A DNA stretch of 64,000 nucleotides from Nitrospira sp. (lineage in GTDB: Bacteria > Nitrospirota > Nitrospiria > Nitrospirales > Nitrospiraceae), in NCBI GenBank assembly GCA_024760545.1, contig CP060501.1, positions 1,029,501 through 1,093,500 on the forward strand, in the 5' to 3' direction. A model generated the notes under the pieces. It did no database searches and had not been told where the DNA came from. It saw nothing but the letters and a program-made list of their open reading frames with translations. Positions 1-64,000 of this stretch are shown here, piece by piece; the first letter of the stretch is position 1; the number at the start of each line of letters is the position of its first letter. Both the position numbers and the translations under genes were made by a program.

Positions 1-732
1 AAGGCAGTCGACAGCGCTGTCGATGAACCGGACGCCGGCAGCAACCCGAAAGACGAACTGAAGCGTTGGCGGAGTGAGCTTGACGCCGTGTACTCGGGCA
101 CTCCTACCGACCCGATCATGGTCAGCCTGGCCCATCATGTGAAGACCATGGGGATTCCCAAGGCGTACTTTGAAGAGTTGATCAAAGGCGTCGAGATGGA
201 TCTCTTCAACAATCGCTACGTCACGTTCGACGAGTTGTCCCTCTATTGTTACCGCGTCGCCTCCGTTGTGGGGCTCATTTGCTTGCATGTATTCGGCGTC
301 ACGTCCGCCCGCGCACAGGACTATGCGGTGGCACTCGGCATGGCCTTTCAAATGACGAATATCCTTCGTGATGTGGGTACCGATGCCGCCGATGGCCGGA
401 TTTACCTGCCGCTGGAGGACTTGCGGAAATGGAACTACCCTGAAAAGGCCATGCTGAATCGAAGCGATTCCCCGGAATTCCGGGCGTTGATGGAGTATGA
501 AGCCTCCCGAGCTCACCACTATTATAAAAGAGCCGATGCGGCCCTCATGGGTCTGCCGCCTTCCGAACGTCGGGCGCTGACGGTTGCTGAAATCATGCGC
601 GGCATATACAGCCGGATTCTGGAACAAATCGAACAGTCGAACTATCAGGTCTTCGGACCTCGGATCAGTCTCACCACGACCCAGCGGGTGGTCATCGCCT
701 TACGGATTTGGGTCCGTTCCCGGTTCTCGTGA
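1..732 (+). CDS. hpnD: Presqualene diphosphate synthase HpnD (5' end outside window)
   Basis: The reading frame is open from base 1, so the N-terminus lies left of the window and the GTG at 88 is internal. The protein is a trans-isoprenyl diphosphate synthase of the squalene/phytoene synthase family. It shows the second Asp-rich motif NILRDVGTDAADGRIYLP, which binds Mg-diphosphate, and the upstream helix with ELSLYCYRVASVVG. HpnD makes presqualene diphosphate from farnesyl diphosphate in the HpnCDE route to squalene and hopanoids. Its stop overlaps the start of hpnE, indicating translational coupling and supporting HpnD rather than a carotenoid enzyme. Confidence 0.88.
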   Translation, partial: KAVDSAVDEPDAGSNPKDELKRWRSELDAVYSGTPTDPIMVSLAHHVKTMGIPKAYFEELIKGVEMDLFNNRYVTFDELSLYCYRVASVVGLICLHVFGVTSARAQDYAVALGMAFQMTNILRDVGTDAADGRIYLPLEDLRKWNYPEKAMLNRSDSPEFRALMEYEASRAHHYYKRADAALMGLPPSERRALTVAEIMRGIYSRILEQIEQSNYQVFGPRISLTTTQRVVIALRIWVRSRFS

Positions 733-2045
733 CCGCTCCACCCTCACACACGGTGCTCATTCTCGGCGCAGGGCTGGCCGGTCTTACAACGGCGTACCAT
801 CTGCATCAACAGGGCTATCACGTGACATTGCTCGATCATCCGGACTGGCTCGATGGATTCCGGACCAATGCATCCGAAGCCGCGCCGATTCTGCTTGGAT
901 GCCACCGGGAAACCAGGCGGATTCTTGACGCCCTGGAGAAGGACCGCGCTCCGGAAGCAGACCGCACCATTCCTCTCGAATTTCGCCTGCCGGATGGGCG
1001 CGTTGTTCCCTATCAGTCCGCCCGTCTTCCCGGAGCCTTCCAATGGATGATGAGTCTCTTCAGCTTCCACGGCCTCGCCTGGCAGGATCGGTGGAGACTC
1101 TTCTCGCACGTCGAACAAATTTGGGAACAAGCACAAACGCTCCCGGCAGACCTGGAGAACCGGACCGCAGACGAGTGGTTGACGGCAACCGGGCAGAGCC
1201 CCGAAGCACGAGAGCGGATTTGGGACCCGCTCGCTCGATGGTTGACCGGCAATACGCTGGCACGTCTCTCCGCCGCAACGTTCGTCCAGTTGCTTTCAAC
1301 CGTATTTCTCAGCGACGCATCGGACGCCAGACTCACACACCTCTCCGGATCCGTCGGCCACCGGTTTATCGCACCGATGAAACAGGCACTCCAGCAAAAC
1401 AATGCGCGGATTCTTCCCCTCACACATCGGCCACACCTCCGGTTTGGGCAGAACGGAGTGAGCGATATCCGGCTTCACGACGGCGCAACGTTGCAGGCAC
1501 AATGGTACATCGTCGCGCTTTCATACCGGCATCTGCTTGCTCTTTTGCCGGATCGACTGCTGACGCGCTATGCCTACTTTGCGCAATTAACCGAACTGAA
1601 CAGCGTGAGCGAGATCGTCGTCCAACTGACATCCCGGACAACCGTCCAGTCTCCTCGATTGCTCTTGTTACCAGGCCGACCATTTCAGCAGCTCACCGGA
1701 TCATCCTTCACGACCGGCGAAATCCGTTATCGGCTGTCCGCCGTCGAAAGCCCGCTTACAGAATGGGACACCGATCAGTTAGTCGACGCAGCGATTACCG
1801 AGCTTGGCCTGTTGTTCCCCACCCTGACCAGGGAAAACCTGACATCCCAGGAGATCTTGCATGAGAGCCACGCCGCCCTGCTGCTTGCGCCTGGAGCGGC
1901 GCGGCTCAGGCCGCTTCAACAAAGCCCGATCCAGAATCTGCTCGTCACCGGTGCCTGGACCGACACCGGATGGCCCGCCGATCTGGAAAGCACTGTGGTG
2001 AGCGCCCGGCGCTGTGCGGAGATCATCGCCGGCCACACGACTTGA
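729..2045 (+). CDS. hpnE: Hydroxysqualene dehydroxylase HpnE (FAD amine oxidase family)
   Basis: The N-terminus carries a Rossmann dinucleotide-binding motif, VLILGAGLAGLTTAYHL, followed by the acidic end of the second strand (LLDHPDW), typical of FAD-dependent amine-oxidase/desaturase proteins. The C-terminus has the FAD-closing segment LLVTGAWTDTGWPADLESTVVSA. HpnE reduces hydroxysqualene to squalene. I chose GTG at 729 because it forms a GTGA overlap with the hpnD stop; an in-frame TTG at 708 would add seven residues. The protein is 438 aa, normal for the family, and is the last gene of the visible hpn operon. Confidence 0.88.
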   Translation: MTAPPSHTVLILGAGLAGLTTAYHLHQQGYHVTLLDHPDWLDGFRTNASEAAPILLGCHRETRRILDALEKDRAPEADRTIPLEFRLPDGRVVPYQSARLPGAFQWMMSLFSFHGLAWQDRWRLFSHVEQIWEQAQTLPADLENRTADEWLTATGQSPEARERIWDPLARWLTGNTLARLSAATFVQLLSTVFLSDASDARLTHLSGSVGHRFIAPMKQALQQNNARILPLTHRPHLRFGQNGVSDIRLHDGATLQAQWYIVALSYRHLLALLPDRLLTRYAYFAQLTELNSVSEIVVQLTSRTTVQSPRLLLLPGRPFQQLTGSSFTTGEIRYRLSAVESPLTEWDTDQLVDAAITELGLLFPTLTRENLTSQEILHESHAALLLAPGAARLRPLQQSPIQNLLVTGAWTDTGWPADLESTVVSARRCAEIIAGHTT

Positions 2046-2117
2046 TCACAGGGGAGTTGGATGGCACAAGGAGCCAATGATGGGAGGGATGCCTCTCTTG
2101 CAGAAACACGCTACCGA

Positions 2118-2738
2118 CTAATTCGATCCGATGTGCAAATAGCACAGATCTTCAAACCGTTCGCCGCCTCGATACGTCGCGATTACCATCCATTCCCGTC
2201 GCGTATCCGTGAGACTCACATAGGCCGCCCCATCGAGCAGGAATGGTTGAAGTGAGAAGGCTGTCGTCAAGGTGTGAGGGGCTGGAGCCTTGTCGATCCT
2301 GAGCGCAGTCAGCGGATAGGTCCCGCCGGTCCGTTCAAACTTATCACGAGTCGCCAATAAGGGACCCGTATCCTGCCAACCCGCCTGTTCAAGGACAGTA
2401 CTGTCGGCAGGAAATACATAGAGGCTGTCACTCGGCACGCTTTTCATGCAGAAAGTGGCCCTTACCACGAGATCCTCCCGCCCGTCGTTGTTCAAATCCA
2501 TGCGGGCCTTGTCGAAGCTCGAACAGCGCCGTGTCGTAGGCCCCTGGCCTTTCAACTCGACCGGCGTCCATTCCACCGTCTTCCACAGTTCGGAATCAGA
2601 GCCCGTATGCCCTCCCAGCGATGTCACCACTTTTTCACAGAACAGCCTATCCGCGAACGCCGCCAGTTCCACAGAGGCCGCGGTTGCTAGGGCTGGAATC
2701 ATGGCAATCAACGCCGTCCCCAGGCGTGCAAGGTTCAT
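2118..2738 (-). CDS. Exported hypothetical protein with FG-GAP-like Asp motif
   Basis: I do not recognise this family by name. A signal peptide is clear (MNLARLGTALIAMIPALATAA), so the product should be secreted or periplasmic. Around residues 85-95 it has RMDLNNDGREDLVV, the loop pattern of FG-GAP/VCBS calcium-binding repeats, present once only. Two cysteines near residue 33 and the C-terminus could form a disulfide. ATG at 2738 is preferred over GTG at 2744 because GGAGAG lies about 6 bases upstream of the ATG but directly abuts the GTG. It is convergent with hpnE and seems to be a single gene. Confidence 0.7.
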   Translation of the reverse strand: MNLARLGTALIAMIPALATAASVELAAFADRLFCEKVVTSLGGHTGSDSELWKTVEWTPVELKGQGPTTRRCSSFDKARMDLNNDGREDLVVRATFCMKSVPSDSLYVFPADSTVLEQAGWQDTGPLLATRDKFERTGGTYPLTALRIDKAPAPHTLTTAFSLQPFLLDGAAYVSLTDTRREWMVIATYRGGERFEDLCYLHIGSN

Positions 2739-2834
2739 CGTCACCTCTCCAACAATCTGACCACATCATCTCGATTGACATCACAGCTCGGCGTTTCTAA
2801 GATACCCCCACCAGCTGTTTCAACTTGATCACGC

Positions 2835-3491
2835 ATGACACTCACCCCTCTCCAAGAACTTGCCAAATCACTTCACGACTGCCAACGCTGTAAGCTGGCC
2901 AAGCTCGGGCGCAGCCAAGTCGTATTCGGCGTCGGTAATCCTCATGCGAGTATCATGTTTGTCGGGGAAGCGCCAGGATTCAACGAAGATCAGAAAGGCG
3001 AGCCCTTCGTGGGTGCAGCTGGAAAACTCTTGAACGACCTTCTGACCTCCGCAGGACTCTCGCGTGACCAGATCTATATCGCGAACGTCATCAAGTGCCG
3101 GCCGCCGAACAACCGCGACCCCGAACAGGATGAAGTGGAGACCTGCAAACCGTTCTTGCTGCAGCAGATTCAGTTGATCCGCCCGAAACTGGTCTGCACC
3201 TTGGGGAATTGGGCCACGCAGACGTTACTAGAACGGAAAGTCGGGATCACCAAAGTGAAAGCGCAGGCCTTCTACATGAAAGATTTCGTGATCTTTCCGC
3301 TCCTCCACCCGGCCGCCGCCCTTCATCAAGGGAATCTGCTGGTCACGCTGAAAGAAGACTTCAAGAAATTGAAAGAGTTTCTGGATCGGAACACCAAACC
3401 AGCCGAAACCACCAGCACAGCCCCTATCCCAGCCACACCAGTCTTGAATATTGAATCACCCCAGCCAGCGCAAATGGATTTGTTCGGGTAG
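2835..3491 (+). CDS. udg: Uracil-DNA glycosylase, family 4 (Fe-S type)
   Basis: Removes uracil from DNA in base-excision repair. The family-4 pattern is complete: Cys16 and Cys19 (LHDCQRCKLAK), then Cys88 (IKCRPPNNRDP) and Cys104 (ETCKPFL), which ligate a 4Fe-4S cluster. Active-site motif A is GEAPGFNED with the following GEPFVG loop, and motif B is LLHPAAALHQGN. The catalytic domain ends near residue 170, and a low-complexity tail ends in PQPAQMDLFG. That resembles a PIP-box-like QxxxLFxx clamp-binding tail (inference). The ATG has no strong Shine-Dalgarno sequence. It is flanked by convergent genes and looks monocistronic. Confidence 0.92.
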   Translation: MTLTPLQELAKSLHDCQRCKLAKLGRSQVVFGVGNPHASIMFVGEAPGFNEDQKGEPFVGAAGKLLNDLLTSAGLSRDQIYIANVIKCRPPNNRDPEQDEVETCKPFLLQQIQLIRPKLVCTLGNWATQTLLERKVGITKVKAQAFYMKDFVIFPLLHPAAALHQGNLLVTLKEDFKKLKEFLDRNTKPAETTSTAPIPATPVLNIESPQPAQMDLFG

Positions 3492-3556
3492 CAGGCTGGT
3501 GAAAAAGTTCGCCAGCTTTGTTCTCGCCTCGCTGGACGACCATTTTGACCAGCCTG
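3492..3556. repeat. Fold-back MITE-like element, copy 1
   Basis: CAGGCTGGT (3492-3500) and ACCAGCCTG (3548-3556) are perfect 9-base inverted repeats, with a nested CCAGC/GCTGG pair inside. The left part, TGAAAAAGTTCGCCAGCTTT followed by GTTCTCGCCTC, resembles the start of the element at 12366. It begins one base after the uracil glycosylase stop, so it could also act as a transcript-ending hairpin. About 85 bases with no recognisable gene follow. Confidence 0.55.
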
Positions 3557-3641
3557 AAGATGAATGCGTTGGCCTCTGGTCGCTTCTAAATTCACAGCCT
3601 TGCCGTTTCAGTTTTCCCGGCCAAACACCGAGCTGTGAGAC

Positions 3642-4097
3642 CTATGCTTTTGATTTGAGGGTCGGCGAGGAGTCTGGATCTGCGGCTTCGCCGCTTTCTT
3701 CTTCGGCAGGTTTCTCTTCTTCCGGCACGTCGAACCACTGGACCAGCATCTCGTCCCACCAGGCTTCGGTGACGTCAGTCCCTGGGTCAGTCCCTAGGAA
3801 AGCCACATCATCTTGCTTGATAGACGAACCGACGAGCTGCGGCTGGAACTTTGCTCGATTGATGACTTCCTTCGTGGCATAGCCGCCGATGATCCAAGAA
3901 TCGGGATCGGCTCGGCGAGACTTGTACGCCTTCAACCCGTGCTTGAGATACATGAAGATTTGCTGCTGAATCGGGTCCGTGACGCCGGACTGCGGGAGGC
4001 TAAGAGTTTTTTCGATTCGCTTCCGCCACTGCCGATCGTCGTAGCGCGACGTGATCAGCTGCAGCATTTTCTTTCCGAGGTCGGCATCAAGCGGCAT
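3642..4097 (-). CDS. Conserved-looking hypothetical cytoplasmic protein
   Basis: No family recognised. The 151-residue product has no signal peptide or membrane segment. It is rich in charged and aromatic residues (WRKRIEK, DPDSWIIGGYATKEVINRAKFQPQL, EAWWDEMLVQWFDVPEEE), has helical N-terminal character, and ends in an acidic, disordered-looking tail of Glu/Ala/Ser. ATG at 4097 is preferred because AGGA lies about 10 bases upstream; a TTG at 4124 would add nine residues without a ribosome site. It faces the glycosylase gene convergently. Confidence 0.6.
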   Translation of the reverse strand: MPLDADLGKKMLQLITSRYDDRQWRKRIEKTLSLPQSGVTDPIQQQIFMYLKHGLKAYKSRRADPDSWIIGGYATKEVINRAKFQPQLVGSSIKQDDVAFLGTDPGTDVTEAWWDEMLVQWFDVPEEEKPAEEESGEAADPDSSPTLKSKA

Positions 4098-4181
4098 GGC
4101 GGCGTCTTCCTGGGCTATACGCAATTCGTGAGGTTGATCAAAATGGCGAACGACTGAGTACGAGACTGGAGGGCATTTTCA

Positions 4182-4889
4182 TCAGCCGAGGTGTTGCTTA
4201 AAGAAAGTCTTTGCCCTTCCCCAGGCGTCCTTGGCTGCGTCCGGCCGATAGACGGAGGGGTCGTTATCTCGGAAGAACGCATGAGGCGCACCGGGATAGG
4301 TCTTGATCTCCCCCGCTTTCCCGTATTTCTTCAATGCCGACGCCAGTCGTTGCACGTCGGCCTTCGTAATCCAGCCGTCGTCCTCGCCGTAGAAATACAG
4401 CACCGGACAAGCCAGCTTCTGAATCGGCGTATCGGGATTGGGCACCTGGCCATAGAAGGGCACTGCCGCTTTGATGTCCGGATTGACGCAAGGCAGCATC
4501 AGCGCATAGGACCCGCCCATACAAAACCCGGTAACACCGATCTTTGTTGCATCGACTTCGGGAACTGACTTGAGATAGTCCACCGTCGCATTCAGATCGG
4601 TGAGGCCATCCTCTTGTTTGAGGGAATTCATCAGCTTTCCGGCTTCCGCGGCATCGGTGGTGAGTGGATGGCCGAGGCGCGAATAGAGGTCGGGAGCGAT
4701 TGCAACATAGCCCTCTCCTGCATATCTTCTCGCGATATCTTTCATGTGGTCTGTGAGTCCCCACCATTCTTGGACGATGATAATGGCCGGTCGCTTATCC
4801 CTGGTGTGAGGAGCCGCGACAAATGCCCGCATCGTCACCACTTTTCCACTTGGGTATTGAACGGTCGTCTCTTGGATGGATTCAGCCAT
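4182..4889 (-). CDS. Dienelactone hydrolase family protein
   Basis: An alpha/beta hydrolase of 235 aa, the usual length for dienelactone hydrolases. The nucleophile is the Cys in GVTGFCMGGSYAL (about residue 121), the acid is probably the Asp in YGEDDGWI, and the catalytic His is in GAPHAFFRD (about residue 202). The N-terminal VQEWWGLTDHMKDIARRYA matches the family signature. Such enzymes open cyclic esters, but the physiological substrate cannot be read from the sequence and no aromatic-degradation genes are nearby. No signal peptide, so cytoplasmic. Confidence 0.88.
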   Translation of the reverse strand: MAESIQETTVQYPSGKVVTMRAFVAAPHTRDKRPAIIIVQEWWGLTDHMKDIARRYAGEGYVAIAPDLYSRLGHPLTTDAAEAGKLMNSLKQEDGLTDLNATVDYLKSVPEVDATKIGVTGFCMGGSYALMLPCVNPDIKAAVPFYGQVPNPDTPIQKLACPVLYFYGEDDGWITKADVQRLASALKKYGKAGEIKTYPGAPHAFFRDNDPSVYRPDAAKDAWGRAKTFFKQHLG

Positions 4890-5018
4890 GAGTCACCTCC
4901 GCGCCTTCGCGAGTGCTGAAATTGAGTCCTGCATGCTGAGTGGTGAATTCCAAATTGGATACGTCAGCGGACGTGCGATCCTCAACTCAGGAGTCAACAC
5001 TCGGGTCTCAGCACGTGT

Positions 5019-6398
5019 TCAGTTGCCTGCCACCATCAGCTCGGAGATCTTCAGTGTCGGGCTCGCAATGCGCCCCCGGAACACGAGATCGTCCCCGATC
5101 ACTTCGATATCCTTGAACATCTGTTTCAAATTCCCGGCGATCGTGATTTCTTCAACCGGGTAGGTCAACTCCCCGTTCTCGATCCAGAACCCGCAGGCTC
5201 CCCGAGAATAATCCCCGGTCACCATATTGATTCCGAACCCGATCAACTCGGTGACATAGAGCCCGTCCTTCACTGAACCGATGATGTCCTGTGGGCTCTT
5301 TGATCCGGGGACGAGATAAAAGTTCGTCGGGCCGACGGAAGGACTTTCGCCCACGCTCCGTGACGCGTTTCCGGTCGAAGGCAGTCCCAGTTTCTTTCCG
5401 GAATAGGTATCGAGCAAGTAGCTCTTCAGCACGCCACGTTCGACAATTGTATTTTTCCGCGTAGCCAGCCCCTCGCCATCAAATGGGCGAGACCCCAGAC
5501 CGCCCACCATCCTCCCGTCATCATAGATGGTCATCAGATCGGACGCGATCGGCTGGCCCAGTTTATCGAGAAGAAACGAAGCCCGTTTGTAGAGACCATA
5601 GCCGGAAACCGCACTGCACAAGTTAGCCAGCAGGCTCCCGGCCGTATCTTGATCGAACACCACCGGCACCCGCTTCGTCGCCACCTTGCGCGCACCGAGG
5701 CGGCGAACCGCTCGTCGTGCCGCTTCTTGCCCGATCGATTCGGCCGAGGCCAGCCGCGCAAACTTACGCTGCACCTCGTACCAGGCATCCCGCTGCATGG
5801 CTCCCGTCTCGGACTCGGTCGCGATCGGAGAGACGGATAGTGAAAAGTTCGAGCTCTTGTAAGAACCGACGAACCCGTGGCTGTTCGCCAGAACTACTCG
5901 TCCTGATGACGAATCGAACTCCGCTCCTTCGGAATTCGTCACGCGGGGGTCGGCCGCGAAGGCCGCCGCTTCTCCCCGCTTGGCCCAATCGATCTGAGTT
6001 TCCGTATCGAGCACGGTCCCATCATAGAGATCGAGGCCCGGCTGGTCTGTCGCCATCTGCGCAGCCTCAGGTAAGCCCGATACGTCATCCTCAACAACGG
6101 CGCCGGCTAGGGTGCAGGTATCTGCCACGAGCCGTTCGAGAGAGTCCTGTGAGAAATTGGACGTGGACGTGGTCGCCGATCGCTTCCCAATGAACACCCG
6201 CAAGCCCAGCCGCTTCTCTCGCGCCTTGGTCAATCGATCGACGGTGCCCACCCGCACTTGGACCGAAAAGGTCTCGCCGTCGGCCACCACAATATCGGCT
6301 TCCGTTGCGCCGCACGCCTTGGCTCGAGTCAGCACATCGGCAGCGAGCTGCGCATAGCCGTTGCCTGTTTCCTTGAGATGCGAATACGTCTGGAGCAT
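5019..6398 (-). CDS. pmbA: TldE/PmbA, non-catalytic partner of the TldD protease
   Basis: Belongs to the TldD/PmbA family (VVADGETFSVQVRVGTVDRLTKAREKRLGLRVF near the N-terminus; C-terminal ENGELTYPVEEITIAGNL). It lacks the HExxxH metal motif of TldD, as expected for PmbA, which pairs with TldD to form a heteromeric metalloprotease acting on unfolded peptides and modified peptide precursors. I start it at ATG 6398 (MLQTYSHLKETGN), 17 bases after the tldD stop. The frame stays open further upstream but that part overlaps tldD and is out of family character. Together with tldD it forms a two-gene operon. Confidence 0.88.
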   Translation of the reverse strand: MLQTYSHLKETGNGYAQLAADVLTRAKACGATEADIVVADGETFSVQVRVGTVDRLTKAREKRLGLRVFIGKRSATTSTSNFSQDSLERLVADTCTLAGAVVEDDVSGLPEAAQMATDQPGLDLYDGTVLDTETQIDWAKRGEAAAFAADPRVTNSEGAEFDSSSGRVVLANSHGFVGSYKSSNFSLSVSPIATESETGAMQRDAWYEVQRKFARLASAESIGQEAARRAVRRLGARKVATKRVPVVFDQDTAGSLLANLCSAVSGYGLYKRASFLLDKLGQPIASDLMTIYDDGRMVGGLGSRPFDGEGLATRKNTIVERGVLKSYLLDTYSGKKLGLPSTGNASRSVGESPSVGPTNFYLVPGSKSPQDIIGSVKDGLYVTELIGFGINMVTGDYSRGACGFWIENGELTYPVEEITIAGNLKQMFKDIEVIGDDLVFRGRIASPTLKISELMVAGN

Positions 6399-6415
6399 GG
6401 TCTTATGACGCCTTC

Positions 6416-7846
6416 CTATCCCTGGGTCCCGCCGACTGTAATTTCCTCGATCTTGATGGTCGGTAACCCGACTCCGACCGGCACCGACTGGCCGTCTTTG
6501 CCGCACGTTCCGATTCCATTGTCGAGTTTCAGATCGTGTCCCACCATCGATACCTTGGTGAGGATCTCCGGCCCATTCCCAATCAACGTCGCTCCCTTCA
6601 CCGGCTTGGTGATACGGCCGTCCTCGATGAGATATGCTTCGCTCGCAGAAAACACGAATTTCCCGTTGGTGATATCGACCTGTCCCCCTCCGAAGGAGAC
6701 GGCATAGAGCCCTTTCTTGACCGACCGGATGATATCTTGAGGATCCGACTCGCCGGCCAGCATGAAAGTATTCGTCATTCGGGGAAGCACCACGCTTTGA
6801 TAACTCTCCCGCCGGCCGTTCCCAGTCAGGGGTATCCCCATGAGACGTGCGTTCAGCTTGTCGGTGATATACCGACGAAGGATGCCCTTTTCAATGAGCG
6901 TCGTGCAGCTGGTCGGCGTTCCTTCATCATCCATATTCAACGAGCCGCGGCGGAACGGGAGCGTCCCATCATCGACGATGGTACACACGTCCGACGCCAC
7001 GCGCTTTCCGATCAAGCTTGAAAAGGCCGACGTTTTCTTGCGGTTGAAGTCGGCTTCCAATCCATGCCCGATCGCCTCGTGCAAGAGGATCCCGGGCCAC
7101 CCTCCGGCGAGCACGACGGGCATCACTCCGGCGGGAGCGTCGACGGCGGAAAGATTTAGGATCGCCTCTCTCGCGGCCTCTCGGGCATAGCTTAAATGGC
7201 GGTTGTCTTCTCGGTAATATTCGAACCCAACCCGGCCTCCCCCACCGAAACTTCCGACTTGGCGATTCTCATGATCTTCAGCGATGCAGGTGATCTGGAG
7301 GCGTGACAACGGCTGGATATCGCCGACTAAGGTCCCATCAGATGTCGCAACGGCCACCACCTTATATTCCGTGTTGAACGATGCCATCACGTTCTTAATA
7401 CGGGGGTCATACCGCCGAGCCTCAGCATCGATTTCATTCAACAGCGCCACACGATCAGCGGTCGCCACTTCGGCCGTCGCTCGCTCGATCGGATACAGGT
7501 CTCTCGTCGGTCGTCGCTGTGTGGGGACCGGAACGGGGGACTCTCCCTTCGGTGAATTGGCGATGTAGCGGGCGGTGTCGGCCGCAATCTCCAAATCCTT
7601 CTTCGTCAATTCGTCCGAGTACGCGAACCCGGTCTTTTCGCCTGCAGTCGCCCGGACCCCGACTCCTTGGGAGACACTCTTGGCGGCGCGTTTGACGATG
7701 CCTTCCTCCATGGAAACCGACTCCGACGTGCGGGACTCGAAATAGAGATCTGCATAATCAACATCCCGCACCTTCAACCGGTCGAGTGCATGCTGGGCTT
7801 CAAGTTCGGTGACACCAAAGTTTGTCAATTGGACCGGCTCGGGCAT
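6416..7846 (-). CDS. tldD: Metalloprotease TldD
   Basis: Catalytic subunit of the TldD-TldE protease. The zinc motif HExxxH is visible as LLHEAIGHGLEAD near residue 255. The C-terminal block with the GGGQVD and ENG-like segment (YLIEDGRITKPVKGATLIGNG) is characteristic. The ATG at 7846 has GAGGAAG about 8 bases upstream and gives MPEPVQLTNFGV; upstream in-frame codons up to 7939 look non-coding. It is transcribed away from uppS, and the two share the 200-base intergenic region that carries the uppS promoter. Confidence 0.92.
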   Translation of the reverse strand: MPEPVQLTNFGVTELEAQHALDRLKVRDVDYADLYFESRTSESVSMEEGIVKRAAKSVSQGVGVRATAGEKTGFAYSDELTKKDLEIAADTARYIANSPKGESPVPVPTQRRPTRDLYPIERATAEVATADRVALLNEIDAEARRYDPRIKNVMASFNTEYKVVAVATSDGTLVGDIQPLSRLQITCIAEDHENRQVGSFGGGGRVGFEYYREDNRHLSYAREAAREAILNLSAVDAPAGVMPVVLAGGWPGILLHEAIGHGLEADFNRKKTSAFSSLIGKRVASDVCTIVDDGTLPFRRGSLNMDDEGTPTSCTTLIEKGILRRYITDKLNARLMGIPLTGNGRRESYQSVVLPRMTNTFMLAGESDPQDIIRSVKKGLYAVSFGGGQVDITNGKFVFSASEAYLIEDGRITKPVKGATLIGNGPEILTKVSMVGHDLKLDNGIGTCGKDGQSVPVGVGLPTIKIEEITVGGTQG

Positions 7847-7964
7847 GGTAAGGCTTCCTCTCCGTTTCTGTCGGCTGCTGGCCGAGTATAGCCCAATCAT
7901 TTCCGCAGTCGCAATGCGATGATTCCTCACACCACGCATTTCTAAGTAGTTACCGAGTTATCGT

Positions 7965-7993
7965 TTGACATTCCATACCCCCACCAGTAGACT
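7965..7993 (+). promoter_or_regulatory. Sigma-70-type promoter for uppS operon
   Basis: A perfect -35 TTGACA at 7965-7970 is followed after exactly 17 bases by TAGACT at 7988-7993, a good -10 hexamer. The expected transcription start is about 45 bases before the uppS ATG. It probably drives the uppS-cdsA-dxr block. Confidence 0.7.
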
Positions 7994-8046
7994 TTGGCCA
8001 CCGCAGTTCCTCTCACTTTGGACATGAGGCGCTTGCGCAAAACTCT

Positions 8047-8832
8047 ATGGCACACCAGCCGTCCTCAAGCCTCGCCCACCTCTCTGAAAGTGAGCTGACC
8101 GCCAAGTTGGAGCCCGAACTCCTCCCGAAACATGTAGCGGTGATCATGGACGGCAACGGGCGTTGGGCGGAGCTTCGCGGTCTCCCTCGCATCGCCGGCC
8201 ATCGGGAAGGTATCAACTCCGTGAGGGAGATGATTACTCTGTGTCTGGAGCTCGGCATCCATGCCCTCACCATCTATGCGTTTTCGCAGGAAAATTGGAA
8301 CCGCCCAACGCAAGAAATCAACGCGCTGATGGGTCTCTTGGAACATTACCTTTCTACCGAACGTGCCAGTCTGATCGAGCAGGGTGTTCGCTTCCGCGCC
8401 ATCGGCCGCCACGATCTTCTTCCTTCATCGGCCCAACACTGGGTTCGCACGACCGAGAAGGAGACCTCACATCTTGACAAATTGATCCTCACCGTAGCTC
8501 TCAGCTACGGAGGGCGAGCTGAGATCGTCGATGCGGTGAAGGCATTGATCGAGGACGTCCAGGCCGGGACCGTACAACCGAGCATGGTCGATGAAACCAC
8601 GATCCAACAGTACCTGTACACTCATCCGCTCTCGGACCCTGATTTACTCATTCGGACGAGCGGAGAAACCAGGATCAGCAATTTTCTCTTATGGCAACTG
8701 GCCTACACGGAACTGTGCTTCACCCCGACCTTGTGGCCGGATTTTCGACGACGGGAGTTTCTGCTGGCGCTGATCGAATATCAAAGACGTGAACGTCGCT
8801 TTGGCCGAGTCCTAAGCACCGTGTCATCCTAA
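8047..8832 (+). CDS. uppS: Undecaprenyl diphosphate synthase (isoprenyl transferase)
   Basis: Cis-prenyltransferase that condenses isopentenyl diphosphate onto farnesyl diphosphate to make the C55 carrier for peptidoglycan. The first conserved block HVAVIMDGNGRWAELRG contains catalytic Asp35, followed by GHREGINSVREM, YAFSQENWNRP and the C-terminal DPDLLIRTSGETRISNFLLWQLAYTEL. Length (261 aa) is normal. It heads a row of co-directional genes: cdsA follows 5 bases later, then dxr, which supplies the isoprenoid precursors. Confidence 0.95.
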   Translation: MAHQPSSSLAHLSESELTAKLEPELLPKHVAVIMDGNGRWAELRGLPRIAGHREGINSVREMITLCLELGIHALTIYAFSQENWNRPTQEINALMGLLEHYLSTERASLIEQGVRFRAIGRHDLLPSSAQHWVRTTEKETSHLDKLILTVALSYGGRAEIVDAVKALIEDVQAGTVQPSMVDETTIQQYLYTHPLSDPDLLIRTSGETRISNFLLWQLAYTELCFTPTLWPDFRRREFLLALIEYQRRERRFGRVLSTVSS

Positions 8833-8837
8833 TCCTT

Positions 8838-9728
8838 GTGGGATATCCCCTCACCACCGACGCTATTGCCCACAGCTTGATATCTGTGACCACCTCACCA
8901 GCACGCACTCGTCGATTCGATCTTCGGCGTCTCTACACCGCGGCGGCGCTGATCCCGGCCGTGTATGTCATCATCGCCTATCTTGCTCCCTGGGCCTTGA
9001 CGCTCCTCTTGATCGCCGTCGGTTCCATGGCCCTACTGGAACTCTATCGCCTCAGTTTCCAATCACGCTTGAACCGTCTCCTTGTCGGCGTCGGGTTGGC
9101 AACCTTTGTCATGGTACTCGCCCGCTCTCATGTGTCCCTCAGCTTACCGGAGCTGTTGATCGCCGGTACGCTCGTCGTGGGGGCGACCGTTTTCTTCGTC
9201 GCTCCATCGGCGGAGCATCGATGGAAAGATGCGTTTATCATCCTCTTCGGCGTGCTCTACGTCGGCTTCCCCCTTAGCACCGTGGTCTCGACCCGCTCAC
9301 TGCCGTCCGGTGAATTCCTAGTCCTCTTCCTGGCGGCGGTCACCTGGGCTTCCGACACCGGCGCCTACTACGCCGGAACGCTCTGGGGGAAACACTTGCT
9401 TATCCCGTCGATCAGTCCAAAGAAGACCGTCGAGGGGGTACTCGGAGGACTCGCGCTCGCCGCGGGGGCCGCACTCCTGGCTCAGCAGTGGTTTGCCTTT
9501 CAGCTTTCATTGTCGGATGCGCTGATTCTCGGCGTGCTCTTGACCGGAGCGGGGCTGATTGGAGACCTGTTCGAATCGGTGATCAAACGTCGGACGGGAG
9601 TCAAAGACTCCGGGGGGATCCTGCCGGGCCACGGCGGTATGTTGGACCGGCTCGATAGTCTCTTGTTCACCGCCCCCACCTTCTACTACTATGTCGCCTG
9701 CGTCCGCGGCCTGTCGCCGTCTCTATAG
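8838..9728 (+). CDS. cdsA: Phosphatidate cytidylyltransferase
   Basis: An integral membrane enzyme making CDP-diacylglycerol from phosphatidate and CTP, the branch point of phospholipid synthesis. Around eight hydrophobic segments are visible, and the CdsA signature is intact near the C-terminus (KRRTGVKDSGGILPGHGGMLDRLDSLL). The GTG at 8838 starts 5 bases after the uppS stop. An in-frame GTG at 8886 would also serve, and neither has a convincing ribosome site, so the first 16 residues are uncertain. Confidence 0.92.
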   Translation: MGYPLTTDAIAHSLISVTTSPARTRRFDLRRLYTAAALIPAVYVIIAYLAPWALTLLLIAVGSMALLELYRLSFQSRLNRLLVGVGLATFVMVLARSHVSLSLPELLIAGTLVVGATVFFVAPSAEHRWKDAFIILFGVLYVGFPLSTVVSTRSLPSGEFLVLFLAAVTWASDTGAYYAGTLWGKHLLIPSISPKKTVEGVLGGLALAAGAALLAQQWFAFQLSLSDALILGVLLTGAGLIGDLFESVIKRRTGVKDSGGILPGHGGMLDRLDSLLFTAPTFYYYVACVRGLSPSL

Positions 9729-9745
9729 AATTGAGAGGAGAGGAT

Positions 9746-10906
9746 ATGAAGTCGATTATCATCTTGGGGTCGACCGGATCGATCGGAACCAATACGCTCG
9801 ATATCGTTCAGCGATTTCCCGATGAATTTCGTGTCGTCGGGCTGACGGCCGGCAGTAATATCGACAAGCTTGAAGAGCAGATCCGCCGGTTCAGACCCAA
9901 AGCCGTCGCCGTCTCGACGGAGTCCTCCGCAGCCGTGCTTCAAAAGCGCTGTGCCGGTCTTCCGGTTGAGATCATGGCCGGCGAAGAAGGAATTGCACAG
10001 GTGGCATCCGGGCTGGATGCCGAACTGGTCATTTCCGCCATCGTGGGCGCGGCCGGCCTCGTACCAACCTTATCGGCAATCCGCAGCGGAAAGCACATCG
10101 CCTTGGCCAATAAAGAACCGATGGTGATGGCCGGCAAGTTGATGCAGGATGAAGCCCGGCAACATGGTGTCCGGATTTTTCCGGTCGATAGCGAACACAG
10201 CGCGATCTTTCAGTCCTTGGAAGGGCATCGGATTGAAGATGTCCGGCGACTGATTCTCACCGCATCCGGCGGAGCCCTCTGGACACTTCCGCAAGAACAG
10301 CTTCAGGACGTGACCCCCGAACGGGCCCTGCAGCATCCAAACTGGAAGATGGGGTCCAAGATCACCATCGACTCGGCCACGCTGATGAATAAAGGCTTGG
10401 AAATCGTGGAAGCCCGCTGGCTCTTCAATATCCCCGAGTCCAATATCGACGTCATGGTTCATCGGGAAAGCATCATTCACTCTCTGGTAGAATATAAGGA
10501 TCGATCGATCATCGCCCAATTGGGACTTCCGGACATGCGAACTCCTATCTCGTACGCCATGCGCTATCCAGCCAGAATGGCTCTCGACCTCCCCTCACTG
10601 GACCTGACGGAGATCGGACAATTGACCTTCTGCAAGCCCGACCATGATCGCTTTCCCTGTCTCAATCTCGGGTACGAGTCGCTTCGAATCGGCGGCACCA
10701 TGCCCGCCGCTATGAATGCCGCGAATGAAATTGCCGTCGAGGCATTCCTGAACCACGGTCTTCGCTTCATCGAAATCGCTCAGGTCATCCGTAGTACGAT
10801 GGAGGCGCATCCCCATCGCGAAATCACCTGCCTGGATGACGCATTGGAAGCGGATCGATGGGCGAGAGAGAAGGCGGAAACGCTGGTGCATGCGTTGCCT
10901 CGCTGA
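9746..10906 (+). CDS. dxr: 1-deoxy-D-xylulose 5-phosphate reductoisomerase
   Basis: Converts DXP to 2-C-methyl-D-erythritol 4-phosphate with NADPH, the first committed step of the MEP isoprenoid pathway. The NADPH-binding GSTGSIGTNTLDI motif is at the N-terminus, the metal and substrate loop appears as LANKEPMV and PVDSEHSAIFQ, and the flexible loop follows (MVHRESIIHSLVEY). ATG at 9746 is chosen for its GAGAGGAGAGGAT ribosome site; a TTG at 9731 precedes it. It follows cdsA by 17 bases. Confidence 0.95.
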   Translation: MKSIIILGSTGSIGTNTLDIVQRFPDEFRVVGLTAGSNIDKLEEQIRRFRPKAVAVSTESSAAVLQKRCAGLPVEIMAGEEGIAQVASGLDAELVISAIVGAAGLVPTLSAIRSGKHIALANKEPMVMAGKLMQDEARQHGVRIFPVDSEHSAIFQSLEGHRIEDVRRLILTASGGALWTLPQEQLQDVTPERALQHPNWKMGSKITIDSATLMNKGLEIVEARWLFNIPESNIDVMVHRESIIHSLVEYKDRSIIAQLGLPDMRTPISYAMRYPARMALDLPSLDLTEIGQLTFCKPDHDRFPCLNLGYESLRIGGTMPAAMNAANEIAVEAFLNHGLRFIEIAQVIRSTMEAHPHREITCLDDALEADRWAREKAETLVHALPR

Positions 10907-10972
10907 CAATCGTTTTGTATTTCACGCGGCGAATGTTAAAGTAAAGGGCCAACCACTCGACAGGGAGTTCCG

Positions 10973-12364
10973 ATGACGTCCGCATTTGCCTGGTCCCCCG
11001 ATACCTTGTGGCTTCTCCTCCAGAAGGCCTGGTGGTTCCTTGTGGTGCTCGGCGTGCTGGTCGCTTTCCATGAGCTCGGCCATTTTCTAGCCGCCCGATG
11101 GGTTGGAGTCAAAGTCCTCAAGTTTTCGCTTGGCTTCGGCCCGAAACTATTCGGCCGCCAGGTCGGCGAAACCGAGTATCTCGTATCTGCCGTCCCGCTC
11201 GGCGGCTATGTCAAATTGTTCGGCGAAGATGAAACGGAAGCGACGACCCCCGACGACCGCCGGCGGTCGTTTTCGCACCAGGGTCTTTGGGGAAAGGTCC
11301 TCATCGTAGCAGCCGGACCCGGGTTTAATTTCATTCTGGCGTATTTGATCTTCGCCGGATGGCTGTCGACCGGCGCCCCGCTCTTTGTCCCGACATTCCG
11401 CGATCTGAGCGCCGATGTCGAGGCACTTGTTCCCGGTTCTCCTGCATCGGTCGCGGGGATAGAGGTCGGTGACCGCGTGGTCGGGGTCAACGGCAAAGAG
11501 ATCTCGACCAAGACCGAGCTGCTGGATGTCGTATCCAAGAGCAAAGGGCAGCCTGTCTCCCTCCAAGTCCGACGGGAGGGGCAACTGAAAACCTTCACGG
11601 CAACCCCGGTGCCGATGGCGGGAGACGGAGCGGCCGGAGACGAACCGCTGTATACGATTGGCGTTGAAGAAACCCCACCGTTAGTCACCTCAGTCATGCA
11701 TGGGTCGCCCGCGGCTGCAGCGGGACTCCAGCCCGGGGATCGCGTGGCCACGATAGACGGTCAAGCCATCTATACCTGGGCGCAGATGACCACCCAGGTG
11801 AGGGAACACCCGCAGAAGCCCTTGCAAGTCGAGGTGCTCCGCGATGGGAAACGCACTGCGTTGACGGTCACGCCGACCAGCGAAAAAATGACGGTCAACG
11901 GACAAACCTTGGAGGTGGGGAAGATCGGCATCTCCGGCCCGGGTCGTTCTTTGATGCGTTCCGACAACGCCGCAGAAGCCGTCTATCAAGGTCTTGAAGC
12001 CACGTGGGGATGGACCGAACTGACCGCGATTGGTCTCTACAAAATGATCGTGGGCGACATTTCAAGCAAAAATATCGGCGGACCGCTGACCATCGCCAAT
12101 ATTTCTGGTGAAGCCGCCTCTCAAGGCGCCTCCAGCGTCGTATTCCTCATCGCCATCCTCAGCATCAATCTCGGAGTCCTCAACCTGCTGCCGATCCCCA
12201 TTCTGGACGGCGGCCACTTGCTCTTTTTCTTGATTGAGGGCATTCTGCGCAAACCGCTCGGCGAACGGCAACGGGAGGTGGCCCAGCAAGTCGGGTTGGT
12301 GTTGCTGGTTGGTGTGATGATCTTCGCGTTCTGGAATGACCTGGAACGCATCTTCTCCCGCTAG
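10973..12364 (+). CDS. rseP: RIP metalloprotease RseP (site-2 protease)
   Basis: Intramembrane zinc protease that cleaves anti-sigma factors and leftover signal peptides. The zinc motif is HELGHFLAARW in the first transmembrane helix. Two PDZ domains follow (about residues 130-210 and 225-310, each with a G-D-R/V core such as GSPASVAGIEVGDRVVGV and GSPAAAAGLQPGDRVATI). The third metal ligand is in NLLPIPILDGGHLLFFL. Length 463 aa is typical. It follows dxr by 66 bases, as in many bacteria. Confidence 0.95.
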   Translation: MTSAFAWSPDTLWLLLQKAWWFLVVLGVLVAFHELGHFLAARWVGVKVLKFSLGFGPKLFGRQVGETEYLVSAVPLGGYVKLFGEDETEATTPDDRRRSFSHQGLWGKVLIVAAGPGFNFILAYLIFAGWLSTGAPLFVPTFRDLSADVEALVPGSPASVAGIEVGDRVVGVNGKEISTKTELLDVVSKSKGQPVSLQVRREGQLKTFTATPVPMAGDGAAGDEPLYTIGVEETPPLVTSVMHGSPAAAAGLQPGDRVATIDGQAIYTWAQMTTQVREHPQKPLQVEVLRDGKRTALTVTPTSEKMTVNGQTLEVGKIGISGPGRSLMRSDNAAEAVYQGLEATWGWTELTAIGLYKMIVGDISSKNIGGPLTIANISGEAASQGASSVVFLIAILSINLGVLNLLPIPILDGGHLLFFLIEGILRKPLGERQREVAQQVGLVLLVGVMIFAFWNDLERIFSR

Positions 12365-12365
12365 A

Positions 12366-12536
12366 CAGAATGCTGAAACACGTCCCTAACTTCGTTCTCG
12401 GCTCAAAGAAATCCTCAACGTACTCCATCGGGGCAAAGAGCTGTCTTGGCAGCTCGGGGTGGGCGGGTGAGAACAGATACGCCTCCGGTTTCTTATCACC
12501 TGCGGCCTCGTTAGGCGCCTCGTTTGAGCATTCTGC
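12366..12536. repeat. MITE-like element, copy 2
   Basis: CAGAATGC at 12366-12373 and GCATTCTG at 12529-12536 form 8-base terminal inverted repeats around about 155 bases. The left end continues TGAAACACGTCCCTAACTTC then GTTCTCGGCTC, which parallels the element at 3492. It fills the rseP-proS gap. Short open frames exist on both strands within it, but none has a ribosome site. Confidence 0.45.
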
Positions 12537-12583
12537 GAAATCCTCCACAGTTCGATTCATATCCTAACAGCGACTCCAATGCC

Positions 12584-14302
12584 ATGAAAACATCTCAATT
12601 GTTGATTCCCACGCTGCGGGACGATCCCGGAGAAGCGGAAACCGTCAGCCATCGATTGATGTTGCGCGCCGGCCTGATCCGGAAGGTTGCAGCCGGTATT
12701 TACACCTACCTCCCGCTCGGTCTCCGCGTGATCCGCAAAATCGAGCAGATTGTTCGCGAGGAAATGAACCGTGCCGGCGCTCAGGAGCTGCTGATGCCGA
12801 TCGCGTCTCCTGCCGAATTGTGGAAAGAGACGGCCCGCTGGGACTATTACGGGAAGGAACTCCTGCGTTTCAAGGATCGCCACGAGCGTGATTTTTGCCT
12901 GGGGCCGACGCATGAAGAAGTCATTACCGATCTGTTCCGCCGTGAAGTACGCTCTTATCGCCAACTTCCGCTGAATTTTTACCAAATCCAAACCAAATTC
13001 CGGGATGAGATCCGCCCCCGCTTTGGGCTCATGCGGGGGCGTGAGTTCATCATGAAAGATGCCTATAGTTTCGACGTCGACGAATCCGGCGCCAAGATCA
13101 GCTATCAGAAAATGTACGACGCCTATACCCGCATCTTTACGCGGTGTGGACTCACCTTTCGTGCGGTTGAAGCCGACACGGGGTTAATCGGCGGAGATGT
13201 TTCGCACGAGTTCATGGTCCTGGCCGACACCGGAGAAGCGACGGTGGCATACAGCGACCAGGGATCGTATGCCGCCAATCTTGAACGGGCCGAAGTGCTC
13301 CCTCCCGCTGAGGTCGATGCGACGCCCCTGCTCCCCTTGACTCCAATCGCCACTCCACAGCGCCGGACGGTGGAGGACGTGACGGCCTTTTTGAAGATTT
13401 CACCGCGACAATTGGTAAAGACGCTGATCTATCGAGCCGGATCGGAAACCGTCGCCGTGCTGATTCGAGGCGATCATGAGTTGAACGAAGTGAAATTGGC
13501 GCGGCTGCTCAAGGTAAACGATGCAGCGCTGGCCGATCCCGCGACGGTACAGCAACTGACGGGAGCCGCTCCCGGATTCGCCGGGCCGGTCGGCTTAGAG
13601 AAGGTGCGTCTTCTGGCAGACCACGCCGTCAACGGACTGAAAAACGTCGTGATCGGGGCCAACAAAGACGATACTCACTACCTGAACGCCAATCTTGAGC
13701 GCGACTTCACCGTTGAACAATTTGCCGACCTTCGTAATGCGCAAGCCGGCGATCCTTCCCCTCGCGGATCCGGCAAGTTGATGCTCGCCAAAGGCATTGA
13801 AGTCGGACAGGTGTTCCTACTCGGCACCAAGTATAGCCAGAAAATGAACGCCACCATCCTCGACGAGCAGGGCAAGGAGCGCCTCGCCATCATGGGTTGC
13901 TACGGCATCGGCGTCGGTCGTACCGCCGCTGCTGCGATCGAACAAAATCATGACGAGAAGGGTATCATCTGGCCGTTTCCCATCGCGCCGTTTCATCTGC
14001 ACCTCCTGACGGTCAGCCAATCGGAAAAGACCACTGAAACCGCCGCACGTCTCTATTCCGACCTCATGGCTGCAGGGTTCGAAGTATTATGGGACGACCG
14101 AGCCGATCGCGCAGGCGTCAAATTCAACGATGCCGATTTGATCGGCGCCCCGTTCCAGGTGGTCGTCGGCGATAAAGGTCTTGCGGACGGCATCGTGGAG
14201 ATCAAAATTCGAAGAAGCGGTATCAAAACCCGCATCGCTCCCGGTGATCTCCTCGCGCATCTCAGGACACTTTCTCACGAATCCGATTCACCCCCGACGT
14301 GA
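12584..14302 (+). CDS. proS: Prolyl-tRNA synthetase (bacterial type with editing domain)
   Basis: Class II aminoacyl-tRNA synthetase of 572 aa. Motif 1 region is PLGLRVIRKIEQIVREEMNRAGAQELLMP; motif 2 is FRDEIRPRFGLMRGREFIMKDAYSFD; motif 3 is GIGVGRTAAAAIEQNHDEKGIIWP. The bacterial-type YbaK/INS editing insertion is present between motifs 2 and 3 (about residues 225-400, including IRGDHELNEVKLARLL and the GPVGL segment). ATG at 12584 begins the canonical MKTSQLLIPTLRDDP; the frame is open 20 codons further upstream into the repeat and those are not expected to be translated. Confidence 0.96.
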   Translation: MKTSQLLIPTLRDDPGEAETVSHRLMLRAGLIRKVAAGIYTYLPLGLRVIRKIEQIVREEMNRAGAQELLMPIASPAELWKETARWDYYGKELLRFKDRHERDFCLGPTHEEVITDLFRREVRSYRQLPLNFYQIQTKFRDEIRPRFGLMRGREFIMKDAYSFDVDESGAKISYQKMYDAYTRIFTRCGLTFRAVEADTGLIGGDVSHEFMVLADTGEATVAYSDQGSYAANLERAEVLPPAEVDATPLLPLTPIATPQRRTVEDVTAFLKISPRQLVKTLIYRAGSETVAVLIRGDHELNEVKLARLLKVNDAALADPATVQQLTGAAPGFAGPVGLEKVRLLADHAVNGLKNVVIGANKDDTHYLNANLERDFTVEQFADLRNAQAGDPSPRGSGKLMLAKGIEVGQVFLLGTKYSQKMNATILDEQGKERLAIMGCYGIGVGRTAAAAIEQNHDEKGIIWPFPIAPFHLHLLTVSQSEKTTETAARLYSDLMAAGFEVLWDDRADRAGVKFNDADLIGAPFQVVVGDKGLADGIVEIKIRRSGIKTRIAPGDLLAHLRTLSHESDSPPT

Positions 14303-14506
14303 GCCGTTTTTCAGTGTTCCGGCCTCACACGACTTTCCGATTTTCTCCGAACTCGACCGGCGGAAACCGCGTTTTCCTTGCCTTCTCGTGCCGTTCGGTT
14401 AGACTGAAGCTCAATTCACAACCTGTGACCCGTTCCGGCTGGTGCCTACTGATCCAGCGTACAATCTTATTGGTTCACGTCCCGACCTCGGAGAGAGCGC
14501 AGTCGG

Positions 14507-16825
14507 ATGCAAGCCAAGCCGATGACTCAGAACCTTCAGGAGCTGCAGCAAAAGGTCGAGCACGCCGAGCACGTCAAACGGATCACCACTCAGGTTCACG
14601 CGGCCAGCAATCTTGATCAAATCCTCCTCGACTTGCACAAGGACATCCTGAGTCTATTCGACGCAGAAGACCTGACGCTCTTCGCATTTGACGCTGAAAA
14701 GAAAGAAATCTTCTCCAAAGTTCCGCATATCGACAGCGTCGAAGAAGTCCGCATCCCCATTACCGAGCAGAGTCTCGCCGGTTTCTGCGCCAAATACCTC
14801 CGCCCCGTCAATATCACCGACGCCTACAACATGATGGAGCTCCAAGCGATCCATCCGTCGCTGCTTCACGACACATCCTACGATAAGCGCACCGGCTTCA
14901 AAACCAAACAGGTTCTGACATATCCCATTGTCGCCGACAACAAATACCTGATGGGAGTCCTGCAACTTCTCAACAAAAAAAGCGGGAGTCGGTTTACCCG
15001 CAAAGATGAAGAGGCCGTCGACGAAATCGCGAAGGCGCTTGGAATCGCCTTCTTCAATCTTCGGAAGATCTCAAAAAAGAACCCCACCAAGTTCGATCTC
15101 TTGGTCAGCAACAACCGGATTACACAGAATGAACTCGACCAGGCTATCGCGGACTCCCGAAAAGGGATGAGCGACCTGGAGAGCATCCTGATCGAAAAAT
15201 GCAAAGTCCCGAAGATCGATATCGGCAAATCGCTCGCCCAGTTCTATAAGTGTCCGTATATCGAGTACAGTGAGCGCACCCTTGTCGATGTGGAGTTGCT
15301 GAAGAACCTCAACGTCGACTACCTCAAAAAGAACCATTGGATGCCGCTCAAACGAGACCGCACGGCCATCGAGATTCTCACCGACGATCCCGGAGATCTT
15401 GACCGCGTCCAAGACATCAAGCGAACGTTTCCCGGGCTCAATATTCGCTTTGCCGTCAGTCTGCGCCGCGACATCGCGCAATTTCTGACCTCCGCCACCG
15501 GACAAACCGATACTGGAGGGAGGAAACTCGATGAAAACGTGTCCGATATTCTCGGCGAACTCGTTACCGAGGCACAAGCCGAGGCGATGGAGGATTCCGC
15601 CGGAGCCGGAGGTTTGGACGAAAACGACAGCGCGATCGTCCGTCTGGCCAACCAGATCATCGCCGATGCCTACCGTCAAAATGCATCGGACATTCACATC
15701 GAGCCGTATGGAGAAAAGCGCGAAACGCTCGTGCGTTTTAGAGTCGATGGGGATTGTTTCGAATACATGAAGATCCCTCAGAGTTACCGCCGCGCCATCG
15801 TCTCGCGACTCAAGATCATGGCGAGTCTGGACATTGCCGAGCGCCGCAAACCTCAAGACGGCAAGATCAAGTTCAAGCTTTCGGAGACGAAAGAGATCGA
15901 ACTCCGCGTCGCGACGCTTCCCACAGCCGGATACAACGAAGACGTGGTCATGCGTATCCTGGCGGCAAGCGAGCCGCTGCCTCTCGACAAGATGGGGTTC
16001 TCTGATCGGAACCTCAGAGTGTTGAAGGAGATTTCGGAAAAGCCCTACGGCATCATTCTGTGCGTTGGTCCGACCGGCTCCGGGAAAACCACCACCCTTC
16101 ACTCGGTACTCGGCAACATCAACACCCCCGACATTAAAATATGGACAGCGGAAGATCCGGTCGAAATTACACAGTATGGCCTTCGACAAGTGCAGGTCCA
16201 GCCGAAGATCGGGCTCACGTTCGCCAACGCGATGCGCGCCTTTCTTCGGGCCGACCCCGACGTCATCATGGTGGGAGAAATGCGGGACAAAGAAACCGCC
16301 GACACGGGCATCGAAGCGTCACTGACCGGCCATCTGGTATTGAGCACACTGCACACCAACAGCGCCGTCGAAACGGTCACGCGCCTACTCGATATGGGTT
16401 GTGACCCGTTCAGCTTCGCCGATGCCATGCTGGGTGTGCTCGCGCAACGTCTCGCTCGCCGTATCTGCAAAGAGTGCAAAGAGCAGTACATTGGAACCAA
16501 GGAGGAGTATGAAGAACTCCGACTCGGATACGGGGCTGAGTACTGGGATAAGCTCGGCATCAAACAGGATAATACCTTTCGGCTTTCTCGCGGGAAGGGG
16601 TGCGAAACGTGCAACCGCTCCGGCTTCAAGGGACGGGTCGCTCTACACGAACTCCTCTTGGGTACGGACCAACTGAAGCGAATGGTGCAACAGAAGGCTC
16701 GCACCGAAGAGATGCTCAAAACGGCACTCGAAGAAGGAATGACGACTCTTGTTCAAGACGGCGTTCAAAAAGTCTTGCAGGGCCATACGACCTATAAGGA
16801 AGTCAAAGCCGTCGCGATCAAATAG
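14507..16825 (+). CDS. GAF-domain GspE/PilB-type secretion ATPase
   Basis: A 772-residue assembly ATPase of the type II secretion/type IV pilus family with an extra N-terminal GAF sensor domain. Order: short coiled coil (QELQQKVEHAEHVKRI), GAF domain (about 25-175), MshEN/T2SSE N-domain (about 190-330), and the ATPase. Walker A is GPTGSGKTTTLHSVL (about 520), and the Asp/Walker B region is RADPDVIMVGEMRDKETAD, followed by the His box HLVLSTLHTN. A Cys4 zinc motif (CKECKEQ ... CETCNRSGFKGR) sits near 653-700. The usual GspE/PilB core is about 560 aa, so the GAF extension explains the length. No pilin or other assembly gene lies nearby, so the machine it powers is unknown. Confidence 0.88.
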   Translation: MQAKPMTQNLQELQQKVEHAEHVKRITTQVHAASNLDQILLDLHKDILSLFDAEDLTLFAFDAEKKEIFSKVPHIDSVEEVRIPITEQSLAGFCAKYLRPVNITDAYNMMELQAIHPSLLHDTSYDKRTGFKTKQVLTYPIVADNKYLMGVLQLLNKKSGSRFTRKDEEAVDEIAKALGIAFFNLRKISKKNPTKFDLLVSNNRITQNELDQAIADSRKGMSDLESILIEKCKVPKIDIGKSLAQFYKCPYIEYSERTLVDVELLKNLNVDYLKKNHWMPLKRDRTAIEILTDDPGDLDRVQDIKRTFPGLNIRFAVSLRRDIAQFLTSATGQTDTGGRKLDENVSDILGELVTEAQAEAMEDSAGAGGLDENDSAIVRLANQIIADAYRQNASDIHIEPYGEKRETLVRFRVDGDCFEYMKIPQSYRRAIVSRLKIMASLDIAERRKPQDGKIKFKLSETKEIELRVATLPTAGYNEDVVMRILAASEPLPLDKMGFSDRNLRVLKEISEKPYGIILCVGPTGSGKTTTLHSVLGNINTPDIKIWTAEDPVEITQYGLRQVQVQPKIGLTFANAMRAFLRADPDVIMVGEMRDKETADTGIEASLTGHLVLSTLHTNSAVETVTRLLDMGCDPFSFADAMLGVLAQRLARRICKECKEQYIGTKEEYEELRLGYGAEYWDKLGIKQDNTFRLSRGKGCETCNRSGFKGRVALHELLLGTDQLKRMVQQKARTEEMLKTALEEGMTTLVQDGVQKVLQGHTTYKEVKAVAIK

Positions 16826-16919
16826 CACTTTCGATTCAGCCCGCTTGCTGATATCACCCTTTCATTCTTCGGCGGCAACCATGTAGAATGCGGCCCCGTT
16901 TAATATGGACAGCCGGCCG

Positions 16920-18155
16920 ATGCGCATATCCAAACTCCTTCTCGCCTCATTGATCCTTCTCGCCGGATGCGAATCAGCCGATCGTGTCCTGACGAACGCC
17001 GACCGCGTGCTCGGCAGCCGCACCAGCAGGACTCTCCTTGACGTCGCGACGGGCAAGGATCCCAAGCAAATCCTCAAAGAGCGCGTCGATGCCTATCAGC
17101 GAGATCCCCAAGCCGTCATCAGGGACCTCCGGACGATCCAGCGCGACTTCAACACCATCATGGCCGCGCTGACGGGACGGGTGCGACAAACCTGGGGCGA
17201 GAAAGAAGTGAAGGTTCCGGAACAAAAGAAATACGTGAAATACACCCAGAACTATATGAGTCGTACCATCGTCGACTTCGACAGCGGGTCGATCGTGGTG
17301 GAAACCTTGGACGACAAGGCGCCGAAGGAGAGCTTGAAGAACGCGATCGTCACAACCTTGCTCACACCCGATGACCCGCGCTCCGTCGATCTCTTTTCCG
17401 ACAAGCCGGTCACGTTGACCAGTGACCGGCCTCCCTATTTATTGGGCTTGGTGCTGGATCAACAAGGACAGCCGATCCGCACTCCCGCACAAGCCGAAGC
17501 GTTTGCGGCGTCGACCCTCGAGACCGCCGCCAAAACGAGACCCGTGGACCAGAATGGAGTCACCAAGCAGTCTCTGATCGCTGAGATCAAGATGGTGGCC
17601 AATTTCTCGAACCGGCAAGCAGACAAGTATCGGGCGACTGTCACCCGGTTTGCCGAGCAATTCAAGATCAGTCCCAGCCTTATTTTTGCCGTGATCAGAA
17701 CAGAAAGCAACTTCAACCCCTTTGCGGTAAGCTCCGCCCCGGCTTATGGTTTGATGCAGCTGGTCCCGACCAGTGGAGGCCGTGATGCCTATCGAAAAGC
17801 CAAAGGCACGGATACGATTCCTTCACGAGATTATCTGTTCGATCCCGAGAATAATATCGAACTCGGCAGCGCCTATCTCAATGTGCTCTCGTATAATCTG
17901 CTCGAACAGATCGACAATGAAGTCTCTCGGGAATATTGCGTGATCTCGGCGTATAACACCGGCCCACGGAACGTCTTCAAGTCATTTGCCAACGACTCCG
18001 TAGCCGCCCTCAATCAAATCAATAGCCTCGAGCCACCGGCGGTCTATGACCGGTTGCGGAACAACCTGCCGTATCAGGAAACGAGGGATTACCTCGTGAA
18101 GGTCGTCACCTTCCGGAAGCAGTTTGTGTATCTGCCGGAAGGCAATGATCGTTGA
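16920..18155 (+). CDS. MltC-like membrane-bound lytic murein transglycosylase
   Basis: A lipoprotein: MRISKLLLASLILLAGC places the lipobox Cys at residue 17. After an MltC-like N-terminal domain (DUF3393 type, about residues 30-230) comes an SLT lysozyme-like domain. The catalytic Glu is in FAVIRTESNFNPFAVS (about 261), followed by AYGLMQLVPTSGG, NIELGSAYL and ISAYNTGP. Cleaves peptidoglycan glycan strands to 1,6-anhydromuramyl products at the inner face of the outer membrane. ATG 16920 gives the cleaner signal peptide; ATG 16905 is an alternative. It converges on the PilZ gene. Confidence 0.88.
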   Translation: MRISKLLLASLILLAGCESADRVLTNADRVLGSRTSRTLLDVATGKDPKQILKERVDAYQRDPQAVIRDLRTIQRDFNTIMAALTGRVRQTWGEKEVKVPEQKKYVKYTQNYMSRTIVDFDSGSIVVETLDDKAPKESLKNAIVTTLLTPDDPRSVDLFSDKPVTLTSDRPPYLLGLVLDQQGQPIRTPAQAEAFAASTLETAAKTRPVDQNGVTKQSLIAEIKMVANFSNRQADKYRATVTRFAEQFKISPSLIFAVIRTESNFNPFAVSSAPAYGLMQLVPTSGGRDAYRKAKGTDTIPSRDYLFDPENNIELGSAYLNVLSYNLLEQIDNEVSREYCVISAYNTGPRNVFKSFANDSVAALNQINSLEPPAVYDRLRNNLPYQETRDYLVKVVTFRKQFVYLPEGNDR

Positions 18156-18180
18156 GTGATTGCCGCAGCGATTGAGAAGG

Positions 18181-18579
18181 TCAGACCGTCACCGTCGGTC
18201 CAGAATTCGACAGGTGAGTGATGAAGCTCTGGAGATACTTGTTGTCGCTTGGAGAGATGCCCTCGAACTCCACACCGTAGGTGTGTTCTTTTCCCCACCG
18301 CACCGTGGCGGCCTCGATAAACATCGAGTTCGTCTGATTGGGCAACCGCAAACTCATCGCGATACGATCTCCGGGCGTGATCACGGCTTCGGTCATCACA
18401 CGCGCGCCTTTTGCGGATACGTCGTACACGATGCCCAACCCTGCTTCGACAGCCGTCTTCCTCATCGCGCCGACGCGAGTTAAGGAACACGGAAATGGAG
18501 CCGTGACGCGAATACGAGGGTGCCTGCGCAGTTGCTGCGTAACAGACACGCTACCTGACTTGAAGATCGGCTCATCCAT
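18181..18579 (-). CDS. PilZ domain protein (probable c-di-GMP receptor)
   Basis: The PilZ c-di-GMP signature is present: the RxxxR part as LRRHPRIRVTAPF (about residues 15-27) and the D/NxSxxG part as VYDVSAKGARVMT (about 52-64). The rest is the six-stranded barrel ending with TVRWGKEHTYGVEFEGIS. ATG at 18579 has AAGGG 9 bases upstream and gives 132 aa; the frame is open to 18624 but without a ribosome site. A stand-alone PilZ protein near a PilB-like ATPase could link c-di-GMP to surface behaviour, but they are not in one operon, so this is only suggestive. Confidence 0.82.
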   Translation of the reverse strand: MDEPIFKSGSVSVTQQLRRHPRIRVTAPFPCSLTRVGAMRKTAVEAGLGIVYDVSAKGARVMTEAVITPGDRIAMSLRLPNQTNSMFIEAATVRWGKEHTYGVEFEGISPSDNKYLQSFITHLSNSGPTVTV

Positions 18580-18732
18580 TTGAGTTACCCTTTCGCCATG
18601 GGCCTGCGAACACACCGGTATCAACGGGCCTCGTCAACAACCACTTCCCGTTGATGGACAGTCTGCGTAGAACTTCACCACGTAAGAAGCACTCTATCTC
18701 ACGTGGTGCGTTCTGCGAACTATTTTCGTAGT

Positions 18733-20019
18733 TTATGAACGTATTGCGGTCGAGGCCGTGGATAAGGATGCTTCAGCTCGAGGCCTACCGGAGTTCGAAC
18801 GGCCGTGAGGTCGTGACCGCTTCCACTGATTCGGCGAGGGACGCTCAGTCCGATGAGCCTGTCGGCCTTCCGAAGAAATCGCCGACGAGGGAGCCGCGCT
18901 TCCGGAAGCAAGCGGCACCGCATACCCTAACAGACGCTCGATATCTCGCAGTTGATGACGGTCTTCGCCTGTGACAAAACTTGTGGCGCGGCCGGTCGTC
19001 TTCATCCGGGCCGTGCGACCGATACGATGGACGTAATCCTCGGGGCAATTGGGCAGATCGAAGTTGATGACGTGCCCGATGTTCGCCACATCGATTCCTC
19101 TGGCGGCAATATCCGTTGCAACCAGTACACGAAATGACCCGCGCCTGAATCCCTCCAGCGCCGCGCGCCGCTGCGACAGACTTCGGTCCCCGTGCAGCAC
19201 GGCCACTCGATGTCCTGCGCTATTCAACATGCGGCCCAGCCGATCGGCACGGTGCTTTGTCCTGGTAAACACGAGCGCCGTATCCTTGTCCGACCCCAAA
19301 AGCGACAAAAGCAGGTCACCTTTCGCGTCGTGCGACGTATGATGAATCGCCTGCGTCACGCCATCGGCGGTGGTTGCGGACGGTGTAATCATCACGCGAA
19401 CGGGATTGCTGACGTTTGCGTGAATCAATCGCGCGAGATCGGTCGGTAGCGTAGCCGAGAACAGCAATGTCTGCCGCTCTTGCGGCAAGGCATCAAGTAT
19501 CTGATTGATTTGGGGTGCAAACCCCATATCCAACATCCGGTCTGCCTCGTCCAACACCAACACCTTAATGGCCGACAACGAGATTGTGCCGTTCCACATA
19601 TGATCGAGGAGTCGTCCGGGCGTCGCCACCAAGATATCCGGTCGCTGCCGCAAGCCTCGCACTTGAGCTTGCATGTCTGCGCCTCCCACGATGACCGTGG
19701 CTGAGATGCGGCGACGCCGCCCGAGTTTCTCGATGGTGGTTGAGATCTGCAAGGCAAGCTCACGTGTCGGTGCCAAAATCAACGCCTGCGGCTGGTTCTT
19801 CGGCAGCCCCGCGAGCCGTTCGACGATCGGAATCACAAAAGCTGCGGTCTTGCCTGTCCCGGTCTGAGCACACCCGATGACGTCCCGCCCGGCGAGCGCA
19901 GGTGGGATAGCTTGTGCTTGAATAGGTGTCGGTGAAGCGAACTTGGCATCAGTCAAGTCCTGCAAAAGTGCCTCGGACAAACCGAGAGCGTGAAAATTAG
20001 GGTGAACAGACGTATCCAC
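18733..20019 (-). CDS. DEAD-box ATP-dependent RNA helicase (RhlE-like)
   Basis: All DEAD-box motifs are visible: Q motif (FASPTPIQAQAIP), motif I AQTGTGKTAAF, Ia PTRELALQI, Ib VATPGRLLDH, II LDEADRMLDMGF, III SATLP, IV ALVFTRTKHRAD, V ATDIAARGIDV and VI HRIGRTAR. The C-terminus is a short Ser/Arg/Pro-rich basic tail, as in RhlE-type enzymes that act on ribosome assembly or mRNA turnover. It starts at GTG 20019 with AAAGGA 9 bases upstream. The long leader (see 20020-20548) and the RNA-binding protein gene nearby at 21019 hint at a cold- or stress-responsive RNA metabolism group. Confidence 0.93.
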   Translation of the reverse strand: MDTSVHPNFHALGLSEALLQDLTDAKFASPTPIQAQAIPPALAGRDVIGCAQTGTGKTAAFVIPIVERLAGLPKNQPQALILAPTRELALQISTTIEKLGRRRRISATVIVGGADMQAQVRGLRQRPDILVATPGRLLDHMWNGTISLSAIKVLVLDEADRMLDMGFAPQINQILDALPQERQTLLFSATLPTDLARLIHANVSNPVRVMITPSATTADGVTQAIHHTSHDAKGDLLLSLLGSDKDTALVFTRTKHRADRLGRMLNSAGHRVAVLHGDRSLSQRRAALEGFRRGSFRVLVATDIAARGIDVANIGHVINFDLPNCPEDYVHRIGRTARMKTTGRATSFVTGEDRHQLRDIERLLGYAVPLASGSAAPSSAISSEGRQAHRTERPSPNQWKRSRPHGRSNSGRPRAEASLSTASTAIRS

Positions 20020-20548
20020 TACGATATCCTTTCAGTTTGATCGCATGATGACGGGATCAGAGAACCGAGGGGAGAGACAACCGGGCAGGGTGCAACTCCA
20101 AACTGGACCTGGTCGCGATGCGATCGCGAAGTCCGTTATAGTTTGAGCATCTCCTCGCCGGACTGCCACGAGTGAAATACAGTGTCACCATACAGCATGG
20201 CACTCTCGGCGTCAACCTGTTCTTCAATAGATGCGAGAGAGCAGGAGATCGGCATACACACAGGTTATCGTCTATCTCAACGCAACGTGAGTCAATCTTG
20301 AGGTTTTGACTCCTTGATACGATACGTGTTAGGGTCATCCATCGTTTAGGTTATTTACCTCTCCGCGCACTCCCCGTACTCAATCTCAGTCTTTGCGCAA
20401 CAGTCTGTAGTATCACGTTCTGACGCTCATCTGATTGAACGGCACCCGTTGTCTTTCACAGGTGAGAACCATTGTCGGCATAAGAACAGGGCTGCCGGTC
20501 TTTTCGCTGGGTGTGGTCCTGGTCAGAGCCCACACAGAAGGAGTATTT
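20020..20548. promoter_or_regulatory. Divergent leader between helicase and small ORF, with palindrome
   Basis: No convincing gene; a 93-codon open frame on the minus strand lacks a ribosome site. On the helicase side, CGCGAT-GCG-ATCGCG (20114-20128) is a perfect inverted repeat in the presumed leader, about 100 bases before the start codon, and a TATAAC -10-like hexamer lies just upstream of it (minus strand, about 20134-20139). This could be an operator or an RNA hairpin controlling the helicase. A TTGACT hexamer occurs on the plus strand near 20309 without a good partner. Confidence 0.35.
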
Positions 20549-20764
20549 ATGTATCTCTCTTCGATTCGGAGTCGCAAAACTGGAAAGAAGAAGTCCGCTC
20601 ATAAGCCGAGAATCCGCTGGCAACTGCTGGGGCTGACTGATCCCGATTTGGCCAACAACGAATCCTCAATCGAAGTCATCAGGCAAGAAGTCGCCTCGTT
20701 GGCGAGACAGAGCTTCGGAGAGGAGACTCGCTTGCGTTCATCGTCTGGAAAAGCAAGTCGGTAG
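20549..20764 (+). CDS. Small basic hypothetical protein
   Basis: 71 residues with a strongly basic N-terminal half (SIRSRKTGKKKSAHKPRIRWQLLG) and an acidic middle (DPDLANNESSIEV). No membrane segment. The ATG at 20549 has AGAAGGAG 6 bases upstream, which selects it over upstream in-frame codons. The basic character and its position between an RNA helicase and an RRM protein could fit nucleic-acid binding, but nothing in the sequence proves it. Confidence 0.6.
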   Translation: MYLSSIRSRKTGKKKSAHKPRIRWQLLGLTDPDLANNESSIEVIRQEVASLARQSFGEETRLRSSSGKASR

Positions 20765-20845
20765 ACAGAAGCCGACGCCAGCCGGAACGAGAAGCAAGCG
20801 CTGCGAAGCCACTGAGCAGACACGCTGCATAGGAATAGCAAACCT

Positions 20846-20974
20846 ATGTCCCTCTTTCAGAACTTCGTCCAATGGTTCGTTCACAATCCTTTGGCTCTGG
20901 TAATCTTGCTGTACCTTGCGGGAGTCATCAGCGTCTTTGTCTATGCCTATTTTGAGCCCCAGGATCAGCAATAG
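20846..20974 (+). CDS. One-helix membrane microprotein
   Basis: A 42-residue frame beginning MSLFQNFVQWFVHNPLAL and continuing with a hydrophobic helix (VILLYLAGVISVFVYAYF) and a short acidic tail EPQDQQ. AGGAA lies about 11 bases upstream, a moderate ribosome site. The amphipathic start followed by one helix is typical of small inner-membrane subunits. It sits in line between two small plus-strand genes and is probably cotranscribed. Confidence 0.5.
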   Translation: MSLFQNFVQWFVHNPLALVILLYLAGVISVFVYAYFEPQDQQ

Positions 20975-21018
20975 CCTTGTCAGTACCGACGATCGCTTTG
21001 CGCAATAGGAGGACGATC

Positions 21019-21282
21019 TTGAATAAATGCGTGCTGTATGTCGGTGGCCTCTCGGACGCCGCTTCCGATTGTCACCTCCGTGACCTATTTGAGGTCTACG
21101 GCACCGTCGCGCGCGCCTATGTCGTGCGACACAAACACAGCGGGAGATCGGCCGGCTATGGATTTGTGGAAATGGGCTCGGGCGAGCAAGCCCTCAGCGC
21201 GGTCGTCGCCCTGGAAGGTGCGCTGTTTGAGGGCAATCGTTTGCGACTCTACGTCACGCCCCATGTATCCGCTCATACCTGA
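21019..21282 (+). CDS. RRM-domain RNA-binding protein
   Basis: A single RNA recognition motif of 87 aa, like the cyanobacterial Rbp and other glycine-poor bacterial RRM proteins. RNP2 is CVLYVGGLS at the N-terminus and RNP1 is SAGYGFVEMGSG in the middle. It starts at TTG 21019, selected by AGGAGGA ending 5 bases upstream; a TTG at 20977 would add 14 residues that do not belong to the fold. Such proteins often respond to cold. It follows the helicase locus on the opposite strand. Confidence 0.85.
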   Translation: MNKCVLYVGGLSDAASDCHLRDLFEVYGTVARAYVVRHKHSGRSAGYGFVEMGSGEQALSAVVALEGALFEGNRLRLYVTPHVSAHT

Positions 21283-21315
21283 GATCTGCCCAACCGGACG
21301 AGAGGGAGCACACTC

Positions 21316-21609
21316 ATGAGTCGCATCAACTTGGATCCGCTTCTGACCTTTGCGGACGGATCGCACCTGTTGATCAGCACACAGTGTTCAGTAGGTGGAG
21401 ATTTCTCCTGCGCCTTGTACAGCGCGGTGGTCAAGACAGACGATCAAGCGGCATTCCAGATTGTTTCGAACCACTTTGCGGCCTCGACCTGCATGAGCGC
21501 CCAAGAAAACGCCTACAGTTACGCCCTTCGACTCTATCCCGGTTCCGTCGAATCGATGAAAAAACCACCATACCTCATTTGGCCGGGTCCACGTGCCTCC
21601 TTCCCCTAG
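21316..21609 (+). CDS. Hypothetical protein, 97 aa
   Basis: Family not recognised. Starts at ATG 21316 behind AGAGGGAG. The sequence (LDPLLTFADGSHLLISTQCSVGGDFSCALYSAVVKTDD) has beta-rich character, four cysteines, and no signal peptide or membrane helix. It follows the RRM gene by 33 bases and is likely part of the same plus-strand transcript, which ends here facing the minus-strand genes beyond 21679. Confidence 0.6.
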   Translation: MSRINLDPLLTFADGSHLLISTQCSVGGDFSCALYSAVVKTDDQAAFQIVSNHFAASTCMSAQENAYSYALRLYPGSVESMKKPPYLIWPGPRASFP

Positions 21610-21678
21610 CAAAGATTCGTCTGCTATGGCACCAAGATCCCGGGCACTCTATTAATCATCTCAACCGGACCCGAAACC

Positions 21679-22080
21679 CTATTTCTTTTTTTGGCAAATC
21701 TCGACTGTCGCTTCAACCTGACCATCTCTTGGACTGACCATCAACAGCATGCCCTTATGCTCCAAGGCCCTCTTGAACAGCGTGGCATAGCTATCATCGT
21801 ATCGACGTTCCTCGATCGTCGTCTCGCCGCTTTGGCGGTCGTATGAACTTTCGACGACAAATGCGTCCACGGTTTGCGTGCCATTCAACCGCGCTTTGCT
21901 CGTGACCCGCCAGAAACGATTCTTCGGATCAAACATTCCGTTCGAGGTATCTAGGGTAGCATTGGAACACAGCTTAACACCTTTGGACACCTCCACATAC
22001 TCACCTCTATCCATAAATTGGGCGAAGCCCGCTGAGGGAAATCCAATAACGATTGCAAGAACCAGCACATACAGAAACAT
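21679..22080 (-). CDS. Exported protein, family X copy 1
   Basis: 133 aa with a signal peptide (MFLYVLVLAIVIGFPSAGFAQ) and an AAGGAGGGG ribosome site. The mature part starts DRGEYVEVSKGVKLCSNATL and contains FWRVTSKARLNGTQTVDAFVVE, YDRQSGETTIEERRYDDSYATLFKRALEHKGMLLMVSPRDGQVEATVEICQKKK. Two conserved cysteines may form a disulfide. It is a clear paralogue of 23617-24021 and of the broken copy at 48218-48400. Function unknown; secretion and clustering with other small exported proteins suggest an envelope role. Confidence 0.75.
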   Translation of the reverse strand: MFLYVLVLAIVIGFPSAGFAQFMDRGEYVEVSKGVKLCSNATLDTSNGMFDPKNRFWRVTSKARLNGTQTVDAFVVESSYDRQSGETTIEERRYDDSYATLFKRALEHKGMLLMVSPRDGQVEATVEICQKKK

Positions 22081-22273
22081 GTCGCCCCTCCTTCATCGGG
22101 AAAGCATCAGCGCAATCGAGCAGATTGGTGGCACAGGCTGACGTCTAGACCTTTCCTTTCCAAGAAATTCGTAGAAGCGTTCCGTACTCGTCTCCTTCCA
22201 AGCCCCTCTTACAGGATGCTTGGTCTAAGATCTGCTCCCCTCTCTCCTCGATCAAATCCTGCACTAAACCACG

Positions 22274-22642
22274 TCATGATGTCTGGCCTTGAACCGGATT
22301 CTTCTGAGGCACCTTTTCTTCGGTCATCATCATCGATCCTGAAACGGCATCGACATAGACCGTCATAATCGATTCTTTGGCGGTCAGGATTTCGACCATC
22401 CATACAGTCTTGTCCGCTCTTTTCTCCAATTTGGCCTCAATGACCTGTCCTGCGACACTGGCCAACGCCGTCTCTGCCGCCCCCTGAACCGTGATCTTGG
22501 CGGAGGTTGCCACGGTAATAACATCCGCCGCGTTGAATTTCCCTTTATCGGCGCTCCAAACCATTTCACCCACAATCCCTGCCAGGCCAATCACCGTGGC
22601 CGCAATCAAGATTGCTCGCCATATCGTATAGTGCTTGTTCAT
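22274..22642 (-). CDS. PepSY domain protein, membrane-anchored
   Basis: 122 aa. An N-terminal helix (about residues 8-28, WRAILIAATVIGLAGIVGEMVW) is followed by a PepSY fold: ITVQGAAETALASVAGQVIEAKLEKRADKTVWMVEILTAKESIMTVYVDAVSGSMMM. PepSY domains are small periplasmic modules, often linked to protease inhibition or redox proteins. ATG 22642 has AAGGAGACAG 6-8 bases upstream; the frame is open to 22708 but those codons lack a ribosome site. Confidence 0.82.
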   Translation of the reverse strand: MNKHYTIWRAILIAATVIGLAGIVGEMVWSADKGKFNAADVITVATSAKITVQGAAETALASVAGQVIEAKLEKRADKTVWMVEILTAKESIMTVYVDAVSGSMMMTEEKVPQKNPVQGQTS

Positions 22643-22776
22643 GATGGCTGTCTCCTTCATGCATGGCCTAACATGTAGGAACATGACCGCAAGGCCCCAC
22701 GCGATCACGTTCGCTCCATCCGCCGACGATTGCTCGAATTATTCCCATGGCTGCCATCCGTCCCGACGCTTCTGTA

Positions 22777-23088
22777 TTATTTCTTTTGTATCCGCATGTC
22801 CTTTTTCACCGGTTGTTCAGCTGCCCCTTTCGACAATGGTTCGACAACTTGGATCTCGTGGGCCTCGGGACCCTTAGGATCGATCAGCACGGTGCTCACG
22901 GTTGTATCTCCGGACCTCGCGGCCTCCTCCATAGACTGGCTATAGGTCAAGTTTTTCCGACCCGTATCGTTCGCAAACTCTCCCCTTGACGGATATCCGG
23001 GATGCTTGGGGAGCATTACCGGATTCGCCAGAGCAAGTGCTGCCATTCCGAACACGAGTCCCATCAGCGTCATCGTAAAGAGCTTCAT
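22777..23088 (-). CDS. Exported hypothetical protein, 103 aa
   Basis: A signal peptide (MKLFTMTLMGLVFGMAALALANP) precedes a short polar domain with HPGYPSRGEFANDTGRKNLTYSQSMEEAARSGDTTVSTVLIDPKG and a Lys-rich end. Strong GGGAGG ribosome site. Family unknown. Repeat module A lies about 158 bases upstream, a spacing shared by two other small membrane or exported genes in this window. Confidence 0.65.
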   Translation of the reverse strand: MKLFTMTLMGLVFGMAALALANPVMLPKHPGYPSRGEFANDTGRKNLTYSQSMEEAARSGDTTVSTVLIDPKGPEAHEIQVVEPLSKGAAEQPVKKDMRIQKK

Positions 23089-23245
23089 GATGGCCTCCCT
23101 TTGTTGTACAGCCCACTATCTCCTCGACAGACGACGATCCCGATCTGTGACCGGGAGGTCACCTCTGTCAGCAAAGGCAACAGGCTGAAGCCTCAAGATC
23201 GGTCTATGAGGGCACCCTCACAAGACCATCGTCGGCGCTCTGGCA

Positions 23246-23344
23246 TTGAAGCGGCGGAGACTGAGGAATCGATCGCGCTAGGAAGGATGCGGGAAGCGCA
23301 AAGGATGGGACAGTCAGCGAAACTGGAACGTCAGAGTTTGAAGC
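23246..23344. repeat. Upstream module 2, copy A
   Basis: About 100 bases sharing GAAGCGGCGGAGACTGAGGA, then a TCGCGC core, GGACAGTC, and CTGGAACGTCAGAG with copies at 43961 and 47184. It lies upstream of the minus-strand gene at 22777. The rest of the 528-base gap 23089-23616 has no gene; 23430-23520 is markedly AT-rich with runs such as TTTATATATT and ATATATTAACC, promoter-like but without a clear -35/-10 pair. Confidence 0.6.
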
Positions 23345-23616
23345 AACACACCAACGTTACGTTCCCAACTTTCATGGCGCGCAAGAATGAGGAACACTTC
23401 CCTCCGAGAGTCACCTCTCCTCGCACAAACTAGCATACACAAGTTTACCATATTTAGTCAATTTATATATTTCACGGTCTACTTTTAGCAGCATATATTA
23501 ACCATTTTTTGTTAATCTTCATGCGCACATGTCTAACCGACCAGTCCCAGCAAGCCACAACGCATGACGTCGTGCACGGAGCGCTCTGATGGATGAGGGG
23601 CCTCTGGGGCAGAACT

Positions 23617-24021
23617 CTATTTCTTCTTCTTCCCGCAAATTTCCACCGTTGCTTCCACTCGTCCATCTTGCGGGCTGATCATGAGGAGCATCCCTTTGTT
23701 CTCCGGGGATCTCTTGAAAAACGTGGCATAGTCTTCATCATACTGGCGTTCCTTGATCGTAGTCTCACCGCTTTTGCGGTCATACTGTGTTTCAAGGACA
23801 ACTGCAACGACGGTCTGCGTGCCATTCGCCCGTACCTTACTGGTGACTCGCCAATAGACGTTCTCTGGATCAAGCATCCCCTTCGATTTTTCCAGGATAA
23901 CGTTAGGACAAAGCTTCGTGCCTTTGGCCACCTCGACATACTCGCCTTTGTCCACGAATTGAACGAAGCCTGACAGAGGCAATCCAATGACGATTGTAAG
24001 AGCCAGCAGCCATACGAACAC
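23617..24021 (-). CDS. Exported protein, family X copy 2
   Basis: 134 aa, aligned end to end with the protein at 21679: signal peptide VFVWLLALTIVIGLPLSGFVQ, then DKGEYVEVAKGTKLCPNVIL, YWRVTSKVRANGTQTVVAVVLE, YDRKSGETTIKERQYDEDYATFFKRS, KGMLLMISPQDGRVEATVEICGKKKK. I choose GTG 24021 because AAGGAAGATCAC precedes it and because it matches the start of copy 1; ATG 24054 would add 11 polar residues in front of the signal peptide. The two cysteines are conserved between copies. Confidence 0.72.
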   Translation of the reverse strand: MFVWLLALTIVIGLPLSGFVQFVDKGEYVEVAKGTKLCPNVILEKSKGMLDPENVYWRVTSKVRANGTQTVVAVVLETQYDRKSGETTIKERQYDEDYATFFKRSPENKGMLLMISPQDGRVEATVEICGKKKK

Positions 24022-24115
24022 GTGATCTTCCTTCCTAAGACGGTAGGATGACATAATGGCGTAACTCAGACAGACTTAAAGAGAATGGGCTAAGGCACGT
24101 GTTTCAGATGCGCGG

Positions 24116-24225
24116 TCAATCGAAGATTGTCTCCACAACCACCGGACAATCGATTACGGCCAGACGTTTCGATGTTAGCGCTTCATGCAGGATCGGCGTG
24201 AGCGGGAATGCGCCTTGATTCCGGC
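24116..24225 (-). pseudogene. Possible C-terminal relic of an acetolactate-synthase-like enzyme
   Basis: In one minus-strand frame the codons just before the stop at 24116 read AFPLTPILHEALTSKRLAVIDCPVVVETIFD. This resembles the last 30 residues of thiamine-diphosphate enzymes of the acetolactate synthase type (EALxSxRPAVIDxPV). No upstream part of such an enzyme exists here. If the resemblance is real, it is a fossil fragment; the match is short and I made it by eye. Confidence 0.3.
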
Positions 24226-24242
24226 TTTCTGGACATCCGAAA

Positions 24243-24419
24243 TCAGGCGGTGACTTTGAGCCGGTCAAGAATCGCCAAAAGGACATCCTTTCGCTCTCGC
24301 AAGTCTTTCCGCATGGCCTGGTTGTCGGTGTGACCGATCTCGGTACCGAGGTCCGAGATGGCACTCTCGACCGCCCAGGACAATACCTCCTGCTCCTGTT
24401 GTGCCAGGGTCAGCTGCAT
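24243..24419 (-). CDS. Small helical cytoplasmic protein, 58 aa
   Basis: MQLTLAQQEQEVLSWAVESA starts behind AAGGAGC at a good distance. The protein is almost entirely helical and charged (TDNQAMRKDLRERKDVLLAILDRLKV) and resembles short uncharacterised proteins that frequently occur beside stress genes. No cysteine and no membrane part. No function can be assigned. Confidence 0.65.
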   Translation of the reverse strand: MQLTLAQQEQEVLSWAVESAISDLGTEIGHTDNQAMRKDLRERKDVLLAILDRLKVTA

Positions 24420-24531
24420 ATGATGCTCCTTCCTCAACCACACTCTTTAGCGGACATTGCCTGGAAAGGAAAACATCTGACATCGCGTCCACCACATTCA
24501 ATCGACAGAGATGTCGACTCTTGTCCTCCGC

Positions 24532-25029
24532 TTAGCTCTCCCAGTTCGCACGGAGCAGATCTTCATTCTCCTCATAATGACAGGCGAATGTGCCGCGATG
24601 GGCATGATGCAACGCCTCACCGATGCGCCGCGCGAGATGGGGGTCCGTCGTGGTGATGACCACCCCTTCGGGTGCTTCGGCGTGGTCCTCGATCTTGATG
24701 ATTCGAGCCAGCGGATGTTCGGATTTGAGCTGAGCCTCTTCATTGCGGGCAAGACCAAGCACCTCGTCTCGATGCTTGGCGACAAACTCACCCGTCAGCA
24801 GAAGCACCCCGCTTGGCACGCGGTCCCGGATCCGTTCACAGGCAGGACACATCACCTCGTGACTATCCGCCGGGACAGGCCCCCACACCCACCGCCCCTT
24901 GTGATACACCGCCTGGCACTCACGACACACCGACGGCTCCCGAAGCTTACCCTTGGATTTGTAGGGGTCGTGCTTTCGGGCTCGAACCGATCGATCTTTT
25001 TTATCTCGAGGATGGTGTGGTGTCGACAT
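24532..25029 (-). CDS. BCAM0308-like zinc-ribbon protein
   Basis: 165 aa. A basic N-terminus (PRDKKDRSVRARKHDPYKSKGKLREP) leads into a four-Cys zinc ribbon: CRECQAVYHKGRW ... VMCPACERIRD. A C-terminal domain follows with EHPLARIIKIEDH, ITTTDPHLARRIGEALHHAHRG. The overall pattern fits what I recall of the BCAM0308 family, which is partly similar to the archaeal/eukaryotic NMD3 N-terminus and may bind RNA or ribosomes. ATG 25029 has GGAGAG 7 bases upstream; other in-frame starts lie at 25035 and 25044. Confidence 0.72.
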   Translation of the reverse strand: MSTPHHPRDKKDRSVRARKHDPYKSKGKLREPSVCRECQAVYHKGRWVWGPVPADSHEVMCPACERIRDRVPSGVLLLTGEFVAKHRDEVLGLARNEEAQLKSEHPLARIIKIEDHAEAPEGVVITTTDPHLARRIGEALHHAHRGTFACHYEENEDLLRANWES

Positions 25030-25477
25030 CTTCATTCTCTCCATCGCGTGAGAGATCTCTGATAAATCAGGCTGGGAGGGAATCCTCACTGCGTTGTACT
25101 TGTATCAGGCCCGCTTCATGAGTCCTCGTCATCCTACCGAATCGTGAAACTGCATGTGGAATGCCATTCTGTAACGGATATGCGGCATGCTCAAATCCGC
25201 GGAACTTCGAAATGACGAGGAGAGTCCATACTCGGCTGTGCGGATCCCCTCAAAGGACACTGTGGCGTTCCGGATCAGAGGAAGGCGGATCTCCTGTCCC
25301 CTAATGCCACAACCTAGATGCAAAGAGGCAGGATCAATCTTGACATTTGACTGACAACCATGACCGTGAAGATTCCGCACCGCGACACTCCGAAACAGCC
25401 GGTCGCGTGGCACGAAATGAATAGCCCCGGACAGGCTCAGCTCGACCATGACGCGGGTTCCATTTACCCGTCCGCTC
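25030..25477. other. Intergenic stretch without a supported gene
   Basis: A 106-codon open frame on the minus strand (25129-25449) has no good ribosome site and no recognisable family, so I do not call it. No repeat, palindrome or terminator stood out. Confidence 0.4.
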
Positions 25478-26392
25478 TCATCCGTCCTTCCGGATCTCGA
25501 TCACATTGCCAGCTTCATTTAGTTCGATGGTGATCGGCGTCCCCTCTTTCATCCCAGAGAGTTTGGTTTCTCCGTGCTGTACCGCAAATGTCCGTTCCCC
25601 TTCCGGTGTCGTGAGCTTGATCTCTTTCAAGTCCGCCGACGCATAGGTCAGCTTGCCGGAGATGAGGCGATGCACCCCCTCTTTCCCTTTCGCATGGTGG
25701 TCGATCGCAACATTATTGCTGCTCACCCAGAGCGTCAGTTTATCGCCGACCGTGACGTCCTGCGGAGCCGTCTTGGCAGTCACACTGTAGCGGCCCATGG
25801 ATGTCTGCACGAAGACTAACCCGGACTTGATGTCTGCCACCACGCCCTCCAGCTTGATCCGAGAACCAGGGTCGGCATGAGGCATCGGGGCAATGGCAAG
25901 TTCCAATTCTAATCGGCGGTGTACATCGATGACTTCACCCTTGTCATTCAACTGCACGGTGATCGGGCTGCCTTCAGCATAGCTCCCGAACTTCGATCGA
26001 TTTCGTTTCACGATGAAGTCCTTCTTGCCCTCCGGAGTCCAGAGGGTAATCGCTTCCTGATTCCCGGACGTGTAGGTCAGGTTGCCTCTCACCCAACGGT
26101 GATGTGGCCGTGCTTCACCCTTGGGGTAGGCATCGATGACGACATTGTTTTCATTCACCCATACGGTAATCTCATCGCCAACTTTAGCCTCGGTCAGCGC
26201 ATCAGACTGGATACTCATGGAGCCCCAGGACGTGGTGACCATGATGAGACCAGACCGCATCTCGGAGATCACCCCATTTACTTTGGTCGTCCAAACCTGG
26301 TCATCGGCATTCACCTGGGTCGCCGTGATAGCGAGGAAACAAGCCGCAGCCAGGAAACACTGAGCAGTAGCTGTTTTCAAGAATGTGGACAT
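25478..26392 (-). CDS. Exported two-repeat beta-domain protein
   Basis: 304 aa with a signal peptide (MSTFLKTATAQCFLAAACFLAITATQVNA) and an AAGGAGTC ribosome site. The mature protein is an internal duplication: about residues 33-150 and 175-300 share the order GVI/GVV..SGL, V-TS-G, VGD, WVxxNNVxID, KG, G-LTY-S, TPEG, F-V, G-PITxxLN--G-VI. Each half looks like a small beta barrel, reminiscent of DUF5666/OB-like modules (inference). Probably periplasmic. Duplicated regulator-free binding domains of this type may bind metal or polymer, but no site is visible. Confidence 0.7.
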   Translation of the reverse strand: MSTFLKTATAQCFLAAACFLAITATQVNADDQVWTTKVNGVISEMRSGLIMVTTSWGSMSIQSDALTEAKVGDEITVWVNENNVVIDAYPKGEARPHHRWVRGNLTYTSGNQEAITLWTPEGKKDFIVKRNRSKFGSYAEGSPITVQLNDKGEVIDVHRRLELELAIAPMPHADPGSRIKLEGVVADIKSGLVFVQTSMGRYSVTAKTAPQDVTVGDKLTLWVSSNNVAIDHHAKGKEGVHRLISGKLTYASADLKEIKLTTPEGERTFAVQHGETKLSGMKEGTPITIELNEAGNVIEIRKDG

Positions 26393-26695
26393 GCAAGACT
26401 CCTTCTTTCAAATGATGAGCTGTCGCCCTGTGCTCGCTCGCAGGTACTGTCGAGCACCAGCCGCAAAAATCGTCAAACTGGTCGCCCTCACCGCTATGAG
26501 TGCTGACCTTCAGAAACCAGAGGACATTCGCGTTAGATGTGGAATGAGTCTACCCTAAAGACAATTCACGGTCTGGTCAGAACGGCTCAGTTCGCCAAGA
26601 GGCACCCGTCTCCCTGTGCCTACGAACGATCCTCCCACTCATCGCTCCCCCTACCGGTCAACTTTCCTCCATGCCAGCTTCTAGACCTAGGACCC

Positions 26696-26734
26696 CAAAG
26701 GGGCCGGACCGATCCGGCCTCGGTTGCCCCTTTG
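26696..26734. terminator. Branched hairpin structure
   Basis: CAAAGGGG (26696-26703) pairs with CCCCTTTG (26727-26734), and inside it CCGGA/TCCGG forms a second short stem. The structure lies just downstream of the CBS relic and the giant glucan synthase gene on the minus strand, so it may end that transcript, although no T-run follows. The surrounding 26393-26756 holds no other feature I can support. Confidence 0.4.
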
Positions 26735-26756
26735 TCCGTTGCGAAGGCGACTTTTC

Positions 26757-26925
26757 TCAGTCCTCGCCCGAAGTGCCGATACCAATCCAGGCTCGCAGGA
26801 GATCGTGCCGTGTCACAGAGTAGGCAACCCTCCCATCCTTCTTCACAGGAAGATTCAGCAGGTGCTGTTCCTCCATCGTCTTCACCGCTTCTTCGATCGC
26901 GGTCCATGATGTCTTCCTTGGTCAC
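26757..26925 (-). pseudogene. CBS-domain gene relic with internal deletion and frame shift
   Basis: Starts VTKEDIMDR, the normal beginning of a CBS repeat, then loses about nine codons and changes frame. It continues as IEEAVKTMEEQHLLNLPVKK and VAYSVTRHDLLRAWIGIGTSGED to the stop at 26757. This matches the second CBS repeat at 50262-50459 nearly residue for residue (TIEEAVKMMEEMRLHNLPVKK ... RAWIGLGTSGED). The first CBS repeat is absent, and the cyclic glucan synthase gene ends 18 bases upstream. Non-functional in this form. Confidence 0.75.
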
Positions 26926-26943
26926 TATCCCACCCCGCCCGTA

Positions 26944-29900
26944 TCAACCGAGCACGATGCGAATCTGGTGCTCGCCGTCGACGACGAGCAGGATGTTCGT
27001 ATTGTCTGTCGACGCTTTGCCATCCAGTTCAGTCAGCGCCACGCCGCGGCTCACATGACGTGGATTTTCCAATGTGATGTTGTAAACCGCCGAATGATAC
27101 CGGAAACGAATCGAGTACCCCGGCCAGTGACGTGGAATACAAGGATCGATGGAGAGCATGGCACCGCGCAAGCGGAAACCCAGCATCCATTCCATACCGG
27201 CCCGGTAGAGCCAACCCGCTGATCCGCTGTACCAAGTCCATCCCCCGCGCCCAATGTGCGGCGGCTCGGCGTACACGTCACCGGCTACCACGTAGGGCTC
27301 GACTTTGTAGCGCTGGACGTTCGCTCGCGAAGAAATTCGATGAACAGGATTTAACATGCGGAACAACTCGCCGGCCTTGTCCCCGTCACCCAGGGCTGCG
27401 AATGCCAGCACGGTCCAAACGGATGCATGGGTGTATTGGCCGCCGTTTTCTCGAATGCCCGGGACATAGCCCTTGATATAGCCGGGATCCTTCGGCATTC
27501 GGTCGAACGGTGGTGCCAAAAGACGGATCAGCCCGTCCCGCCGATTCACCAGATGCCGTTCCACCGCGGCCATGGCACGTGCCGCGCGGCCTGGGTCTGC
27601 CGCGCCACTGATCACTCCCCAGGACTGGACAATCGAATCGATGCGGCATTCTGGATCTCCCGCGGAACCGAGCGGCGTCCCATCATCGAAGTACGCGCGG
27701 CGGTACCATTCTCCGTCCCAACCGTCCCGCTCGATCGCGGCTTTCAATGCACTGACGTGCAAACGCCACGTTTCAGCACGACCATGCTCACCGCGTTGGG
27801 CCGCCACCTTGGCGAACTCCCAGAGCACGGTATGGAGAAACCAACCCAGCCAGACGCTTTCCCCTTTGCCCAGTTGGCCGACTCGGTTCATCCCGTCATT
27901 CCAATCTCCGGTGCCCATGAGCGGAAGGCCGTGACAACCGACGACAAGGCTTCGGTCCAGCGCGCGCGCGCAATGTTCGAAGAGAGTGGCGCACATCTGG
28001 GACACTCGCGGCTCAAAATAGGATTCATGTTGTCCATCCACTAACACAGGTCCTTCGAGAAATGGCACCATTTCGTCCAGCACGGTCATATCGCCGGTGA
28101 CTTCAAGAAACTGGATCACCGCGTACGGCAACCAGAGCAGATCGTCGGAAATGCGGGTTCGCACGCCGCGTCCGGACGGAGGATGCCACCAATGCTGGAC
28201 GTCACCCTCGAGAAACTGCCGCCCTGCCGCTCGTAGCAGATGCTCGCGTGTGATATCGCGATCCGCCACGCTAAGGGCCATGACGTCCTGGAGTTGATCG
28301 CGAAACCCGTACGCCCCGCTCAACTGATAGAACGCCGCTCGTGCCCAGACGCGGCACACCAGCGTCTGATAGAGCACCCAGCGATTCAACAAGACATCCA
28401 TGGCGCGCTCCGGCGTACGGACCTGTACAACACCCAGCACGTCGTCCCATCGGCGAGTGACCTCACGGAGGAGCGCGTCGACGTCCGCCCCACGGTAGCG
28501 ATGAAGCAGGAGACGCGCCTGCTCTCTCTCCGCTGTCTGACCAAGAAACCAGATAACCTCCGCTTGTTCGCCTGCCTCCAACTCGATCGACAGTTGAAGA
28601 GTCCCACAAGCGTCGAGACCCGCCCCGACCCTACCGGATAATTCACCTCCCTTTTCCAATGCCAGGGGACGGTCAAAAGTCCCATTACGGCCGAGGAATT
28701 CCGTGCGGTCGCCGGTCCACGAGGTGTGTTTTCCGGCAAGATCGGAGAAGGCGATGCGACCAGCGAACTCGCCGCCTAACATACTGCGTGCGAAGAGGGC
28801 GCCGGTCTCCGGATCGATCTCGGTGATGATGTACGGCGCGGAGTCACTGCGGGAGTTCCCAAGTACCCATTCAGCATAGGCCATGACAGAAAGGCGACGC
28901 GAGCGGCCGGACGCATTCTGCAGGGAAAGGCGAGAGATCTTGATCGGATCTTCAGGGGGCACAAATTGCAGCAATTCGAGTAGGACGCCGTGTGAACCAT
29001 GGTGGAAACGGCTATAACCCTGCCCGTGACAGGCGACATAGGGTGCCGGGTCATCACGAATCGGCAGGGCCGTGGGACTCCAAATCTCCTTCGAGTCGTC
29101 ATCGCGAAGATAGAGCACCTCTCCCGACGGATCGGTTACAGGATCATTCGACCAGGGTGTCAATTGATTCTCGCGGCTGTTCAGCGACCATGTAAACCCG
29201 GAGCCTGATTCCGACACGAGGAAGCCGAACGACGGGTTCGCGATGACGTTGATCCAGGGTCGTGGCGTTCGCAGCCCTTCGCCGAGAATCGTGACGTATT
29301 CGCGCCCATCATCTGCGAAGCCGCCCAAGCCGTTGAAGAATTCGAGTTCTCGTTCAGGCAACGGCACGTCCAGACGTCTGCCGGCACGCCGCGTGGGCAG
29401 GTTCAACGGCGCCACACTGTGCCTGCGCTGTAACCGTGTAATCTGCTCCGCCAAGGTGCCGCGCCAGCCGAGTAGGACGACCCGAGCAAGCTGCTGCAGC
29501 AGGATCCGATCTTGTGCGGAGACCAGGTCGGTCCGCAGAAGATAAATACCACCTCGCGCCCCACCGGTATCCGGGCAGAGACGCAATTGACTGCCCCGCA
29601 CCAGCCCTTCCAGCACGCCTTGCAGCCCCTGCTCATACGACGTGGCCTTCTCGTTCAGAATGATCACATCGGTCGATAATTGCCTCATCCGCCAGTATTC
29701 ATGTGCCCGGAGCAACTGCCGGACAATGTCGATGTCATCCGTTTTGTCGATGCAGGCCAACACGATGGGCAGATCGCCTGAAATCCCATGCGCCCACAGC
29801 ACCGCACGGTCCACCGTACCCTCGCTCAGCACCTCGGAGGACGGCCGCATCGACACATCAGCATACAAGACGGCGTTGGCCAGTCGTTGGAACAACTGCG

Positions 29901-32900
29901 CTTCATCGGCCCCGATACCGAGGTGATGTAGTTGTACCCGCGATTGCGTCCAAGCCAGCGAGAGGGCACGCTCAAAGACTCTCGGATCGCTGTACTTGTC
30001 CGCTAACTCCAACACCTGATCTCTGGCGGGGCCGATGATGGTCGAAAACACCACGCGCACGGTCTCACCTGGGGGCACGCGCACCGTGCGGCGCAAGCTC
30101 ATCACCGGATCAAGCACAGACCCGACGGTATTCGAAAGCGGCCGCCCTCCAATCACCGAGACCGCCGTGCGCACATGGTGACCGCGGCCGAGAAACCGGG
30201 CGCGATCCGTTTCATACTGCAGATCCCCGATGCTCTCACCTTCGACCACAACCACCTGGGCCGCCCACACCGTCGCTTCTTCGTCCGATCGTCGGCGACG
30301 AGTAGCAAGCAACACGCCGTAGTCAGGCACAAATTCCGTTTGCACGAACAGATTTGCAAAAGCCGGATGAGCGACATCGGCGGCTTGTGAAACCAGAGAC
30401 AGTTCGGCATAGGAGGTGACTTGCAGCTCGCGCGCACTGGCGCCCATATTGGTCACGGAGATGCGCCGCATTTCGGCATCATCCTCGGAGGACACCACAA
30501 CCTCACACGTCGTACTCCAATCGCCATCCCGGCGGATGATCTCGGCTCGTTCTTCTGAAAAGGACGCTTCATAGGCGTCGGCCTCGGCACCACTGGGCTG
30601 ATACCCGGCCGACCATACAGACCCGGTCACCATGTCGCGCAGAAAAATATGAGAACCCCAGCAGTCCCGCGTCGCATCTTCTCGCCAGCGTGTCACCGCA
30701 ATATCTTGCCATCTGCTATAACCCGACCCTGCCGTGGTCAGCATAACCGCATACCGCCCGTTGGACAGCAGATGCGTCCGAGGTGTTGCCTCATGCGGCG
30801 AGGTAAATCGCCGCGCGACTGGCGGTATGAGGTCGCGGACCTGCGCCGCCGCAGCGACTTCCTCCGCGCGCGGCCGCGTCACCGGCACGTCGCGCGGTGT
30901 CCGTTCCTGGAGCAAGAGTTCAGTAGCTCGCACGATCGGCTCGGCATGAAACCGGCTCCTCATCACTCCGTTGTTCAAGACATTTGCGATCGAGACCAAC
31001 GACATGCCCTGATGATGCGACATATAGGCCCGCACGATGGCCACGTCTTTTCCTTCGGGTACCCGTGTCCCAGTGTAATCCAGCGCTTCATAGAACCCGT
31101 AGGTTCCCCTCCCTCCCGCCTCGGCGAGGCGCGCGAAACCTTGCGTGGCTTCCATGGGATCGATCATCGCCGCGAGTGCCGTGGCATAGGGCGCGATGAC
31201 CACATCCTCACTGAGGCCTCGCTTGAGCCCCAGACCCGGCACGCCAAAGCTGGAATACTGGTACGTCAGATCGAGATCGCGTGCATTATAAGCCGACTCC
31301 GACACACCCCAGGGCACGCCGCGCTCTCTCCCGTACTGAATCTGCCGATGAACGATCAGCTCATACGTCCGGCACAGCAAGCTGCCTGCCGGGAAACGCA
31401 TCACCAACGCCGGCATGAGGTACTCAAAGATGGAGCCCGACCAGGACACAAGCGCCGAACCGTCTCCCACGGGCGTCAGAGCACGGCCCAAGTGGAACCA
31501 ATGCGATGACGGCACGTCGCCCTTGGCGATAGCGATAAAGCTCGACAGTCTGGCCTCCGACGCCAGCAAGTCGTAGCAACTGGGGTCCAGGCTGTTTTCC
31601 GGCACGCGATAGCCAATGGACAACAGTTTGCGTATCGGATCGAAGAGAAATGTGAAATCCATGGCGTGAACCATGTGCTCCACGTTCTGTGCGATCGCCA
31701 TAAGACGACGAGTCAAGACCGTGATATCCGCAACCGATTGCTGGATGGCATCAGCCAACAGGGTGATTCTTGCCAAGGTGGCCTGATCCTGTATGGGGCC
31801 ACTGCGCACGTGTTCCCGCAAGTGCTCGAGCGCACGGAGTGCATCCGCAAACCGTTCAGGAGCAGCCGCCAGCGTAGGCATGGGATGGAAGAACGGCGCG
31901 ATAACCGCCCATTCCGGCGATGGCTCAGACGGATGGTTGAACAGAGCCGCCCGGTCTTTCGCACTGAAGCGGACCCATGGAAGGAACAGCTCCACATCAC
32001 GGAGATGACTATCCACGCATGCCCGGACCGCATCGGCCCAGGCACGCAACTCTCCATCGGGCTCATCACTGCGCTCCTGTCCCAGTGTCTGAGCCATATC
32101 GGAAACCGTATGAGACAAGGCGTTGAGCCTGCCGAACCTGGCCGTCCAGCCGGCGGCATCGACCGGCCTCGATAACAGCTCCATGGCCAGTACGTCGACG
32201 GCTTGGCTCAACTGCTTCTTGGTCACCGTATGAGTTTGTCGCTGATCTGAAACCTCCTCCAGCGCACCGCGTAACAATTGGATGGCATCGTCAATTCCGG
32301 CAAACAAATCGCCTTCGATGGAAGATTGCTGAATCAGCTCGCGACATCCGTTTCCCAATACCAACAAATGTCCCGCGAGGTTTCCGCTGTCGACGGAGGA
32401 CACGTACTTGGGATCCAGCGGTTGAAGAGTACGTGTGTCGTACCAATTGTAGAAATGCCCACGAAATAGCTCGAGACGGCTCATGGTCGCCAGCGTGGCT
32501 TCCAGCCGTTTGGTGGCGTCGAGGGTGCCCAGCCATCCTAGGTCACGGGCGACCAGAGTTGAGAGCAGATAGAGCCCAATATTGGTCGGCGACGTACGAT
32601 GGGCGACGACGGGTTTCGGATCTTCCTGAAAGTTATCAGGCGGCAGCGCATGGTCCTCGGGAGACACGAACGTTTCGAAGAACCGCCAGGTCCGGCGTGC
32701 GATCGATCGAAGCGTCCGCGCATCCGCGGGAGAAATCGGTTCTGCCCTCGTGAGTCGAGGCGGCAGGCTGACCCAGCGAGCCACGGCAGGAGCTGATATC
32801 CAGAGCAGAACGAACGGAGCCGCGGCAGCCCAGGACTCAGAGCGGCCCAACACGGCCACCCCGCCAGCCGCCACGACGGCGAGCATCACACCGCCCGCCA

Positions 32901-35745
32901 TACGACGATACATTCCCGTCAAGTTGCACGTGTAGGCACCTTCGGCTTGAGCCGCAGTCACCCACTCCAACATCCGAGCGTGCGTGAAGACGAGCCGACC
33001 GAGCGTGCGAACAATCGCATCCGTCATGAGCCATGCCTGATGCGCGAGGAAGGTGACGGTCAATGCGATCTGTCTCGCGGCCAACGCTAGGTCGATATTT
33101 GCTCCACGGAAATGGGTGCGCAAGGCAATCCCGGATCGGCGCGGATAGAGTCCGAGCACGAAGGACAACAGCGAGGGAATCGCGATGGTGGTCAGAATGA
33201 ACCCGGCCCAGACCCAGGCAGATGTTTCCGGCAGCATCCATCCGACCATCAGGGTCAGAAACGCCGCGGGAGCCGACAGGGTACGGCGGAGGTTGTCGAG
33301 GATCTTCCAACGGCCGATGGTGGGAATCACCACCGCGCGATGCGGTTCAGACCCGGTATGCCCTCGCCCAAACAGCCAGGGCAACAGCTGCCAATCGCCA
33401 CGCGCCCATCGATGCTGTCTGGCTGCTGCCGCTTCATAGTGGTCAGGAAACGCTTCGAACAGCTCGATGTCGGTCGCCAGCGCTGCGCGCGCGAACAATC
33501 CTTCAAAAAGATCGTGACTGAGCATCGCGTTGTCCGGCACCTTGCCCGCCAGCGCCGCCTCGAATGCGTCGATCTCGTAAATGCCTTTGCCTGTGTAGGA
33601 GCCTTCCTGAAACAAATCCTGGTAGACATCAGACACGGCCGACGCGTAGGGATCGATCCCACTGGGTCCGGAAAACGTCTGTTGATAATACGACCCTGCG
33701 CCGCTGCCCGGGAGCGACGGTGTAATCCGCGGCTGCACAACCCCGTACCCTTCTACAACGCGTCCAGCGAAACGGTCGAACCGTGGCCGGTTCAGAGGGT
33801 GAGCCATGGTACCGATCAACCGGTGCGCGGCTCCATGAGGCAGCCGTGTATCCGCATCCAGTGTGATGACGAACCGGACCGACGGAATCGCCTCAGGGAA
33901 CTGCCCGTTGACGGACATGAAGGTCGTGCTCGTCGAACCGCGTAGCCATTGATTCAACTCATGCAGTTTGCCTCGTTTCCGTTCCCATCCCATCCATACC
34001 TGCTCGGACTCGTTCCAAACTCGCCTGCGGTGAAACAGGGCAAAACGCGATCCGCCCCCGGCTGCGGCTCCATACCGCTTGTTCAGATGCGCGATCCCCT
34101 CCACCGCTCTTGCCAGCAGTTCGGCGTCCCCTGAAATACTTTCGCTTGGAGCGTCTCTCCAGTCTGAGAGCAGCGCGAAACGCAGGTCATCATCCGCATT
34201 CGCCAGATAATGCACTTCCAATCGCTCAACCAGCTCATCGATACTGTTCCGGCTCGTCAGCAACGTGGGGACCACCACCATTGTGCGCAATTCTTTGGGA
34301 ATGCCATTCCGCAATGCCATCCGGGGCAATGACCGCGGCCCGAGGATGGCCATCACGGCACGATTGATAAGCGCCATGGCGAGGTCCGAGGCCGGCACGA
34401 GCGCAATGAGACCGAGACACACCAGGCCTGCGACGGTCACACCCGCTTCGGCGGCATGCCACAGCGGGAAGGCCAGAACCATGGCGGTCATCGCTGCGAG
34501 CGACCCCAGATAGCCAGGTGCAGACGCCTGGACATACCAGCGGAGGAGGCGTCGCTTCCAGGACACCCGGTAACCGAGTTCGCGTTCAAATGCCCGGCGG
34601 CCCTGAGAGATAAGGTAATAGCCGGGATCCGTGTGCCGATCTCGTTCCGGCTGCTCACTCGTGTGCGGCTCAACCCCAGCCAGCCTGGCTCGGTCCACGA
34701 CCCGCGTGGTCACCTCGAGCTCTGAGAGACCCGTGCCGCGCGAGAGATCTTCGATCGCATGGCGGTACGTGTCCCGCGTGACAAAGTCCATCTCGGCATA
34801 GCGGGAGTCGCATCGCAGAATCTGATCGACGAGGCTGACCGCCTCGACAAATTCAGCCCAATTGAATTCAGACGTCAATCGCATGCTCGTAATAATGTTG
34901 CGAACCGTGACGCTCATGGCCGCCTGTTGCAGATGCTCGTCGTGCACCATGTCATCGGCGGTCGAGCCCTGCGCCGCCAGACGTTCGTCGAGCCACAGCA
35001 ACACGGGACGTACCTTCGGGTCCAGGTCACGGAGCCGTTGAACAAGCTGCACGGCAAACGCCGTGTCCAACGGGCTGTGCTCAAATCGGCGTAATGCCTT
35101 GGCCGGTGACTCCAGAACCGACGCGCCGCTCCCCAACAAGCTATCCGCCAGTTCATCAGCTTCCAGCCGGGCCTCTCGGCTATGGACGATCCGCTCGGCC
35201 AGCCTTCGAAGATTCTCCACCAACACGACACGCAGCGAGATTGCCACAGCCCACAATTCACCGATCGTCAACGGTTGCACCCGTTGATAGGCTGTCACAA
35301 AGCGCCGGAGCATGTCAGGGTCGAAACGACTGTCGGTGTGGGCGACGAATGCCCAGGCAACGCCAAATACCCGTGGATGATCCTGCAAATGCCCTGATGT
35401 TAGTTTCGGCAATTGCCGGTAATAGCCGGGAGGCAAATCGTCGATGATTTCGCGAAGTTGTTCGTCGACAATATGGAAATTATCGACGAACCACTCAGCC
35501 GCGGGAGTAATGGCCTTCTCATCGCGAATCGTACGGGCGATACTCTGGTAAGACTTCACCAAGACTCGTCCATTCGCGAGGACTCGTGGCGTCAGTAACC
35601 GGCCCACCCGTGCCTCATCGGTAACGACCTGTGCCGCCGCTAGACTCGCAGCATGCTGTTCGAGCCGTTCGATCCCGAAGAGCTCGGCGCGAATCGGTTC
35701 TTCCAGCTCGGCACTCTTGGCAACAGGTGAAAAAATCGTATTCAT
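26944..35745 (-). CDS. ndvB: Cyclic beta-1,2-glucan synthase homologue (NdvB/ChvB type)
   Basis: A 2,933-residue multidomain membrane enzyme, similar in length to Agrobacterium ChvB. Order: helical N-domain (1-400), membrane pair (about 405-470), GT84 glucosyltransferase with the Asp motif TLDADTRLP (about 630) and QHRWARGDW (about 777), membrane helices (about 815-995), a glycoamylase-like domain (about 1040-1550, PTNIGLYLLS, VPWGVSESAYN), beta-sandwich regions (about 1590-1850 and 2090-2340), and a C-terminal GH94 phosphorylase domain (YGFRDQLQD, WWHPPSGRGVRTRISDD, and the catalytic Asp in GTGDWNDGMN at about 2610). The family makes periplasmic cyclic glucans for osmotic adaptation. No NdvA-type exporter is visible. 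The frame is intact throughout. Confidence 0.92.
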   Translation of the reverse strand: MNTIFSPVAKSAELEEPIRAELFGIERLEQHAASLAAAQVVTDEARVGRLLTPRVLANGRVLVKSYQSIARTIRDEKAITPAAEWFVDNFHIVDEQLREIIDDLPPGYYRQLPKLTSGHLQDHPRVFGVAWAFVAHTDSRFDPDMLRRFVTAYQRVQPLTIGELWAVAISLRVVLVENLRRLAERIVHSREARLEADELADSLLGSGASVLESPAKALRRFEHSPLDTAFAVQLVQRLRDLDPKVRPVLLWLDERLAAQGSTADDMVHDEHLQQAAMSVTVRNIITSMRLTSEFNWAEFVEAVSLVDQILRCDSRYAEMDFVTRDTYRHAIEDLSRGTGLSELEVTTRVVDRARLAGVEPHTSEQPERDRHTDPGYYLISQGRRAFERELGYRVSWKRRLLRWYVQASAPGYLGSLAAMTAMVLAFPLWHAAEAGVTVAGLVCLGLIALVPASDLAMALINRAVMAILGPRSLPRMALRNGIPKELRTMVVVPTLLTSRNSIDELVERLEVHYLANADDDLRFALLSDWRDAPSESISGDAELLARAVEGIAHLNKRYGAAAGGGSRFALFHRRRVWNESEQVWMGWERKRGKLHELNQWLRGSTSTTFMSVNGQFPEAIPSVRFVITLDADTRLPHGAAHRLIGTMAHPLNRPRFDRFAGRVVEGYGVVQPRITPSLPGSGAGSYYQQTFSGPSGIDPYASAVSDVYQDLFQEGSYTGKGIYEIDAFEAALAGKVPDNAMLSHDLFEGLFARAALATDIELFEAFPDHYEAAAARQHRWARGDWQLLPWLFGRGHTGSEPHRAVVIPTIGRWKILDNLRRTLSAPAAFLTLMVGWMLPETSAWVWAGFILTTIAIPSLLSFVLGLYPRRSGIALRTHFRGANIDLALAARQIALTVTFLAHQAWLMTDAIVRTLGRLVFTHARMLEWVTAAQAEGAYTCNLTGMYRRMAGGVMLAVVAAGGVAVLGRSESWAAAAPFVLLWISAPAVARWVSLPPRLTRAEPISPADARTLRSIARRTWRFFETFVSPEDHALPPDNFQEDPKPVVAHRTSPTNIGLYLLSTLVARDLGWLGTLDATKRLEATLATMSRLELFRGHFYNWYDTRTLQPLDPKYVSSVDSGNLAGHLLVLGNGCRELIQQSSIEGDLFAGIDDAIQLLRGALEEVSDQRQTHTVTKKQLSQAVDVLAMELLSRPVDAAGWTARFGRLNALSHTVSDMAQTLGQERSDEPDGELRAWADAVRACVDSHLRDVELFLPWVRFSAKDRAALFNHPSEPSPEWAVIAPFFHPMPTLAAAPERFADALRALEHLREHVRSGPIQDQATLARITLLADAIQQSVADITVLTRRLMAIAQNVEHMVHAMDFTFLFDPIRKLLSIGYRVPENSLDPSCYDLLASEARLSSFIAIAKGDVPSSHWFHLGRALTPVGDGSALVSWSGSIFEYLMPALVMRFPAGSLLCRTYELIVHRQIQYGRERGVPWGVSESAYNARDLDLTYQYSSFGVPGLGLKRGLSEDVVIAPYATALAAMIDPMEATQGFARLAEAGGRGTYGFYEALDYTGTRVPEGKDVAIVRAYMSHHQGMSLVSIANVLNNGVMRSRFHAEPIVRATELLLQERTPRDVPVTRPRAEEVAAAAQVRDLIPPVARRFTSPHEATPRTHLLSNGRYAVMLTTAGSGYSRWQDIAVTRWREDATRDCWGSHIFLRDMVTGSVWSAGYQPSGAEADAYEASFSEERAEIIRRDGDWSTTCEVVVSSEDDAEMRRISVTNMGASARELQVTSYAELSLVSQAADVAHPAFANLFVQTEFVPDYGVLLATRRRRSDEEATVWAAQVVVVEGESIGDLQYETDRARFLGRGHHVRTAVSVIGGRPLSNTVGSVLDPVMSLRRTVRVPPGETVRVVFSTIIGPARDQVLELADKYSDPRVFERALSLAWTQSRVQLHHLGIGADEAQLFQRLANAVLYADVSMRPSSEVLSEGTVDRAVLWAHGISGDLPIVLACIDKTDDIDIVRQLLRAHEYWRMRQLSTDVIILNEKATSYEQGLQGVLEGLVRGSQLRLCPDTGGARGGIYLLRTDLVSAQDRILLQQLARVVLLGWRGTLAEQITRLQRRHSVAPLNLPTRRAGRRLDVPLPERELEFFNGLGGFADDGREYVTILGEGLRTPRPWINVIANPSFGFLVSESGSGFTWSLNSRENQLTPWSNDPVTDPSGEVLYLRDDDSKEIWSPTALPIRDDPAPYVACHGQGYSRFHHGSHGVLLELLQFVPPEDPIKISRLSLQNASGRSRRLSVMAYAEWVLGNSRSDSAPYIITEIDPETGALFARSMLGGEFAGRIAFSDLAGKHTSWTGDRTEFLGRNGTFDRPLALEKGGELSGRVGAGLDACGTLQLSIELEAGEQAEVIWFLGQTAEREQARLLLHRYRGADVDALLREVTRRWDDVLGVVQVRTPERAMDVLLNRWVLYQTLVCRVWARAAFYQLSGAYGFRDQLQDVMALSVADRDITREHLLRAAGRQFLEGDVQHWWHPPSGRGVRTRISDDLLWLPYAVIQFLEVTGDMTVLDEMVPFLEGPVLVDGQHESYFEPRVSQMCATLFEHCARALDRSLVVGCHGLPLMGTGDWNDGMNRVGQLGKGESVWLGWFLHTVLWEFAKVAAQRGEHGRAETWRLHVSALKAAIERDGWDGEWYRRAYFDDGTPLGSAGDPECRIDSIVQSWGVISGAADPGRAARAMAAVERHLVNRRDGLIRLLAPPFDRMPKDPGYIKGYVPGIRENGGQYTHASVWTVLAFAALGDGDKAGELFRMLNPVHRISSRANVQRYKVEPYVVAGDVYAEPPHIGRGGWTWYSGSAGWLYRAGMEWMLGFRLRGAMLSIDPCIPRHWPGYSIRFRYHSAVYNITLENPRHVSRGVALTELDGKASTDNTNILLVVDGEHQIRIVLG

Positions 35746-35970
35746 GAGTTTCCTGCCTCACCCAGAGTCGTCAGGCTGAATCAGCTGCCGAAGCACACCT
35801 GCAGCCGAACAATGAGATCATCAAGTGCGGCAACGAGAAGGCTCGATCGGATTAGGAAGTACGGGTGAGACCGCCTTCGATCCATTTCGCATTGTGAGAA
35901 TAGAATTGTCCGTTACACAAGAACCCGCCGAAGCCCTCTGCCAGCAGGTCACGCTTACGGATTTCAGCCG
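35746..35970. other. Upstream region of the glucan synthase gene
   Basis: Together with the relic that follows, the gene-free stretch to 36324 is about 580 bases. I see no clear sigma-70 promoter for the minus strand. The glucan synthase ATG at 35745 has AGGAAAC 3-9 bases upstream as its ribosome site. Confidence 0.4.
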
Positions 35971-36106
35971 TTAGGCAGGCTCTGCGCACAGAAGCATTTC
36001 GACGCGACGATTCATTTTCCGCCCTTTTTGGGTCTCATTGCTCGCGATAATTGCGTTCTGCCAATCCATTCTGTTGTTATCCGAGACACGTCCCGTCTGA
36101 GTCGCG
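35971..36106 (-). pseudogene. OmpA C-terminal domain relic
   Basis: One minus-strand frame reads ...NAIIASNETQKGRKMNRRVE then MLLCAEPA and stop. The SNxTxxGRxxNRRVE block is the end of an OmpA/MotB peptidoglycan-binding domain and parallels SNDTAEGRAKNRRVEIIVS of the intact gene at 36325. The upstream part is degenerate (ATQTGRVSDNNRMDWQ) and lacks the rest of the domain and a start. It is probably a decayed duplicate of its neighbour. Confidence 0.6.
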
Positions 36107-36324
36107 CGTTTGGAGAGGGCTCACACCTCGATAGGCGTGCTGGAACGGTCATAGGCCAAGGCGCTGTCTCCATGCCCTGAACACTCGGACTTCTTGCTCT
36201 CCTCTCTCTTTCACGATCAGCCTAGAGCGTCCGGAGCGCCTGCATTAGATAGACCACCGTTGTAAACCATGCACTGATCGAGCCGCCTATGCCTCCCAGA
36301 GGTTCCTTCCGCACCACCATTCAG

Positions 36325-37068
36325 CTATGACACAATGATTTCGACACGACGGTTCTTGGCGCGTCCCTCTGCCGTGTCGTTGCTGGCGACCGGGTGACTG
36401 TCCCCGTGGCCTGCTGCTGATACCTGGCTGCTGACACCCCCGTCCCGCAGCGCCTGTGCGGCACTGTCGGCCCGCGCGTTTGACAGCTCCTGGTTGGACG
36501 GATATTTCTTTTTCAACCCGTTCCGGACTGGAATGTTGTCAGTGTAGCCCGCCACATGCACTTGTTTTTCCGGGAAGTCTCTGAGGACGACGCCTACTCG
36601 ATGCAAGACATCAGCCCCTTCGCCCTTCAGCTGGTCTTGCCCGGAATCGAACAGTAGACCGGACGCCAAACTGATCGTCAGGGCACTGCCGGATTGGTGA
36701 ACCAACACCGTGCCCTTGGAAATTTCCGGTTGCAGCGCCCTTAAGAGGTCTTTCTCGGCCTTGGCTTGTTTGGGCGGCTCCACGGCCCTGGATCGGATTG
36801 CCGCGAGTTCACGATCATGATCGGCGAGCTGACGTTGCGCGGCCCCCAGCTCGTCAGCCAGCCGTTGACGCTCTCGCTCTAGCACCGCGAGGCGGTCGGC
36901 AGTGTTGTCTGGTACAATCGCGAGTACCGGCTTGGATGGACATTGCCCGCTCCGCTCATAGCCGTACCAACCCTCACTCGTACATACAGCCGGTTGTTTG
37001 ATATATGAAGAACAGCCTGCGAAAGTGACCAGGCTGGTTACCAGGATGGTGGTTTTTAGTATCTGCAT
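36325..37068 (-). CDS. OmpA-family peptidoglycan-binding lipoprotein
   Basis: 247 aa. MQILKTTILVTSLVTFAGC is a lipoprotein signal with Cys19 at the cleavage site. A coiled coil follows (RLAVLERERQRLADELGAAQRQLADHDRELAAIRSR, about 55-95), then the OmpA C-domain: LASGLLFDSGQDQLKGEGADVL, VHVAGYTDNIPVRN, LSNARADSAAQAL, AAGHGDSHPVASNDTAEGRAKNRRVEI. The TD(N) and NRR residues that grip diaminopimelate are present. ATG 37068 is set by AGGAGGAGATCATC. Likely tethers the outer membrane to the cell wall. Confidence 0.9.
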   Translation of the reverse strand: MQILKTTILVTSLVTFAGCSSYIKQPAVCTSEGWYGYERSGQCPSKPVLAIVPDNTADRLAVLERERQRLADELGAAQRQLADHDRELAAIRSRAVEPPKQAKAEKDLLRALQPEISKGTVLVHQSGSALTISLASGLLFDSGQDQLKGEGADVLHRVGVVLRDFPEKQVHVAGYTDNIPVRNGLKKKYPSNQELSNARADSAAQALRDGGVSSQVSAAGHGDSHPVASNDTAEGRAKNRRVEIIVS

Positions 37069-37530
37069 GATGATCTCCTCCTTCTGAATATCGCGGTTTG
37101 CATCCAGTGCGTCTCCCCCATCTCCCGCATCATGTGAAACATCTCTCATGACCAAGGCGGCGCTTAGTGGCGGTCTTTCAGCAGGTTGCCAAGTGTGAGA
37201 ACGCTCTCCGGCCTTCTTTCTTAGCTTGGCTCGTCAGTGCGGCTCGCGTACCTCCGCAGTCGGTAGGCCATTCCCCGCGCGTCTTGGAAGCCTTGTATCT
37301 CTGCGGCTTCCCTGAGCTCCCCCCGCGAACCCGATGCGTTACACCGCTGTTGCTCATTGAGGACTCGCTCAACATCCTCCGCTCGAATGAAACCATGTAC
37401 ACAATGCCGGAGCCGAAAGAATGGCCACACTTTCGTGTGAGTCCCATCACATGAGACGACACAGCTTTGGTCCTTATCCCGGCAGAGGCGCTGTACGATC
37501 AGAGCGGACCAACACAAGCGCTCGCTCCCA
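37069..37530. other. Gene-free stretch upstream of the OmpA gene
   Basis: Overlapping open frames on both strands between 37167 and 37517 lack ribosome sites and recognisable domains. No repeat shared with other parts of the window was noticed. Confidence 0.35.
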
Positions 37531-37707
37531 TCAAGACTTTTCAGTTGCCGACTGTCCCATCCGACCGATCAGGGTCAGAATAACCAGGACCAGGAGTAGG
37601 AAGCCCAGCCCGCCGCTGGGGAGATATCCCCAGTTACCGCTGTGGGACCAGATCGGAAGTACGCCAAGAAACAACACTCCTAATATGCCGATAAGAATAA
37701 TACTCAT
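37531..37707 (-). CDS. DUF3309 small membrane protein, copy 1
   Basis: 58 residues: MSIILIGILGVLFLGVLPIW, then SHSGNWGYLPSGGLGFLLLVLVILTLIGRM. This is the DUF3309 pattern, two hydrophobic helices flanking a short loop with L-P-x-W-x-x-S and W-G-Y-x-P-S-G-G-x-G. Ribosome site AAGGAG, 8 bases upstream. Inner-membrane location is expected; function unknown. A second member lies at 48020. It is followed downstream by no close gene and preceded by the YtxH gene 66 bases away on the same strand. Confidence 0.85.
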   Translation of the reverse strand: MSIILIGILGVLFLGVLPIWSHSGNWGYLPSGGLGFLLLVLVILTLIGRMGQSATEKS

Positions 37708-37773
37708 CTTGATTCTCCTTTTGTTCGCACGCTCGCCACACAGTCCACCATTTGGTAGCCATGCATTCTGCGG

Positions 37774-38094
37774 TCACACCTTCTTGTCACCCGACAATCG
37801 CTCACGCTCCCTATGCATGGCCGTACGACCGGCTTCGGCAGCCTCAGTGAGGACCGCCCGCTTGTCTTTGATGAACTCGCGGCCCTTATCCAGCGCCTGA
37901 TCCACAACCTCGGTGGCTTTGTCGGCCAGATCATGGATATTCTCCTCGGCTCGTCGCACATACCCTCTCAACTGCTCCTGCGATTTACGGCCGGACTGTG
38001 GGGCCAGCAACAACGCCGCCGCAGCTCCCAGCAACCCTCCGGTCACAAAAGCCAATCCCACCGCTCCTAATGAACACCCTCTGTTATCCGTCAT
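37774..38094 (-). CDS. YtxH domain protein
   Basis: 106 aa. One glycine/alanine-rich membrane helix (LGAVGLAFVTGGLLGAAAALLLAP) followed by QSGRKSQEQLRGYVRRAEENIHDLADKATEVVDQALDKGREFIKDK, the YtxH layout of a membrane anchor plus a long amphipathic helix. Homologues in Bacillus are general-stress proteins. ATG 38094 is preferred for AGGAAGGAT in front; an in-frame ATG at 38115 would add seven residues. Confidence 0.82.
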   Translation of the reverse strand: MTDNRGCSLGAVGLAFVTGGLLGAAAALLLAPQSGRKSQEQLRGYVRRAEENIHDLADKATEVVDQALDKGREFIKDKRAVLTEAAEAGRTAMHRERERLSGDKKV

Positions 38095-38336
38095 TGATCC
38101 TTCCTCATCTTCCATTGAGCATCCCTCCTTCTCGGTGAATATGTGCCTTGACGACGGCCGTCATAGGGTGTCTCGGCTTTCATGTCGACCTGTACATGTC
38201 CTCCCTAAACTCCTCCCTCTTAGCCGAGTATGACGAGAAGCGTTGGAGCAGTCCGGTCAATATCGCTCAGTACGCAAGAGCCGAAGCGCGTACCGTTACT
38301 TGCAAAAGAATCTTACGTCTACCCAAGGAGGCTCCA

Positions 38337-38795
38337 ATGGTAGCCATTCCAAAACTCGCCGTTGTCCTGTCGTGTGGATTGTTGCTGTGTCTCGGGCTGG
38401 CCAACACGGCGCAGGCAAAGCATTCGCCTTCGTCATCAGACGTTATGAAAACTGACTCTCAATCCGACTCCGGGCTAGGCTTTCAATCTGATGATGACAG
38501 GCAAAAGCCCGCGGACCATAAGAAGGGCATTAACCGCGTAGAGGACTCCAAGAAGATCACGGGTGAACTGTTCCGTATCAAAGACGGGAACTATTTCATC
38601 AAGGTGGAGGAGGGCAGAACAATACGTTTGCATACCGATAAAACAACCCAGATGATTGGGAAAATCATGAAGAGTGACCGTATTGAGGCAATGGTGAACG
38701 ATCAGAATCACGCGCTGTCCATTCGCTCGGTGCGAAAAACCGATGCTGGGCATGATAATAAACAGGGCCGCGATTCGGTCGGTTCAAAGAACTGA
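38337..38795 (+). CDS. Exported protein, family Y copy 1
   Basis: 152 aa with a signal peptide (MVAIPKLAVVLSCGLLLCLGLANTAQA) and AAGGAGG at the right distance; upstream in-frame codons from 38148 are not expected to be translated. A polar linker precedes a beta domain: KKITGELFRIKDGNYFIKVEEGRTIRLHTDKTTQMIGKIMKSDRIEAMVNDQNHALSIRSV. The same domain occurs at 58239. Periplasmic; function unknown, possibly a small binding barrel. Confidence 0.72.
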   Translation: MVAIPKLAVVLSCGLLLCLGLANTAQAKHSPSSSDVMKTDSQSDSGLGFQSDDDRQKPADHKKGINRVEDSKKITGELFRIKDGNYFIKVEEGRTIRLHTDKTTQMIGKIMKSDRIEAMVNDQNHALSIRSVRKTDAGHDNKQGRDSVGSKN

Positions 38796-38919
38796 TGCCG
38801 GGCATGGAAGTGAAGCCGGCCGACTGACGCCACGCTTGAATCAGGTAACAGTGGCTCAAAGAGGCACTATTAATGGGTGGGGCGCTGTAGTCCTGCAGCC
38901 ACTCGACAGGCGAGAGGGA

Positions 38920-39621
38920 TCATCGAGGATAAAGCGCACGGCCTTCCTCTTCAGAGAACACACCTTTCTGGATGAGTAACTGAATGAGCTTGTCGGTAGG
39001 GGTCGTGGTTGGAGTCGGCGACACATTCTCCTTCGTTTTCGCCGGAACGGGCGACCGTTTCGTACCATACACACGAAAAACCGGAGTGAACACGATGAGA
39101 TAGTCCTTGTTGCGAATGCGCACGGTAGCAGGACTACTTTCGGTGTAGGGGGGTAGGTTTGGACCGGATCCTCGGGGGATGCGAAAGTAAGGTTTGTCGC
39201 CGTCTGCTTCGCCGTCCTGTCCCAGAACCTCCATGCGTGTCAGATTTGATTGGCTCGTGCCCGCCATCCATTCGTCGCCACCGATATTGGTGATCTTGTC
39301 AAGAACGACGATAAGCGACTCTCCCACCAAAGGATCAGACGACAAGTTCTTCACACTCACATCGTACAGATACTCGCTATTGAAGTTGTCGCGGCCTTTG
39401 AGAGTGACCACGACCTGAGCCGCTTTGTCGGTCAAGTCAACAAGTTGGTCCAATACTCCGGCCAGGACGTGGGGAGGAAAGACCGCACTCGCCACCAGAC
39501 ACAGAAGCGCCCCCCGTACTCCGAACCTCCGATGTGAAACACAACGCGAGAACGGTTCAGACGGATGTCTTGTCCGAGCCTGCGAACACACATTCACATT
39601 ATTTGCCACCATACGGCCCAC
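38920..39621 (-). CDS. Exported hypothetical protein, 233 aa
   Basis: An unusually long N-terminal arm precedes a signal-like helix (FGVRGALLCLVASAVFPPHVLA, about 33-54), and no better start is available. The mature part begins VLDQLVDLTDKAAQVVVTLKG and is beta-rich (EYLYDVSVKNLSSDPLVGESLIVVLDKITNIGGDEWMAG, YTESSPATVRIRNKDYLIVFTPVFRVYG). A Thr/Pro linker leads to KLIQLLIQKGVFSEEEGRALY, which resembles a SHOCT-like helix pair. Convergent with 38337. Confidence 0.6.
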   Translation of the reverse strand: MGRMVANNVNVCSQARTRHPSEPFSRCVSHRRFGVRGALLCLVASAVFPPHVLAGVLDQLVDLTDKAAQVVVTLKGRDNFNSEYLYDVSVKNLSSDPLVGESLIVVLDKITNIGGDEWMAGTSQSNLTRMEVLGQDGEADGDKPYFRIPRGSGPNLPPYTESSPATVRIRNKDYLIVFTPVFRVYGTKRSPVPAKTKENVSPTPTTTPTDKLIQLLIQKGVFSEEEGRALYPR

Positions 39622-39765
39622 TTTCTGCCATGCTCGGTTTCACGTTCCGGCGATTCAGGAATACTTTCTGCGACGCACGAGCGAATGTAGAACACCTGGT
39701 CAGGACGACGGTATGGTAGTGGCCCCCATCTCTCCGATGATGCCGGGATGCCTTATGCCGGCGGT

Positions 39766-39978
39766 TCAGGCGACCCGCCGATGTCTCATCGGCTCGCGCG
39801 GCGCGTGAGCAGAAAGCGCGAGGCGCGGGCTCACGGACTGAGCGCAGATCGAACACAGATTCGGCCCTAGAGTTCTTGAAACCACAGGCACGCTCACAGA
39901 TGCCGAGCCACATTTAGAACAGCAAACGGGCTCCATCTGGTCACAGTATTGATACGACCGGGCGACTCGACAGGTCAT
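39766..39978 (-). CDS. Small zinc-ribbon protein
   Basis: 70 aa starting MTCRVARSYQYCDQMEPVCC behind a strong GAGGAGGT ribosome site. CSKCGSASVSVPVV and CSICAQSVSPRL give two CxxC knuckles about 20 residues apart, plus extra cysteines near the start. It differs in sequence from the zinc-ribbon set at 40798/48465/61212 but has the same size and layout. Function unknown. Confidence 0.62.
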   Translation of the reverse strand: MTCRVARSYQYCDQMEPVCCSKCGSASVSVPVVSRTLGPNLCSICAQSVSPRLALSAHAPREPMRHRRVA

Positions 39979-39990
39979 GATACCACCTCC

Positions 39991-40173
39991 TCAGCTGAGA
40001 AAGACGGCGACTGCATATACATCTGACAGCATGCCAAAATGCCCGATGCCTGTCTGGTCACAATGGATCAGCGAGGAAGAGATTTGCGTGTGGCAGAAAG
40101 GACAGGTTGAACTCACATTGGGGAGCGGAGTTTCGTTGATTGACCATGTGAACTCTATGGGAAGTCGACGCAA
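39991..40173 (-). CDS. Doubtful small ORF with CPFC motif
   Basis: A 60-codon frame that would start at TTG 40173 without a ribosome site. It contains STCPFCHTQISSSLIHCDQTGIGHF, a plausible zinc-knuckle. It may be a gene fragment or chance. Confidence 0.25.
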   Translation of the reverse strand: MRRLPIEFTWSINETPLPNVSSTCPFCHTQISSSLIHCDQTGIGHFGMLSDVYAVAVFLS

Positions 40174-40223
40174 TGTTTTCTGAGGCGTTGGGCTGCTCCC
40201 GGGATTGCCTCAATCCTTCTCTC

Positions 40224-40691
40224 TTAGGAACGTCCCATCCTCCGTCTCCGGGGCTCACTGCGCTCCTGTCGATGATCGAGTTCCTCCAGCACGATCACGA
40301 TGCTTGAGTCGTCGTGGGAATTGCGATCTGCCAATCCGAATCCACGCATCAGGATCCTGCGCCTTGCCCCAAGAAGGACACGCTTCAATTCGAAAAGCTC
40401 AAAGATATTGGCATCTCGGCGATGGTCCAGAGCTGTTTGGATCGCGTTCCGAAGGTCGAGGACGGACGCCGAATGAATCTCGCAGGCCGACCCAATCTCA
40501 GCCTGATCGAAATGGCCTGTCAGTTCCAGGGCTCTGCTGTTCAGGTGGAGCAATTGCTGCCGACGAGAGAACATCAGAATACCGGGCCGATAGCACGCTC
40601 TGTCATTCAACGGGATCGGCTCAGAGATTGACCCTCGTCCACGTTGCATCCGTAATATAAGGTTTCTCCGCCTTATGGTTTCACCGCTCAT
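40224..40691 (-). CDS. PAS-type regulator lacking the LuxR output domain
   Basis: 155 aa behind GGGAGGTACTCAAA. After a basic N-terminal stretch it has PGILMFSRRQQLLHLNSRAL, a PAS start, and later KRVLLGARRRILMRGFGLAD and SSIVIVLEELDHRQ. I know this PAS layout from Nitrospira-type LuxR-family regulators, where a helix-turn-helix follows EE-xRR. Here the protein ends about ten residues after that point (RSEPRRRRMGRS), so the DNA-binding domain is missing. It is either a truncated regulator or a stand-alone sensor. Confidence 0.6.
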   Translation of the reverse strand: MSGETIRRRNLILRMQRGRGSISEPIPLNDRACYRPGILMFSRRQQLLHLNSRALELTGHFDQAEIGSACEIHSASVLDLRNAIQTALDHRRDANIFELFELKRVLLGARRRILMRGFGLADRNSHDDSSIVIVLEELDHRQERSEPRRRRMGRS

Positions 40692-40797
40692 TTTGAGTAC
40701 CTCCCTACGATCAGAAAGCGGGCGGCACATGCCGACACGGTGAGGCTCCTCTCACATGGTTGATCGTGAGATGTGCATTCGATCCAGCGGCATCCGC

Positions 40798-41040
40798 TCA
40801 TCGAATCGATACCGACGTTGGAGAGTCAGGCTCGCTGAACACGACCTCTCCTTTCCTGGCCATCCTGCGTGGGATCGCCCGCGTTCTCACCAAACTGCGG
40901 AGGTGATTCGCACGAACGACGGCATCCTCGATACACCCACAATTGATGCACCGTATGGCCGTGTCTAGAGAGTTTGTCTCGATGTTCAATTCACCGAAGG
41001 TGTCTCGTACAAGCAGCCCTCGACAGCGTCGACAGAGCAT
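40798..41040 (-). CDS. Zinc-ribbon family Z, copy 1
   Basis: 80 aa behind AAGGAGGAGGT. Pattern: MLCRRCRGLLVRDTFGELNI, then ETNSLDTAIRCINCGCIEDA and VVRANHLRSLVRTRAIPRR. Two CxxC knuckles about 28 residues apart should bind one zinc. Near-identical paralogues are at 48465 and 61212, and a distant one is at 45417. The family has the size of small transcription- or translation-associated zinc proteins, but the role is unknown. Confidence 0.75.
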   Translation of the reverse strand: MLCRRCRGLLVRDTFGELNIETNSLDTAIRCINCGCIEDAVVRANHLRSLVRTRAIPRRMARKGEVVFSEPDSPTSVSIR

Positions 41041-41191
41041 ACCTCCTCCTTCTGCGCCCAAGGACGCGCACATGAAGCACCAGGCGCCACCGTGCCCCGC
41101 ACCTCCACCCTCATGACTCGTACGGCGGGTGATCAGCCCGCTGAGGCATGTATCCCTGGACGGCCCGAGCGAGACAGTTTCAGTTGGAGGC

Positions 41192-41647
41192 TCAGGCCCT
41201 CAAGAGGCTGGCCAGGGCTTCGGCATGCTCTTCTTCTTGCACCAAAATCCGCTCCAAGATATGTCGGGTCGTCGGATCATCGGCGCCGACATACGCGATC
41301 AGGTCGCGATAGCTGTCGATCGCACTCCCTTCGGCGAGCAGATCCGCCGTGATCATCTCCACCAAAGAATCCCCTTCAACATGTTCTGAATGGTTCCGGT
41401 TCAGCAGCCGTTCGGGTGACAAATCCGGCTCGCTCCCAAGCTGCACAATGCGCTCCGCCAATTAATCGGCATGAGCTTGTTCCTCGGTCACATGCTGGAG
41501 CAACTTCGCCTTCACGTGGCGAGAACTTATCCCGGCGGTCATGAAGTAATGCCGCTTGTAGCGCAGGACGCAGATAATTTCCATGGCCAGCGCTTCGTTT
41601 AGTAATCTGATCACTGCCTCGGTCTTGGCCTTACATCTCAAGGTCAC
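41192..41647 (-). pseudogene. Bacterioferritin-like gene split by an in-frame TAA
   Basis: GTG 41647, behind AAGGTGG, opens AVIRLLNEALAMEIICVLRY with ferroxidase-type Glu, then TEEQAHAD. A TAA at 41462-41464 interrupts the frame, which continues directly as LAERIVQLGSEPDLSPERLL, DLLAEGSAIDSYRDLI and DPTTRHILERILVQEEEHAE. Both halves together give the four-helix bacterioferritin fold of about 150 aa with all four Glu/His motifs. A single base change has probably made it non-functional, unless the TAA is read through. Upstream module 1 lies 70 bases before the start. Confidence 0.78.
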
Positions 41648-41716
41648 AGCGCCACCTTCAACGTCTTCGCGTCCTACACATGGCCATCACTGGATGAAGC
41701 ACCCACAATTACTCCC

Positions 41717-41777
41717 TTATGGATAAGTATACTGGAGTGACCGGCTGCCGTCTGTGCACAATTGCTCAGTAGGAACA
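41717..41777. repeat. Upstream module 1, copy 1
   Basis: 61 bases sharing TTATGGA-AAG-ATA-TGGA and CTGCCGTCTGTGCACAATTG then CTCAG-GGAAC with 48756 and 61515. Read on the minus strand it contains a TATACT hexamer about 80 bases before the ferritin start codon and an upstream ATTGTGCACAGAC block with the TGTGCACA palindrome. Likely a transplanted promoter region. Confidence 0.65.
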
Positions 41778-41854
41778 ATTGTGAGATGGTGGCGAGGCTG
41801 GGCGCAGGCTGGCTTGGCTCTCCTGAGTCAGCGGAGCGGAATCAGATGAAGATT

Positions 41855-42523
41855 CTAGTCGTGGAGCACGACATTGAGGAGAGAACTATGCACGTGCAAT
41901 CCGTTGTTCCGGCGTAACCCGCCTTTATAATCAATGAACCCCAACTTGCGGAACTTATTCATAAAGAAACTGACGCGAGAGCGGGTGGTGCCGATCATCT
42001 CGGCCAACGTTTCCTGGCTGATCTTCGCAATGACCGTCTCCGGCTTACTCTCCTTCCCAAAGTGGGCCAACAACAGTAGCGCGCGCGCCAGCCGCTTCTC
42101 ACTGGAATTAAACAGTTGATCCACTAAATCCTCTTGGACTCGAATCGAGTGCACCAGTAAATAGGACGTAAATGCCTCGGCGAACGTGGGTTGATCGCGA
42201 AGCATGCAGAGCATGACGGCTTTGTCGATGCGGAGAATCTGGGAGTCTTCCAGGGTCGTCGCCGTCGCCGGCCGAACAGTCTGTCCCACCAGGCAGGACT
42301 CTCCTAAAAAGGCACCGGACTCAAAGATCGCCACGACGGCTTCCTTGCCATGTGTCGAGACCACGGTCAGTTTAACCTTGCCGGCCTGGATATAGAACAC
42401 CTCGTCAGCTGTATCCCCTTGTGCGAAGATAATCAGCTTCTTGCGAAACGTGAGCATCGTTTTGCCCTTGTCGATCTTCGTGAGGAAGGTGTCCAGATTG
42501 AACGGTATGTGCATGCGTGCCAT
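41855..42523 (-). CDS. Crp/Fnr-family transcription regulator
   Basis: 222 aa. Cyclic-nucleotide-binding barrel at about 20-120 (IIFAQGDTADEVFYIQAGKVKLTVVSTHGKEAVVAIFESGAFLGES), a dimer helix, then a winged helix with recognition segment SQETLAEMIGTTRSRVSFFMNKFRKLGFI. No N-terminal Cys cluster, so not an oxygen-sensing FNR. The arrangement resembles stress regulators such as those acting on oxidative or nitrosative signals. Strong AAGGAGGG ribosome site. It could control the nearby stress genes. Confidence 0.88.
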   Translation of the reverse strand: MARMHIPFNLDTFLTKIDKGKTMLTFRKKLIIFAQGDTADEVFYIQAGKVKLTVVSTHGKEAVVAIFESGAFLGESCLVGQTVRPATATTLEDSQILRIDKAVMLCMLRDQPTFAEAFTSYLLVHSIRVQEDLVDQLFNSSEKRLARALLLLAHFGKESKPETVIAKISQETLAEMIGTTRSRVSFFMNKFRKLGFIDYKGGLRRNNGLHVHSSLLNVVLHD

Positions 42524-42559
42524 AGGTCACCCTCCTTTTCATTTCGAGCGACTGAGCCA

Positions 42560-42573
42560 GTTATTGACGTAAC
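42560..42573. promoter_or_regulatory. Candidate operator upstream of crp-like gene
   Basis: GTTATTGACGTAAC has GTTA/TAAC arms separated by six bases, the geometry of Crp/Fnr-family sites. It sits about 37 bases before the regulator start codon and might serve autoregulation. Confidence 0.3.
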
Positions 42574-42692
42574 AGAATGCTATGTCGTATCCAAGAGCCG
42601 TTAGCCATCCATCAGGGACTATGCACTCGTATCCACTCTGGGCTCACAGTCTCCCCGATCTCGATCTATACTCACTCGGCGAGGACATGACG

Positions 42693-42905
42693 CTATCGAC
42701 CGCGGTTCAGGGAATAGGATCCCCCGGCCGATGGGACTGGGGCATGCAGGCTATCCACATTCTGTTGCATTTCCCTCAATGCCAGACCGATCTGTTTGAC
42801 CGAGCAATGACGCAAGGCATGGATGCTGTCCCCCATCCATAACCGAAGGCCTTTTCGTGACGGTGAATTCAGTGTCAACACATAAGTCCGTGATATGGTC
42901 TTCAT
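42693..42905 (-). CDS. Small hypothetical protein, 70 aa
   Basis: MKTISRTYVLTLNSPSRKGL starts behind GGAGGACAAT. The protein is soluble, basic near the start, and contains WMGDSIHALRHCSVKQIGLALREMQQNVDSL. Family unknown. The frame is open upstream to 43016 into the next gene but the ribosome site fixes the start. Follows 42985-43353 on the same strand. Confidence 0.55.
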   Translation of the reverse strand: MKTISRTYVLTLNSPSRKGLRLWMGDSIHALRHCSVKQIGLALREMQQNVDSLHAPVPSAGGSYSLNRGR

Positions 42906-42984
42906 ATTGTCCTCCGTGGTAATGGTGGCCCACCGCTTCACGCTCGAGACGAGCCTGAAACAACGGACTATGCTCCGTTTCCTG

Positions 42985-43353
42985 TCATGCCGCCCGAAAT
43001 ACCGCAAGCAGATCACTCAATGCCATGGTCTTGTGTTTCAGCATGGCCCGTTCTACCTTCAGCTCATTCAGAGCGACCGCCTTCGCGTCTCCTTCCGCGA
43101 GGCAGGACTCGATAAGCGAACACACCCGATTGCACTCCTGCTCGACCTTCGCCTTGACGACCTGATTGACAGACAGCATGTCCAGCACAGTGGCCTTGGT
43201 CGAGGCGAGATGCGACTGTAGTTCGGCTTCCGGATAGCTGATACGTGCTGCCTCGCTCACACAGCGATCCATGCTTTGCGCTAAGAAGACGTACAATCTG
43301 GCCAGCGTATCCGTGACCTCGATATGATTATGAATGACAGATGGGGTCTTCAT
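42985..43353 (-). CDS. Hypothetical helical protein, 122 aa
   Basis: Behind GAAGGAGCAC. All-helical, soluble, with VTDTLARLYVFLAQSMDRCVSEAARISYPEAELQ and a long charged helix (VVKAKVEQECNRVCSLIESCLAEGDAKAVALNELKVERAML). Three cysteines occur in the middle. It could be a small scaffold or sensor, but I do not recognise it. Preceded by 43420 on the same strand and probably cotranscribed. Confidence 0.62.
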   Translation of the reverse strand: MKTPSVIHNHIEVTDTLARLYVFLAQSMDRCVSEAARISYPEAELQSHLASTKATVLDMLSVNQVVKAKVEQECNRVCSLIESCLAEGDAKAVALNELKVERAMLKHKTMALSDLLAVFRAA

Positions 43354-43419
43354 TCTTCGTGCTCCTTCTCGTTACAGACGCTCGTGCGTCGCGGTGGTCG
43401 AGTGAGTAACCCGAGGTGA

Positions 43420-43605
43420 CTAGTTACCCGGTCGCGGCGGGGTTTCCAGGGAAAGACTCGGCTCCGACGACCCCTGCATCGACGCCTTCAGTGCCTCGAT
43501 AGCCTTCCCGACATCCTGTTCCGTCGATCCAAACCGGTCTCCCATCACCTTGATGGCCTGAGTGATCGCTTTCTTCATCTTCGAGATTTGTTCTTCAGGT
43601 GTCAT
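43420..43605 (-). CDS. Small hypothetical protein, 61 aa
   Basis: MTPEEQISKMKKAITQAIKV begins behind AGAGGG. An amphipathic helix is followed by FGSTEQDVGKAIEALKASMQG and a Pro/Ser tail. No motif recognised. It lies in a minus-strand row with 42985 and 43649. Confidence 0.55.
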   Translation of the reverse strand: MTPEEQISKMKKAITQAIKVMGDRFGSTEQDVGKAIEALKASMQGSSEPSLSLETPPRPGN

Positions 43606-43648
43606 GAGCCCTCTCTCGTTTGTAAGTCTCCGCGACCAATCTGACCGG

Positions 43649-43816
43649 TCAGGACATTCGAACGGTGCGTCGCGCCACCAGGTGAATCGCGAGCAAGACG
43701 ATCCCACCCAAAAGCAGCGTCCAGGAACTCTGGGTCGCAACCGGGGCCACTCCAGCCAAATTCAAGGCTCCGGCAATCAACCCGACGAATAAAAACACCG
43801 CTGCGTAGCACACCAT
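43649..43816 (-). CDS. DUF1328-like small membrane protein
   Basis: 55 aa with two hydrophobic helices: MVCYAAVFLFVGLIAGALNL, then AGVAPVATQSSWTLLLGGIVLLAIHLVARRTV. This resembles DUF1328/YtjA proteins (LxxALxFLVIALIAGxxGFxGxA). Ribosome site GGAGAGGAG. Upstream module 2 copy B lies about 145 bases before its start. Confidence 0.68.
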   Translation of the reverse strand: MVCYAAVFLFVGLIAGALNLAGVAPVATQSSWTLLLGGIVLLAIHLVARRTVRMS

Positions 43817-43960
43817 ATTGAACTCCTCTCCAGAGTTGCGCACCGCTATTGGGAACATCTCCGCGCGCCTGCCCCCACTTCAAGTCGACTTGTGCCTGGC
43901 GGGCATACCCGATGAATCGCCATCGGGGAAAGCGATCATCGCCTGGAAATCCTCTCTGGC

Positions 43961-44063
43961 GTAGAAGCGGCGGAGACTGAAGAATCGGTCGCGCCAGTGA
44001 AGGAACCGAGTCGCGCGAGGGACTTAGGACAGTCGGCGTAGCTGGAACGTCAGAGCCTACAGC
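43961..44063. repeat. Upstream module 2, copy B
   Basis: Shares GAAGCGGCGGAGACTGA, GAATCGGTCGCGCC, GGACAGTC and CTGGAACGTCAGAG with copies A (23246) and C (47184). It fills part of the 420-base gap 43817-44238, whose remainder is the AT-rich promoter area of the XRE gene. Confidence 0.6.
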
Positions 44064-44142
44064 GATGCATCGATCATGCTACCCGTCACTACCCGCATCA
44101 GAAACATCACCGTGCATCAACCACGCTACGCGATTTAACTAT

Positions 44143-44203
44143 AACTAGTCAAGTATTATGTTGCTATACACTTCTTCTGCTTCTATTATTGACCACAACT
44201 AGT
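44143..44203. promoter_or_regulatory. Paired AACTAGT sites upstream of XRE regulator
   Basis: AACTAGT occurs at 44143-44149 and again at 44197-44203, 54 bases apart (about five helical turns). The second is a full palindrome, AACTAGTT. They sit in an AT-rich stretch 36-96 bases before the start of the XRE gene and could be its autoregulatory operators. Confidence 0.4.
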
Positions 44204-44238
44204 TAACCCATTCGTTACATTGCAACAGGACGATCATT

Positions 44239-45117
44239 ATGGACGTTGCGCTGCTCATCAGGAATCGATTGAAAGAGCTGGGGCTGGGTCAACGGACTCT
44301 CGCCCGTGCGGCTCACGTGACCGAATCATATATCTCGCAGTTACTCACACAAAAAAAGCTCCCGCCGGCGCCGAATCGGACTGACATGTACGATAAGATC
44401 GGACGAGTACTGAAATTGCCGCCGGGACAACTTGCCAAACTCGCCGATCAACAGCGCCGAGAACAGCTCAGAAAACGGCTGGGAGATCAGCCGAATCCGT
44501 TGCTGCATGACGTGCGAGAATTGATCCTCCGCAAATGTCATCCCGGGAAGACCCGGCAGATCCGCGCGATTTTTGAGAAGCAACCTTTCGGCGAACTCGA
44601 ACGCTTCGTCACACAGAAACTCCTCGGCGTCGTCAAAAGTGTGGCTCGGCAGGAACTCGACAATCCGATGTGGGTACGCCAGGTGGCTCGACTGAACAAG
44701 AAAAGTTACCCACAGATGCGCGTCACCGTGCTGGAGTTCCTGGATACGACGATTTTCGATCTCTCGAACGAGAACTGCATCGCGTTTCTCGATCCCTTGA
44801 TCGAATCCTGGAATATTGACCTCGTCACTTTTTGCATAGAGATTGTCTTGAACCGCCGGGTGGCATCAGGCCACCACAAGACATTCGAGTTTATGGAAAG
44901 AAGACCGGACAAGACTTCGGGAGAGGAGCCCGGGCTTAAGGAGTTTCTCCAAGATCCCTTACTGAGCGGGGATGCGACCGAGGAGGAGCTCATCTTTCTG
45001 CGCACACTGACGTTTGACAACAAACGACCAACCCCACTCTACTATTACCGTGAGCTTCAGAGCCTGAGAGACCCCTTGCATTTTCAGGCCCCTGACAAGA
45101 AAAATTCTCCAAGGTAA
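44239..45117 (+). CDS. XRE-family helix-turn-helix regulator
   Basis: 292 aa. The N-terminal 60 residues are an XRE/Cro DNA-binding domain (LLIRNRLKELGLGQRTLARAAHVTESYISQLLTQKKLPPAP ... YDKIGRVLKLPPGQLAKL). The C-terminal 200 residues are an unrecognised helical domain (PLLHDVRELILRKC, FGELERFVTQKLLGVVKSVARQEL, MRVTVLEFLDTTIFDLSNENCIAFLDPLIESWNIDLVTFCIEIVL). It starts at ATG 44239 without a strong Shine-Dalgarno. The large effector domain suggests a regulator that senses a ligand or partner protein. Ends 18 bases from a convergent microprotein. Confidence 0.82.
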   Translation: MDVALLIRNRLKELGLGQRTLARAAHVTESYISQLLTQKKLPPAPNRTDMYDKIGRVLKLPPGQLAKLADQQRREQLRKRLGDQPNPLLHDVRELILRKCHPGKTRQIRAIFEKQPFGELERFVTQKLLGVVKSVARQELDNPMWVRQVARLNKKSYPQMRVTVLEFLDTTIFDLSNENCIAFLDPLIESWNIDLVTFCIEIVLNRRVASGHHKTFEFMERRPDKTSGEEPGLKEFLQDPLLSGDATEEELIFLRTLTFDNKRPTPLYYYRELQSLRDPLHFQAPDKKNSPR

Positions 45118-45135
45118 CAACGCATTGACACCTTG

Positions 45136-45246
45136 TTACTTGGTCAGAAGGACAGTCACAAGCAGAGCAACCCCCCAGGCAATCGCATACGCAAGCAAGA
45201 GGAGTTCTGCTGCCATGTCACGCCTAAAATCACGCCACCTGCTCAT
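45136..45246 (-). CDS. One-helix microprotein, AYAxAWG type, copy 1
   Basis: 36 aa: MSRWRDFRRDMAAELLLLAY followed by AIAWGVALLVTVLLTK. A basic start then one transmembrane helix. GAGGAAACT precedes the ATG. The core AEL-LAYAIAWG-xLVT-LL recurs at 57818-57988, which supports coding. Confidence 0.62.
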   Translation of the reverse strand: MSRWRDFRRDMAAELLLLAYAIAWGVALLVTVLLTK

Positions 45247-45416
45247 AGTTTCCTCACGGTATTAACCTGTCGCCTTATGGACTGAATGAACTGTCTTATC
45301 CTCACGTCGTCTTTGCTGTCGGATTCTTCATCGCAAATCCTGAGCTGCGTGTGGTCTACATAATCTACTTTCGTACTGACCAGCAAAGGAGCGCTCTGTG
45401 ATGATGACCCTGCGGT

Positions 45417-45629
45417 TCACCTCACTCGACCTTTTCCAGACCTGGCCGCCGGTGACCCAGGTGGGCGTGCACTGCTCCGAGCCGGTGGACTGTGACTCAC
45501 TTGATTCGCCTCAATCCCTGGGTCCGTCGTCGCACCGCAGAGGAGGCAACGCCACCCCAATATCGGAGGCTGCCCCATGTCTCTCATTTGGATCGCGATC
45601 AAGAGACCTTGGCAACGTGGACAGCGCAT
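45417..45629 (-). CDS. Zinc-ribbon family Z, distant member
   Basis: 70 aa behind TAGGAGATGTC. MRCPRCQGLLIAIQMRDMGQ and WRCLLCGATTDPGIEANQVS reproduce the CxxCxGLL start and the second CxxCG knuckle of the family at 40798, with a shorter spacing and a different Pro/Arg-rich tail. Probably binds one zinc. Function unknown. Confidence 0.68.
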   Translation of the reverse strand: MRCPRCQGLLIAIQMRDMGQPPILGWRCLLCGATTDPGIEANQVSHSPPARSSARPPGSPAARSGKGRVR

Positions 45630-45789
45630 GACATCTCCTATGGGCTCTTTCTACAACACCCTTCTCAAGGTCCCATTCCAGATAAGCGATGCATATATGG
45701 AATCTGAGTAACTTCGAAAGAAGCAATACCACCACACCTCGGCGATGAAATCCCATGGCCTGATCATGTCAGGCCTCCTTCCCGGAACA

Positions 45790-46362
45790 CTAGCAAGCTT
45801 TGGATGGATGGTTGGCGGAGGCGACATTAAAGACCGCGAGATTTGGATGTTGGAACTCCAGTCGTTTCTCGCGTATCTGAAACGCACGATCCCCAATTGC
45901 CAACAGCTGTTGTTTGTTGAGGTACAGGTCCCGCTTGTCATAGACAGCCCACTCGTATTCCCGAGTCATCGCCAGGGCATCCACCGGACAGGCTTGAACA
46001 CACAGTCCACAAAATAAACAGCGTGTCATGTCCATCGAATACGCACGTGCGTATCGCTTCGTCGGTTCTCCCGGTACTTCTGCGCTCTCAACGGCGATGA
46101 CGCGAGAGGGACAAGCAGCCTCACAAAGATCACACCCGACGCACTTCTCGGTTTCATCCTCATACCGCAACAAGGCCAACATGCCCCGATAATTGTCCGG
46201 CAGAATCCGCTTCTCGTGTGGATACTGAAGCGTGATCGGCTTGTAGTGAATGAGATGGCTCATGGTCGACTGCATTCCCACAGCAATCTCATAGAAGGTG
46301 ATCAGCTTGATCCACGCTGTGAATCCTCGATACTGCCTTGCCAATTTCTCGCTCAGTCTCAT
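45790..46362 (-). CDS. nuoI: NADH dehydrogenase subunit NuoI-like ferredoxin
   Basis: 190 aa with two 4Fe-4S motifs: KCVGCDLCEAACPSRVIAVE and RCLFCGLCVQACPVDALAMT, the arrangement of NuoI, which relays electrons between the peripheral arm clusters of complex I. N-terminal MRLSEKLARQYRGFTAWIKL and TLQYPHEKRILPDNYRG match NuoI. ATG 46362 overlaps the stop of the small ORF upstream (ATGA); the frame is open to 46413. No other nuo gene is in the window, so this is an orphan copy whose partner complex must be elsewhere, if it is used. Confidence 0.85.
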   Translation of the reverse strand: MRLSEKLARQYRGFTAWIKLITFYEIAVGMQSTMSHLIHYKPITLQYPHEKRILPDNYRGMLALLRYEDETEKCVGCDLCEAACPSRVIAVESAEVPGEPTKRYARAYSMDMTRCLFCGLCVQACPVDALAMTREYEWAVYDKRDLYLNKQQLLAIGDRAFQIREKRLEFQHPNLAVFNVASANHPSKAC

Positions 46363-46529
46363 GTGTATTCTTTCTTGAACTTGACGAGCGGTCCGTCGAT
46401 TCCCCACCGACACGATTCTGCGCTCTCGCCCTTGCGATCAAGTCCTCGAGTCACTTCAGTCCGTTCCGTCATGGCCGGGAGGGATGCCCGCCGCGAGACA
46501 TAGATGGCTACAATCAAAACCAGGACCAC
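46359..46529 (-). CDS. Small membrane protein upstream of nuoI
   Basis: About 56 codons from GTG 46529 to a TGA overlapping the nuoI ATG. One helix (VLVLIVAIYV) is followed by SRRASLPAMTERTEVTRGLD and ends GPLVKFKKEYT. A close homologue with a longer N-terminus occurs at 63725-63958. No clear ribosome site for the GTG, so the true start may lie upstream or expression may depend on coupling with 46555. Confidence 0.5.
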   Translation of the reverse strand: MVLVLIVAIYVSRRASLPAMTERTEVTRGLDRKGESAESCRWGIDGPLVKFKKEYT

Positions 46530-46554
46530 TTTGGCCGCGAGTCTGATTGACCGA

Positions 46555-46653
46555 TCAAGAGCGTCTATTTGCCTCTTCCTCTGGAATCGAGGCCCAAATG
46601 GTGATGCCCCACAGCAACACGACGATCGCGACGAGGCTATAAATCTGATACAT
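46555..46653 (-). CDS. One-helix microprotein, 32 aa
   Basis: MYQIYSLVAIVVLLWGITIW then ASIPEEEANRRS. The strong GGAGGTGATGAAC ribosome site and a clean transmembrane helix argue for coding. It lies in line with the small membrane ORF and nuoI and could be one transcript with them. Confidence 0.5.
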   Translation of the reverse strand: MYQIYSLVAIVVLLWGITIWASIPEEEANRRS

Positions 46654-46746
46654 GTTCATCACCTCCGGTTTGAGGTCCCTTCGAATGTGCTCGTGTGCCT
46701 CGTTTCATCCATCCTGCCTTCATCAGGTGGTGTTAAGAATGCTTCT

Positions 46747-47067
46747 TCAAAATGTCGGTGCCGACCGGATCGCCTTCCTCGTCTGTTCTGCACCGGCACA
46801 GCTTTGTTCAGCCAACATGCGTTGCCCAACACTGGCCAACTCCGGGATTCTGGCCTGACAGGCCGTGAGTGTATCCTCGGCTGCACCTGATGCGATGACG
46901 GAAAATTCTCCTCTCGAAATGCCACGCGCTTCTGACGGGGAGATAATCATGGTTCCTTTCACGTGCGAATCTTCTGCTTGAGCAGGCGGAATTGACGATA
47001 GGGATAGGGCTGCGAGCAGCACCACCATCCAAAGGGCTGCTCCTTGTGTTGTGATCGTGGCCATCAT
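46747..47067 (-). CDS. Exported hypothetical protein, 106 aa
   Basis: Signal peptide MMATITTQGAALWMVVLLAALSLSSIPPAQA behind GGAGGAGTAATC. The mature part is HVKGTMIISPSEARGISRGEFSVIASGAAEDTLTACQARIPELASVG, then AEQSCAGAEQTRKAIRSAPTF, with two cysteines. Periplasmic; unknown. Upstream module 2 copy C lies about 117 bases before the start. Confidence 0.65.
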   Translation of the reverse strand: MMATITTQGAALWMVVLLAALSLSSIPPAQAEDSHVKGTMIISPSEARGISRGEFSVIASGAAEDTLTACQARIPELASVGQRMLAEQSCAGAEQTRKAIRSAPTF

Positions 47068-47183
47068 GATTACTCCTCCTCTCTCAATGTCCGCGCCCCG
47101 TGCACTCCAAGCGCAGATGACACCAACCCTCTGAAATGCGCTTTCGCCTCTTGCATCGCTGGACTCGATGACGGTCGTGTTTC

Positions 47184-47289
47184 GAAGAAACGGAAGCAGA
47201 GACTGAGGAATCAGACGCGCCGGAGTGGGGAGGAGGGAATGCGCGAGAGATGGGACAGTCGACGCGGTTCAATACGTCATAGCATCACC
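47184..47289. repeat. Upstream module 2, copy C
   Basis: Shares GAAGCAGAGACTGAGGAATC, CGCGCCGGAG and GGGACAGTCGACGCG with copies at 23246 and 43961, and is the most diverged of the three. It occupies much of the 390-base gap 47068-47456. The rest of that gap holds no gene I can support. Confidence 0.5.
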
Positions 47290-47456
47290 CTGGGCGCATT
47301 CAGCACCGGAGTCAAGCGGTATTATGGTTGAGGACGGTCTCTATCCTCTAATGAGGCATTCTTCATCTCCTTCTAACTCCTTCTTCATCCTGTGGGGCTA
47401 CGTTACGGATATGTGGAGTGGAATTTGTGATTTTGCCGATACATGGAGGTGACATC

Positions 47457-47546
47457 ATGGATGCAAACTGATTGACATTCAGTGCGGCGATTCTTGGAGT
47501 GGTAGTGGCGGCAGTCGTCGTCTACAAAAAGGATCAGAAGTCGGAG
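47457..47546 (+). pseudogene. Micro-ORF with in-frame TGA, copy 1
   Basis: GGAGGTGACATC precedes ATG GAT GCA AAC TGA TTG; after the TGA the same frame reads LTFSAAILGVVVAAVVVYKK DQKS, a one-helix protein. The matching copy at 56103 has TGA at the same codon and ends with TAG after DQKS; here that TAG has become GAG so the frame runs on to 47684. Either the product starts at the TTG right after the TGA, or the TGA replaced a sense codon (probably Trp) before duplication. Confidence 0.55.
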
Positions 47547-47585
47547 GGAGGGTGGCTAACCATATGGCCCTTCCTCGTAGCCTGT

Positions 47586-47618
47586 GAACTGTCTCGGACG
47601 TGCAGCCTGGGACGGTTC
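47586..47618. ncRNA. Conserved hairpin, copy 1
   Basis: GAACTGTCTCGG (47586-47597) and CTGGGACGGTTC (47607-47618) pair over 12 positions with three G-T pairs around a nine-base loop ACGTGCAGC. The second copy at 56235 differs only in a change that turns a G-T pair into G-C. It could be a terminator-like or regulatory RNA element; a TTTT run follows after 5 bases. Confidence 0.5.
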
Positions 47619-47626
47619 CTAGGTTT

Positions 47627-47773
47627 TCACCGTTTTGCCACTGACACTTGTCCGGCGTCTTGCAGCGCGTTCATCAAGGCTTGAATCGTAAGCGGGGCAT
47701 TAGCTTCTGATTGTTCCTTGATGATCACATAGGTCTTTCGCTGAAAGCTTACATCCACAAACTGGTGGACCAT
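47627..47773 (-). CDS. Doubtful small ORF
   Basis: 48 codons, MVHQFVDVSFQRKTYVIIKE then QSEANAPLTIQALMNALQDAG. Protein-like composition but no ribosome site. It may be a remnant of a larger gene. The gap 47774-48019 beyond it shows nothing I can name. Confidence 0.25.
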   Translation of the reverse strand: MVHQFVDVSFQRKTYVIIKEQSEANAPLTIQALMNALQDAGQVSVAKR

Positions 47774-48019
47774 CACTTGGCTGAAAAGGATAGGAAGTGG
47801 GCATCTGCCGAAGGGGGAGGAATCACCCAAACAAATCTATGAAGGTTTTCCCGAGGCTTGAGCTGAAAAGCGTATCCCCAGGACCCTCACCTTCTATGAA
47901 CTGGAAAATTTAAGTACCCGCCGATTCCATATGCACACACGGCTTAGAATGGTCTATCGAAACAGACTGGTCTGTTCGGTTTAACCATTCTGGTCTCATT
48001 GGTCTCTATCCAGTTCATA

Positions 48020-48193
48020 TTACGATTTTGGAGCGGCAGAACCCGACCGACCGGACAGCGTCAGGGCAACTAGAATCGCTAGGAGGAAAGCCACCCCACC
48101 CGTGGGCTTATAGCCCCATTGCGCACTGTACGGCCAAAATGGAAGTACTGACAGGAGTACGACCCCAAGTACGACGATCACGATAGTAGTCAT
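48020..48193 (-). CDS. DUF3309 small membrane protein, copy 2
   Basis: 57 aa: MTTIVIVVLGVVLLSVLPFW, then PYSAQWGYKPTGGVAFLLAILVALTLSGRS. Shares L-P-x-W, S-x-x-WGY-x-P-x-GG and the helix pair with copy 1 at 37531. The ribosome site is GGGAGA. It lies 25 bases downstream of the truncated family X copy on the same strand. Confidence 0.82.
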   Translation of the reverse strand: MTTIVIVVLGVVLLSVLPFWPYSAQWGYKPTGGVAFLLAILVALTLSGRSGSAAPKS

Positions 48194-48217
48194 TTTAGTT
48201 CTCCCTTGTTAGACGAT

Positions 48218-48400
48218 TCACCCCGTCCGATTGAAACGCGTTTCCGGATCGAGGAACGCGCTCGAGATGTCTAAGCTAGTATTGGAACACAACCTCGCAC
48301 CTTTCGACACCTCCACATACTCACCTCTATCCTCAAATTGAGCGAAGGCTGTCACGGGCATTCCAATCATGATTCCAAGAATAAGGAGGTACAGAGACAT
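48218..48400 (-). pseudogene. Exported protein, family X copy 3, truncated
   Basis: Signal peptide MSLYLLILGIMIGMPVTAFA and mature start DRGEYVEVSKGARLCSNTSL match copies at 21679 and 23617, behind GGAGGGCACC. After LDPETRF the homology stops and the frame ends at NRTG, so about 75 C-terminal residues are lost, including the second conserved Cys. A deletion between this gene and the DUF3309 gene explains it. Confidence 0.75.
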
Positions 48401-48464
48401 GGTGCCCTCCTCCATTCAAAATGGCATGTTCATGAATGCTCCTCAATCGACCTGTACCATCCGC

Positions 48465-48677
48465 TCATCGCATCGAGACAGGCGCGTGAGAGGCAGGCTT
48501 GCTCCGCGAGATCCCTCGCGTTCTCCCCACACTCTGAAGGCGATTGGCACGAACGACGGCATCCTCGATACACCCACAACTAATGCAGCGGGTCGCCATG
48601 TCTAAAGAGTTGGTCTCGATGTTCCATTCACCGAAGGTATGTCGTACCAGGAGCCCTCGACAGCGTTGACAGAGCAT
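48465..48677 (-). CDS. Zinc-ribbon family Z, copy 2
   Basis: 70 aa behind GAGGGAAGATGT. MLCQRCRGLLVRHTFGEWNI, then DMATRCISCGCIEDAVVRAN. Nearly identical to 40798 and 61212; the Arg/Ser-rich tail varies. The region upstream to about 48818 is also duplicated at 61212-61577, so gene and upstream module moved together in this case. Confidence 0.78.
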   Translation of the reverse strand: MLCQRCRGLLVRHTFGEWNIETNSLDMATRCISCGCIEDAVVRANRLQSVGRTRGISRSKPASHAPVSMR

Positions 48678-48755
48678 ACATCTTCCCTCCGCACCCATTG
48701 GGTACAAGGCGGTTCCCATCGAATGGAAAGTCATTGTCACGAGCATCCACCCATT

Positions 48756-48818
48756 TTATGGAGAAGCATAATGGAAAAGCTGGCTGCCGTCTGTGCACAA
48801 TTGCTCAGGAGGGAACGA
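48756..48818. repeat. Upstream module 1, copy 2
   Basis: 63 bases differing from 61515-61577 at only three positions. On the minus strand it gives TATGCT about 90 bases before the zinc-ribbon start and the ATTGTGCACAGAC block upstream. The rest of the gap 48678-49002 shows no gene. Confidence 0.65.
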
Positions 48819-49002
48819 ATACATGGTGGGCCGGATGCGACGTGGCTTCCGTAGTTCTGCCGAATCGTCGATACTTGGACAACGAACTAGTCAACCGTGG
48901 TCGTCAGCATCGTCCTGCAACGCCACTTTCTCAGAATCATGGCTTAGTGAAACTCCACCATCCTTACGGATAGATGCAGGCGACTCTCAATCGCCATAAC
49001 AC

Positions 49003-49920
49003 TCAACCCATCCCAGACCGCCTGGACAGGACCTGGTGAATCTTTCCGTGAACAACGGAAGCTTGATCAAATGCCCAAGCGGCTTCCGCGCCCAATACAA
49101 AGACCACTGATGCGTAGTAGAGCCATAAGAAAAACAACAGGAAGGTTCCCAGTGCGCCATATAGAGGGATGCTGGACTGGGCAAAGTGTACATACCAGGC
49201 AAACCCCTGCTTGGCAAACCCGAACAGAATGACCGCCACGCCGGCGCCGACCGTGAGAGAACTGAGTTTCAACGTCGTGACGGGAGAGAATCGATAGATA
49301 CCCAAGATCAAACTGCCGCCGAGTATGACCGCCATGATCTGATGAAGTACTTGCATGCCCTGTCCCCACAAAGCCCCCGCCCAGGGAACATCCTCACCAA
49401 GATTGCCGATGATGGTCTCCACCGATGCGAGGCCGATCAGCACAATCAGCAGAGCGACGCAGAAGCCCATCATCAACAGATCCTGGGCCGTCCCACGCAG
49501 GAAACTCCTCGCGGGGCCAGCTTGGAATACGATATTGAGCACATGCCGGGTCGAACCAAAGACCATCGTGCTCAACAGAAGAAACGAGATGAATCCGGCG
49601 ATCCCCAGCAGTCCCCGATCGGCGACGATCGCTCCCACATGTTCCGCAAAGATCTGTTCCGACCGGGGAAGAAATTGTCGAATGACGGATTGCACTTCTT
49701 CCATGGCTTGCCCTGACTCCAGCACCGTGTAACCCAGAATGGATATCATGAGGAGCGCAAGCGGGATCACATACAGCAGCAGGCTGAAGGCCAGACCACT
49801 CGCGAGAAACAGTCCGTTATCCTGACTGAACTTGCTGACCATTGTGCGGACGATCGTCCATACGATGGTGCCGCCTCGATTCACGTGTGTGCGCACAGAC
49901 ACTTTCCCCAATGGTTTCAC
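49003..49920 (-). CDS. YihY/virulence factor BrkB family membrane protein
   Basis: 305 aa with about six membrane helices: GLAFSLLLYVIPLALLMISILGY, GIAGFISFLLLSTMVFG, LLMMGFCVALLIVLIGLAS, IMAVILGGSLILGIYRFSP, SSLTVGAGVAVILFGFAKQGFAWYV, PLYGALGTFLLFFLWLYYASVVFVLGAEAAWAF. The last block is the family signature. Formerly annotated as RNase BN, now regarded as transporters of uncertain substrate. Starts at GTG 49920 with a weak ribosome site. Confidence 0.9.
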   Translation of the reverse strand: MKPLGKVSVRTHVNRGGTIVWTIVRTMVSKFSQDNGLFLASGLAFSLLLYVIPLALLMISILGYTVLESGQAMEEVQSVIRQFLPRSEQIFAEHVGAIVADRGLLGIAGFISFLLLSTMVFGSTRHVLNIVFQAGPARSFLRGTAQDLLMMGFCVALLIVLIGLASVETIIGNLGEDVPWAGALWGQGMQVLHQIMAVILGGSLILGIYRFSPVTTLKLSSLTVGAGVAVILFGFAKQGFAWYVHFAQSSIPLYGALGTFLLFFLWLYYASVVFVLGAEAAWAFDQASVVHGKIHQVLSRRSGMG

Positions 49921-50261
49921 CCTGATTCAAGAGCGACGGCATCAGTTCACGCTCGATGATCTGCCATCCATTCGCAGGATAGATATACGGAAGTGGTTCT
50001 TGTCGTGGGTGCCGAATCATGGAATACGAGAGAAGTCTCCGGGCTGGTGTACGAGTTCATTTGAGCCAAACCTGTACCGCAATTGTTGTCAGTAATTTGT
50101 AACGCGATGATAGCAACAGGCTCTGACAGGTATACCCTGTCCATAAATATCCACTCTCTCCATGACAAGACTTTAGATTTGATTCAAACGATGAAACGGA
50201 TCACGGGCGTCGGAGAACAGTCAAATCGGTGTTCCAAATATTTCGCAAAAAGCGACCGTTC
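49921..50261. other. Gene-free stretch
   Basis: Short overlapping open frames only. The sequence TATACCCTGTCCATAAATATCC near 50129-50150 is AT-rich but no full promoter is evident. Confidence 0.35.
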
Positions 50262-50717
50262 TCAATCTTCGCCAGAAGTACCGAGACCAATCCACGCTCG
50301 CAGCAGATCATGCCGCGTGACAGAGTACGCAACCTTTCCATTCTTCTTCACTGGGAGATTATGGAGTCGCATTTCTTCCATCATCTTCACCGCTTCCTCA
50401 ATTGTGGTCTCGGCTGTAACGGAAATGTGCTCGCGGACCATGATGTCTTCTGCCGTCAACTTCTAAAGATCCCTTCCGGCTTTCAATGATCGCAGCACAT
50501 CAAATTCGCTAATAAATCCAATAAACGCGCCTTGATCATTTATCACTGGGGCGCCGGGAGTGTGAGTCGTGAGTAGTTCCAGTGCCACGAGCATTCCATT
50601 TTGGTTGGCACGGAGGAGCAACGCATTCGTACCCCTGATCTGCCCCACAGTACGTATACCTCCGGCTGGAACTCCGGATAATTCCCACGTGGATGTCTTG
50701 TTTTTGTCTTCAATCAC
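50262..50717 (-). pseudogene. Two-CBS-domain protein gene split by in-frame TAG
   Basis: GTG 50717 behind GAGGAGGAACTG opens a protein with CBS repeat 1 (NGMLVALELLTTHTPGAPVI, FIGFISEFDVLRSLKAGRDL). A TAG at 50463-50465 follows, and the frame continues without shift as KLTAEDIMVREHISVTAETT, then IEEAVKMMEEMRLHNLPVKK and RAWIGLGTSGED (CBS repeat 2). Together the halves make a standard 150-residue CBS pair, which would bind adenine nucleotides. The nonsense codon divides it between the two repeats; both halves remain otherwise intact. Confidence 0.75.
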
Positions 50718-51247
50718 CAGTTCCTCCTCTAGCGTGCCCTACAAGTTCCCCTACTATCCCGTTATATCAACTGAGCACCATATGAAGCCAATTATTTCGT
50801 ATCCCCGATATCGGTTCTTATCGGTGCCTCTCTCGCTCCCATGAGTCCAGCATAGTGTGGACTGTTAATCATGATCGGTGCTGAGGCGAGCACGAGTGAT
50901 GATGTGACGGAAGATATGAACAAACGACTGGGAGAACCCCGAGGGGCAGTGGCTTTTCGACAGTAAACCGGTTTCATTCCTTCCTGCCCACCTTTTGCTT
51001 TGGTGGCGCATTGCATAAAAGAGTGTAGAACCAAACCGGGTGTTAGCTTGAGTGGAGAGGACTGGAGTGGGCTTGATCACAAAATCAGCACACATTTCGC
51101 TGTCTGATCAATTCCTGCAAAGTGATCAAAGTTGACCAGTCCCCCTATTGTCTCTCGGGCATGATGTTCCCGCTCCTGAGTTTATACGCGTGAGGTTTTC
51201 TATACTCCTCGGACAAATCGAAATAGCCTCACTGCTTCCTTACGGGG
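50718..51247. other. Gene-free stretch before the histidine kinase
   Basis: 530 bases with only chance-level open frames. TATACT at about 51201 might be the -10 of the kinase promoter, but no -35 is clear. No repeat noticed. Confidence 0.35.
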
Positions 51248-52882
51248 ATGCACATGAACCGCCCAAACAACACGAACGAGTTCGAACCTCATGATGATTC
51301 AGTCTTACGCGAAAGCCAGCGGCGCTATCGGACCTTATTCGACATGGCCCCTATTGCTGTCTATTCCTGTGATGCCTCCGGTATCATCCGGGAGTACAAC
51401 AACCGTGCAGCGGAACTGTGGGGCCGCAAACCCGCTCCGGACGACAGCGATGAGCGGTTCTGCGGCTCATTCAAGCTGTACCGCCCGGACGGCAGTTTTA
51501 TGCCACACGAGCAATGTCCTATGGGCGACGTGCTCTGTGGCAACGTACCGCAGATTCATGACGCAGAAGTGCATATCGAACGGCCCGATGGCTCGCGGGT
51601 TATCGTCATCGTCAATATTACTCCGCTGACTAACAAGCAAGGACACATCACAGGAGCGATCAATTGCTTCTACGATATCACGGAACGCAAGCAGACCGAG
51701 CAAACGTTGCGTGCGTCTGAGGCACGTTACCGGCATCTCTACGAGTCGATAGATGAAGGGTGTTGCGTCATTCAAGTGGTGCTTGATGCGAACAATATGG
51801 CGGTGGACTACAAGTTTCTCGAAGCCAATCCGGCCTTTGAAAAGCAAACTGGCATTACTCATGCCCCTGGCAAAAGCTTACGAGCAGTGGCCTTCTATCA
51901 TGAAGACCACTGGTTTGAAATGTTCGGCCAGGTTGCCTTGACTGGTGAAGCGAGGCGATTCGAGTTTCCCACTGCCGACCTGCAGCGCTGGTACGAAGGG
52001 TATGCTTACCCTTTTGGCGAGGCGCGTGGGAGAAAGGTTGGAATTCTCTTTAATGACATTACGGAACGCAAACGAACAGAAGCACAGCTGCGGCAGCTGA
52101 ACAACAACCTGGAAGCACAAGTGACTGAGCGGACCGAGGAATTGGCCGCAACGCAGACTCGGCTACGAGGCTTGGCTGCGGAACTCACCGATACGGAACA
52201 GCGTGAGCGCAAGCGGCTGGCGGCGGATCTGCATGATGAACTCGCACAGCTTCTGGCCCTGACCCGGATGAAACTTACCTTAGCGAAACGGCAGGCCATG
52301 CCGCCTCCGCTCGCGAAGATCATTACTGATGTGGACGGGTTCACAGACAAGGCCCTGACCTACACGCGAACGTTGATTTCACAGCTCAGTCCTCCGGCTT
52401 TAGCCGTGTCTGGCCTCCCGGTGGCACTGCAATGGCTCACGGATCAAATGCAGCAGCACAATCTCGCCGTCTCGATACAAGTCAAGACGCCGATTCCAAC
52501 GATCCCTGAGGATCAAGCGCTGCTCCTGTTTCAGTCGATCCGTGAGCTTCTGTTCAATTGTATTAAACATGCTGCGTCGCATGAGGCGATGCTTACGCTC
52601 GACCTGCGTGACGGATCGTTGTACGCACAAGTTTGCGACCATGGTGTAGGATTTGACCCATTGTGCGCGACTAAGACAGCAAATGCTCCGGCACGCGGGT
52701 TTGGCTTGTGTAGTATACGCGAGCGGATGTTGTCGTTAGGCGGCCATTTCGAGCTCAGATCCTCGCCAGGGAATGGTACGACGGCTACGCTGGTGCTGCC
52801 ACTGTGTGAGAGTCATGGCATCCCATCTTCGCTGACCGCCAGTCATGGATCGATCATGAATAATGGTGCTTCGGGCCGATGA
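51248..52882 (+). CDS. PAS-PAS sensor histidine kinase (NarX/DegS type)
   Basis: 544 aa, no membrane helix, so cytoplasmic. PAS 1 about 25-150 (YRTLFDMAPIAVYSCDASGIIREYNNRAAELWG ... FYDITERKQ), PAS 2 about 160-275 (ARYRHLYESIDEGCCVIQVV ... FNDITERKR), a coiled coil (QLNNNLEAQVTERTEELAATQTRLRGL), HisKA_3 with the phospho-accepting His in RKRLAADLHDELAQLLAL (about 328), and a HATPase (IRELLFNCIKHA, VCDHGVGFD, GFGLCSIRERMLSLGGHF). Such kinases usually pair with NarL/LuxR response regulators, but none is adjacent. Confidence 0.9.
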   Translation: MHMNRPNNTNEFEPHDDSVLRESQRRYRTLFDMAPIAVYSCDASGIIREYNNRAAELWGRKPAPDDSDERFCGSFKLYRPDGSFMPHEQCPMGDVLCGNVPQIHDAEVHIERPDGSRVIVIVNITPLTNKQGHITGAINCFYDITERKQTEQTLRASEARYRHLYESIDEGCCVIQVVLDANNMAVDYKFLEANPAFEKQTGITHAPGKSLRAVAFYHEDHWFEMFGQVALTGEARRFEFPTADLQRWYEGYAYPFGEARGRKVGILFNDITERKRTEAQLRQLNNNLEAQVTERTEELAATQTRLRGLAAELTDTEQRERKRLAADLHDELAQLLALTRMKLTLAKRQAMPPPLAKIITDVDGFTDKALTYTRTLISQLSPPALAVSGLPVALQWLTDQMQQHNLAVSIQVKTPIPTIPEDQALLLFQSIRELLFNCIKHAASHEAMLTLDLRDGSLYAQVCDHGVGFDPLCATKTANAPARGFGLCSIRERMLSLGGHFELRSSPGNGTTATLVLPLCESHGIPSSLTASHGSIMNNGASGR

Positions 52883-52928
52883 TGCCGTAAGTTGGGTGGC
52901 TCTCGTTCTGAAGAAGATTTGGGCTCGC

Positions 52929-53528
52929 CTAAGATTGCACCATCTGTTTCCTCGACTCTTTGGCATGAGCGGCTTCCTCGGCGGTTTTGACATCTTGTGC
53001 TTCCTCTGGCGGCGGAAGCACAGCCGGCAGTCCGAGCGACTCCATCCACAACTCCCGGCTCCAGCCCATGGAGTGGTAGAGGTGTTCGTCCTCTTGGTCC
53101 TCAATCTGTCCGCAGGCCTCCTTGAGAGTCTTCGCTTCAGCGGCGGGAAGTTTTTTGGCCGCTTCCCCGAGCAGCTCCCAGTTTTGGTGGTCTTTGGTTT
53201 CTGCGGTGACTACGCATTCCGCGGCCACGAGTTGAGCCGCCTGAGGGTTGTTGCCCTTGAGCGCCATTTTCATCGCCTCGACTAAGGCTTCGCCCTTGTG
53301 CCTGACGACCTGCCGCCCCAGCGTCTCCTTCGCCGGATCCAATCCCATCGACTCCAGGATCGATCGCATCATGCGCTCGTGGGTGCGCGTCTGCTCCAGG
53401 TACTTCTCCCATTCTTCCTTTAAATCTTCGTTGATTGCGCAGCGGACGGCGGTTTCGTAAACTTGCACGCCCCCGGCTTCCGTCTCTAGGGCCTGGTACA
53501 GCAGTTCCCGCAATTGTTCTTTTTTCAT
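52929..53528 (-). CDS. Ferritin-like domain protein downstream of katE
   Basis: 199 aa behind AAGGGGAACATT. Four-helix ferritin-like layout with Glu/His pairs: ELLYQALETEAGGVQVYETAVRCAI, YLEQTRTHERMMRSILESMG, AAQLVAAECVVTAETKDHQNWELLGEAAKK, GQIEDQEDEHLYHSMGWSRELWMESLG. It follows katE by 49 bases on the same strand and probably shares its promoter, which fits a role in oxidative stress or iron handling. The C-terminal Glu/Ala/Lys tail looks disordered. Confidence 0.78.
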   Translation of the reverse strand: MKKEQLRELLYQALETEAGGVQVYETAVRCAINEDLKEEWEKYLEQTRTHERMMRSILESMGLDPAKETLGRQVVRHKGEALVEAMKMALKGNNPQAAQLVAAECVVTAETKDHQNWELLGEAAKKLPAAEAKTLKEACGQIEDQEDEHLYHSMGWSRELWMESLGLPAVLPPPEEAQDVKTAEEAAHAKESRKQMVQS

Positions 53529-53577
53529 AATGTTCCCCTTATAAAACTTTGTTGTCCTGTGCCGTCGGCACAACGCA

Positions 53578-55782
53578 TTATGCCGACATTTGTCCTTTGC
53601 TCTCCCTGTCCCAGTGCCGATGTTGAGCCAACGCCTTGATGAACTTGCCTGCAACTTGAACAATCTGTGTTCCTCGCCCCGTGACGATGCCTTCATCTCC
53701 CGCGAGCAGTTTGGTTTCATCGTGCACGACGCCTTCGGCGTGACTTATGGCCTTCTTGTCTCCACCCGGCTGAGCCGCCAGCAATAGTTCGAGACCGGCA
53801 TCGGTCGCAGCAATTGGTTTACAGTGGAGATACGCTTCTTTGACGAAGACGATTGCTTTCGCATCACCCTTAAGAATTTCCACACTCTGTTCGCCACCAG
53901 GCACATACACGGCATCAAAGAGGACAGACCCAGCGGTCAAAAAACTAAAATCGATGACGATCTGCGCCCCCTTCGCTCCCTTCAGGAGTCCAAGTCTCGG
54001 CGCTACCACTTTGGCTTGAGCCCCGGCCGCCGTCAGAGCCTTCTTCATCCCGGTGAGAGCGGTCTCGTCGACGCCATCCGCGGCGAGAATGGCGACCTTC
54101 CGTGTCGCGATGCCTTTTTTCACTGTATTCGCCATGCTCAACGCAGGGGAACGATCAATGGTACGCACAGGCGGTTCCGGCTGAAACTGCTTCGGCTGAC
54201 CGTCTGCAGGGACGCTCTGGTTGAGGGGACCCTCGACTTTCATAGGAACAGCCATACCCAGGCCCTGCGCCACCATACCCGCGAGCGTCTTGTCCACTTG
54301 TGCGAGCAAGAAGACCATGCGCTCGCGAATCGCCGGCACCGCCACCTTGCCCAACTCGAAGCGCAAGGCTTGCACGATGTGCGCCTTCTCGGCATGGCTC
54401 TGACTGTTCCAGAAGAGAGACGCCTGGCTGAAATGGTCGAAAAACTTCTCGCTCCGGGCGCGCACCTTCGCCCCTTCCACCCGCTCTGCATAACTGACAA
54501 ACCCGCCTACATCGGCCTTGGCCTGCATTGGACAGCCGCCGCTCAACGAATTGGGATGATAGCTGACCCTGCCCTGATTGATGGTTTGCCGCATATGCCC
54601 GTCTCGCTGATTGTTGTGGACAGGGGCCACTGAACGGTTGATCGGGATCTCATGAAAATTCGGGCCACCGAGCCGGATGAGTTGCGTGTCTGTGTACGAG
54701 AAGAGGCGGCCCTGGAGAAGCGGGTCATTAGAAAACTCGATTCCGGATACCAGGTGGCCTGGATGAAACGCCACCTGCTCCGTTTCGGCAAAGAAGTTTT
54801 CCGGGTTCTTGTTCAACGTCAACTTTCCAATGCGTCTCACCGGAACGAGTTCTTCAGGAATAAGTTTGGTCGCGTCCAGCAGATCGAAATCGAAGCGGTG
54901 CTCGTCCTTTTCCTCAACCAGTTGGACACCGAGTTCCCATTCAGGAAAGTCGCCCCGCTCTATCGCGTCCCACAGGTCGCGACGATGAAAGTCGGGGTCC
55001 ACCCCCGAAATCTTTTGGGCCTCATCCCAGGCGACGGAGTGCACGCCCAGGAGAGGTTTCCAATGAAACTTGACGAAGCGCGACGTGCCCTTCTCGTTGA
55101 CGAACCGGAACGTATGCACGCCGAACCCTTCCATCATCCGGAGGCTTCGTGGAATCGCTCGGTCGGACATGACCCACATAATCATATGCATTGATTCCGG
55201 CATTAAGGAGATAAAATCCCAGAAGGTATCGTGTGCACTCGAGGCTTGCGGAATTTCTTGATGCGGTTCCGGTTTGATCGCATGGACCAAGTCGGGAAAT
55301 TTCACCGCGTCCTGAATAAAAAACACTGGAATATTGTTTCCGACGAGGTCAAAGTTTCCATCATGCGTGTAAAATTTGACGGCAAACCCACGTGCGTCCC
55401 GCGCCAGGTCCGAGGAGCCGCGCGATCCCACCACGGTTGAAAAGCGCACGAAGACTGCCGTCCGCTCCGAAGGATTGTGCAGGAATCCCGCTTTGGTCAC
55501 GGAAGCCATCGACTCATAGACCTGAAAAACGCCGTGCGCGGCCGCACCGCGCGCATGTACCACGCGTTCAGGAATGCGTTCATGGTCAAAATGGGTGATC
55601 TTCTCGCGTACATGAAAATCTTCGAGTAGCGAGGGCCCGCGTGGGCCAGCTTTAAGAGAATTCTGATCATCGTTGATCCGAAGGCCCTGGTTGGTTGTGA
55701 GGATCTGTTCGTCGTTGGTCTCCTGAAATGGAGCCAGGTCGCTTGTCTTTGGAGTATCCCTATCCTTCTTGTTCCGTTTCAT
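53578..55782 (-). CDS. katE: Large-subunit catalase HPII (KatE) with C-terminal flavodoxin-like domain
   Basis: 734 aa, the clade-2 catalase size. Distal His76 in [12 protein letters not shown], Asn149/150 in [19 protein letters not shown], proximal haem ligand Tyr363 in [14 protein letters not shown]. The C-terminal 150 residues form a class I amidotransferase-like domain ([36 protein letters not shown]). Breaks down hydrogen peroxide. A perfect TCCCTAGCGTAGGGA palindrome lies about 140 bases upstream, and a ferritin-like gene follows in an apparent operon. Confidence 0.95.
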
Positions 55783-56102
55783 TCTTCCATCTCCTTCATA
55801 CCGATCATGTCACTCACAGACTGCTTACCCTTGCCGCTGAACGCAGACGGTCTATCAAATAGGATCCTCCTACTGAACATATGAATGTACTATTCGGATA
55901 GAGCTGCTGCCGCTAGGCCGTTCCCTAGCGTAGGGATAATTTTCAAGCACAGGACGATTGACGGTTAGATACGCCTGTTTAAGGCACGGGCTCACCGCGC
56001 CATGCGGCAATCGGGCATACAGAAAAGAAGAATTTCATATTGTGGTATAACCCAGCGCTGTAAATAGAAAATTTGTGAGTTTAGCCGATGCACGGAAGGA
56101 AC
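55783..56102. other. Upstream region of katE
   Basis: Gene-free. It contains the palindrome described at 55922 and, near its right end, the beginning of the block duplicated from 47415 (AAATTTGTGAGTTTAGCCGA compares with AATTTGTGATTTTGCCGA). Confidence 0.4.
55922..55936. promoter_or_regulatory. CCCTA-N3-TAGGG palindrome upstream of katE
   Basis: TCCCTAGCGTAGGGA has perfect six-base arms with a three-base spacer. A related CCTACTATAGG is found upstream of the hemerythrin gene at 56504. Likely a binding site for a dimeric regulator (inference). Confidence 0.5.
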
Positions 56103-56195
56103 ATGATAGATGCAAATTGATTGTTATTCGGTGCGGCGATTCTTGGAGTGGTAGTGGCGGCAGTCGTCGTCTACAAAAAGGATCAAAAGTCGTAG
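56103..56195 (+). CDS. Micro-ORF with in-frame TGA, copy 2
   Basis: AAGGAAC precedes ATG ATA GAT GCA AAT TGA TTG; past the TGA the frame gives LLFGAAILGVVVAAVVVYKK DQKS and TAG at 56193. This duplicates 47457 closely. If translation restarts at TTG 56121 the product is a 24-residue one-helix peptide. If the TGA is simply a stop, the gene is dead in both copies. Confidence 0.4.
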
Positions 56196-56234
56196 GGAGG
56201 GTGGCTAACCATACGGCCCTTCCTCGTAGCCTGT

Positions 56235-56267
56235 GAACTGTCTCGGACGTGCAGCCCGGGACGGTTC
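56235..56267. ncRNA. Conserved hairpin, copy 2
   Basis: GAACTGTCTCGG and CCGGGACGGTTC pair over 12 positions around loop ACGTGCAGC. A run of six T follows after 6 bases, so it might act as an intrinsic terminator for the micro-ORF. Compared with 47586 the right arm carries one substitution that improves pairing. Confidence 0.5.
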
Positions 56268-56503
56268 CATAGGTTTTTTCTTGTGTCCTACGGCGAGTGA
56301 TAGCTGGCCCTTACACAACTCATTGGCGCGGATTGATCCAATCCCATCTACCTGCCCCGCATACATCAAAACCTGCATCGTCCCGTTGCATTCCGTTGTC
56401 CTACTGTTGAGCGCATAGACACGTCAATCCGCGGCCACCCTCCACAATCTGCTGAGATCGTTTTTCCCGTCGTGGTGTTGATTTCCGGATCATTTATCTT
56501 CTC

Positions 56504-56550
56504 CCTACTATAGGTCTTCCTAGTACGACCTCATGGCAAGTCCTATAGGA
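56504..56550. promoter_or_regulatory. Palindromes upstream of the hemerythrin gene
   Basis: CCTA-CTA-TAGG (56504-56514) has the same architecture as the katE palindrome. TCCTATAGGA (56541-56550) is a perfect ten-base palindrome 43 bases before the hemerythrin ATG. The pair may form the operator of this gene. The rest of 56276-56592 holds no gene. Confidence 0.42.
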
Positions 56551-56592
56551 TAGGCGAACATTCACACAACAAATTAACATCTGGAGGTAACT

Positions 56593-57078
56593 ATGTCAGG
56601 CAAAGCCGCAGTCGCACCCGGAGTGATCGACATGTTGAAAGAGGATCATGAGAAGGTAAAAAGGCTCTTCGAGGAGTTCGAATCAGCAGAGGGGAAAGCG
56701 CAGGCAGACATTGCCGCTACCGCAATTATGGAGCTGGAGGTCCATGCAGATTTGGAGGAGACGCTCATCTATCCTGCCATTCGTGAGGCCATTGACGAAG
56801 ACGAACAGATGAACGAGGCCGTCGAAGAGCATCATCTCGTTCACGTGCTCATCAAGGAACTGAAGAAGCTCGCACCAAAGGATGACGCCTTTCAGGCCAA
56901 ATTCACCGTCCTGGGGGAGTTGCTGAAGCATCATATTGAGGAAGAAGAAGGGGAAATGTTCCCAATGGCACAAGAAAGCAAACTCGACTGGGCAGCACTG
57001 GAGACGGCGGTGATGAAGCGCAAAGAGACCTTGGTGAATAAGTTTACTAGGGGCAAGAAGCCCGTTGCCAAAGCCTAG
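56593..57078 (+). CDS. Hemerythrin (HHE) domain protein
   Basis: 161 aa behind TGGAGGTAACT. Hemerythrin-like four-helix bundle with iron ligands visible as DMLKEDHEKVKRLFEEFE, ELEVHADLEETLIYPAIRE, EEHHLVHVLIKELKK and LLKHHIEEEEGEMFPMAQE. Cytosolic HHE proteins bind a di-iron site and take part in oxygen, NO or peroxide sensing or iron supply. The C-terminus is basic (KFTRGKKPVAKA). Single gene closed by a strong hairpin. Confidence 0.9.
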   Translation: MSGKAAVAPGVIDMLKEDHEKVKRLFEEFESAEGKAQADIAATAIMELEVHADLEETLIYPAIREAIDEDEQMNEAVEEHHLVHVLIKELKKLAPKDDAFQAKFTVLGELLKHHIEEEEGEMFPMAQESKLDWAALETAVMKRKETLVNKFTRGKKPVAKA

Positions 57079-57085
57079 CAACTCT

Positions 57086-57125
57086 AGGGCCGCTTTTCTC
57101 CACACCATGAGAGAGAAGCGGCCCT
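57086..57125 (+). terminator. Long terminator-like hairpin after hemerythrin gene
   Basis: AGGGCCGCTTTTCTC (57086-57100) pairs with GAGAGAAGCGGCCCT (57111-57125) over 15 positions, one of them G-T, around a ten-base loop. It begins 8 bases after the stop codon. No T-run follows, so it may work with Rho or simply protect the transcript end. Confidence 0.7.
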
Positions 57126-57519
57126 GCCTACTCTCCCATTACAAGAGTACATAGCGAGTGAAGACGACCGTCTCAAACCGATCAGGCCAGAGCGTGCTGT
57201 ATGGAACAATCACCCGACTCTCTCAGCGGAACGGACACAGCACCCTGTCCATCCGCACATGACCCGGCCACTCGTTGGGACGGTCATAGAAGCCTCGCTC
57301 TCATCCGACCACATCCTCCACCGTAGAGCCCTTCCGCGATGGATCATCGTTCAACTGCACGTCCCGAATGAGACCTCCGAAGGGAATAAATGCGGGCATC
57401 GATTCTCGTGTCCATGCGGTGCCAATGAGTGGCGAGTGCGATCATCGCCCACGTGATGGCCAGCATCCGTGCTGCGGCTTCGCTGTCGACATGGATCACT
57501 CGCAAAACCCCGGAGACGC
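57126..57519. other. Gene-free stretch
   Basis: A minus-strand frame of 81 codons (57344-57589) overlaps the better zinc-knuckle candidate at 57520 and lacks a ribosome site. Nothing else was seen. Confidence 0.3.
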
Positions 57520-57705
57520 TCAGAGTTGCGTCTTTGGCCGGATTGCAGACTCCGGTTGATAAGTATACAGCCAATTTATAGTTCCGCATTCACGGCAGAT
57601 ACCGAACGAGGCCCCTCTGGGCGGAAGCAGCCTGCTTGGATTTTCAACGATCCAACATTTCCAGCAAAGGAACGTCACATACGGAGGCAATCTGACTTTA
57701 CGCAT
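57520..57705 (-). CDS. Possible small zinc-knuckle protein
   Basis: 61 codons from ATG 57705: MRKVRLPPYVTFLCWKCWIV, ENPSRLLPPRGASFGICREC, GTINWLYTYQPES. CWKC and CREC could bind zinc. No ribosome site is visible, which keeps the call weak. Confidence 0.4.
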   Translation of the reverse strand: MRKVRLPPYVTFLCWKCWIVENPSRLLPPRGASFGICRECGTINWLYTYQPESAIRPKTQL

Positions 57706-57817
57706 GAGAAGAGGGGTCCTCGAAAGCGGTTCGAACGTCAACGAGGAGAGAGTCTAGGTTTATACTCATACCTTAAAGCTCAAATTCTCTCGCGCTGCTT
57801 CAATGGATCGGTACCGA

Positions 57818-57988
57818 TCATCTGGACCCGCCGACCCAAAATAGCGTGTCTATAACCTTAACCTTATCCAAGCAGGGTTCTGTATATAGATTCCTACTCG
57901 ATTTCATGGTGATTTCAGCAGCTAGTAACGTCACAAACACGGCTCCCCACGCCACCGCATAGGCAAGGACAACATGTTCAGCCCGCAT
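57818..57988 (-). CDS. One-helix microprotein, AYAxAWG type, copy 2
   Basis: 56 codons: MRAEHVVLAYAVAWGAVFVT then LLAAEITMKSSRNLYTEPCL and a tail. The core AE-VLAYAVAWG-xFVTLL matches 45136. Weak ribosome site, so the homology is the main support. Confidence 0.5.
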   Translation of the reverse strand: MRAEHVVLAYAVAWGAVFVTLLAAEITMKSSRNLYTEPCLDKVKVIDTLFWVGGSR

Positions 57989-58238
57989 CTATCAGCCATG
58001 TGACACGAACTTTGTAGCGATTGAGTTTCACCCCGCCACAAACAGAAAGCTCCATCCTTTTTCAAGAACGGAGCCCTCCGCGAAACAGCGCAATTTTTAT
58101 ATCATGTATGCGCGATAACGTTTCCATTACCTTTCACAATATGTCCACTGCGTTCATTCGAGTCGCATGCTAACGTCACCACGTCCCAACGGGTACTGGG
58201 AGGGAACCTAGTTCATTGCTTATGTTAGGAGCATCGAT

Positions 58239-58550
58239 TCAGTTCACTCGTTGCAAGGTTGTCGTATGGCCTTGATCCGTGACATAGGCTTTGACCAGGT
58301 CGCCCGGTTTCACCGTGTCCAACTTCGTGCTCTTATCGACATGGATCCTATGCTCTTTGCCATCATCATCTTTTATCGAGTAATACTCTCCCTCAATTCT
58401 CAACAACGTTCCCTTGAACGAATCGTTCGAGAAGCGCTCTTTGATCGTGGGACTCGCTTCTTTCTCCGCCATGGGATCAGCAGCGTAGGTCATGCCAGCT
58501 CCGGATCCCAACAATCCAACCACCAACATCGATAATATTCCTATTTTCAT
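58239..58550 (-). CDS. Exported protein, family Y copy 2
   Basis: 103 aa behind GGAGGACACG. Signal peptide MKIGILSMLVVGLLGSGAGMTYA, short linker, then FKGTLLRIEGEYYSIKDDDGKEHRIHVDKSTKLDTVKPGDLVKAYVTDQGHTTTLQRV. This aligns with the C-terminal domain at 38337 (GELFRIKDGNYFIKVEEGRTIRLHTDKTT). Periplasmic; function unknown. Confidence 0.75.
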   Translation of the reverse strand: MKIGILSMLVVGLLGSGAGMTYAADPMAEKEASPTIKERFSNDSFKGTLLRIEGEYYSIKDDDGKEHRIHVDKSTKLDTVKPGDLVKAYVTDQGHTTTLQRVN

Positions 58551-58760
58551 CGTGTCCTCCGTTTAGATTGAACTCATTCTCGCATGCGGCCATCGTATCC
58601 GCAGCTGGGAGAATACCGTGGATAAGCATTAGCTAACCAATTGATGGAGCGTGAACCTAGGGAAAAGCATCGTCGATCATGTGACGATAAAGAAAGAGGT
58701 TGCAGCATCTCCACAAGGCTACGTATGTCCGGCGCCTAAAGAATTCCAGCGGGGAAAGCA

Positions 58761-59357
58761 TCAGTATTCCCACATTCTCTGTCGTGCCTCGCTTAGGAGA
58801 TGATTGGCCTGGGCTTGAAATGCCAGCGTGCTGCCTTCTACGGCCGTGAGCGTTTGTTCGCACATCACTCGGTTGTCTTGTCTGGTATCGCTCAGCATTC
58901 TGGACTTACGAATGAGGTTCCTCCGAAGTTGATGGCTATACTTGGTCGTCCACGTCGCGCCACGTTCAAGAGAACAACGCAATTGGTAGAGTGACAACAG
59001 GTCTTCAATGATGCAGATGATGTTCGGGGTCGTCGTGGTTCCGTGCAGGAACCCAAGGGCGCCCTGCTCTATGGCTTGCCGCACGGCAGCGACTTCCTCT
59101 CGCTCCGTCGTGACAATAAAGGGCGAGCAAGGATGGTGAAGCCGATTGAGGCTGAGTAAAGAATACCCGTCGACTGAAGCAATGCGCTGAGGACAGATGA
59201 CGACTTGGTAGAGGTTCAGCGGTATATACATCACAGCTTTCTTATACGAGGAACACACATTCACCAGAGCGCTCGAAAAGTATCGGCGGATGATTTCGTG
59301 GAGCTCAGGAGCAGGATCTATGAGTAAGATTGAGGCTGATGCGATAGATGCGGCCAT
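58761..59357 (-). CDS. Degenerate receiver-domain protein
   Basis: 198 aa behind GGAGATC. Residues 5-125 follow the response-regulator fold: SASILLIDPAPELHEIIRRYF, VVICPQRIASVDGYSLLSLN, SPFIVTTEREEV, IEQGALGFLHGTTT. The phospho-acceptor Asp position reads ICPQ, and the switch Lys after the fifth strand is replaced, so phosphorylation is unlikely. A C-terminal helical region (RCSLERGATWTTKYSHQLRRNLIRKS ...) replaces a DNA-binding domain. Probably a pseudo-receiver working by protein contact. Confidence 0.7.
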   Translation of the reverse strand: MAASIASASILLIDPAPELHEIIRRYFSSALVNVCSSYKKAVMYIPLNLYQVVICPQRIASVDGYSLLSLNRLHHPCSPFIVTTEREEVAAVRQAIEQGALGFLHGTTTTPNIICIIEDLLSLYQLRCSLERGATWTTKYSHQLRRNLIRKSRMLSDTRQDNRVMCEQTLTAVEGSTLAFQAQANHLLSEARQRMWEY

Positions 59358-59540
59358 GATCTCCGCTTTCCCACAGGTCGGCGGTCAAGACACTTCAGCA
59401 GGCCGCTGACTATGTGCAAGGAGTGTTTTGGAACTGTCGATGTAAGATTCTCGCATTAAACGCCAATGTAACCACTGGTATGTTCCCGAGGGCCTTCTCC
59501 ATGCTAACCCGATGGATGTGGGTTCGTTCTCTAGTTAGCC

Positions 59541-60653
59541 TTATTTAGGAGTGGAATCGATGCGGACGGCTCCTTCGCCCGTCATCACCTGGCTGGAGGG
59601 AGTTTGATAGTTGTCACAGTAGATCTTGAAGGCAGCGATAGCGATCCCCAAGAGAATCGGGCCCAAGAATAGTCCGATAAAACCAAAGTACATCAGGCCA
59701 CCGACGGAGGCAAAGAAGAGAAAGAGAACGGGTAAATCTGCGTCTGAGCCGACGAGAATCGGCTGTAGGATATTGTCCATGAGCCCAACGAGCCCCACAC
59801 CCACGACGATCATGACGATCATTTTCCAAAGCGCAGCGGTCCAGAACAGATACGCGGCCACGGGAATCCATACCAATGCCGTGCCTCCGAACGGCAACAA
59901 AGATAAGAGAGCGCTTATCGAACCGAGAAATACCGGGAATGGGACATCAAGCACCCAATAGGTCAGCCCCGCTACGACGCCTTGTGCCAGAGCTGTGAGC
60001 AACGTGCCACGCACCACCGCCCGCATGGTCTGGATCAGGCGATCAAAAATGACCGTTTTATGACCCGCCTCGATGGGCATCGCATTATAAAAGCTAGTGT
60101 AGAGACGCTCGCCGTCGCGAAAGAAAAAGAAGAGGGTGAATAGCATAATGAAGAAGTCTGTGATGAGTTCAAACGTATTCTTGGCAAGCCCGCTGACGCC
60201 CGTGAAGAGGACTGCACTGACCGCCTTTCCTCCTTCGAGCAATGATCCTTGGAGGTCCCCATAAGCTTCTACAAATCGTTCTAGCACCCCTTCCGAAAGA
60301 GGGCCGATCACGGGTACGTGCGAGACCGCAGCAGGAACGCGCTGGATTCCACCGCTCTGCACCCAGGCCATGCCGGTTTGATAGGCATGAATAGTTTCTG
60401 TCACCGCCAAGAAGGCGAGATACGCCACCGGCAAGATGGCAATAAGTGTTACCACGATCGTACTCAACGCAGCAGAGAGCGTCCGCTGTCCACGCAGGAA
60501 CCGTAACAGGTACTCGTAGAGAGGGAAAAAAAGCCGCGCCAGGATGAGCGCCCACAGAATTGGGGTAAAAAAAGGCGCGAAAATCAAGGCGAGCTGGTAC
60601 AGCACCAATGAGCACAAGATCAGGAAGGCCGTCGAAAGTGTTTGCGGAGACAT
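59541..60653 (-). CDS. AI-2E family transporter (PerM-like)
   Basis: 370 aa with about seven to eight helices: LILCSLVLYQLALIFAPFFTPILWALILARLF, LSTIVVTLIAILPVAYLAFLAVTE, ITDFFIMLFTLFFFFRDGERLY, LTALAQGVVAGLTYWVLDVPFPVFLGSISALLSLLPFGGTALVWIPVAAYLFW, and the C-terminal SDADLPVLFLFFASVGGLMYFGFIGLFLGPILLGIAIAAF. The block VPFPVFLG...LPFGGTALVWIP is the family core. Members export autoinducers or act as Na+/H+ antiporters. Confidence 0.9.
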   Translation of the reverse strand: MSPQTLSTAFLILCSLVLYQLALIFAPFFTPILWALILARLFFPLYEYLLRFLRGQRTLSAALSTIVVTLIAILPVAYLAFLAVTETIHAYQTGMAWVQSGGIQRVPAAVSHVPVIGPLSEGVLERFVEAYGDLQGSLLEGGKAVSAVLFTGVSGLAKNTFELITDFFIMLFTLFFFFRDGERLYTSFYNAMPIEAGHKTVIFDRLIQTMRAVVRGTLLTALAQGVVAGLTYWVLDVPFPVFLGSISALLSLLPFGGTALVWIPVAAYLFWTAALWKMIVMIVVGVGLVGLMDNILQPILVGSDADLPVLFLFFASVGGLMYFGFIGLFLGPILLGIAIAAFKIYCDNYQTPSSQVMTGEGAVRIDSTPK

Positions 60654-60799
60654 CTGGCGACGCTTTTCTTCGCTACGTTCTCACGACGTTTTCTCGTTCT
60701 AGCTCTAATGCATGATTTCTTATTGTTCACCACCATCGCGAATCCTGCTCGTTGAGGAGCCAATCTCGTGGCGACGTTCGAACCATTTGTCGGCTATTT

Positions 60800-61129
60800 T
60801 TACTCCTGGTTCTCCCCCGTCCTCTCGGTTGCGGCATTCCCTGAGTCTGGTGAAGGAGGGGCTGCATCCGGATTCGTCGACATGGTGGGATCACGGTTCG
60901 GTGGCGCTACAGAAGCCCGTGAATCTGGCTGCCCTCTTTGCATATGTTGCATCCCGGGGTCCATAACCGAAGGGGCTGCCTCTTGACTCGACTTAGACCT
61001 CCCTTCTGGATTCGAGTTTTGAGTGGATTCGGACGAATCTTCAAATGGTTCTGCGCACGCAGGGCCGATCCCCACCATCACTGACGTCAAGGCCAACGTC
61101 GCAACCGTAGGGAATACGTATCTGGTCAT
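60800..61129 (-). CDS. Exported Pro/Ser-rich hypothetical protein
   Basis: 109 aa. MTRYVFPTVATLALTSVMVG and following residues form a signal peptide ending at PACA, behind AGAGGTGCGCC. The mature protein is low complexity (SESTQNSNPEGRSKSSQEAAPS, MSTNPDAAPPSPDSGNAATE) and probably disordered in the periplasm. No domain. Confidence 0.6.
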   Translation of the reverse strand: MTRYVFPTVATLALTSVMVGIGPACAEPFEDSSESTQNSNPEGRSKSSQEAAPSVMDPGMQHMQRGQPDSRASVAPPNRDPTMSTNPDAAPPSPDSGNAATERTGENQE

Positions 61130-61211
61130 GGCGCACCTCTGCCGCAAGGGCATGTTCATTGTCCATCAATCGACCTGTTCCGTCCTCTACACGGTGACCA
61201 TTACCATCTGT

Positions 61212-61424
61212 TCATCGCATCGAGACAGACGCTTGAGAGGCATGCTCTCTGTGCGAGATCTCCCGCATTCTCACCACACTCTGGAGGTGATTCGCGCGAA
61301 CGACGGCATCCTCAATACACCCGCAATTGATACAGCGTGTGGCTGGGTCTAGAGAGTTTGTCTTGATGTTCAATTCACCGAAGGTGTCTTGTACAAGGAG
61401 TCCTCGACAGCGTTGACAGAGCAT
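61212..61424 (-). CDS. Zinc-ribbon family Z, copy 3
   Basis: 70 aa behind GAGGGAGGATGT: MLCQRCRGLLVQDTFGELNI, DPATRCINCGCIEDAVVRAN, HLQSVVRMREISHREHASQA. It differs from the 48465 copy at scattered positions, all outside the cysteines. Upstream DNA to 61577 parallels that copy as well. Confidence 0.78.
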   Translation of the reverse strand: MLCQRCRGLLVQDTFGELNIKTNSLDPATRCINCGCIEDAVVRANHLQSVVRMREISHREHASQASVSMR

Positions 61425-61514
61425 ACATCCTCCCTCCGCACCCAATGGCGTGCTAGGCAGATTCCCATCGAATGGAAACCAGGCCTCTTGTCTGCGTCAC
61501 ACGCATCGACCTAT

Positions 61515-61577
61515 TTATGGAGAAGCATAATGGAAGGGCTGGCTGCCGTCTGTTCACAATTGCTCAGGAGGGAACGA
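61515..61577. repeat. Upstream module 1, copy 3
   Basis: 63 bases nearly identical to 48756-48818, with TGTTCACA instead of TGTGCACA in the central palindrome. It lies about 90 bases upstream of the zinc-ribbon gene. The remainder of 61425-61869 holds no supported gene. Confidence 0.65.
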
Positions 61578-61869
61578 GTACGAAATGGACCGGACGTGGC
61601 CTGGCTTGGCTCCACCGAGGCCCGCCGCCTCCGGAGCTCAGCAATCCAACTACCAACATAAATGGTACCGTTGTTTACATAGAATCTCCGTTTAGTGTCG
61701 AATCATTCACCCATGAGACCACTGAATCGGGAGCTGGGAACACCGTGGGCATAGGAGTGAACGCCCTGATACCGAACTACTTCCCCATGCGTATTGGAGT
61801 ATCGCCCCATCAATTGATGTTGACTGCTCGTGATCTCGCCTATGGTCTTTCCTAGTACGAGGCCCCGTT

Positions 61870-62079
61870 CAGATTCGCTATAATACATCACGGAGTGTTG
61901 AGGTCTTTGACGGGTATATTCATGAACTGGACTCGGAAAAGGTTAAGCTGTCTCGGTTTTTGGGATTGGTCGAAGGCAATGCACTTTACTTGGTGAAGAT
62001 TTGGAGAAAGAGAAATAATCGGTGTGAATGCTCTTTTGTAGATGCCGACGTATCTATCGAGACAAGGTTACTCAAATAA
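61870..62079 (+). pseudogene. Possible gene fragment without start codon
   Basis: The frame ending at TAA 62077 reads EVFDGYIHELDSEKVKLSRF, LGLVEGNALYLVKIWRKRNN, RCECSFVDADVSIETRLLK, which looks like genuine protein. No start codon with a ribosome site exists upstream, so it is either a 5'-truncated remnant or starts at an unusual codon. Family unknown. Confidence 0.35.
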
Positions 62080-62145
62080 GTGATGAGAAGGTGGGGCATG
62101 TGATGCTCGTGGACGTTGAATGGAATGCCCCTTGGAGCAGCCGCG

Positions 62146-62493
62146 ATGATTGAGGACAAACTGGCGGGTATCAATTACAAAAAGTTGAAGGCTAAGTGTT
62201 TGGAAATGATGATGAGAGTCTTTTGGGTTTCTCATGAAGATGCAGAAGCGATCTATTGCCAAGTGATGAAAGAACAAGCATCTGGGCCACTGGCAGAGGC
62301 ATCGACCTGGACGACAGAGAGGCCGGTGAAGAAAGGCTGGTATTGGCATCGTCGTTCCGACAAAGAACAACCATCAATTGTGCTCATCAACAATTATGAT
62401 GATAAAGGATTCTCGATGTTCACTGCAGGAAACATTGAGCGATGGCCGATTCCTAACGGTGAATGGATAGGTCCCCTGAAGCCAACGCCATAA
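62146..62493 (+). CDS. Hypothetical protein, 115 aa
   Basis: MIEDKLAGINYKKLKAKCLE begins behind TTGGAGCAGCCGCG; the frame is open from 62116. The N-terminal half is helical; the C-terminal half has many Trp and Tyr (KKGWYWHRRSDKEQPSIVLINNYDDKGFSMFTAGNIERWPIPNGEWIGPLKP), a layout common in phage or toxin-related small proteins. Family not recognised. Confidence 0.55.
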   Translation: MIEDKLAGINYKKLKAKCLEMMMRVFWVSHEDAEAIYCQVMKEQASGPLAEASTWTTERPVKKGWYWHRRSDKEQPSIVLINNYDDKGFSMFTAGNIERWPIPNGEWIGPLKPTP

Positions 62494-62694
62494 AAGTAAC
62501 GGCCGCCGAGAAATCGGGAGCACGAGCCTGGAGAATGTCAACCAGACTCCTCACTCTCGAACTGGGGGCCGTATCGCGCAACGCAAGGGTATCGAGCGAT
62601 CTTGGGGAGAAGCGCCTGGCATTGACCAATGCACAGCCCGAGAAAGTTGCACAATCAGGCTGAAGAAACACTGGGAAAAGAGAAATAACAACCC

Positions 62695-63225
62695 ATGCTG
62701 GAACTCGGAAATTATGGTTTGCACGGTCCAGGGATGCTGGTCTACTTCATCCCGAGCTTTGTCGCCGTGGCGCGCAACCACGACAAGCGTTTTCCGATCT
62801 TCGCCCTCAATCTAGTTTTGGGCTGGACAGTGATCGGATGGATAGGCGCCCTGGTGTGGTCGTTGATGCGACAGGTGAAAGGATTGGAACGGAATTCAGC
62901 TGCTCCGTCGCGGTTGTCTACACTCCAGAATCTGAAGTCATATCTGGCAGTGCACGCAAAGGGTCGCGCCATGCTGGAGTATCCCGTGCATCGGCATCAG
63001 TATAAGGACCGCACAATCCAATTGTATGCGAACAAACGCGAAGATGACCAATGGACGTGTAGCTATTTGGTCAGTGAGAAATTCCGCCAAACACCGTGGG
63101 TCGAAAACACCGCCTGCCCTAACGGCCCATTCGCGTCTCGCCACGAAGCCGAAGCAGCGGGGCTGAACCAGGCGCAACAGATCATCGATTCAATAGTTCC
63201 TCATCCCTGCCCCGCCACCACTTAG
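62695..63225 (+). CDS. Superinfection-immunity-like membrane protein with C-terminal domain
   Basis: 176 aa. Residues 14-60 (MLVYFIPSFVAVARNHDKRFPIFALNLVLGWTVIGWIGALVWSLMR) match the Imm_superinfect pattern: Y-x-L/I-P-x-xVA, NH-xxxxI, N-L-xLGWT-xIGW--ALVWA. T4 Imm blocks DNA entry of superinfecting phage; bacterial members are common and mostly untested. A soluble C-terminal domain follows, beginning near residue 80 (HAKGRAMLEYPVHRHQYKDRTIQLYANKR ... TPWVENTACPNGPFASRHEAEAAGLNQAQ). Weak ribosome site. Confidence 0.75.
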   Translation: MLELGNYGLHGPGMLVYFIPSFVAVARNHDKRFPIFALNLVLGWTVIGWIGALVWSLMRQVKGLERNSAAPSRLSTLQNLKSYLAVHAKGRAMLEYPVHRHQYKDRTIQLYANKREDDQWTCSYLVSEKFRQTPWVENTACPNGPFASRHEAEAAGLNQAQQIIDSIVPHPCPATT

Positions 63226-63490
63226 CTCGCCCTCCTGCGCAACAAGCCGAAGGATCACTGAAAGAAGATCGGGCCTGGAATCGCAGGCCTGTCGCCAGTG
63301 GGCGCATCGACCCCGCCACGGTGGGCCCATTGCGTTTTAGCCTCACCATCGTAATCGACCCGCATATTGATGGAGGTCGTCGCTCCATCTTCGGTGTATC
63401 ACCAGCCACGATCCGCCGTGGTGATAACATCGCAGGAAAACCGTGTGGCTAGATAGAACCGACGACAATCGGCCAATTACCGACCTCGGT

Positions 63491-63658
63491 CTACAACATC
63501 GCCCCAATCTCCTGTTCGGCACTGCAAGATTGGAGCAGCAGGAGAATACCAACAAAGAGGGTAATGATCACGGGCCAGATCATCGAGAGCGCACCGAGTA
63601 CTAAAATAACCGTGCCCCCCGCCAACGCCTGCTGAACGAGCGCGCTCTTGACTCTCAT
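63491..63658 (-). CDS. Small membrane protein, 55 aa
   Basis: MRVKSALVQQALAGGTVILV, LGALSMIWPVIITLFVGILL then LLQSCSAEQEIGAML, behind GAGAGGAGGTTAAG. Two short helices, probably inner membrane. The gap to its left (63226-63490) contains nothing I can name. Confidence 0.62.
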   Translation of the reverse strand: MRVKSALVQQALAGGTVILVLGALSMIWPVIITLFVGILLLLQSCSAEQEIGAML

Positions 63659-63712
63659 CTTAACCTCCTCTCTCAACTAAAGCCGTGAATCCAGGAGACG
63701 GCTATGGCCATC

Positions 63713-63892
63713 TCTCGCTCAGTCTCATGTGTATTCTTTCTTGAACTTGACGAGCGGTCCGTCGATCTCCCGCCGAGACGACGCTGCGCTCTCGCCCTTG
63801 CGATCAGGTCCCTGAGTCACTTCAGTCCGTTCCGTCATGGCCGGGAGGGATGCCCGCCGCGAGACATAGATGGCGACAATCAAGACCACGAC
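63713..63892. repeat. Copy of the nuoI upstream block
   Basis: About 180 bases nearly identical to 46347-46524. The copied block includes the 3' part of the small membrane ORF and the first five codons of nuoI (ATG AGA CTG AGC GAG); after those the nuoI frame meets TAG within four codons. So the break lies inside the nuoI start. Confidence 0.75.
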
Positions 63893-63958
63893 GACGAGCA
63901 CATTCGCCCCAAGATCCATGAGATAGCGGTTGAACACCACATCGGTGAGTTCATTCAT
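63725..63958 (-). CDS. Small membrane protein, paralogue of 46359 ORF
   Basis: 77 aa: MNELTDVVFNRYLMDLGANV, LVVVVLIVAIYVSRRASLPA, MTERTEVTQGPDRKGESAAS, ending GPLVKFKKEYT. One helix followed by a charged cytoplasmic tail. The longer N-terminus here suggests the true start of the nuoI-linked paralogue has been lost or altered. Function unknown. Confidence 0.6.
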   Translation of the reverse strand: MNELTDVVFNRYLMDLGANVLVVVVLIVAIYVSRRASLPAMTERTEVTQGPDRKGESAASSRREIDGPLVKFKKEYT

Positions 63959-64000
63959 ATACGAAATTTGAGCTCCGGTGGTCAGAATGCGCCGCGTTGA

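Follow-up and report, generated by a model that had tools for sequence, protein, structure and literature searches.

Introduction

Why should one short upstream module stand in front of several genes of the same bacterial genome, and is it the module or the gene behind it that has been copied? The question is raised by a 64,000-nt stretch of a Nitrospira genome (contig CP060501.1, positions 1,029,501 to 1,093,500; here called the window), in which an earlier note had described a module of about 62 bases ahead of a ferritin gene and two zinc-ribbon genes as a mobile promoter with an activator site. Nitrospira carry out nitrite oxidation and complete ammonia oxidation. Fnr/NnrR-type regulators have been reported in the genus (PMC5596200, PMC8510549), and in the parts of these papers that were covered the role of the Fnr-type regulators was called undetermined in 2017 (PMC5596200), while the weight matrices used in PMC8510549 came from other bacteria and no Nitrospira-derived motif was given. 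Here we report that the module looks like a conserved Crp/Fnr-type on-switch, and that one regulatory circuit, common to many genes, describes it better than a promoter that wanders.

Results

The three copies, all on the minus strand, align without gaps over 57 nt (41717–41773, 48756–48812 and 61515–61571), with 84% identity of the second and of the third to the first. The best 57-mer match is 48/57 in the real copies versus 33/57 in 20 base-shuffled windows, and a 25-base core with up to three mismatches occurs three times in the window versus never in 100 dinucleotide-preserving shuffles; the copies are thus real and far above chance expectation. Copy A (41717–41778) has a box at 41753–41768 (TGAGCAATTGTGCACA), a -10 hexamer TATACT at 41726–41731 and a predicted start near 41719; copy B (48756–48818) has its box at 48792–48807 and TATGCT at 48765–48770; copy C (61515–61577) has its box at 61551–61566 (TGAGCAATTGTGAACA) and TATGCT at 61524–61529. 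The hexamers and the conserved TGTGCACA/TGTGAACA block are present as first described, and so is the placement ahead of minus-strand start codons, with low edges 70 bases from the GTG at 41647 that opens the ferritin ORF (copy A), 79 bases from the ATG at 48677 (copy B) and 91 bases from the ATG at 61424 (copy C).

The genes behind the copies are more uniform than had been thought. Behind copy A lies a ferritin-like gene (41192–41647, minus strand) whose ORF is interrupted by an in-frame TAA at 41462–41464, and behind that a zinc-ribbon gene (40798–41040, minus strand) of the same family as those behind copy B (48465–48677, minus strand) and copy C (61212–61424, minus strand), which does not support the claim that at 41717 the module rather than the gene was reused. 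Both features had been overlooked, as had two further module copies (D and E) elsewhere in the host genome and, at 40069 and 38268 of the window, two diverged sites. With D and E there are five strong copies. Each of them, that at the ferritin gene too, is matched by one of the five nearest paralogues of a single zinc-ribbon gene (E of 1.2e-28 or better for the five, 1.6e-6 for the next). By blastn, A shares the module and zinc-ribbon gene with B and with C, the regulator, module and zinc ribbon with E, and the module and zinc ribbon together with parts of the ferritin region with D, and the ends of the shared blocks differ from pair to pair. The copies therefore look like duplicated cassettes of regulator, promoter, zinc-ribbon gene and, in some, ferritin. 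Duplication of such a cassette would account for the three near-identical copies in the window, with regulator and ferritin subsequently lost (or gained) in single copies; either order may be ancestral, as ferritin is missing from 10 of the 22 zinc-ribbon loci among those with the core, so that ferritin-free orders are nearly as common as ferritin-bearing ones.

Two diverged minus-strand sites lie downstream of copy A. The site at 40069 (40024–40080; box 40055–40070; CATGCT 40028–40033) has the spacing of copies A–C and scores E 1.9e-9 with model R2, whose training set included a copy from a contig of probably the same species, but only E 0.013 with model R1. It precedes a small cysteine-rich gene (MTCRVARS..., 70 aa; 39766–39978, minus strand), and similar proteins are found behind sites in other genomes too. 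The site at 38268 (38225–38279; box 38254–38269; CATACT 38227–38232; E 5e-8 with R2, 0.13 with R1) precedes a YtxH-family gene (37774–38115, minus strand). Two weak candidates were also seen, one at 26547–26594 on the minus strand before the ORF at 25478–26392 (TAGACT, spacing unchanged; E 0.001) and one at 51123–51165 on the plus strand before a PAS histidine kinase gene at 51248 (18.4 bits; E 0.36). Besides this kinase gene, the window has a gene with a response-regulator domain.

Across the genus the wider promoter consists of a box, TGAGCA-ATTG-TGANCA or, in a looser form, TGAKCA-N4-TGANCA, whose distance to a YATNNT -10 hexamer is fixed; there is no TTGACA -35 element. Similarity reduced the 43 core sites to 38, a set to which the five copies of a same-species genome did not contribute, and in 36 of these 38 YATNNT stands at one offset (13 at the next-best offset); the same offset holds for 20 of 21 sites with independent upstream flanks. 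Sites with unrelated flanks conserve only the box, the spacer and the -10. If transcription is assumed to start 7 nt past the -10, both the box centre and the best dyad centre fall at -41.5, the classical position of a Crp/Fnr activator (class II). The sites avoid coding sequence, with only 10 of 48 inside ATG-ORFs of at least 150 aa although such ORFs cover 63% of the DNA, and they face genes: a Shine-Dalgarno sequence and ATG follow within 170 nt at 36/48 sites, versus 14/48 on the divergent side and 20.7% at random places. Sites of at least 14 bits number 79 in the real sequences versus none in the same sequences read backwards. Fixed spacing, ORF avoidance and start codons on the correct side together support the reading as a promoter with an activator site, and the positional bias relative to start codons, a test that the earlier note had itself named, comes out in its favour.

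The gene adjoining copy A (41855–42523, minus strand) encodes the candidate activator, P0001. Its matches to PF00027 (E 6.6e-20; cNMP-binding-type sensor) and PF13545 (E 4.1e-11; Crp-type helix-turn-helix) place it in the Crp/Fnr family. It falls below the curated NCBIfam cut-offs for CRP (52.9 bits, its best score, versus 266), FNR (30.4 versus 228), NtcA (38.8 versus 244.95) and FixK (25.9 versus 300), and residues 1–76 contain no cysteine, whereas FNR oxygen sensors have N-terminal cysteines for their 4Fe-4S cluster.

A Crp/Fnr regulator coding sequence lies within 1.2 kb upstream of the core at 29 of 43 loci, at 23 of them with its stop 87–91 bp before the core. A zinc ribbon follows within 3 kb at 22/43 (8/43 stretches end before 3 kb), ferritin lies within 1.6 kb at 16/43, the whole gene order is kept at 9/43, and 8/43 have none of the three neighbours. 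The regulator (E<=1e-40) was found in 29 of 79 genus genomes; 28 of the 29 also have the core pattern, versus 1 of the 50 without the regulator. R2 sites, counted without regard to kinship by a model trained on many of the genomes it scanned, occur in 29/29 genomes with the regulator (139 sites) versus 6/50 without (9 sites). Some of this co-occurrence follows trivially from the linkage of one site to the regulator gene itself. R2 was trained on 58 sites, left from 302 scored hits by way of 73 diverse sites, 15 of which were dropped by hand for low score or poor hexamer; the genus-wide model searches used stricter filters, at which weak matches are lost. A Nitrospirae MAG has four sites (E<=0.1) with a best P0001 relative only 31% identical, and one further genome has a site and no regulator that we could find.

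Three Acidobacteria genomes carry the box together with regulators that have a nearly identical recognition helix. The sites lie near homologues of P0001 that are 90% identical to it in the helix-turn-helix versus 48% in the sensor half. Most of these sites are weak (E >0.001 for 4 of 6 in G104 and 3 of 4 in G103, two genomes whose best sites were part of the training set), and of three exact pattern matches in Acidobacteria only one is clearly followed by the start of a gene.

Discussion

We favour, at a probability of about 0.7 and on sequence evidence, the reading of the module as a promoter of housekeeping-sigma type that needs an activator, most likely P0001, serves stress and oxidative-defence genes and has been spread in this genome by cassette duplication. 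Binding of the box by P0001, activation by it, the start site and the ancestral gene order are inferred, whereas the sequences, the spacing, the present gene orders, the co-occurrence and the shared blocks are observed. A predicted P0001 dimer on the box, acting in the class II mode, would replace the missing -35 contact and recruit RNA polymerase, and an activator of this type would drive ferritin, superoxide dismutase, catalase, CsbD, BON, YtxH and other genes in many Nitrospira. The half-sites match better as a direct repeat (4.74 of 6 positions) than as the inverted repeat TGnnCA-N4-TGnnCA (3.88 of 6), a symmetry not expected of a Crp dimer.

The direct-repeat fit keeps alive a reading in which the promoter is unchanged but the protein on the box is a response regulator of the OmpR/PhoB type. 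TGAGCA and TGANCA are spaced by 10 (identity 0.79 over 58 sites), which agrees with the 10–11 bp of OmpR/PhoB-type tandem sites, and the window holds both the kinase gene with a weak site ahead and the response-regulator-domain gene. We consider this unlikely, since the gene that adjoins the sites (29/43 loci) and whose presence they track is Crp/Fnr, the acidobacterial sites lie near relatives with an almost identical recognition helix, and the best dyad would be centred at -41.5 for a start 7 nt past the -10. A promoter of another sigma class, sigma-54 or ECF, was dropped, judged by eye only, because the sole fixed downstream element is the YATNNT hexamer.

That the module moves by itself, as a short transposable or recombining element inserting ahead of unrelated genes, is hardly credible. 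Unrelated genes of the genus do carry the same promoter, so that reuse ahead of unrelated genes holds elsewhere in Nitrospira, but copies A–C all precede one gene family, and the sites with unrelated flanks conserve just what a binding site would. Block ends vary by pair, and no terminal inverted repeats are common to the copies, imperfect inverted pairs being found near A and B only and off the shared ends. A phage or plasmid origin was likewise rejected, with no match in viral contigs (exact pattern) or plasmids (91-base query). Of the original proposal the promoter and activator site are thus supported, whereas mobility is not, in view of these results and of the one-to-one pairing with zinc-ribbon paralogues. 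Plain duplication, with the block inherited but without a current regulatory role, is very improbable as well: the five copies are clearly duplicates and the ferritin gene at copy A is broken, yet the spacing is fixed at 20/21 sites with independent flanks ahead of different genes, and exact matches to the pattern occur in another phylum. A conserved leader RNA was also rejected, as none of six predicted pairs in 14 leaders had a change on both sides; Rfam gave nothing at the gathering threshold in 36000–64000.

Compared with class II Crp/Fnr promoters of E. coli (CRP, FNR), the module has the same box centre at -41.5, the start being assumed, a weak or absent -35 and an adjoining Crp/Fnr gene. 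The E. coli operators are TGTGA-N6-TCACA and TTGAT-N4-ATCAA; the module differs in its box, TGAKCA-N4-TGANCA, in its conserved spacer and in its better direct-repeat symmetry. In the parts of the literature covered, the low-oxygen-activated lxa locus of Burkholderia cenocepacia is likewise a stress-gene cluster with a proposed Crp/Fnr-type regulator, Anr2/BCAM0049 (PMC6127331, PMC9104464), but it has many universal stress proteins and is tied to low oxygen, the likeness being one of description. A Crp-family regulator of Deinococcus radiodurans is linked to oxidative stress (PMC4868304) and the Fnr/NnrR-type proteins above come from the same genus (PMC5596200, PMC8510549); both resemble P0001 by description only, in the parts of the papers covered. 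Literature text searches for TGAGCAATTGTG and for CsbD with Nitrospira returned single matches, concerning wheat and Paenarthrobacter, and for SRVSFFMN none; no description of the motif stood among the best-ranked matches, as judged from titles and abstract openings with subscription journals thinly covered. With an operator defined, a regulator proposed and the genes behind the sites listed, the role of the Nitrospira Fnr-type regulators becomes directly testable.

If the favoured reading is true, one circuit, possibly common to some Acidobacteria, would link the storage of iron to oxidative defence and to the general stress proteins. More tentatively, and with the odds rather against it, Nitrospira and some Acidobacteria may have a separate Crp/Fnr subfamily, with TRSRVSFFMN as its recognition helix and TGAKCA-N4-TGANCA as its operator, that controls a general stress regulon as its master switch, a class II activator in the role of sigma-S or sigma-B, with gene islands of a dozen or more sites in some genomes. 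The sampled genes behind sites, assigned by a simple ORF rule instead of a gene finder, include ferritin, superoxide dismutase, catalase, CsbD, BON and YtxH proteins, a list that is illustrative and not a count because the 20 annotated genes were picked by eye. Four of the 20 lack a Pfam match and three are acidobacterial, namely an Ysc84 and a response-regulator gene, whose sites have no good -10, and an ice-binding-like gene. Genes for undecaprenyl synthase, a PP-binding protein and a glycosyltransferase, which are not stress genes, also stand behind sites.

Module copies and duplicated cassettes

The repeated module is part of a real and conserved promoter, which is probably a stress promoter controlled by a Crp/Fnr-family regulator, as judged from sequence comparison. 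Its three minus-strand copies were found where the earlier note had placed them, at 41717 (copy A), 48756 (B) and 61515 (C), and over 57 nt the second and third each share 84% identity with the first. In 20 base-shuffled windows the best match to this 57-mer was at most 33/57, and the 25-base core of the module occurs three times in the window versus none in 100 shuffles. With up to three mismatches, the core occurs five times in the whole genome (4.8 Mb, two contigs), including two further copies, D and E. R2, a site model built from 58 diverse sites (alignment A2), finds nine sites genome-wide at E ≤ 0.1, six of them inside the window. Further good sites lie on the minus strand at 40069 (R2 E 1.9e-9, with a copy from probably the same species in the R2 training set; E 0.013 with R1, the narrower model) and 38268 (R2 E 5e-8; R1 E 0.13), the latter ahead of a YtxH gene, and weak candidates at 26589 (R2 E 0.001) and 51123 (plus strand; R2 E 0.36). 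The region contains other old duplications besides the modules, namely the block pairs 47431-47619/56080-56268 (92% over 189 nt) and 58494-58610/61624-61739 (72-74% over 54-57 nt). Another genus locus (L107, G019:C5) holds two same-strand module copies 946 bp apart, with a run of N behind the downstream copy.

The view that the module and not the gene was reused is not supported, given that the zinc-ribbon gene was reused too. A zinc-ribbon protein query returns five close paralogues in the genome (E 7.6e-44 to 1.2e-28; next match E 1.6e-6), one behind each of the five module copies, and the core is found at these five only; 20 additional matches are weak (E 1.6e-6 to 1.1). The gene directly behind copy A is, as claimed, a ferritin-like ORF (41192-41647) unrelated to the zinc ribbons, but a zinc ribbon follows it. 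An in-frame TAA (41462-41464) interrupts this ORF, and a stop-free version is present in L264, a contig of probably the same species. In blastn comparisons, A matches both B and C in the module (-6..50) and in the zinc-ribbon gene. Its match to E covers approximately 860 bp (regulator gene and module) plus the zinc ribbon. The match to D takes in the module, the zinc ribbon and two segments of the ferritin region, A's 264..540 being missing from D. This partly deleted ferritin region suggests that ferritin may have been lost from cassettes.

Gene orders were counted by tblastn in 43 genus loci, eight of which end less than 3 kb behind the module. Regulator coding sequence, whole or C-terminal, lies within 1.2 kb upstream in 29/43 loci, and in 23/43 the end of its stop codon is 87-91 bp before the core. 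Ferritin follows within 1.6 kb in 16/43 and a zinc ribbon within 3 kb in 22/43, the eight stretches shorter than that included. The full order regulator-module-ferritin-zinc ribbon occurs in nine loci and the ferritin-free order in seven, so cassettes exist both with and without ferritin; all three genes are missing in eight.

The earlier note had also suggested that the module is a mobile promoter. A mobile element was rejected, given that common blocks end differently from pair to pair among the five loci (blastn), the inverted repeats that surround the copies are imperfect and differ between them, and no match turned up in viral contigs (exact pattern) or plasmids (91-base query).

Promoter architecture

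The core pattern is present in 29/79 genus genomes and absent from 24 genomes belonging to other genera in the order. An extended pattern matches 43 stretches, assigned to Nitrospira sp. (37), Nitrospirae/Nitrospiraceae (2), 'uncultured Nitrosospira' (1) and Acidobacteria (3). Across 38 non-redundant sites, which were searched by the core only and not by the hexamer, a near-invariant block TGAGCAATTGTGAACAGAC leads into a conserved spacer, behind which stands a YATNNT hexamer. The hexamer has a single offset in 36/38 sites and is one base farther in one more; the next-best offset (13 sites) overlaps the same hexamer. If the hexamer occupies -12 to -7, the centre of the box TGAGCAAT|TGTGAACA falls at -41.5 and the -35 position reads CAGACK, not TTGACA. 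A matrix from the 38 sites detects many diverged relatives in other genomes.

The positional bias relative to start codons, a check named beforehand, was present in 457 kb made up of 23 site-rich loci plus the window, many of these stretches having supplied training sites. A Shine-Dalgarno sequence and ATG lie within 170 nt downstream of 36/48 sites (≥35 bits), versus 14/48 when the divergent side is searched and 20.7% of randomly chosen positions. Only 10/48 fall inside ATG-ORFs of at least 150 aa, which cover 63% of the DNA (14/48 versus 76% at 100 aa; 5/48 versus 55% at 200 aa). Read backwards, the same sequences give no site of ≥14 bits, versus 79 in true orientation. By these measures the module behaves like a promoter. 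A conserved AGGCCTGGTCCCAATTCGATAGGGA-like stretch occurs in a set of leaders about 43-130 nt behind the core, and folding of the leaders showed no covariation.

Candidate regulator

The proposed activator, P0001 (41855-42523, minus strand), lies just upstream of copy A and has the Crp/Fnr domain pair; its scores lie far under the cut-offs set for named equivalogs, and among solved structures its nearest relatives are Crp/Fnr proteins, e.g. 3h3u (E 1.5e-15). Orthologues (E ≤ 1e-40) occur in 29/79 genus genomes, and the core pattern is found in 28 of these (exception G090) and in 1/50 others (G064). R2 sites at E ≤ 0.001 are present in 29/29 regulator genomes (139 sites) versus 6/50 others (nine sites in G064, G020, G070, G010, G033 and G001, the last holding a regulator fragment), an association with Fisher p = 5e-16 that ignores the kinship of the genomes. 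The co-occurrence arises partly because one site is linked to the regulator gene, but a P0001-type gene lies within 1 kb of only 2/8 such sites in the own genome and 1/16 in G017.

Two observations count against this reading. G106 has four sites and distant P0001 relatives only, and the half-sites match a direct repeat (4.74/6) better than the inverted repeat (3.88/6) of a Crp/Fnr operator, with TGATCA-N4-TGATCA at L213:19725 compatible with both. The acidobacterial data are supportive of a P0001-type reader, not conclusive. G104 has six sites (E ≤ 0.1) within 33 kb of one contig, flanked by three P0001 homologues (57-64% identity), and G103 has one site between two homologues; however, such homologues are numerous in both genomes, 4/6 and 3/4 sites, respectively, have E above 0.001, and each genome's best site was itself among the training sites. 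Among the three acidobacterial exact-pattern stretches, only L261 has a clear gene start behind the site. The HTH of eight acidobacterial homologues averages 90% identity to P0001 (sensor half, 48%), and the 13-residue recognition segment differs by one residue in 8/8. Control by a P0001-type Crp/Fnr protein is the probable reading.

Among the literature matches listed, none describes this operator. One study predicted Nitrospira targets with matrices taken from other bacteria (PMC8510549), and the nearest arrangement in kind that we met is the Burkholderia lxa locus (PMC6127331, PMC9104464). The promoter would supply the candidate regulator with a motif, targets and clean experiments.

Genes behind the sites

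A hand-picked sample of 20 genes behind sites was annotated with Pfam, four having no match. Several belong to general-stress or iron/oxidative-defence families, and the sample includes CsbD, BON-domain, catalase, transglycosylase-associated, ferritin, Fe/Mn superoxide dismutase, PepSY, AI-2E and YtxH proteins; non-stress members are undecaprenyl-synthase-like, PP-binding and glycosyltransferase proteins. Radical-SAM, Band 7 and Fe(II)-trafficking proteins are encoded farther along some operons. We infer that the stress and defence genes make up one response. The promoter box precedes catalase-like genes in the G017 and G030 loci, and the R2 scan of the window found none ahead of its large catalase gene (53578-55782), which shares the region with a hemerythrin gene (56593-57078). 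The window also holds a single ORF of 2933 aa (26944-35745) and an ORF with a superinfection-immunity domain (62695-63225; PF14373, E 3.1e-19).
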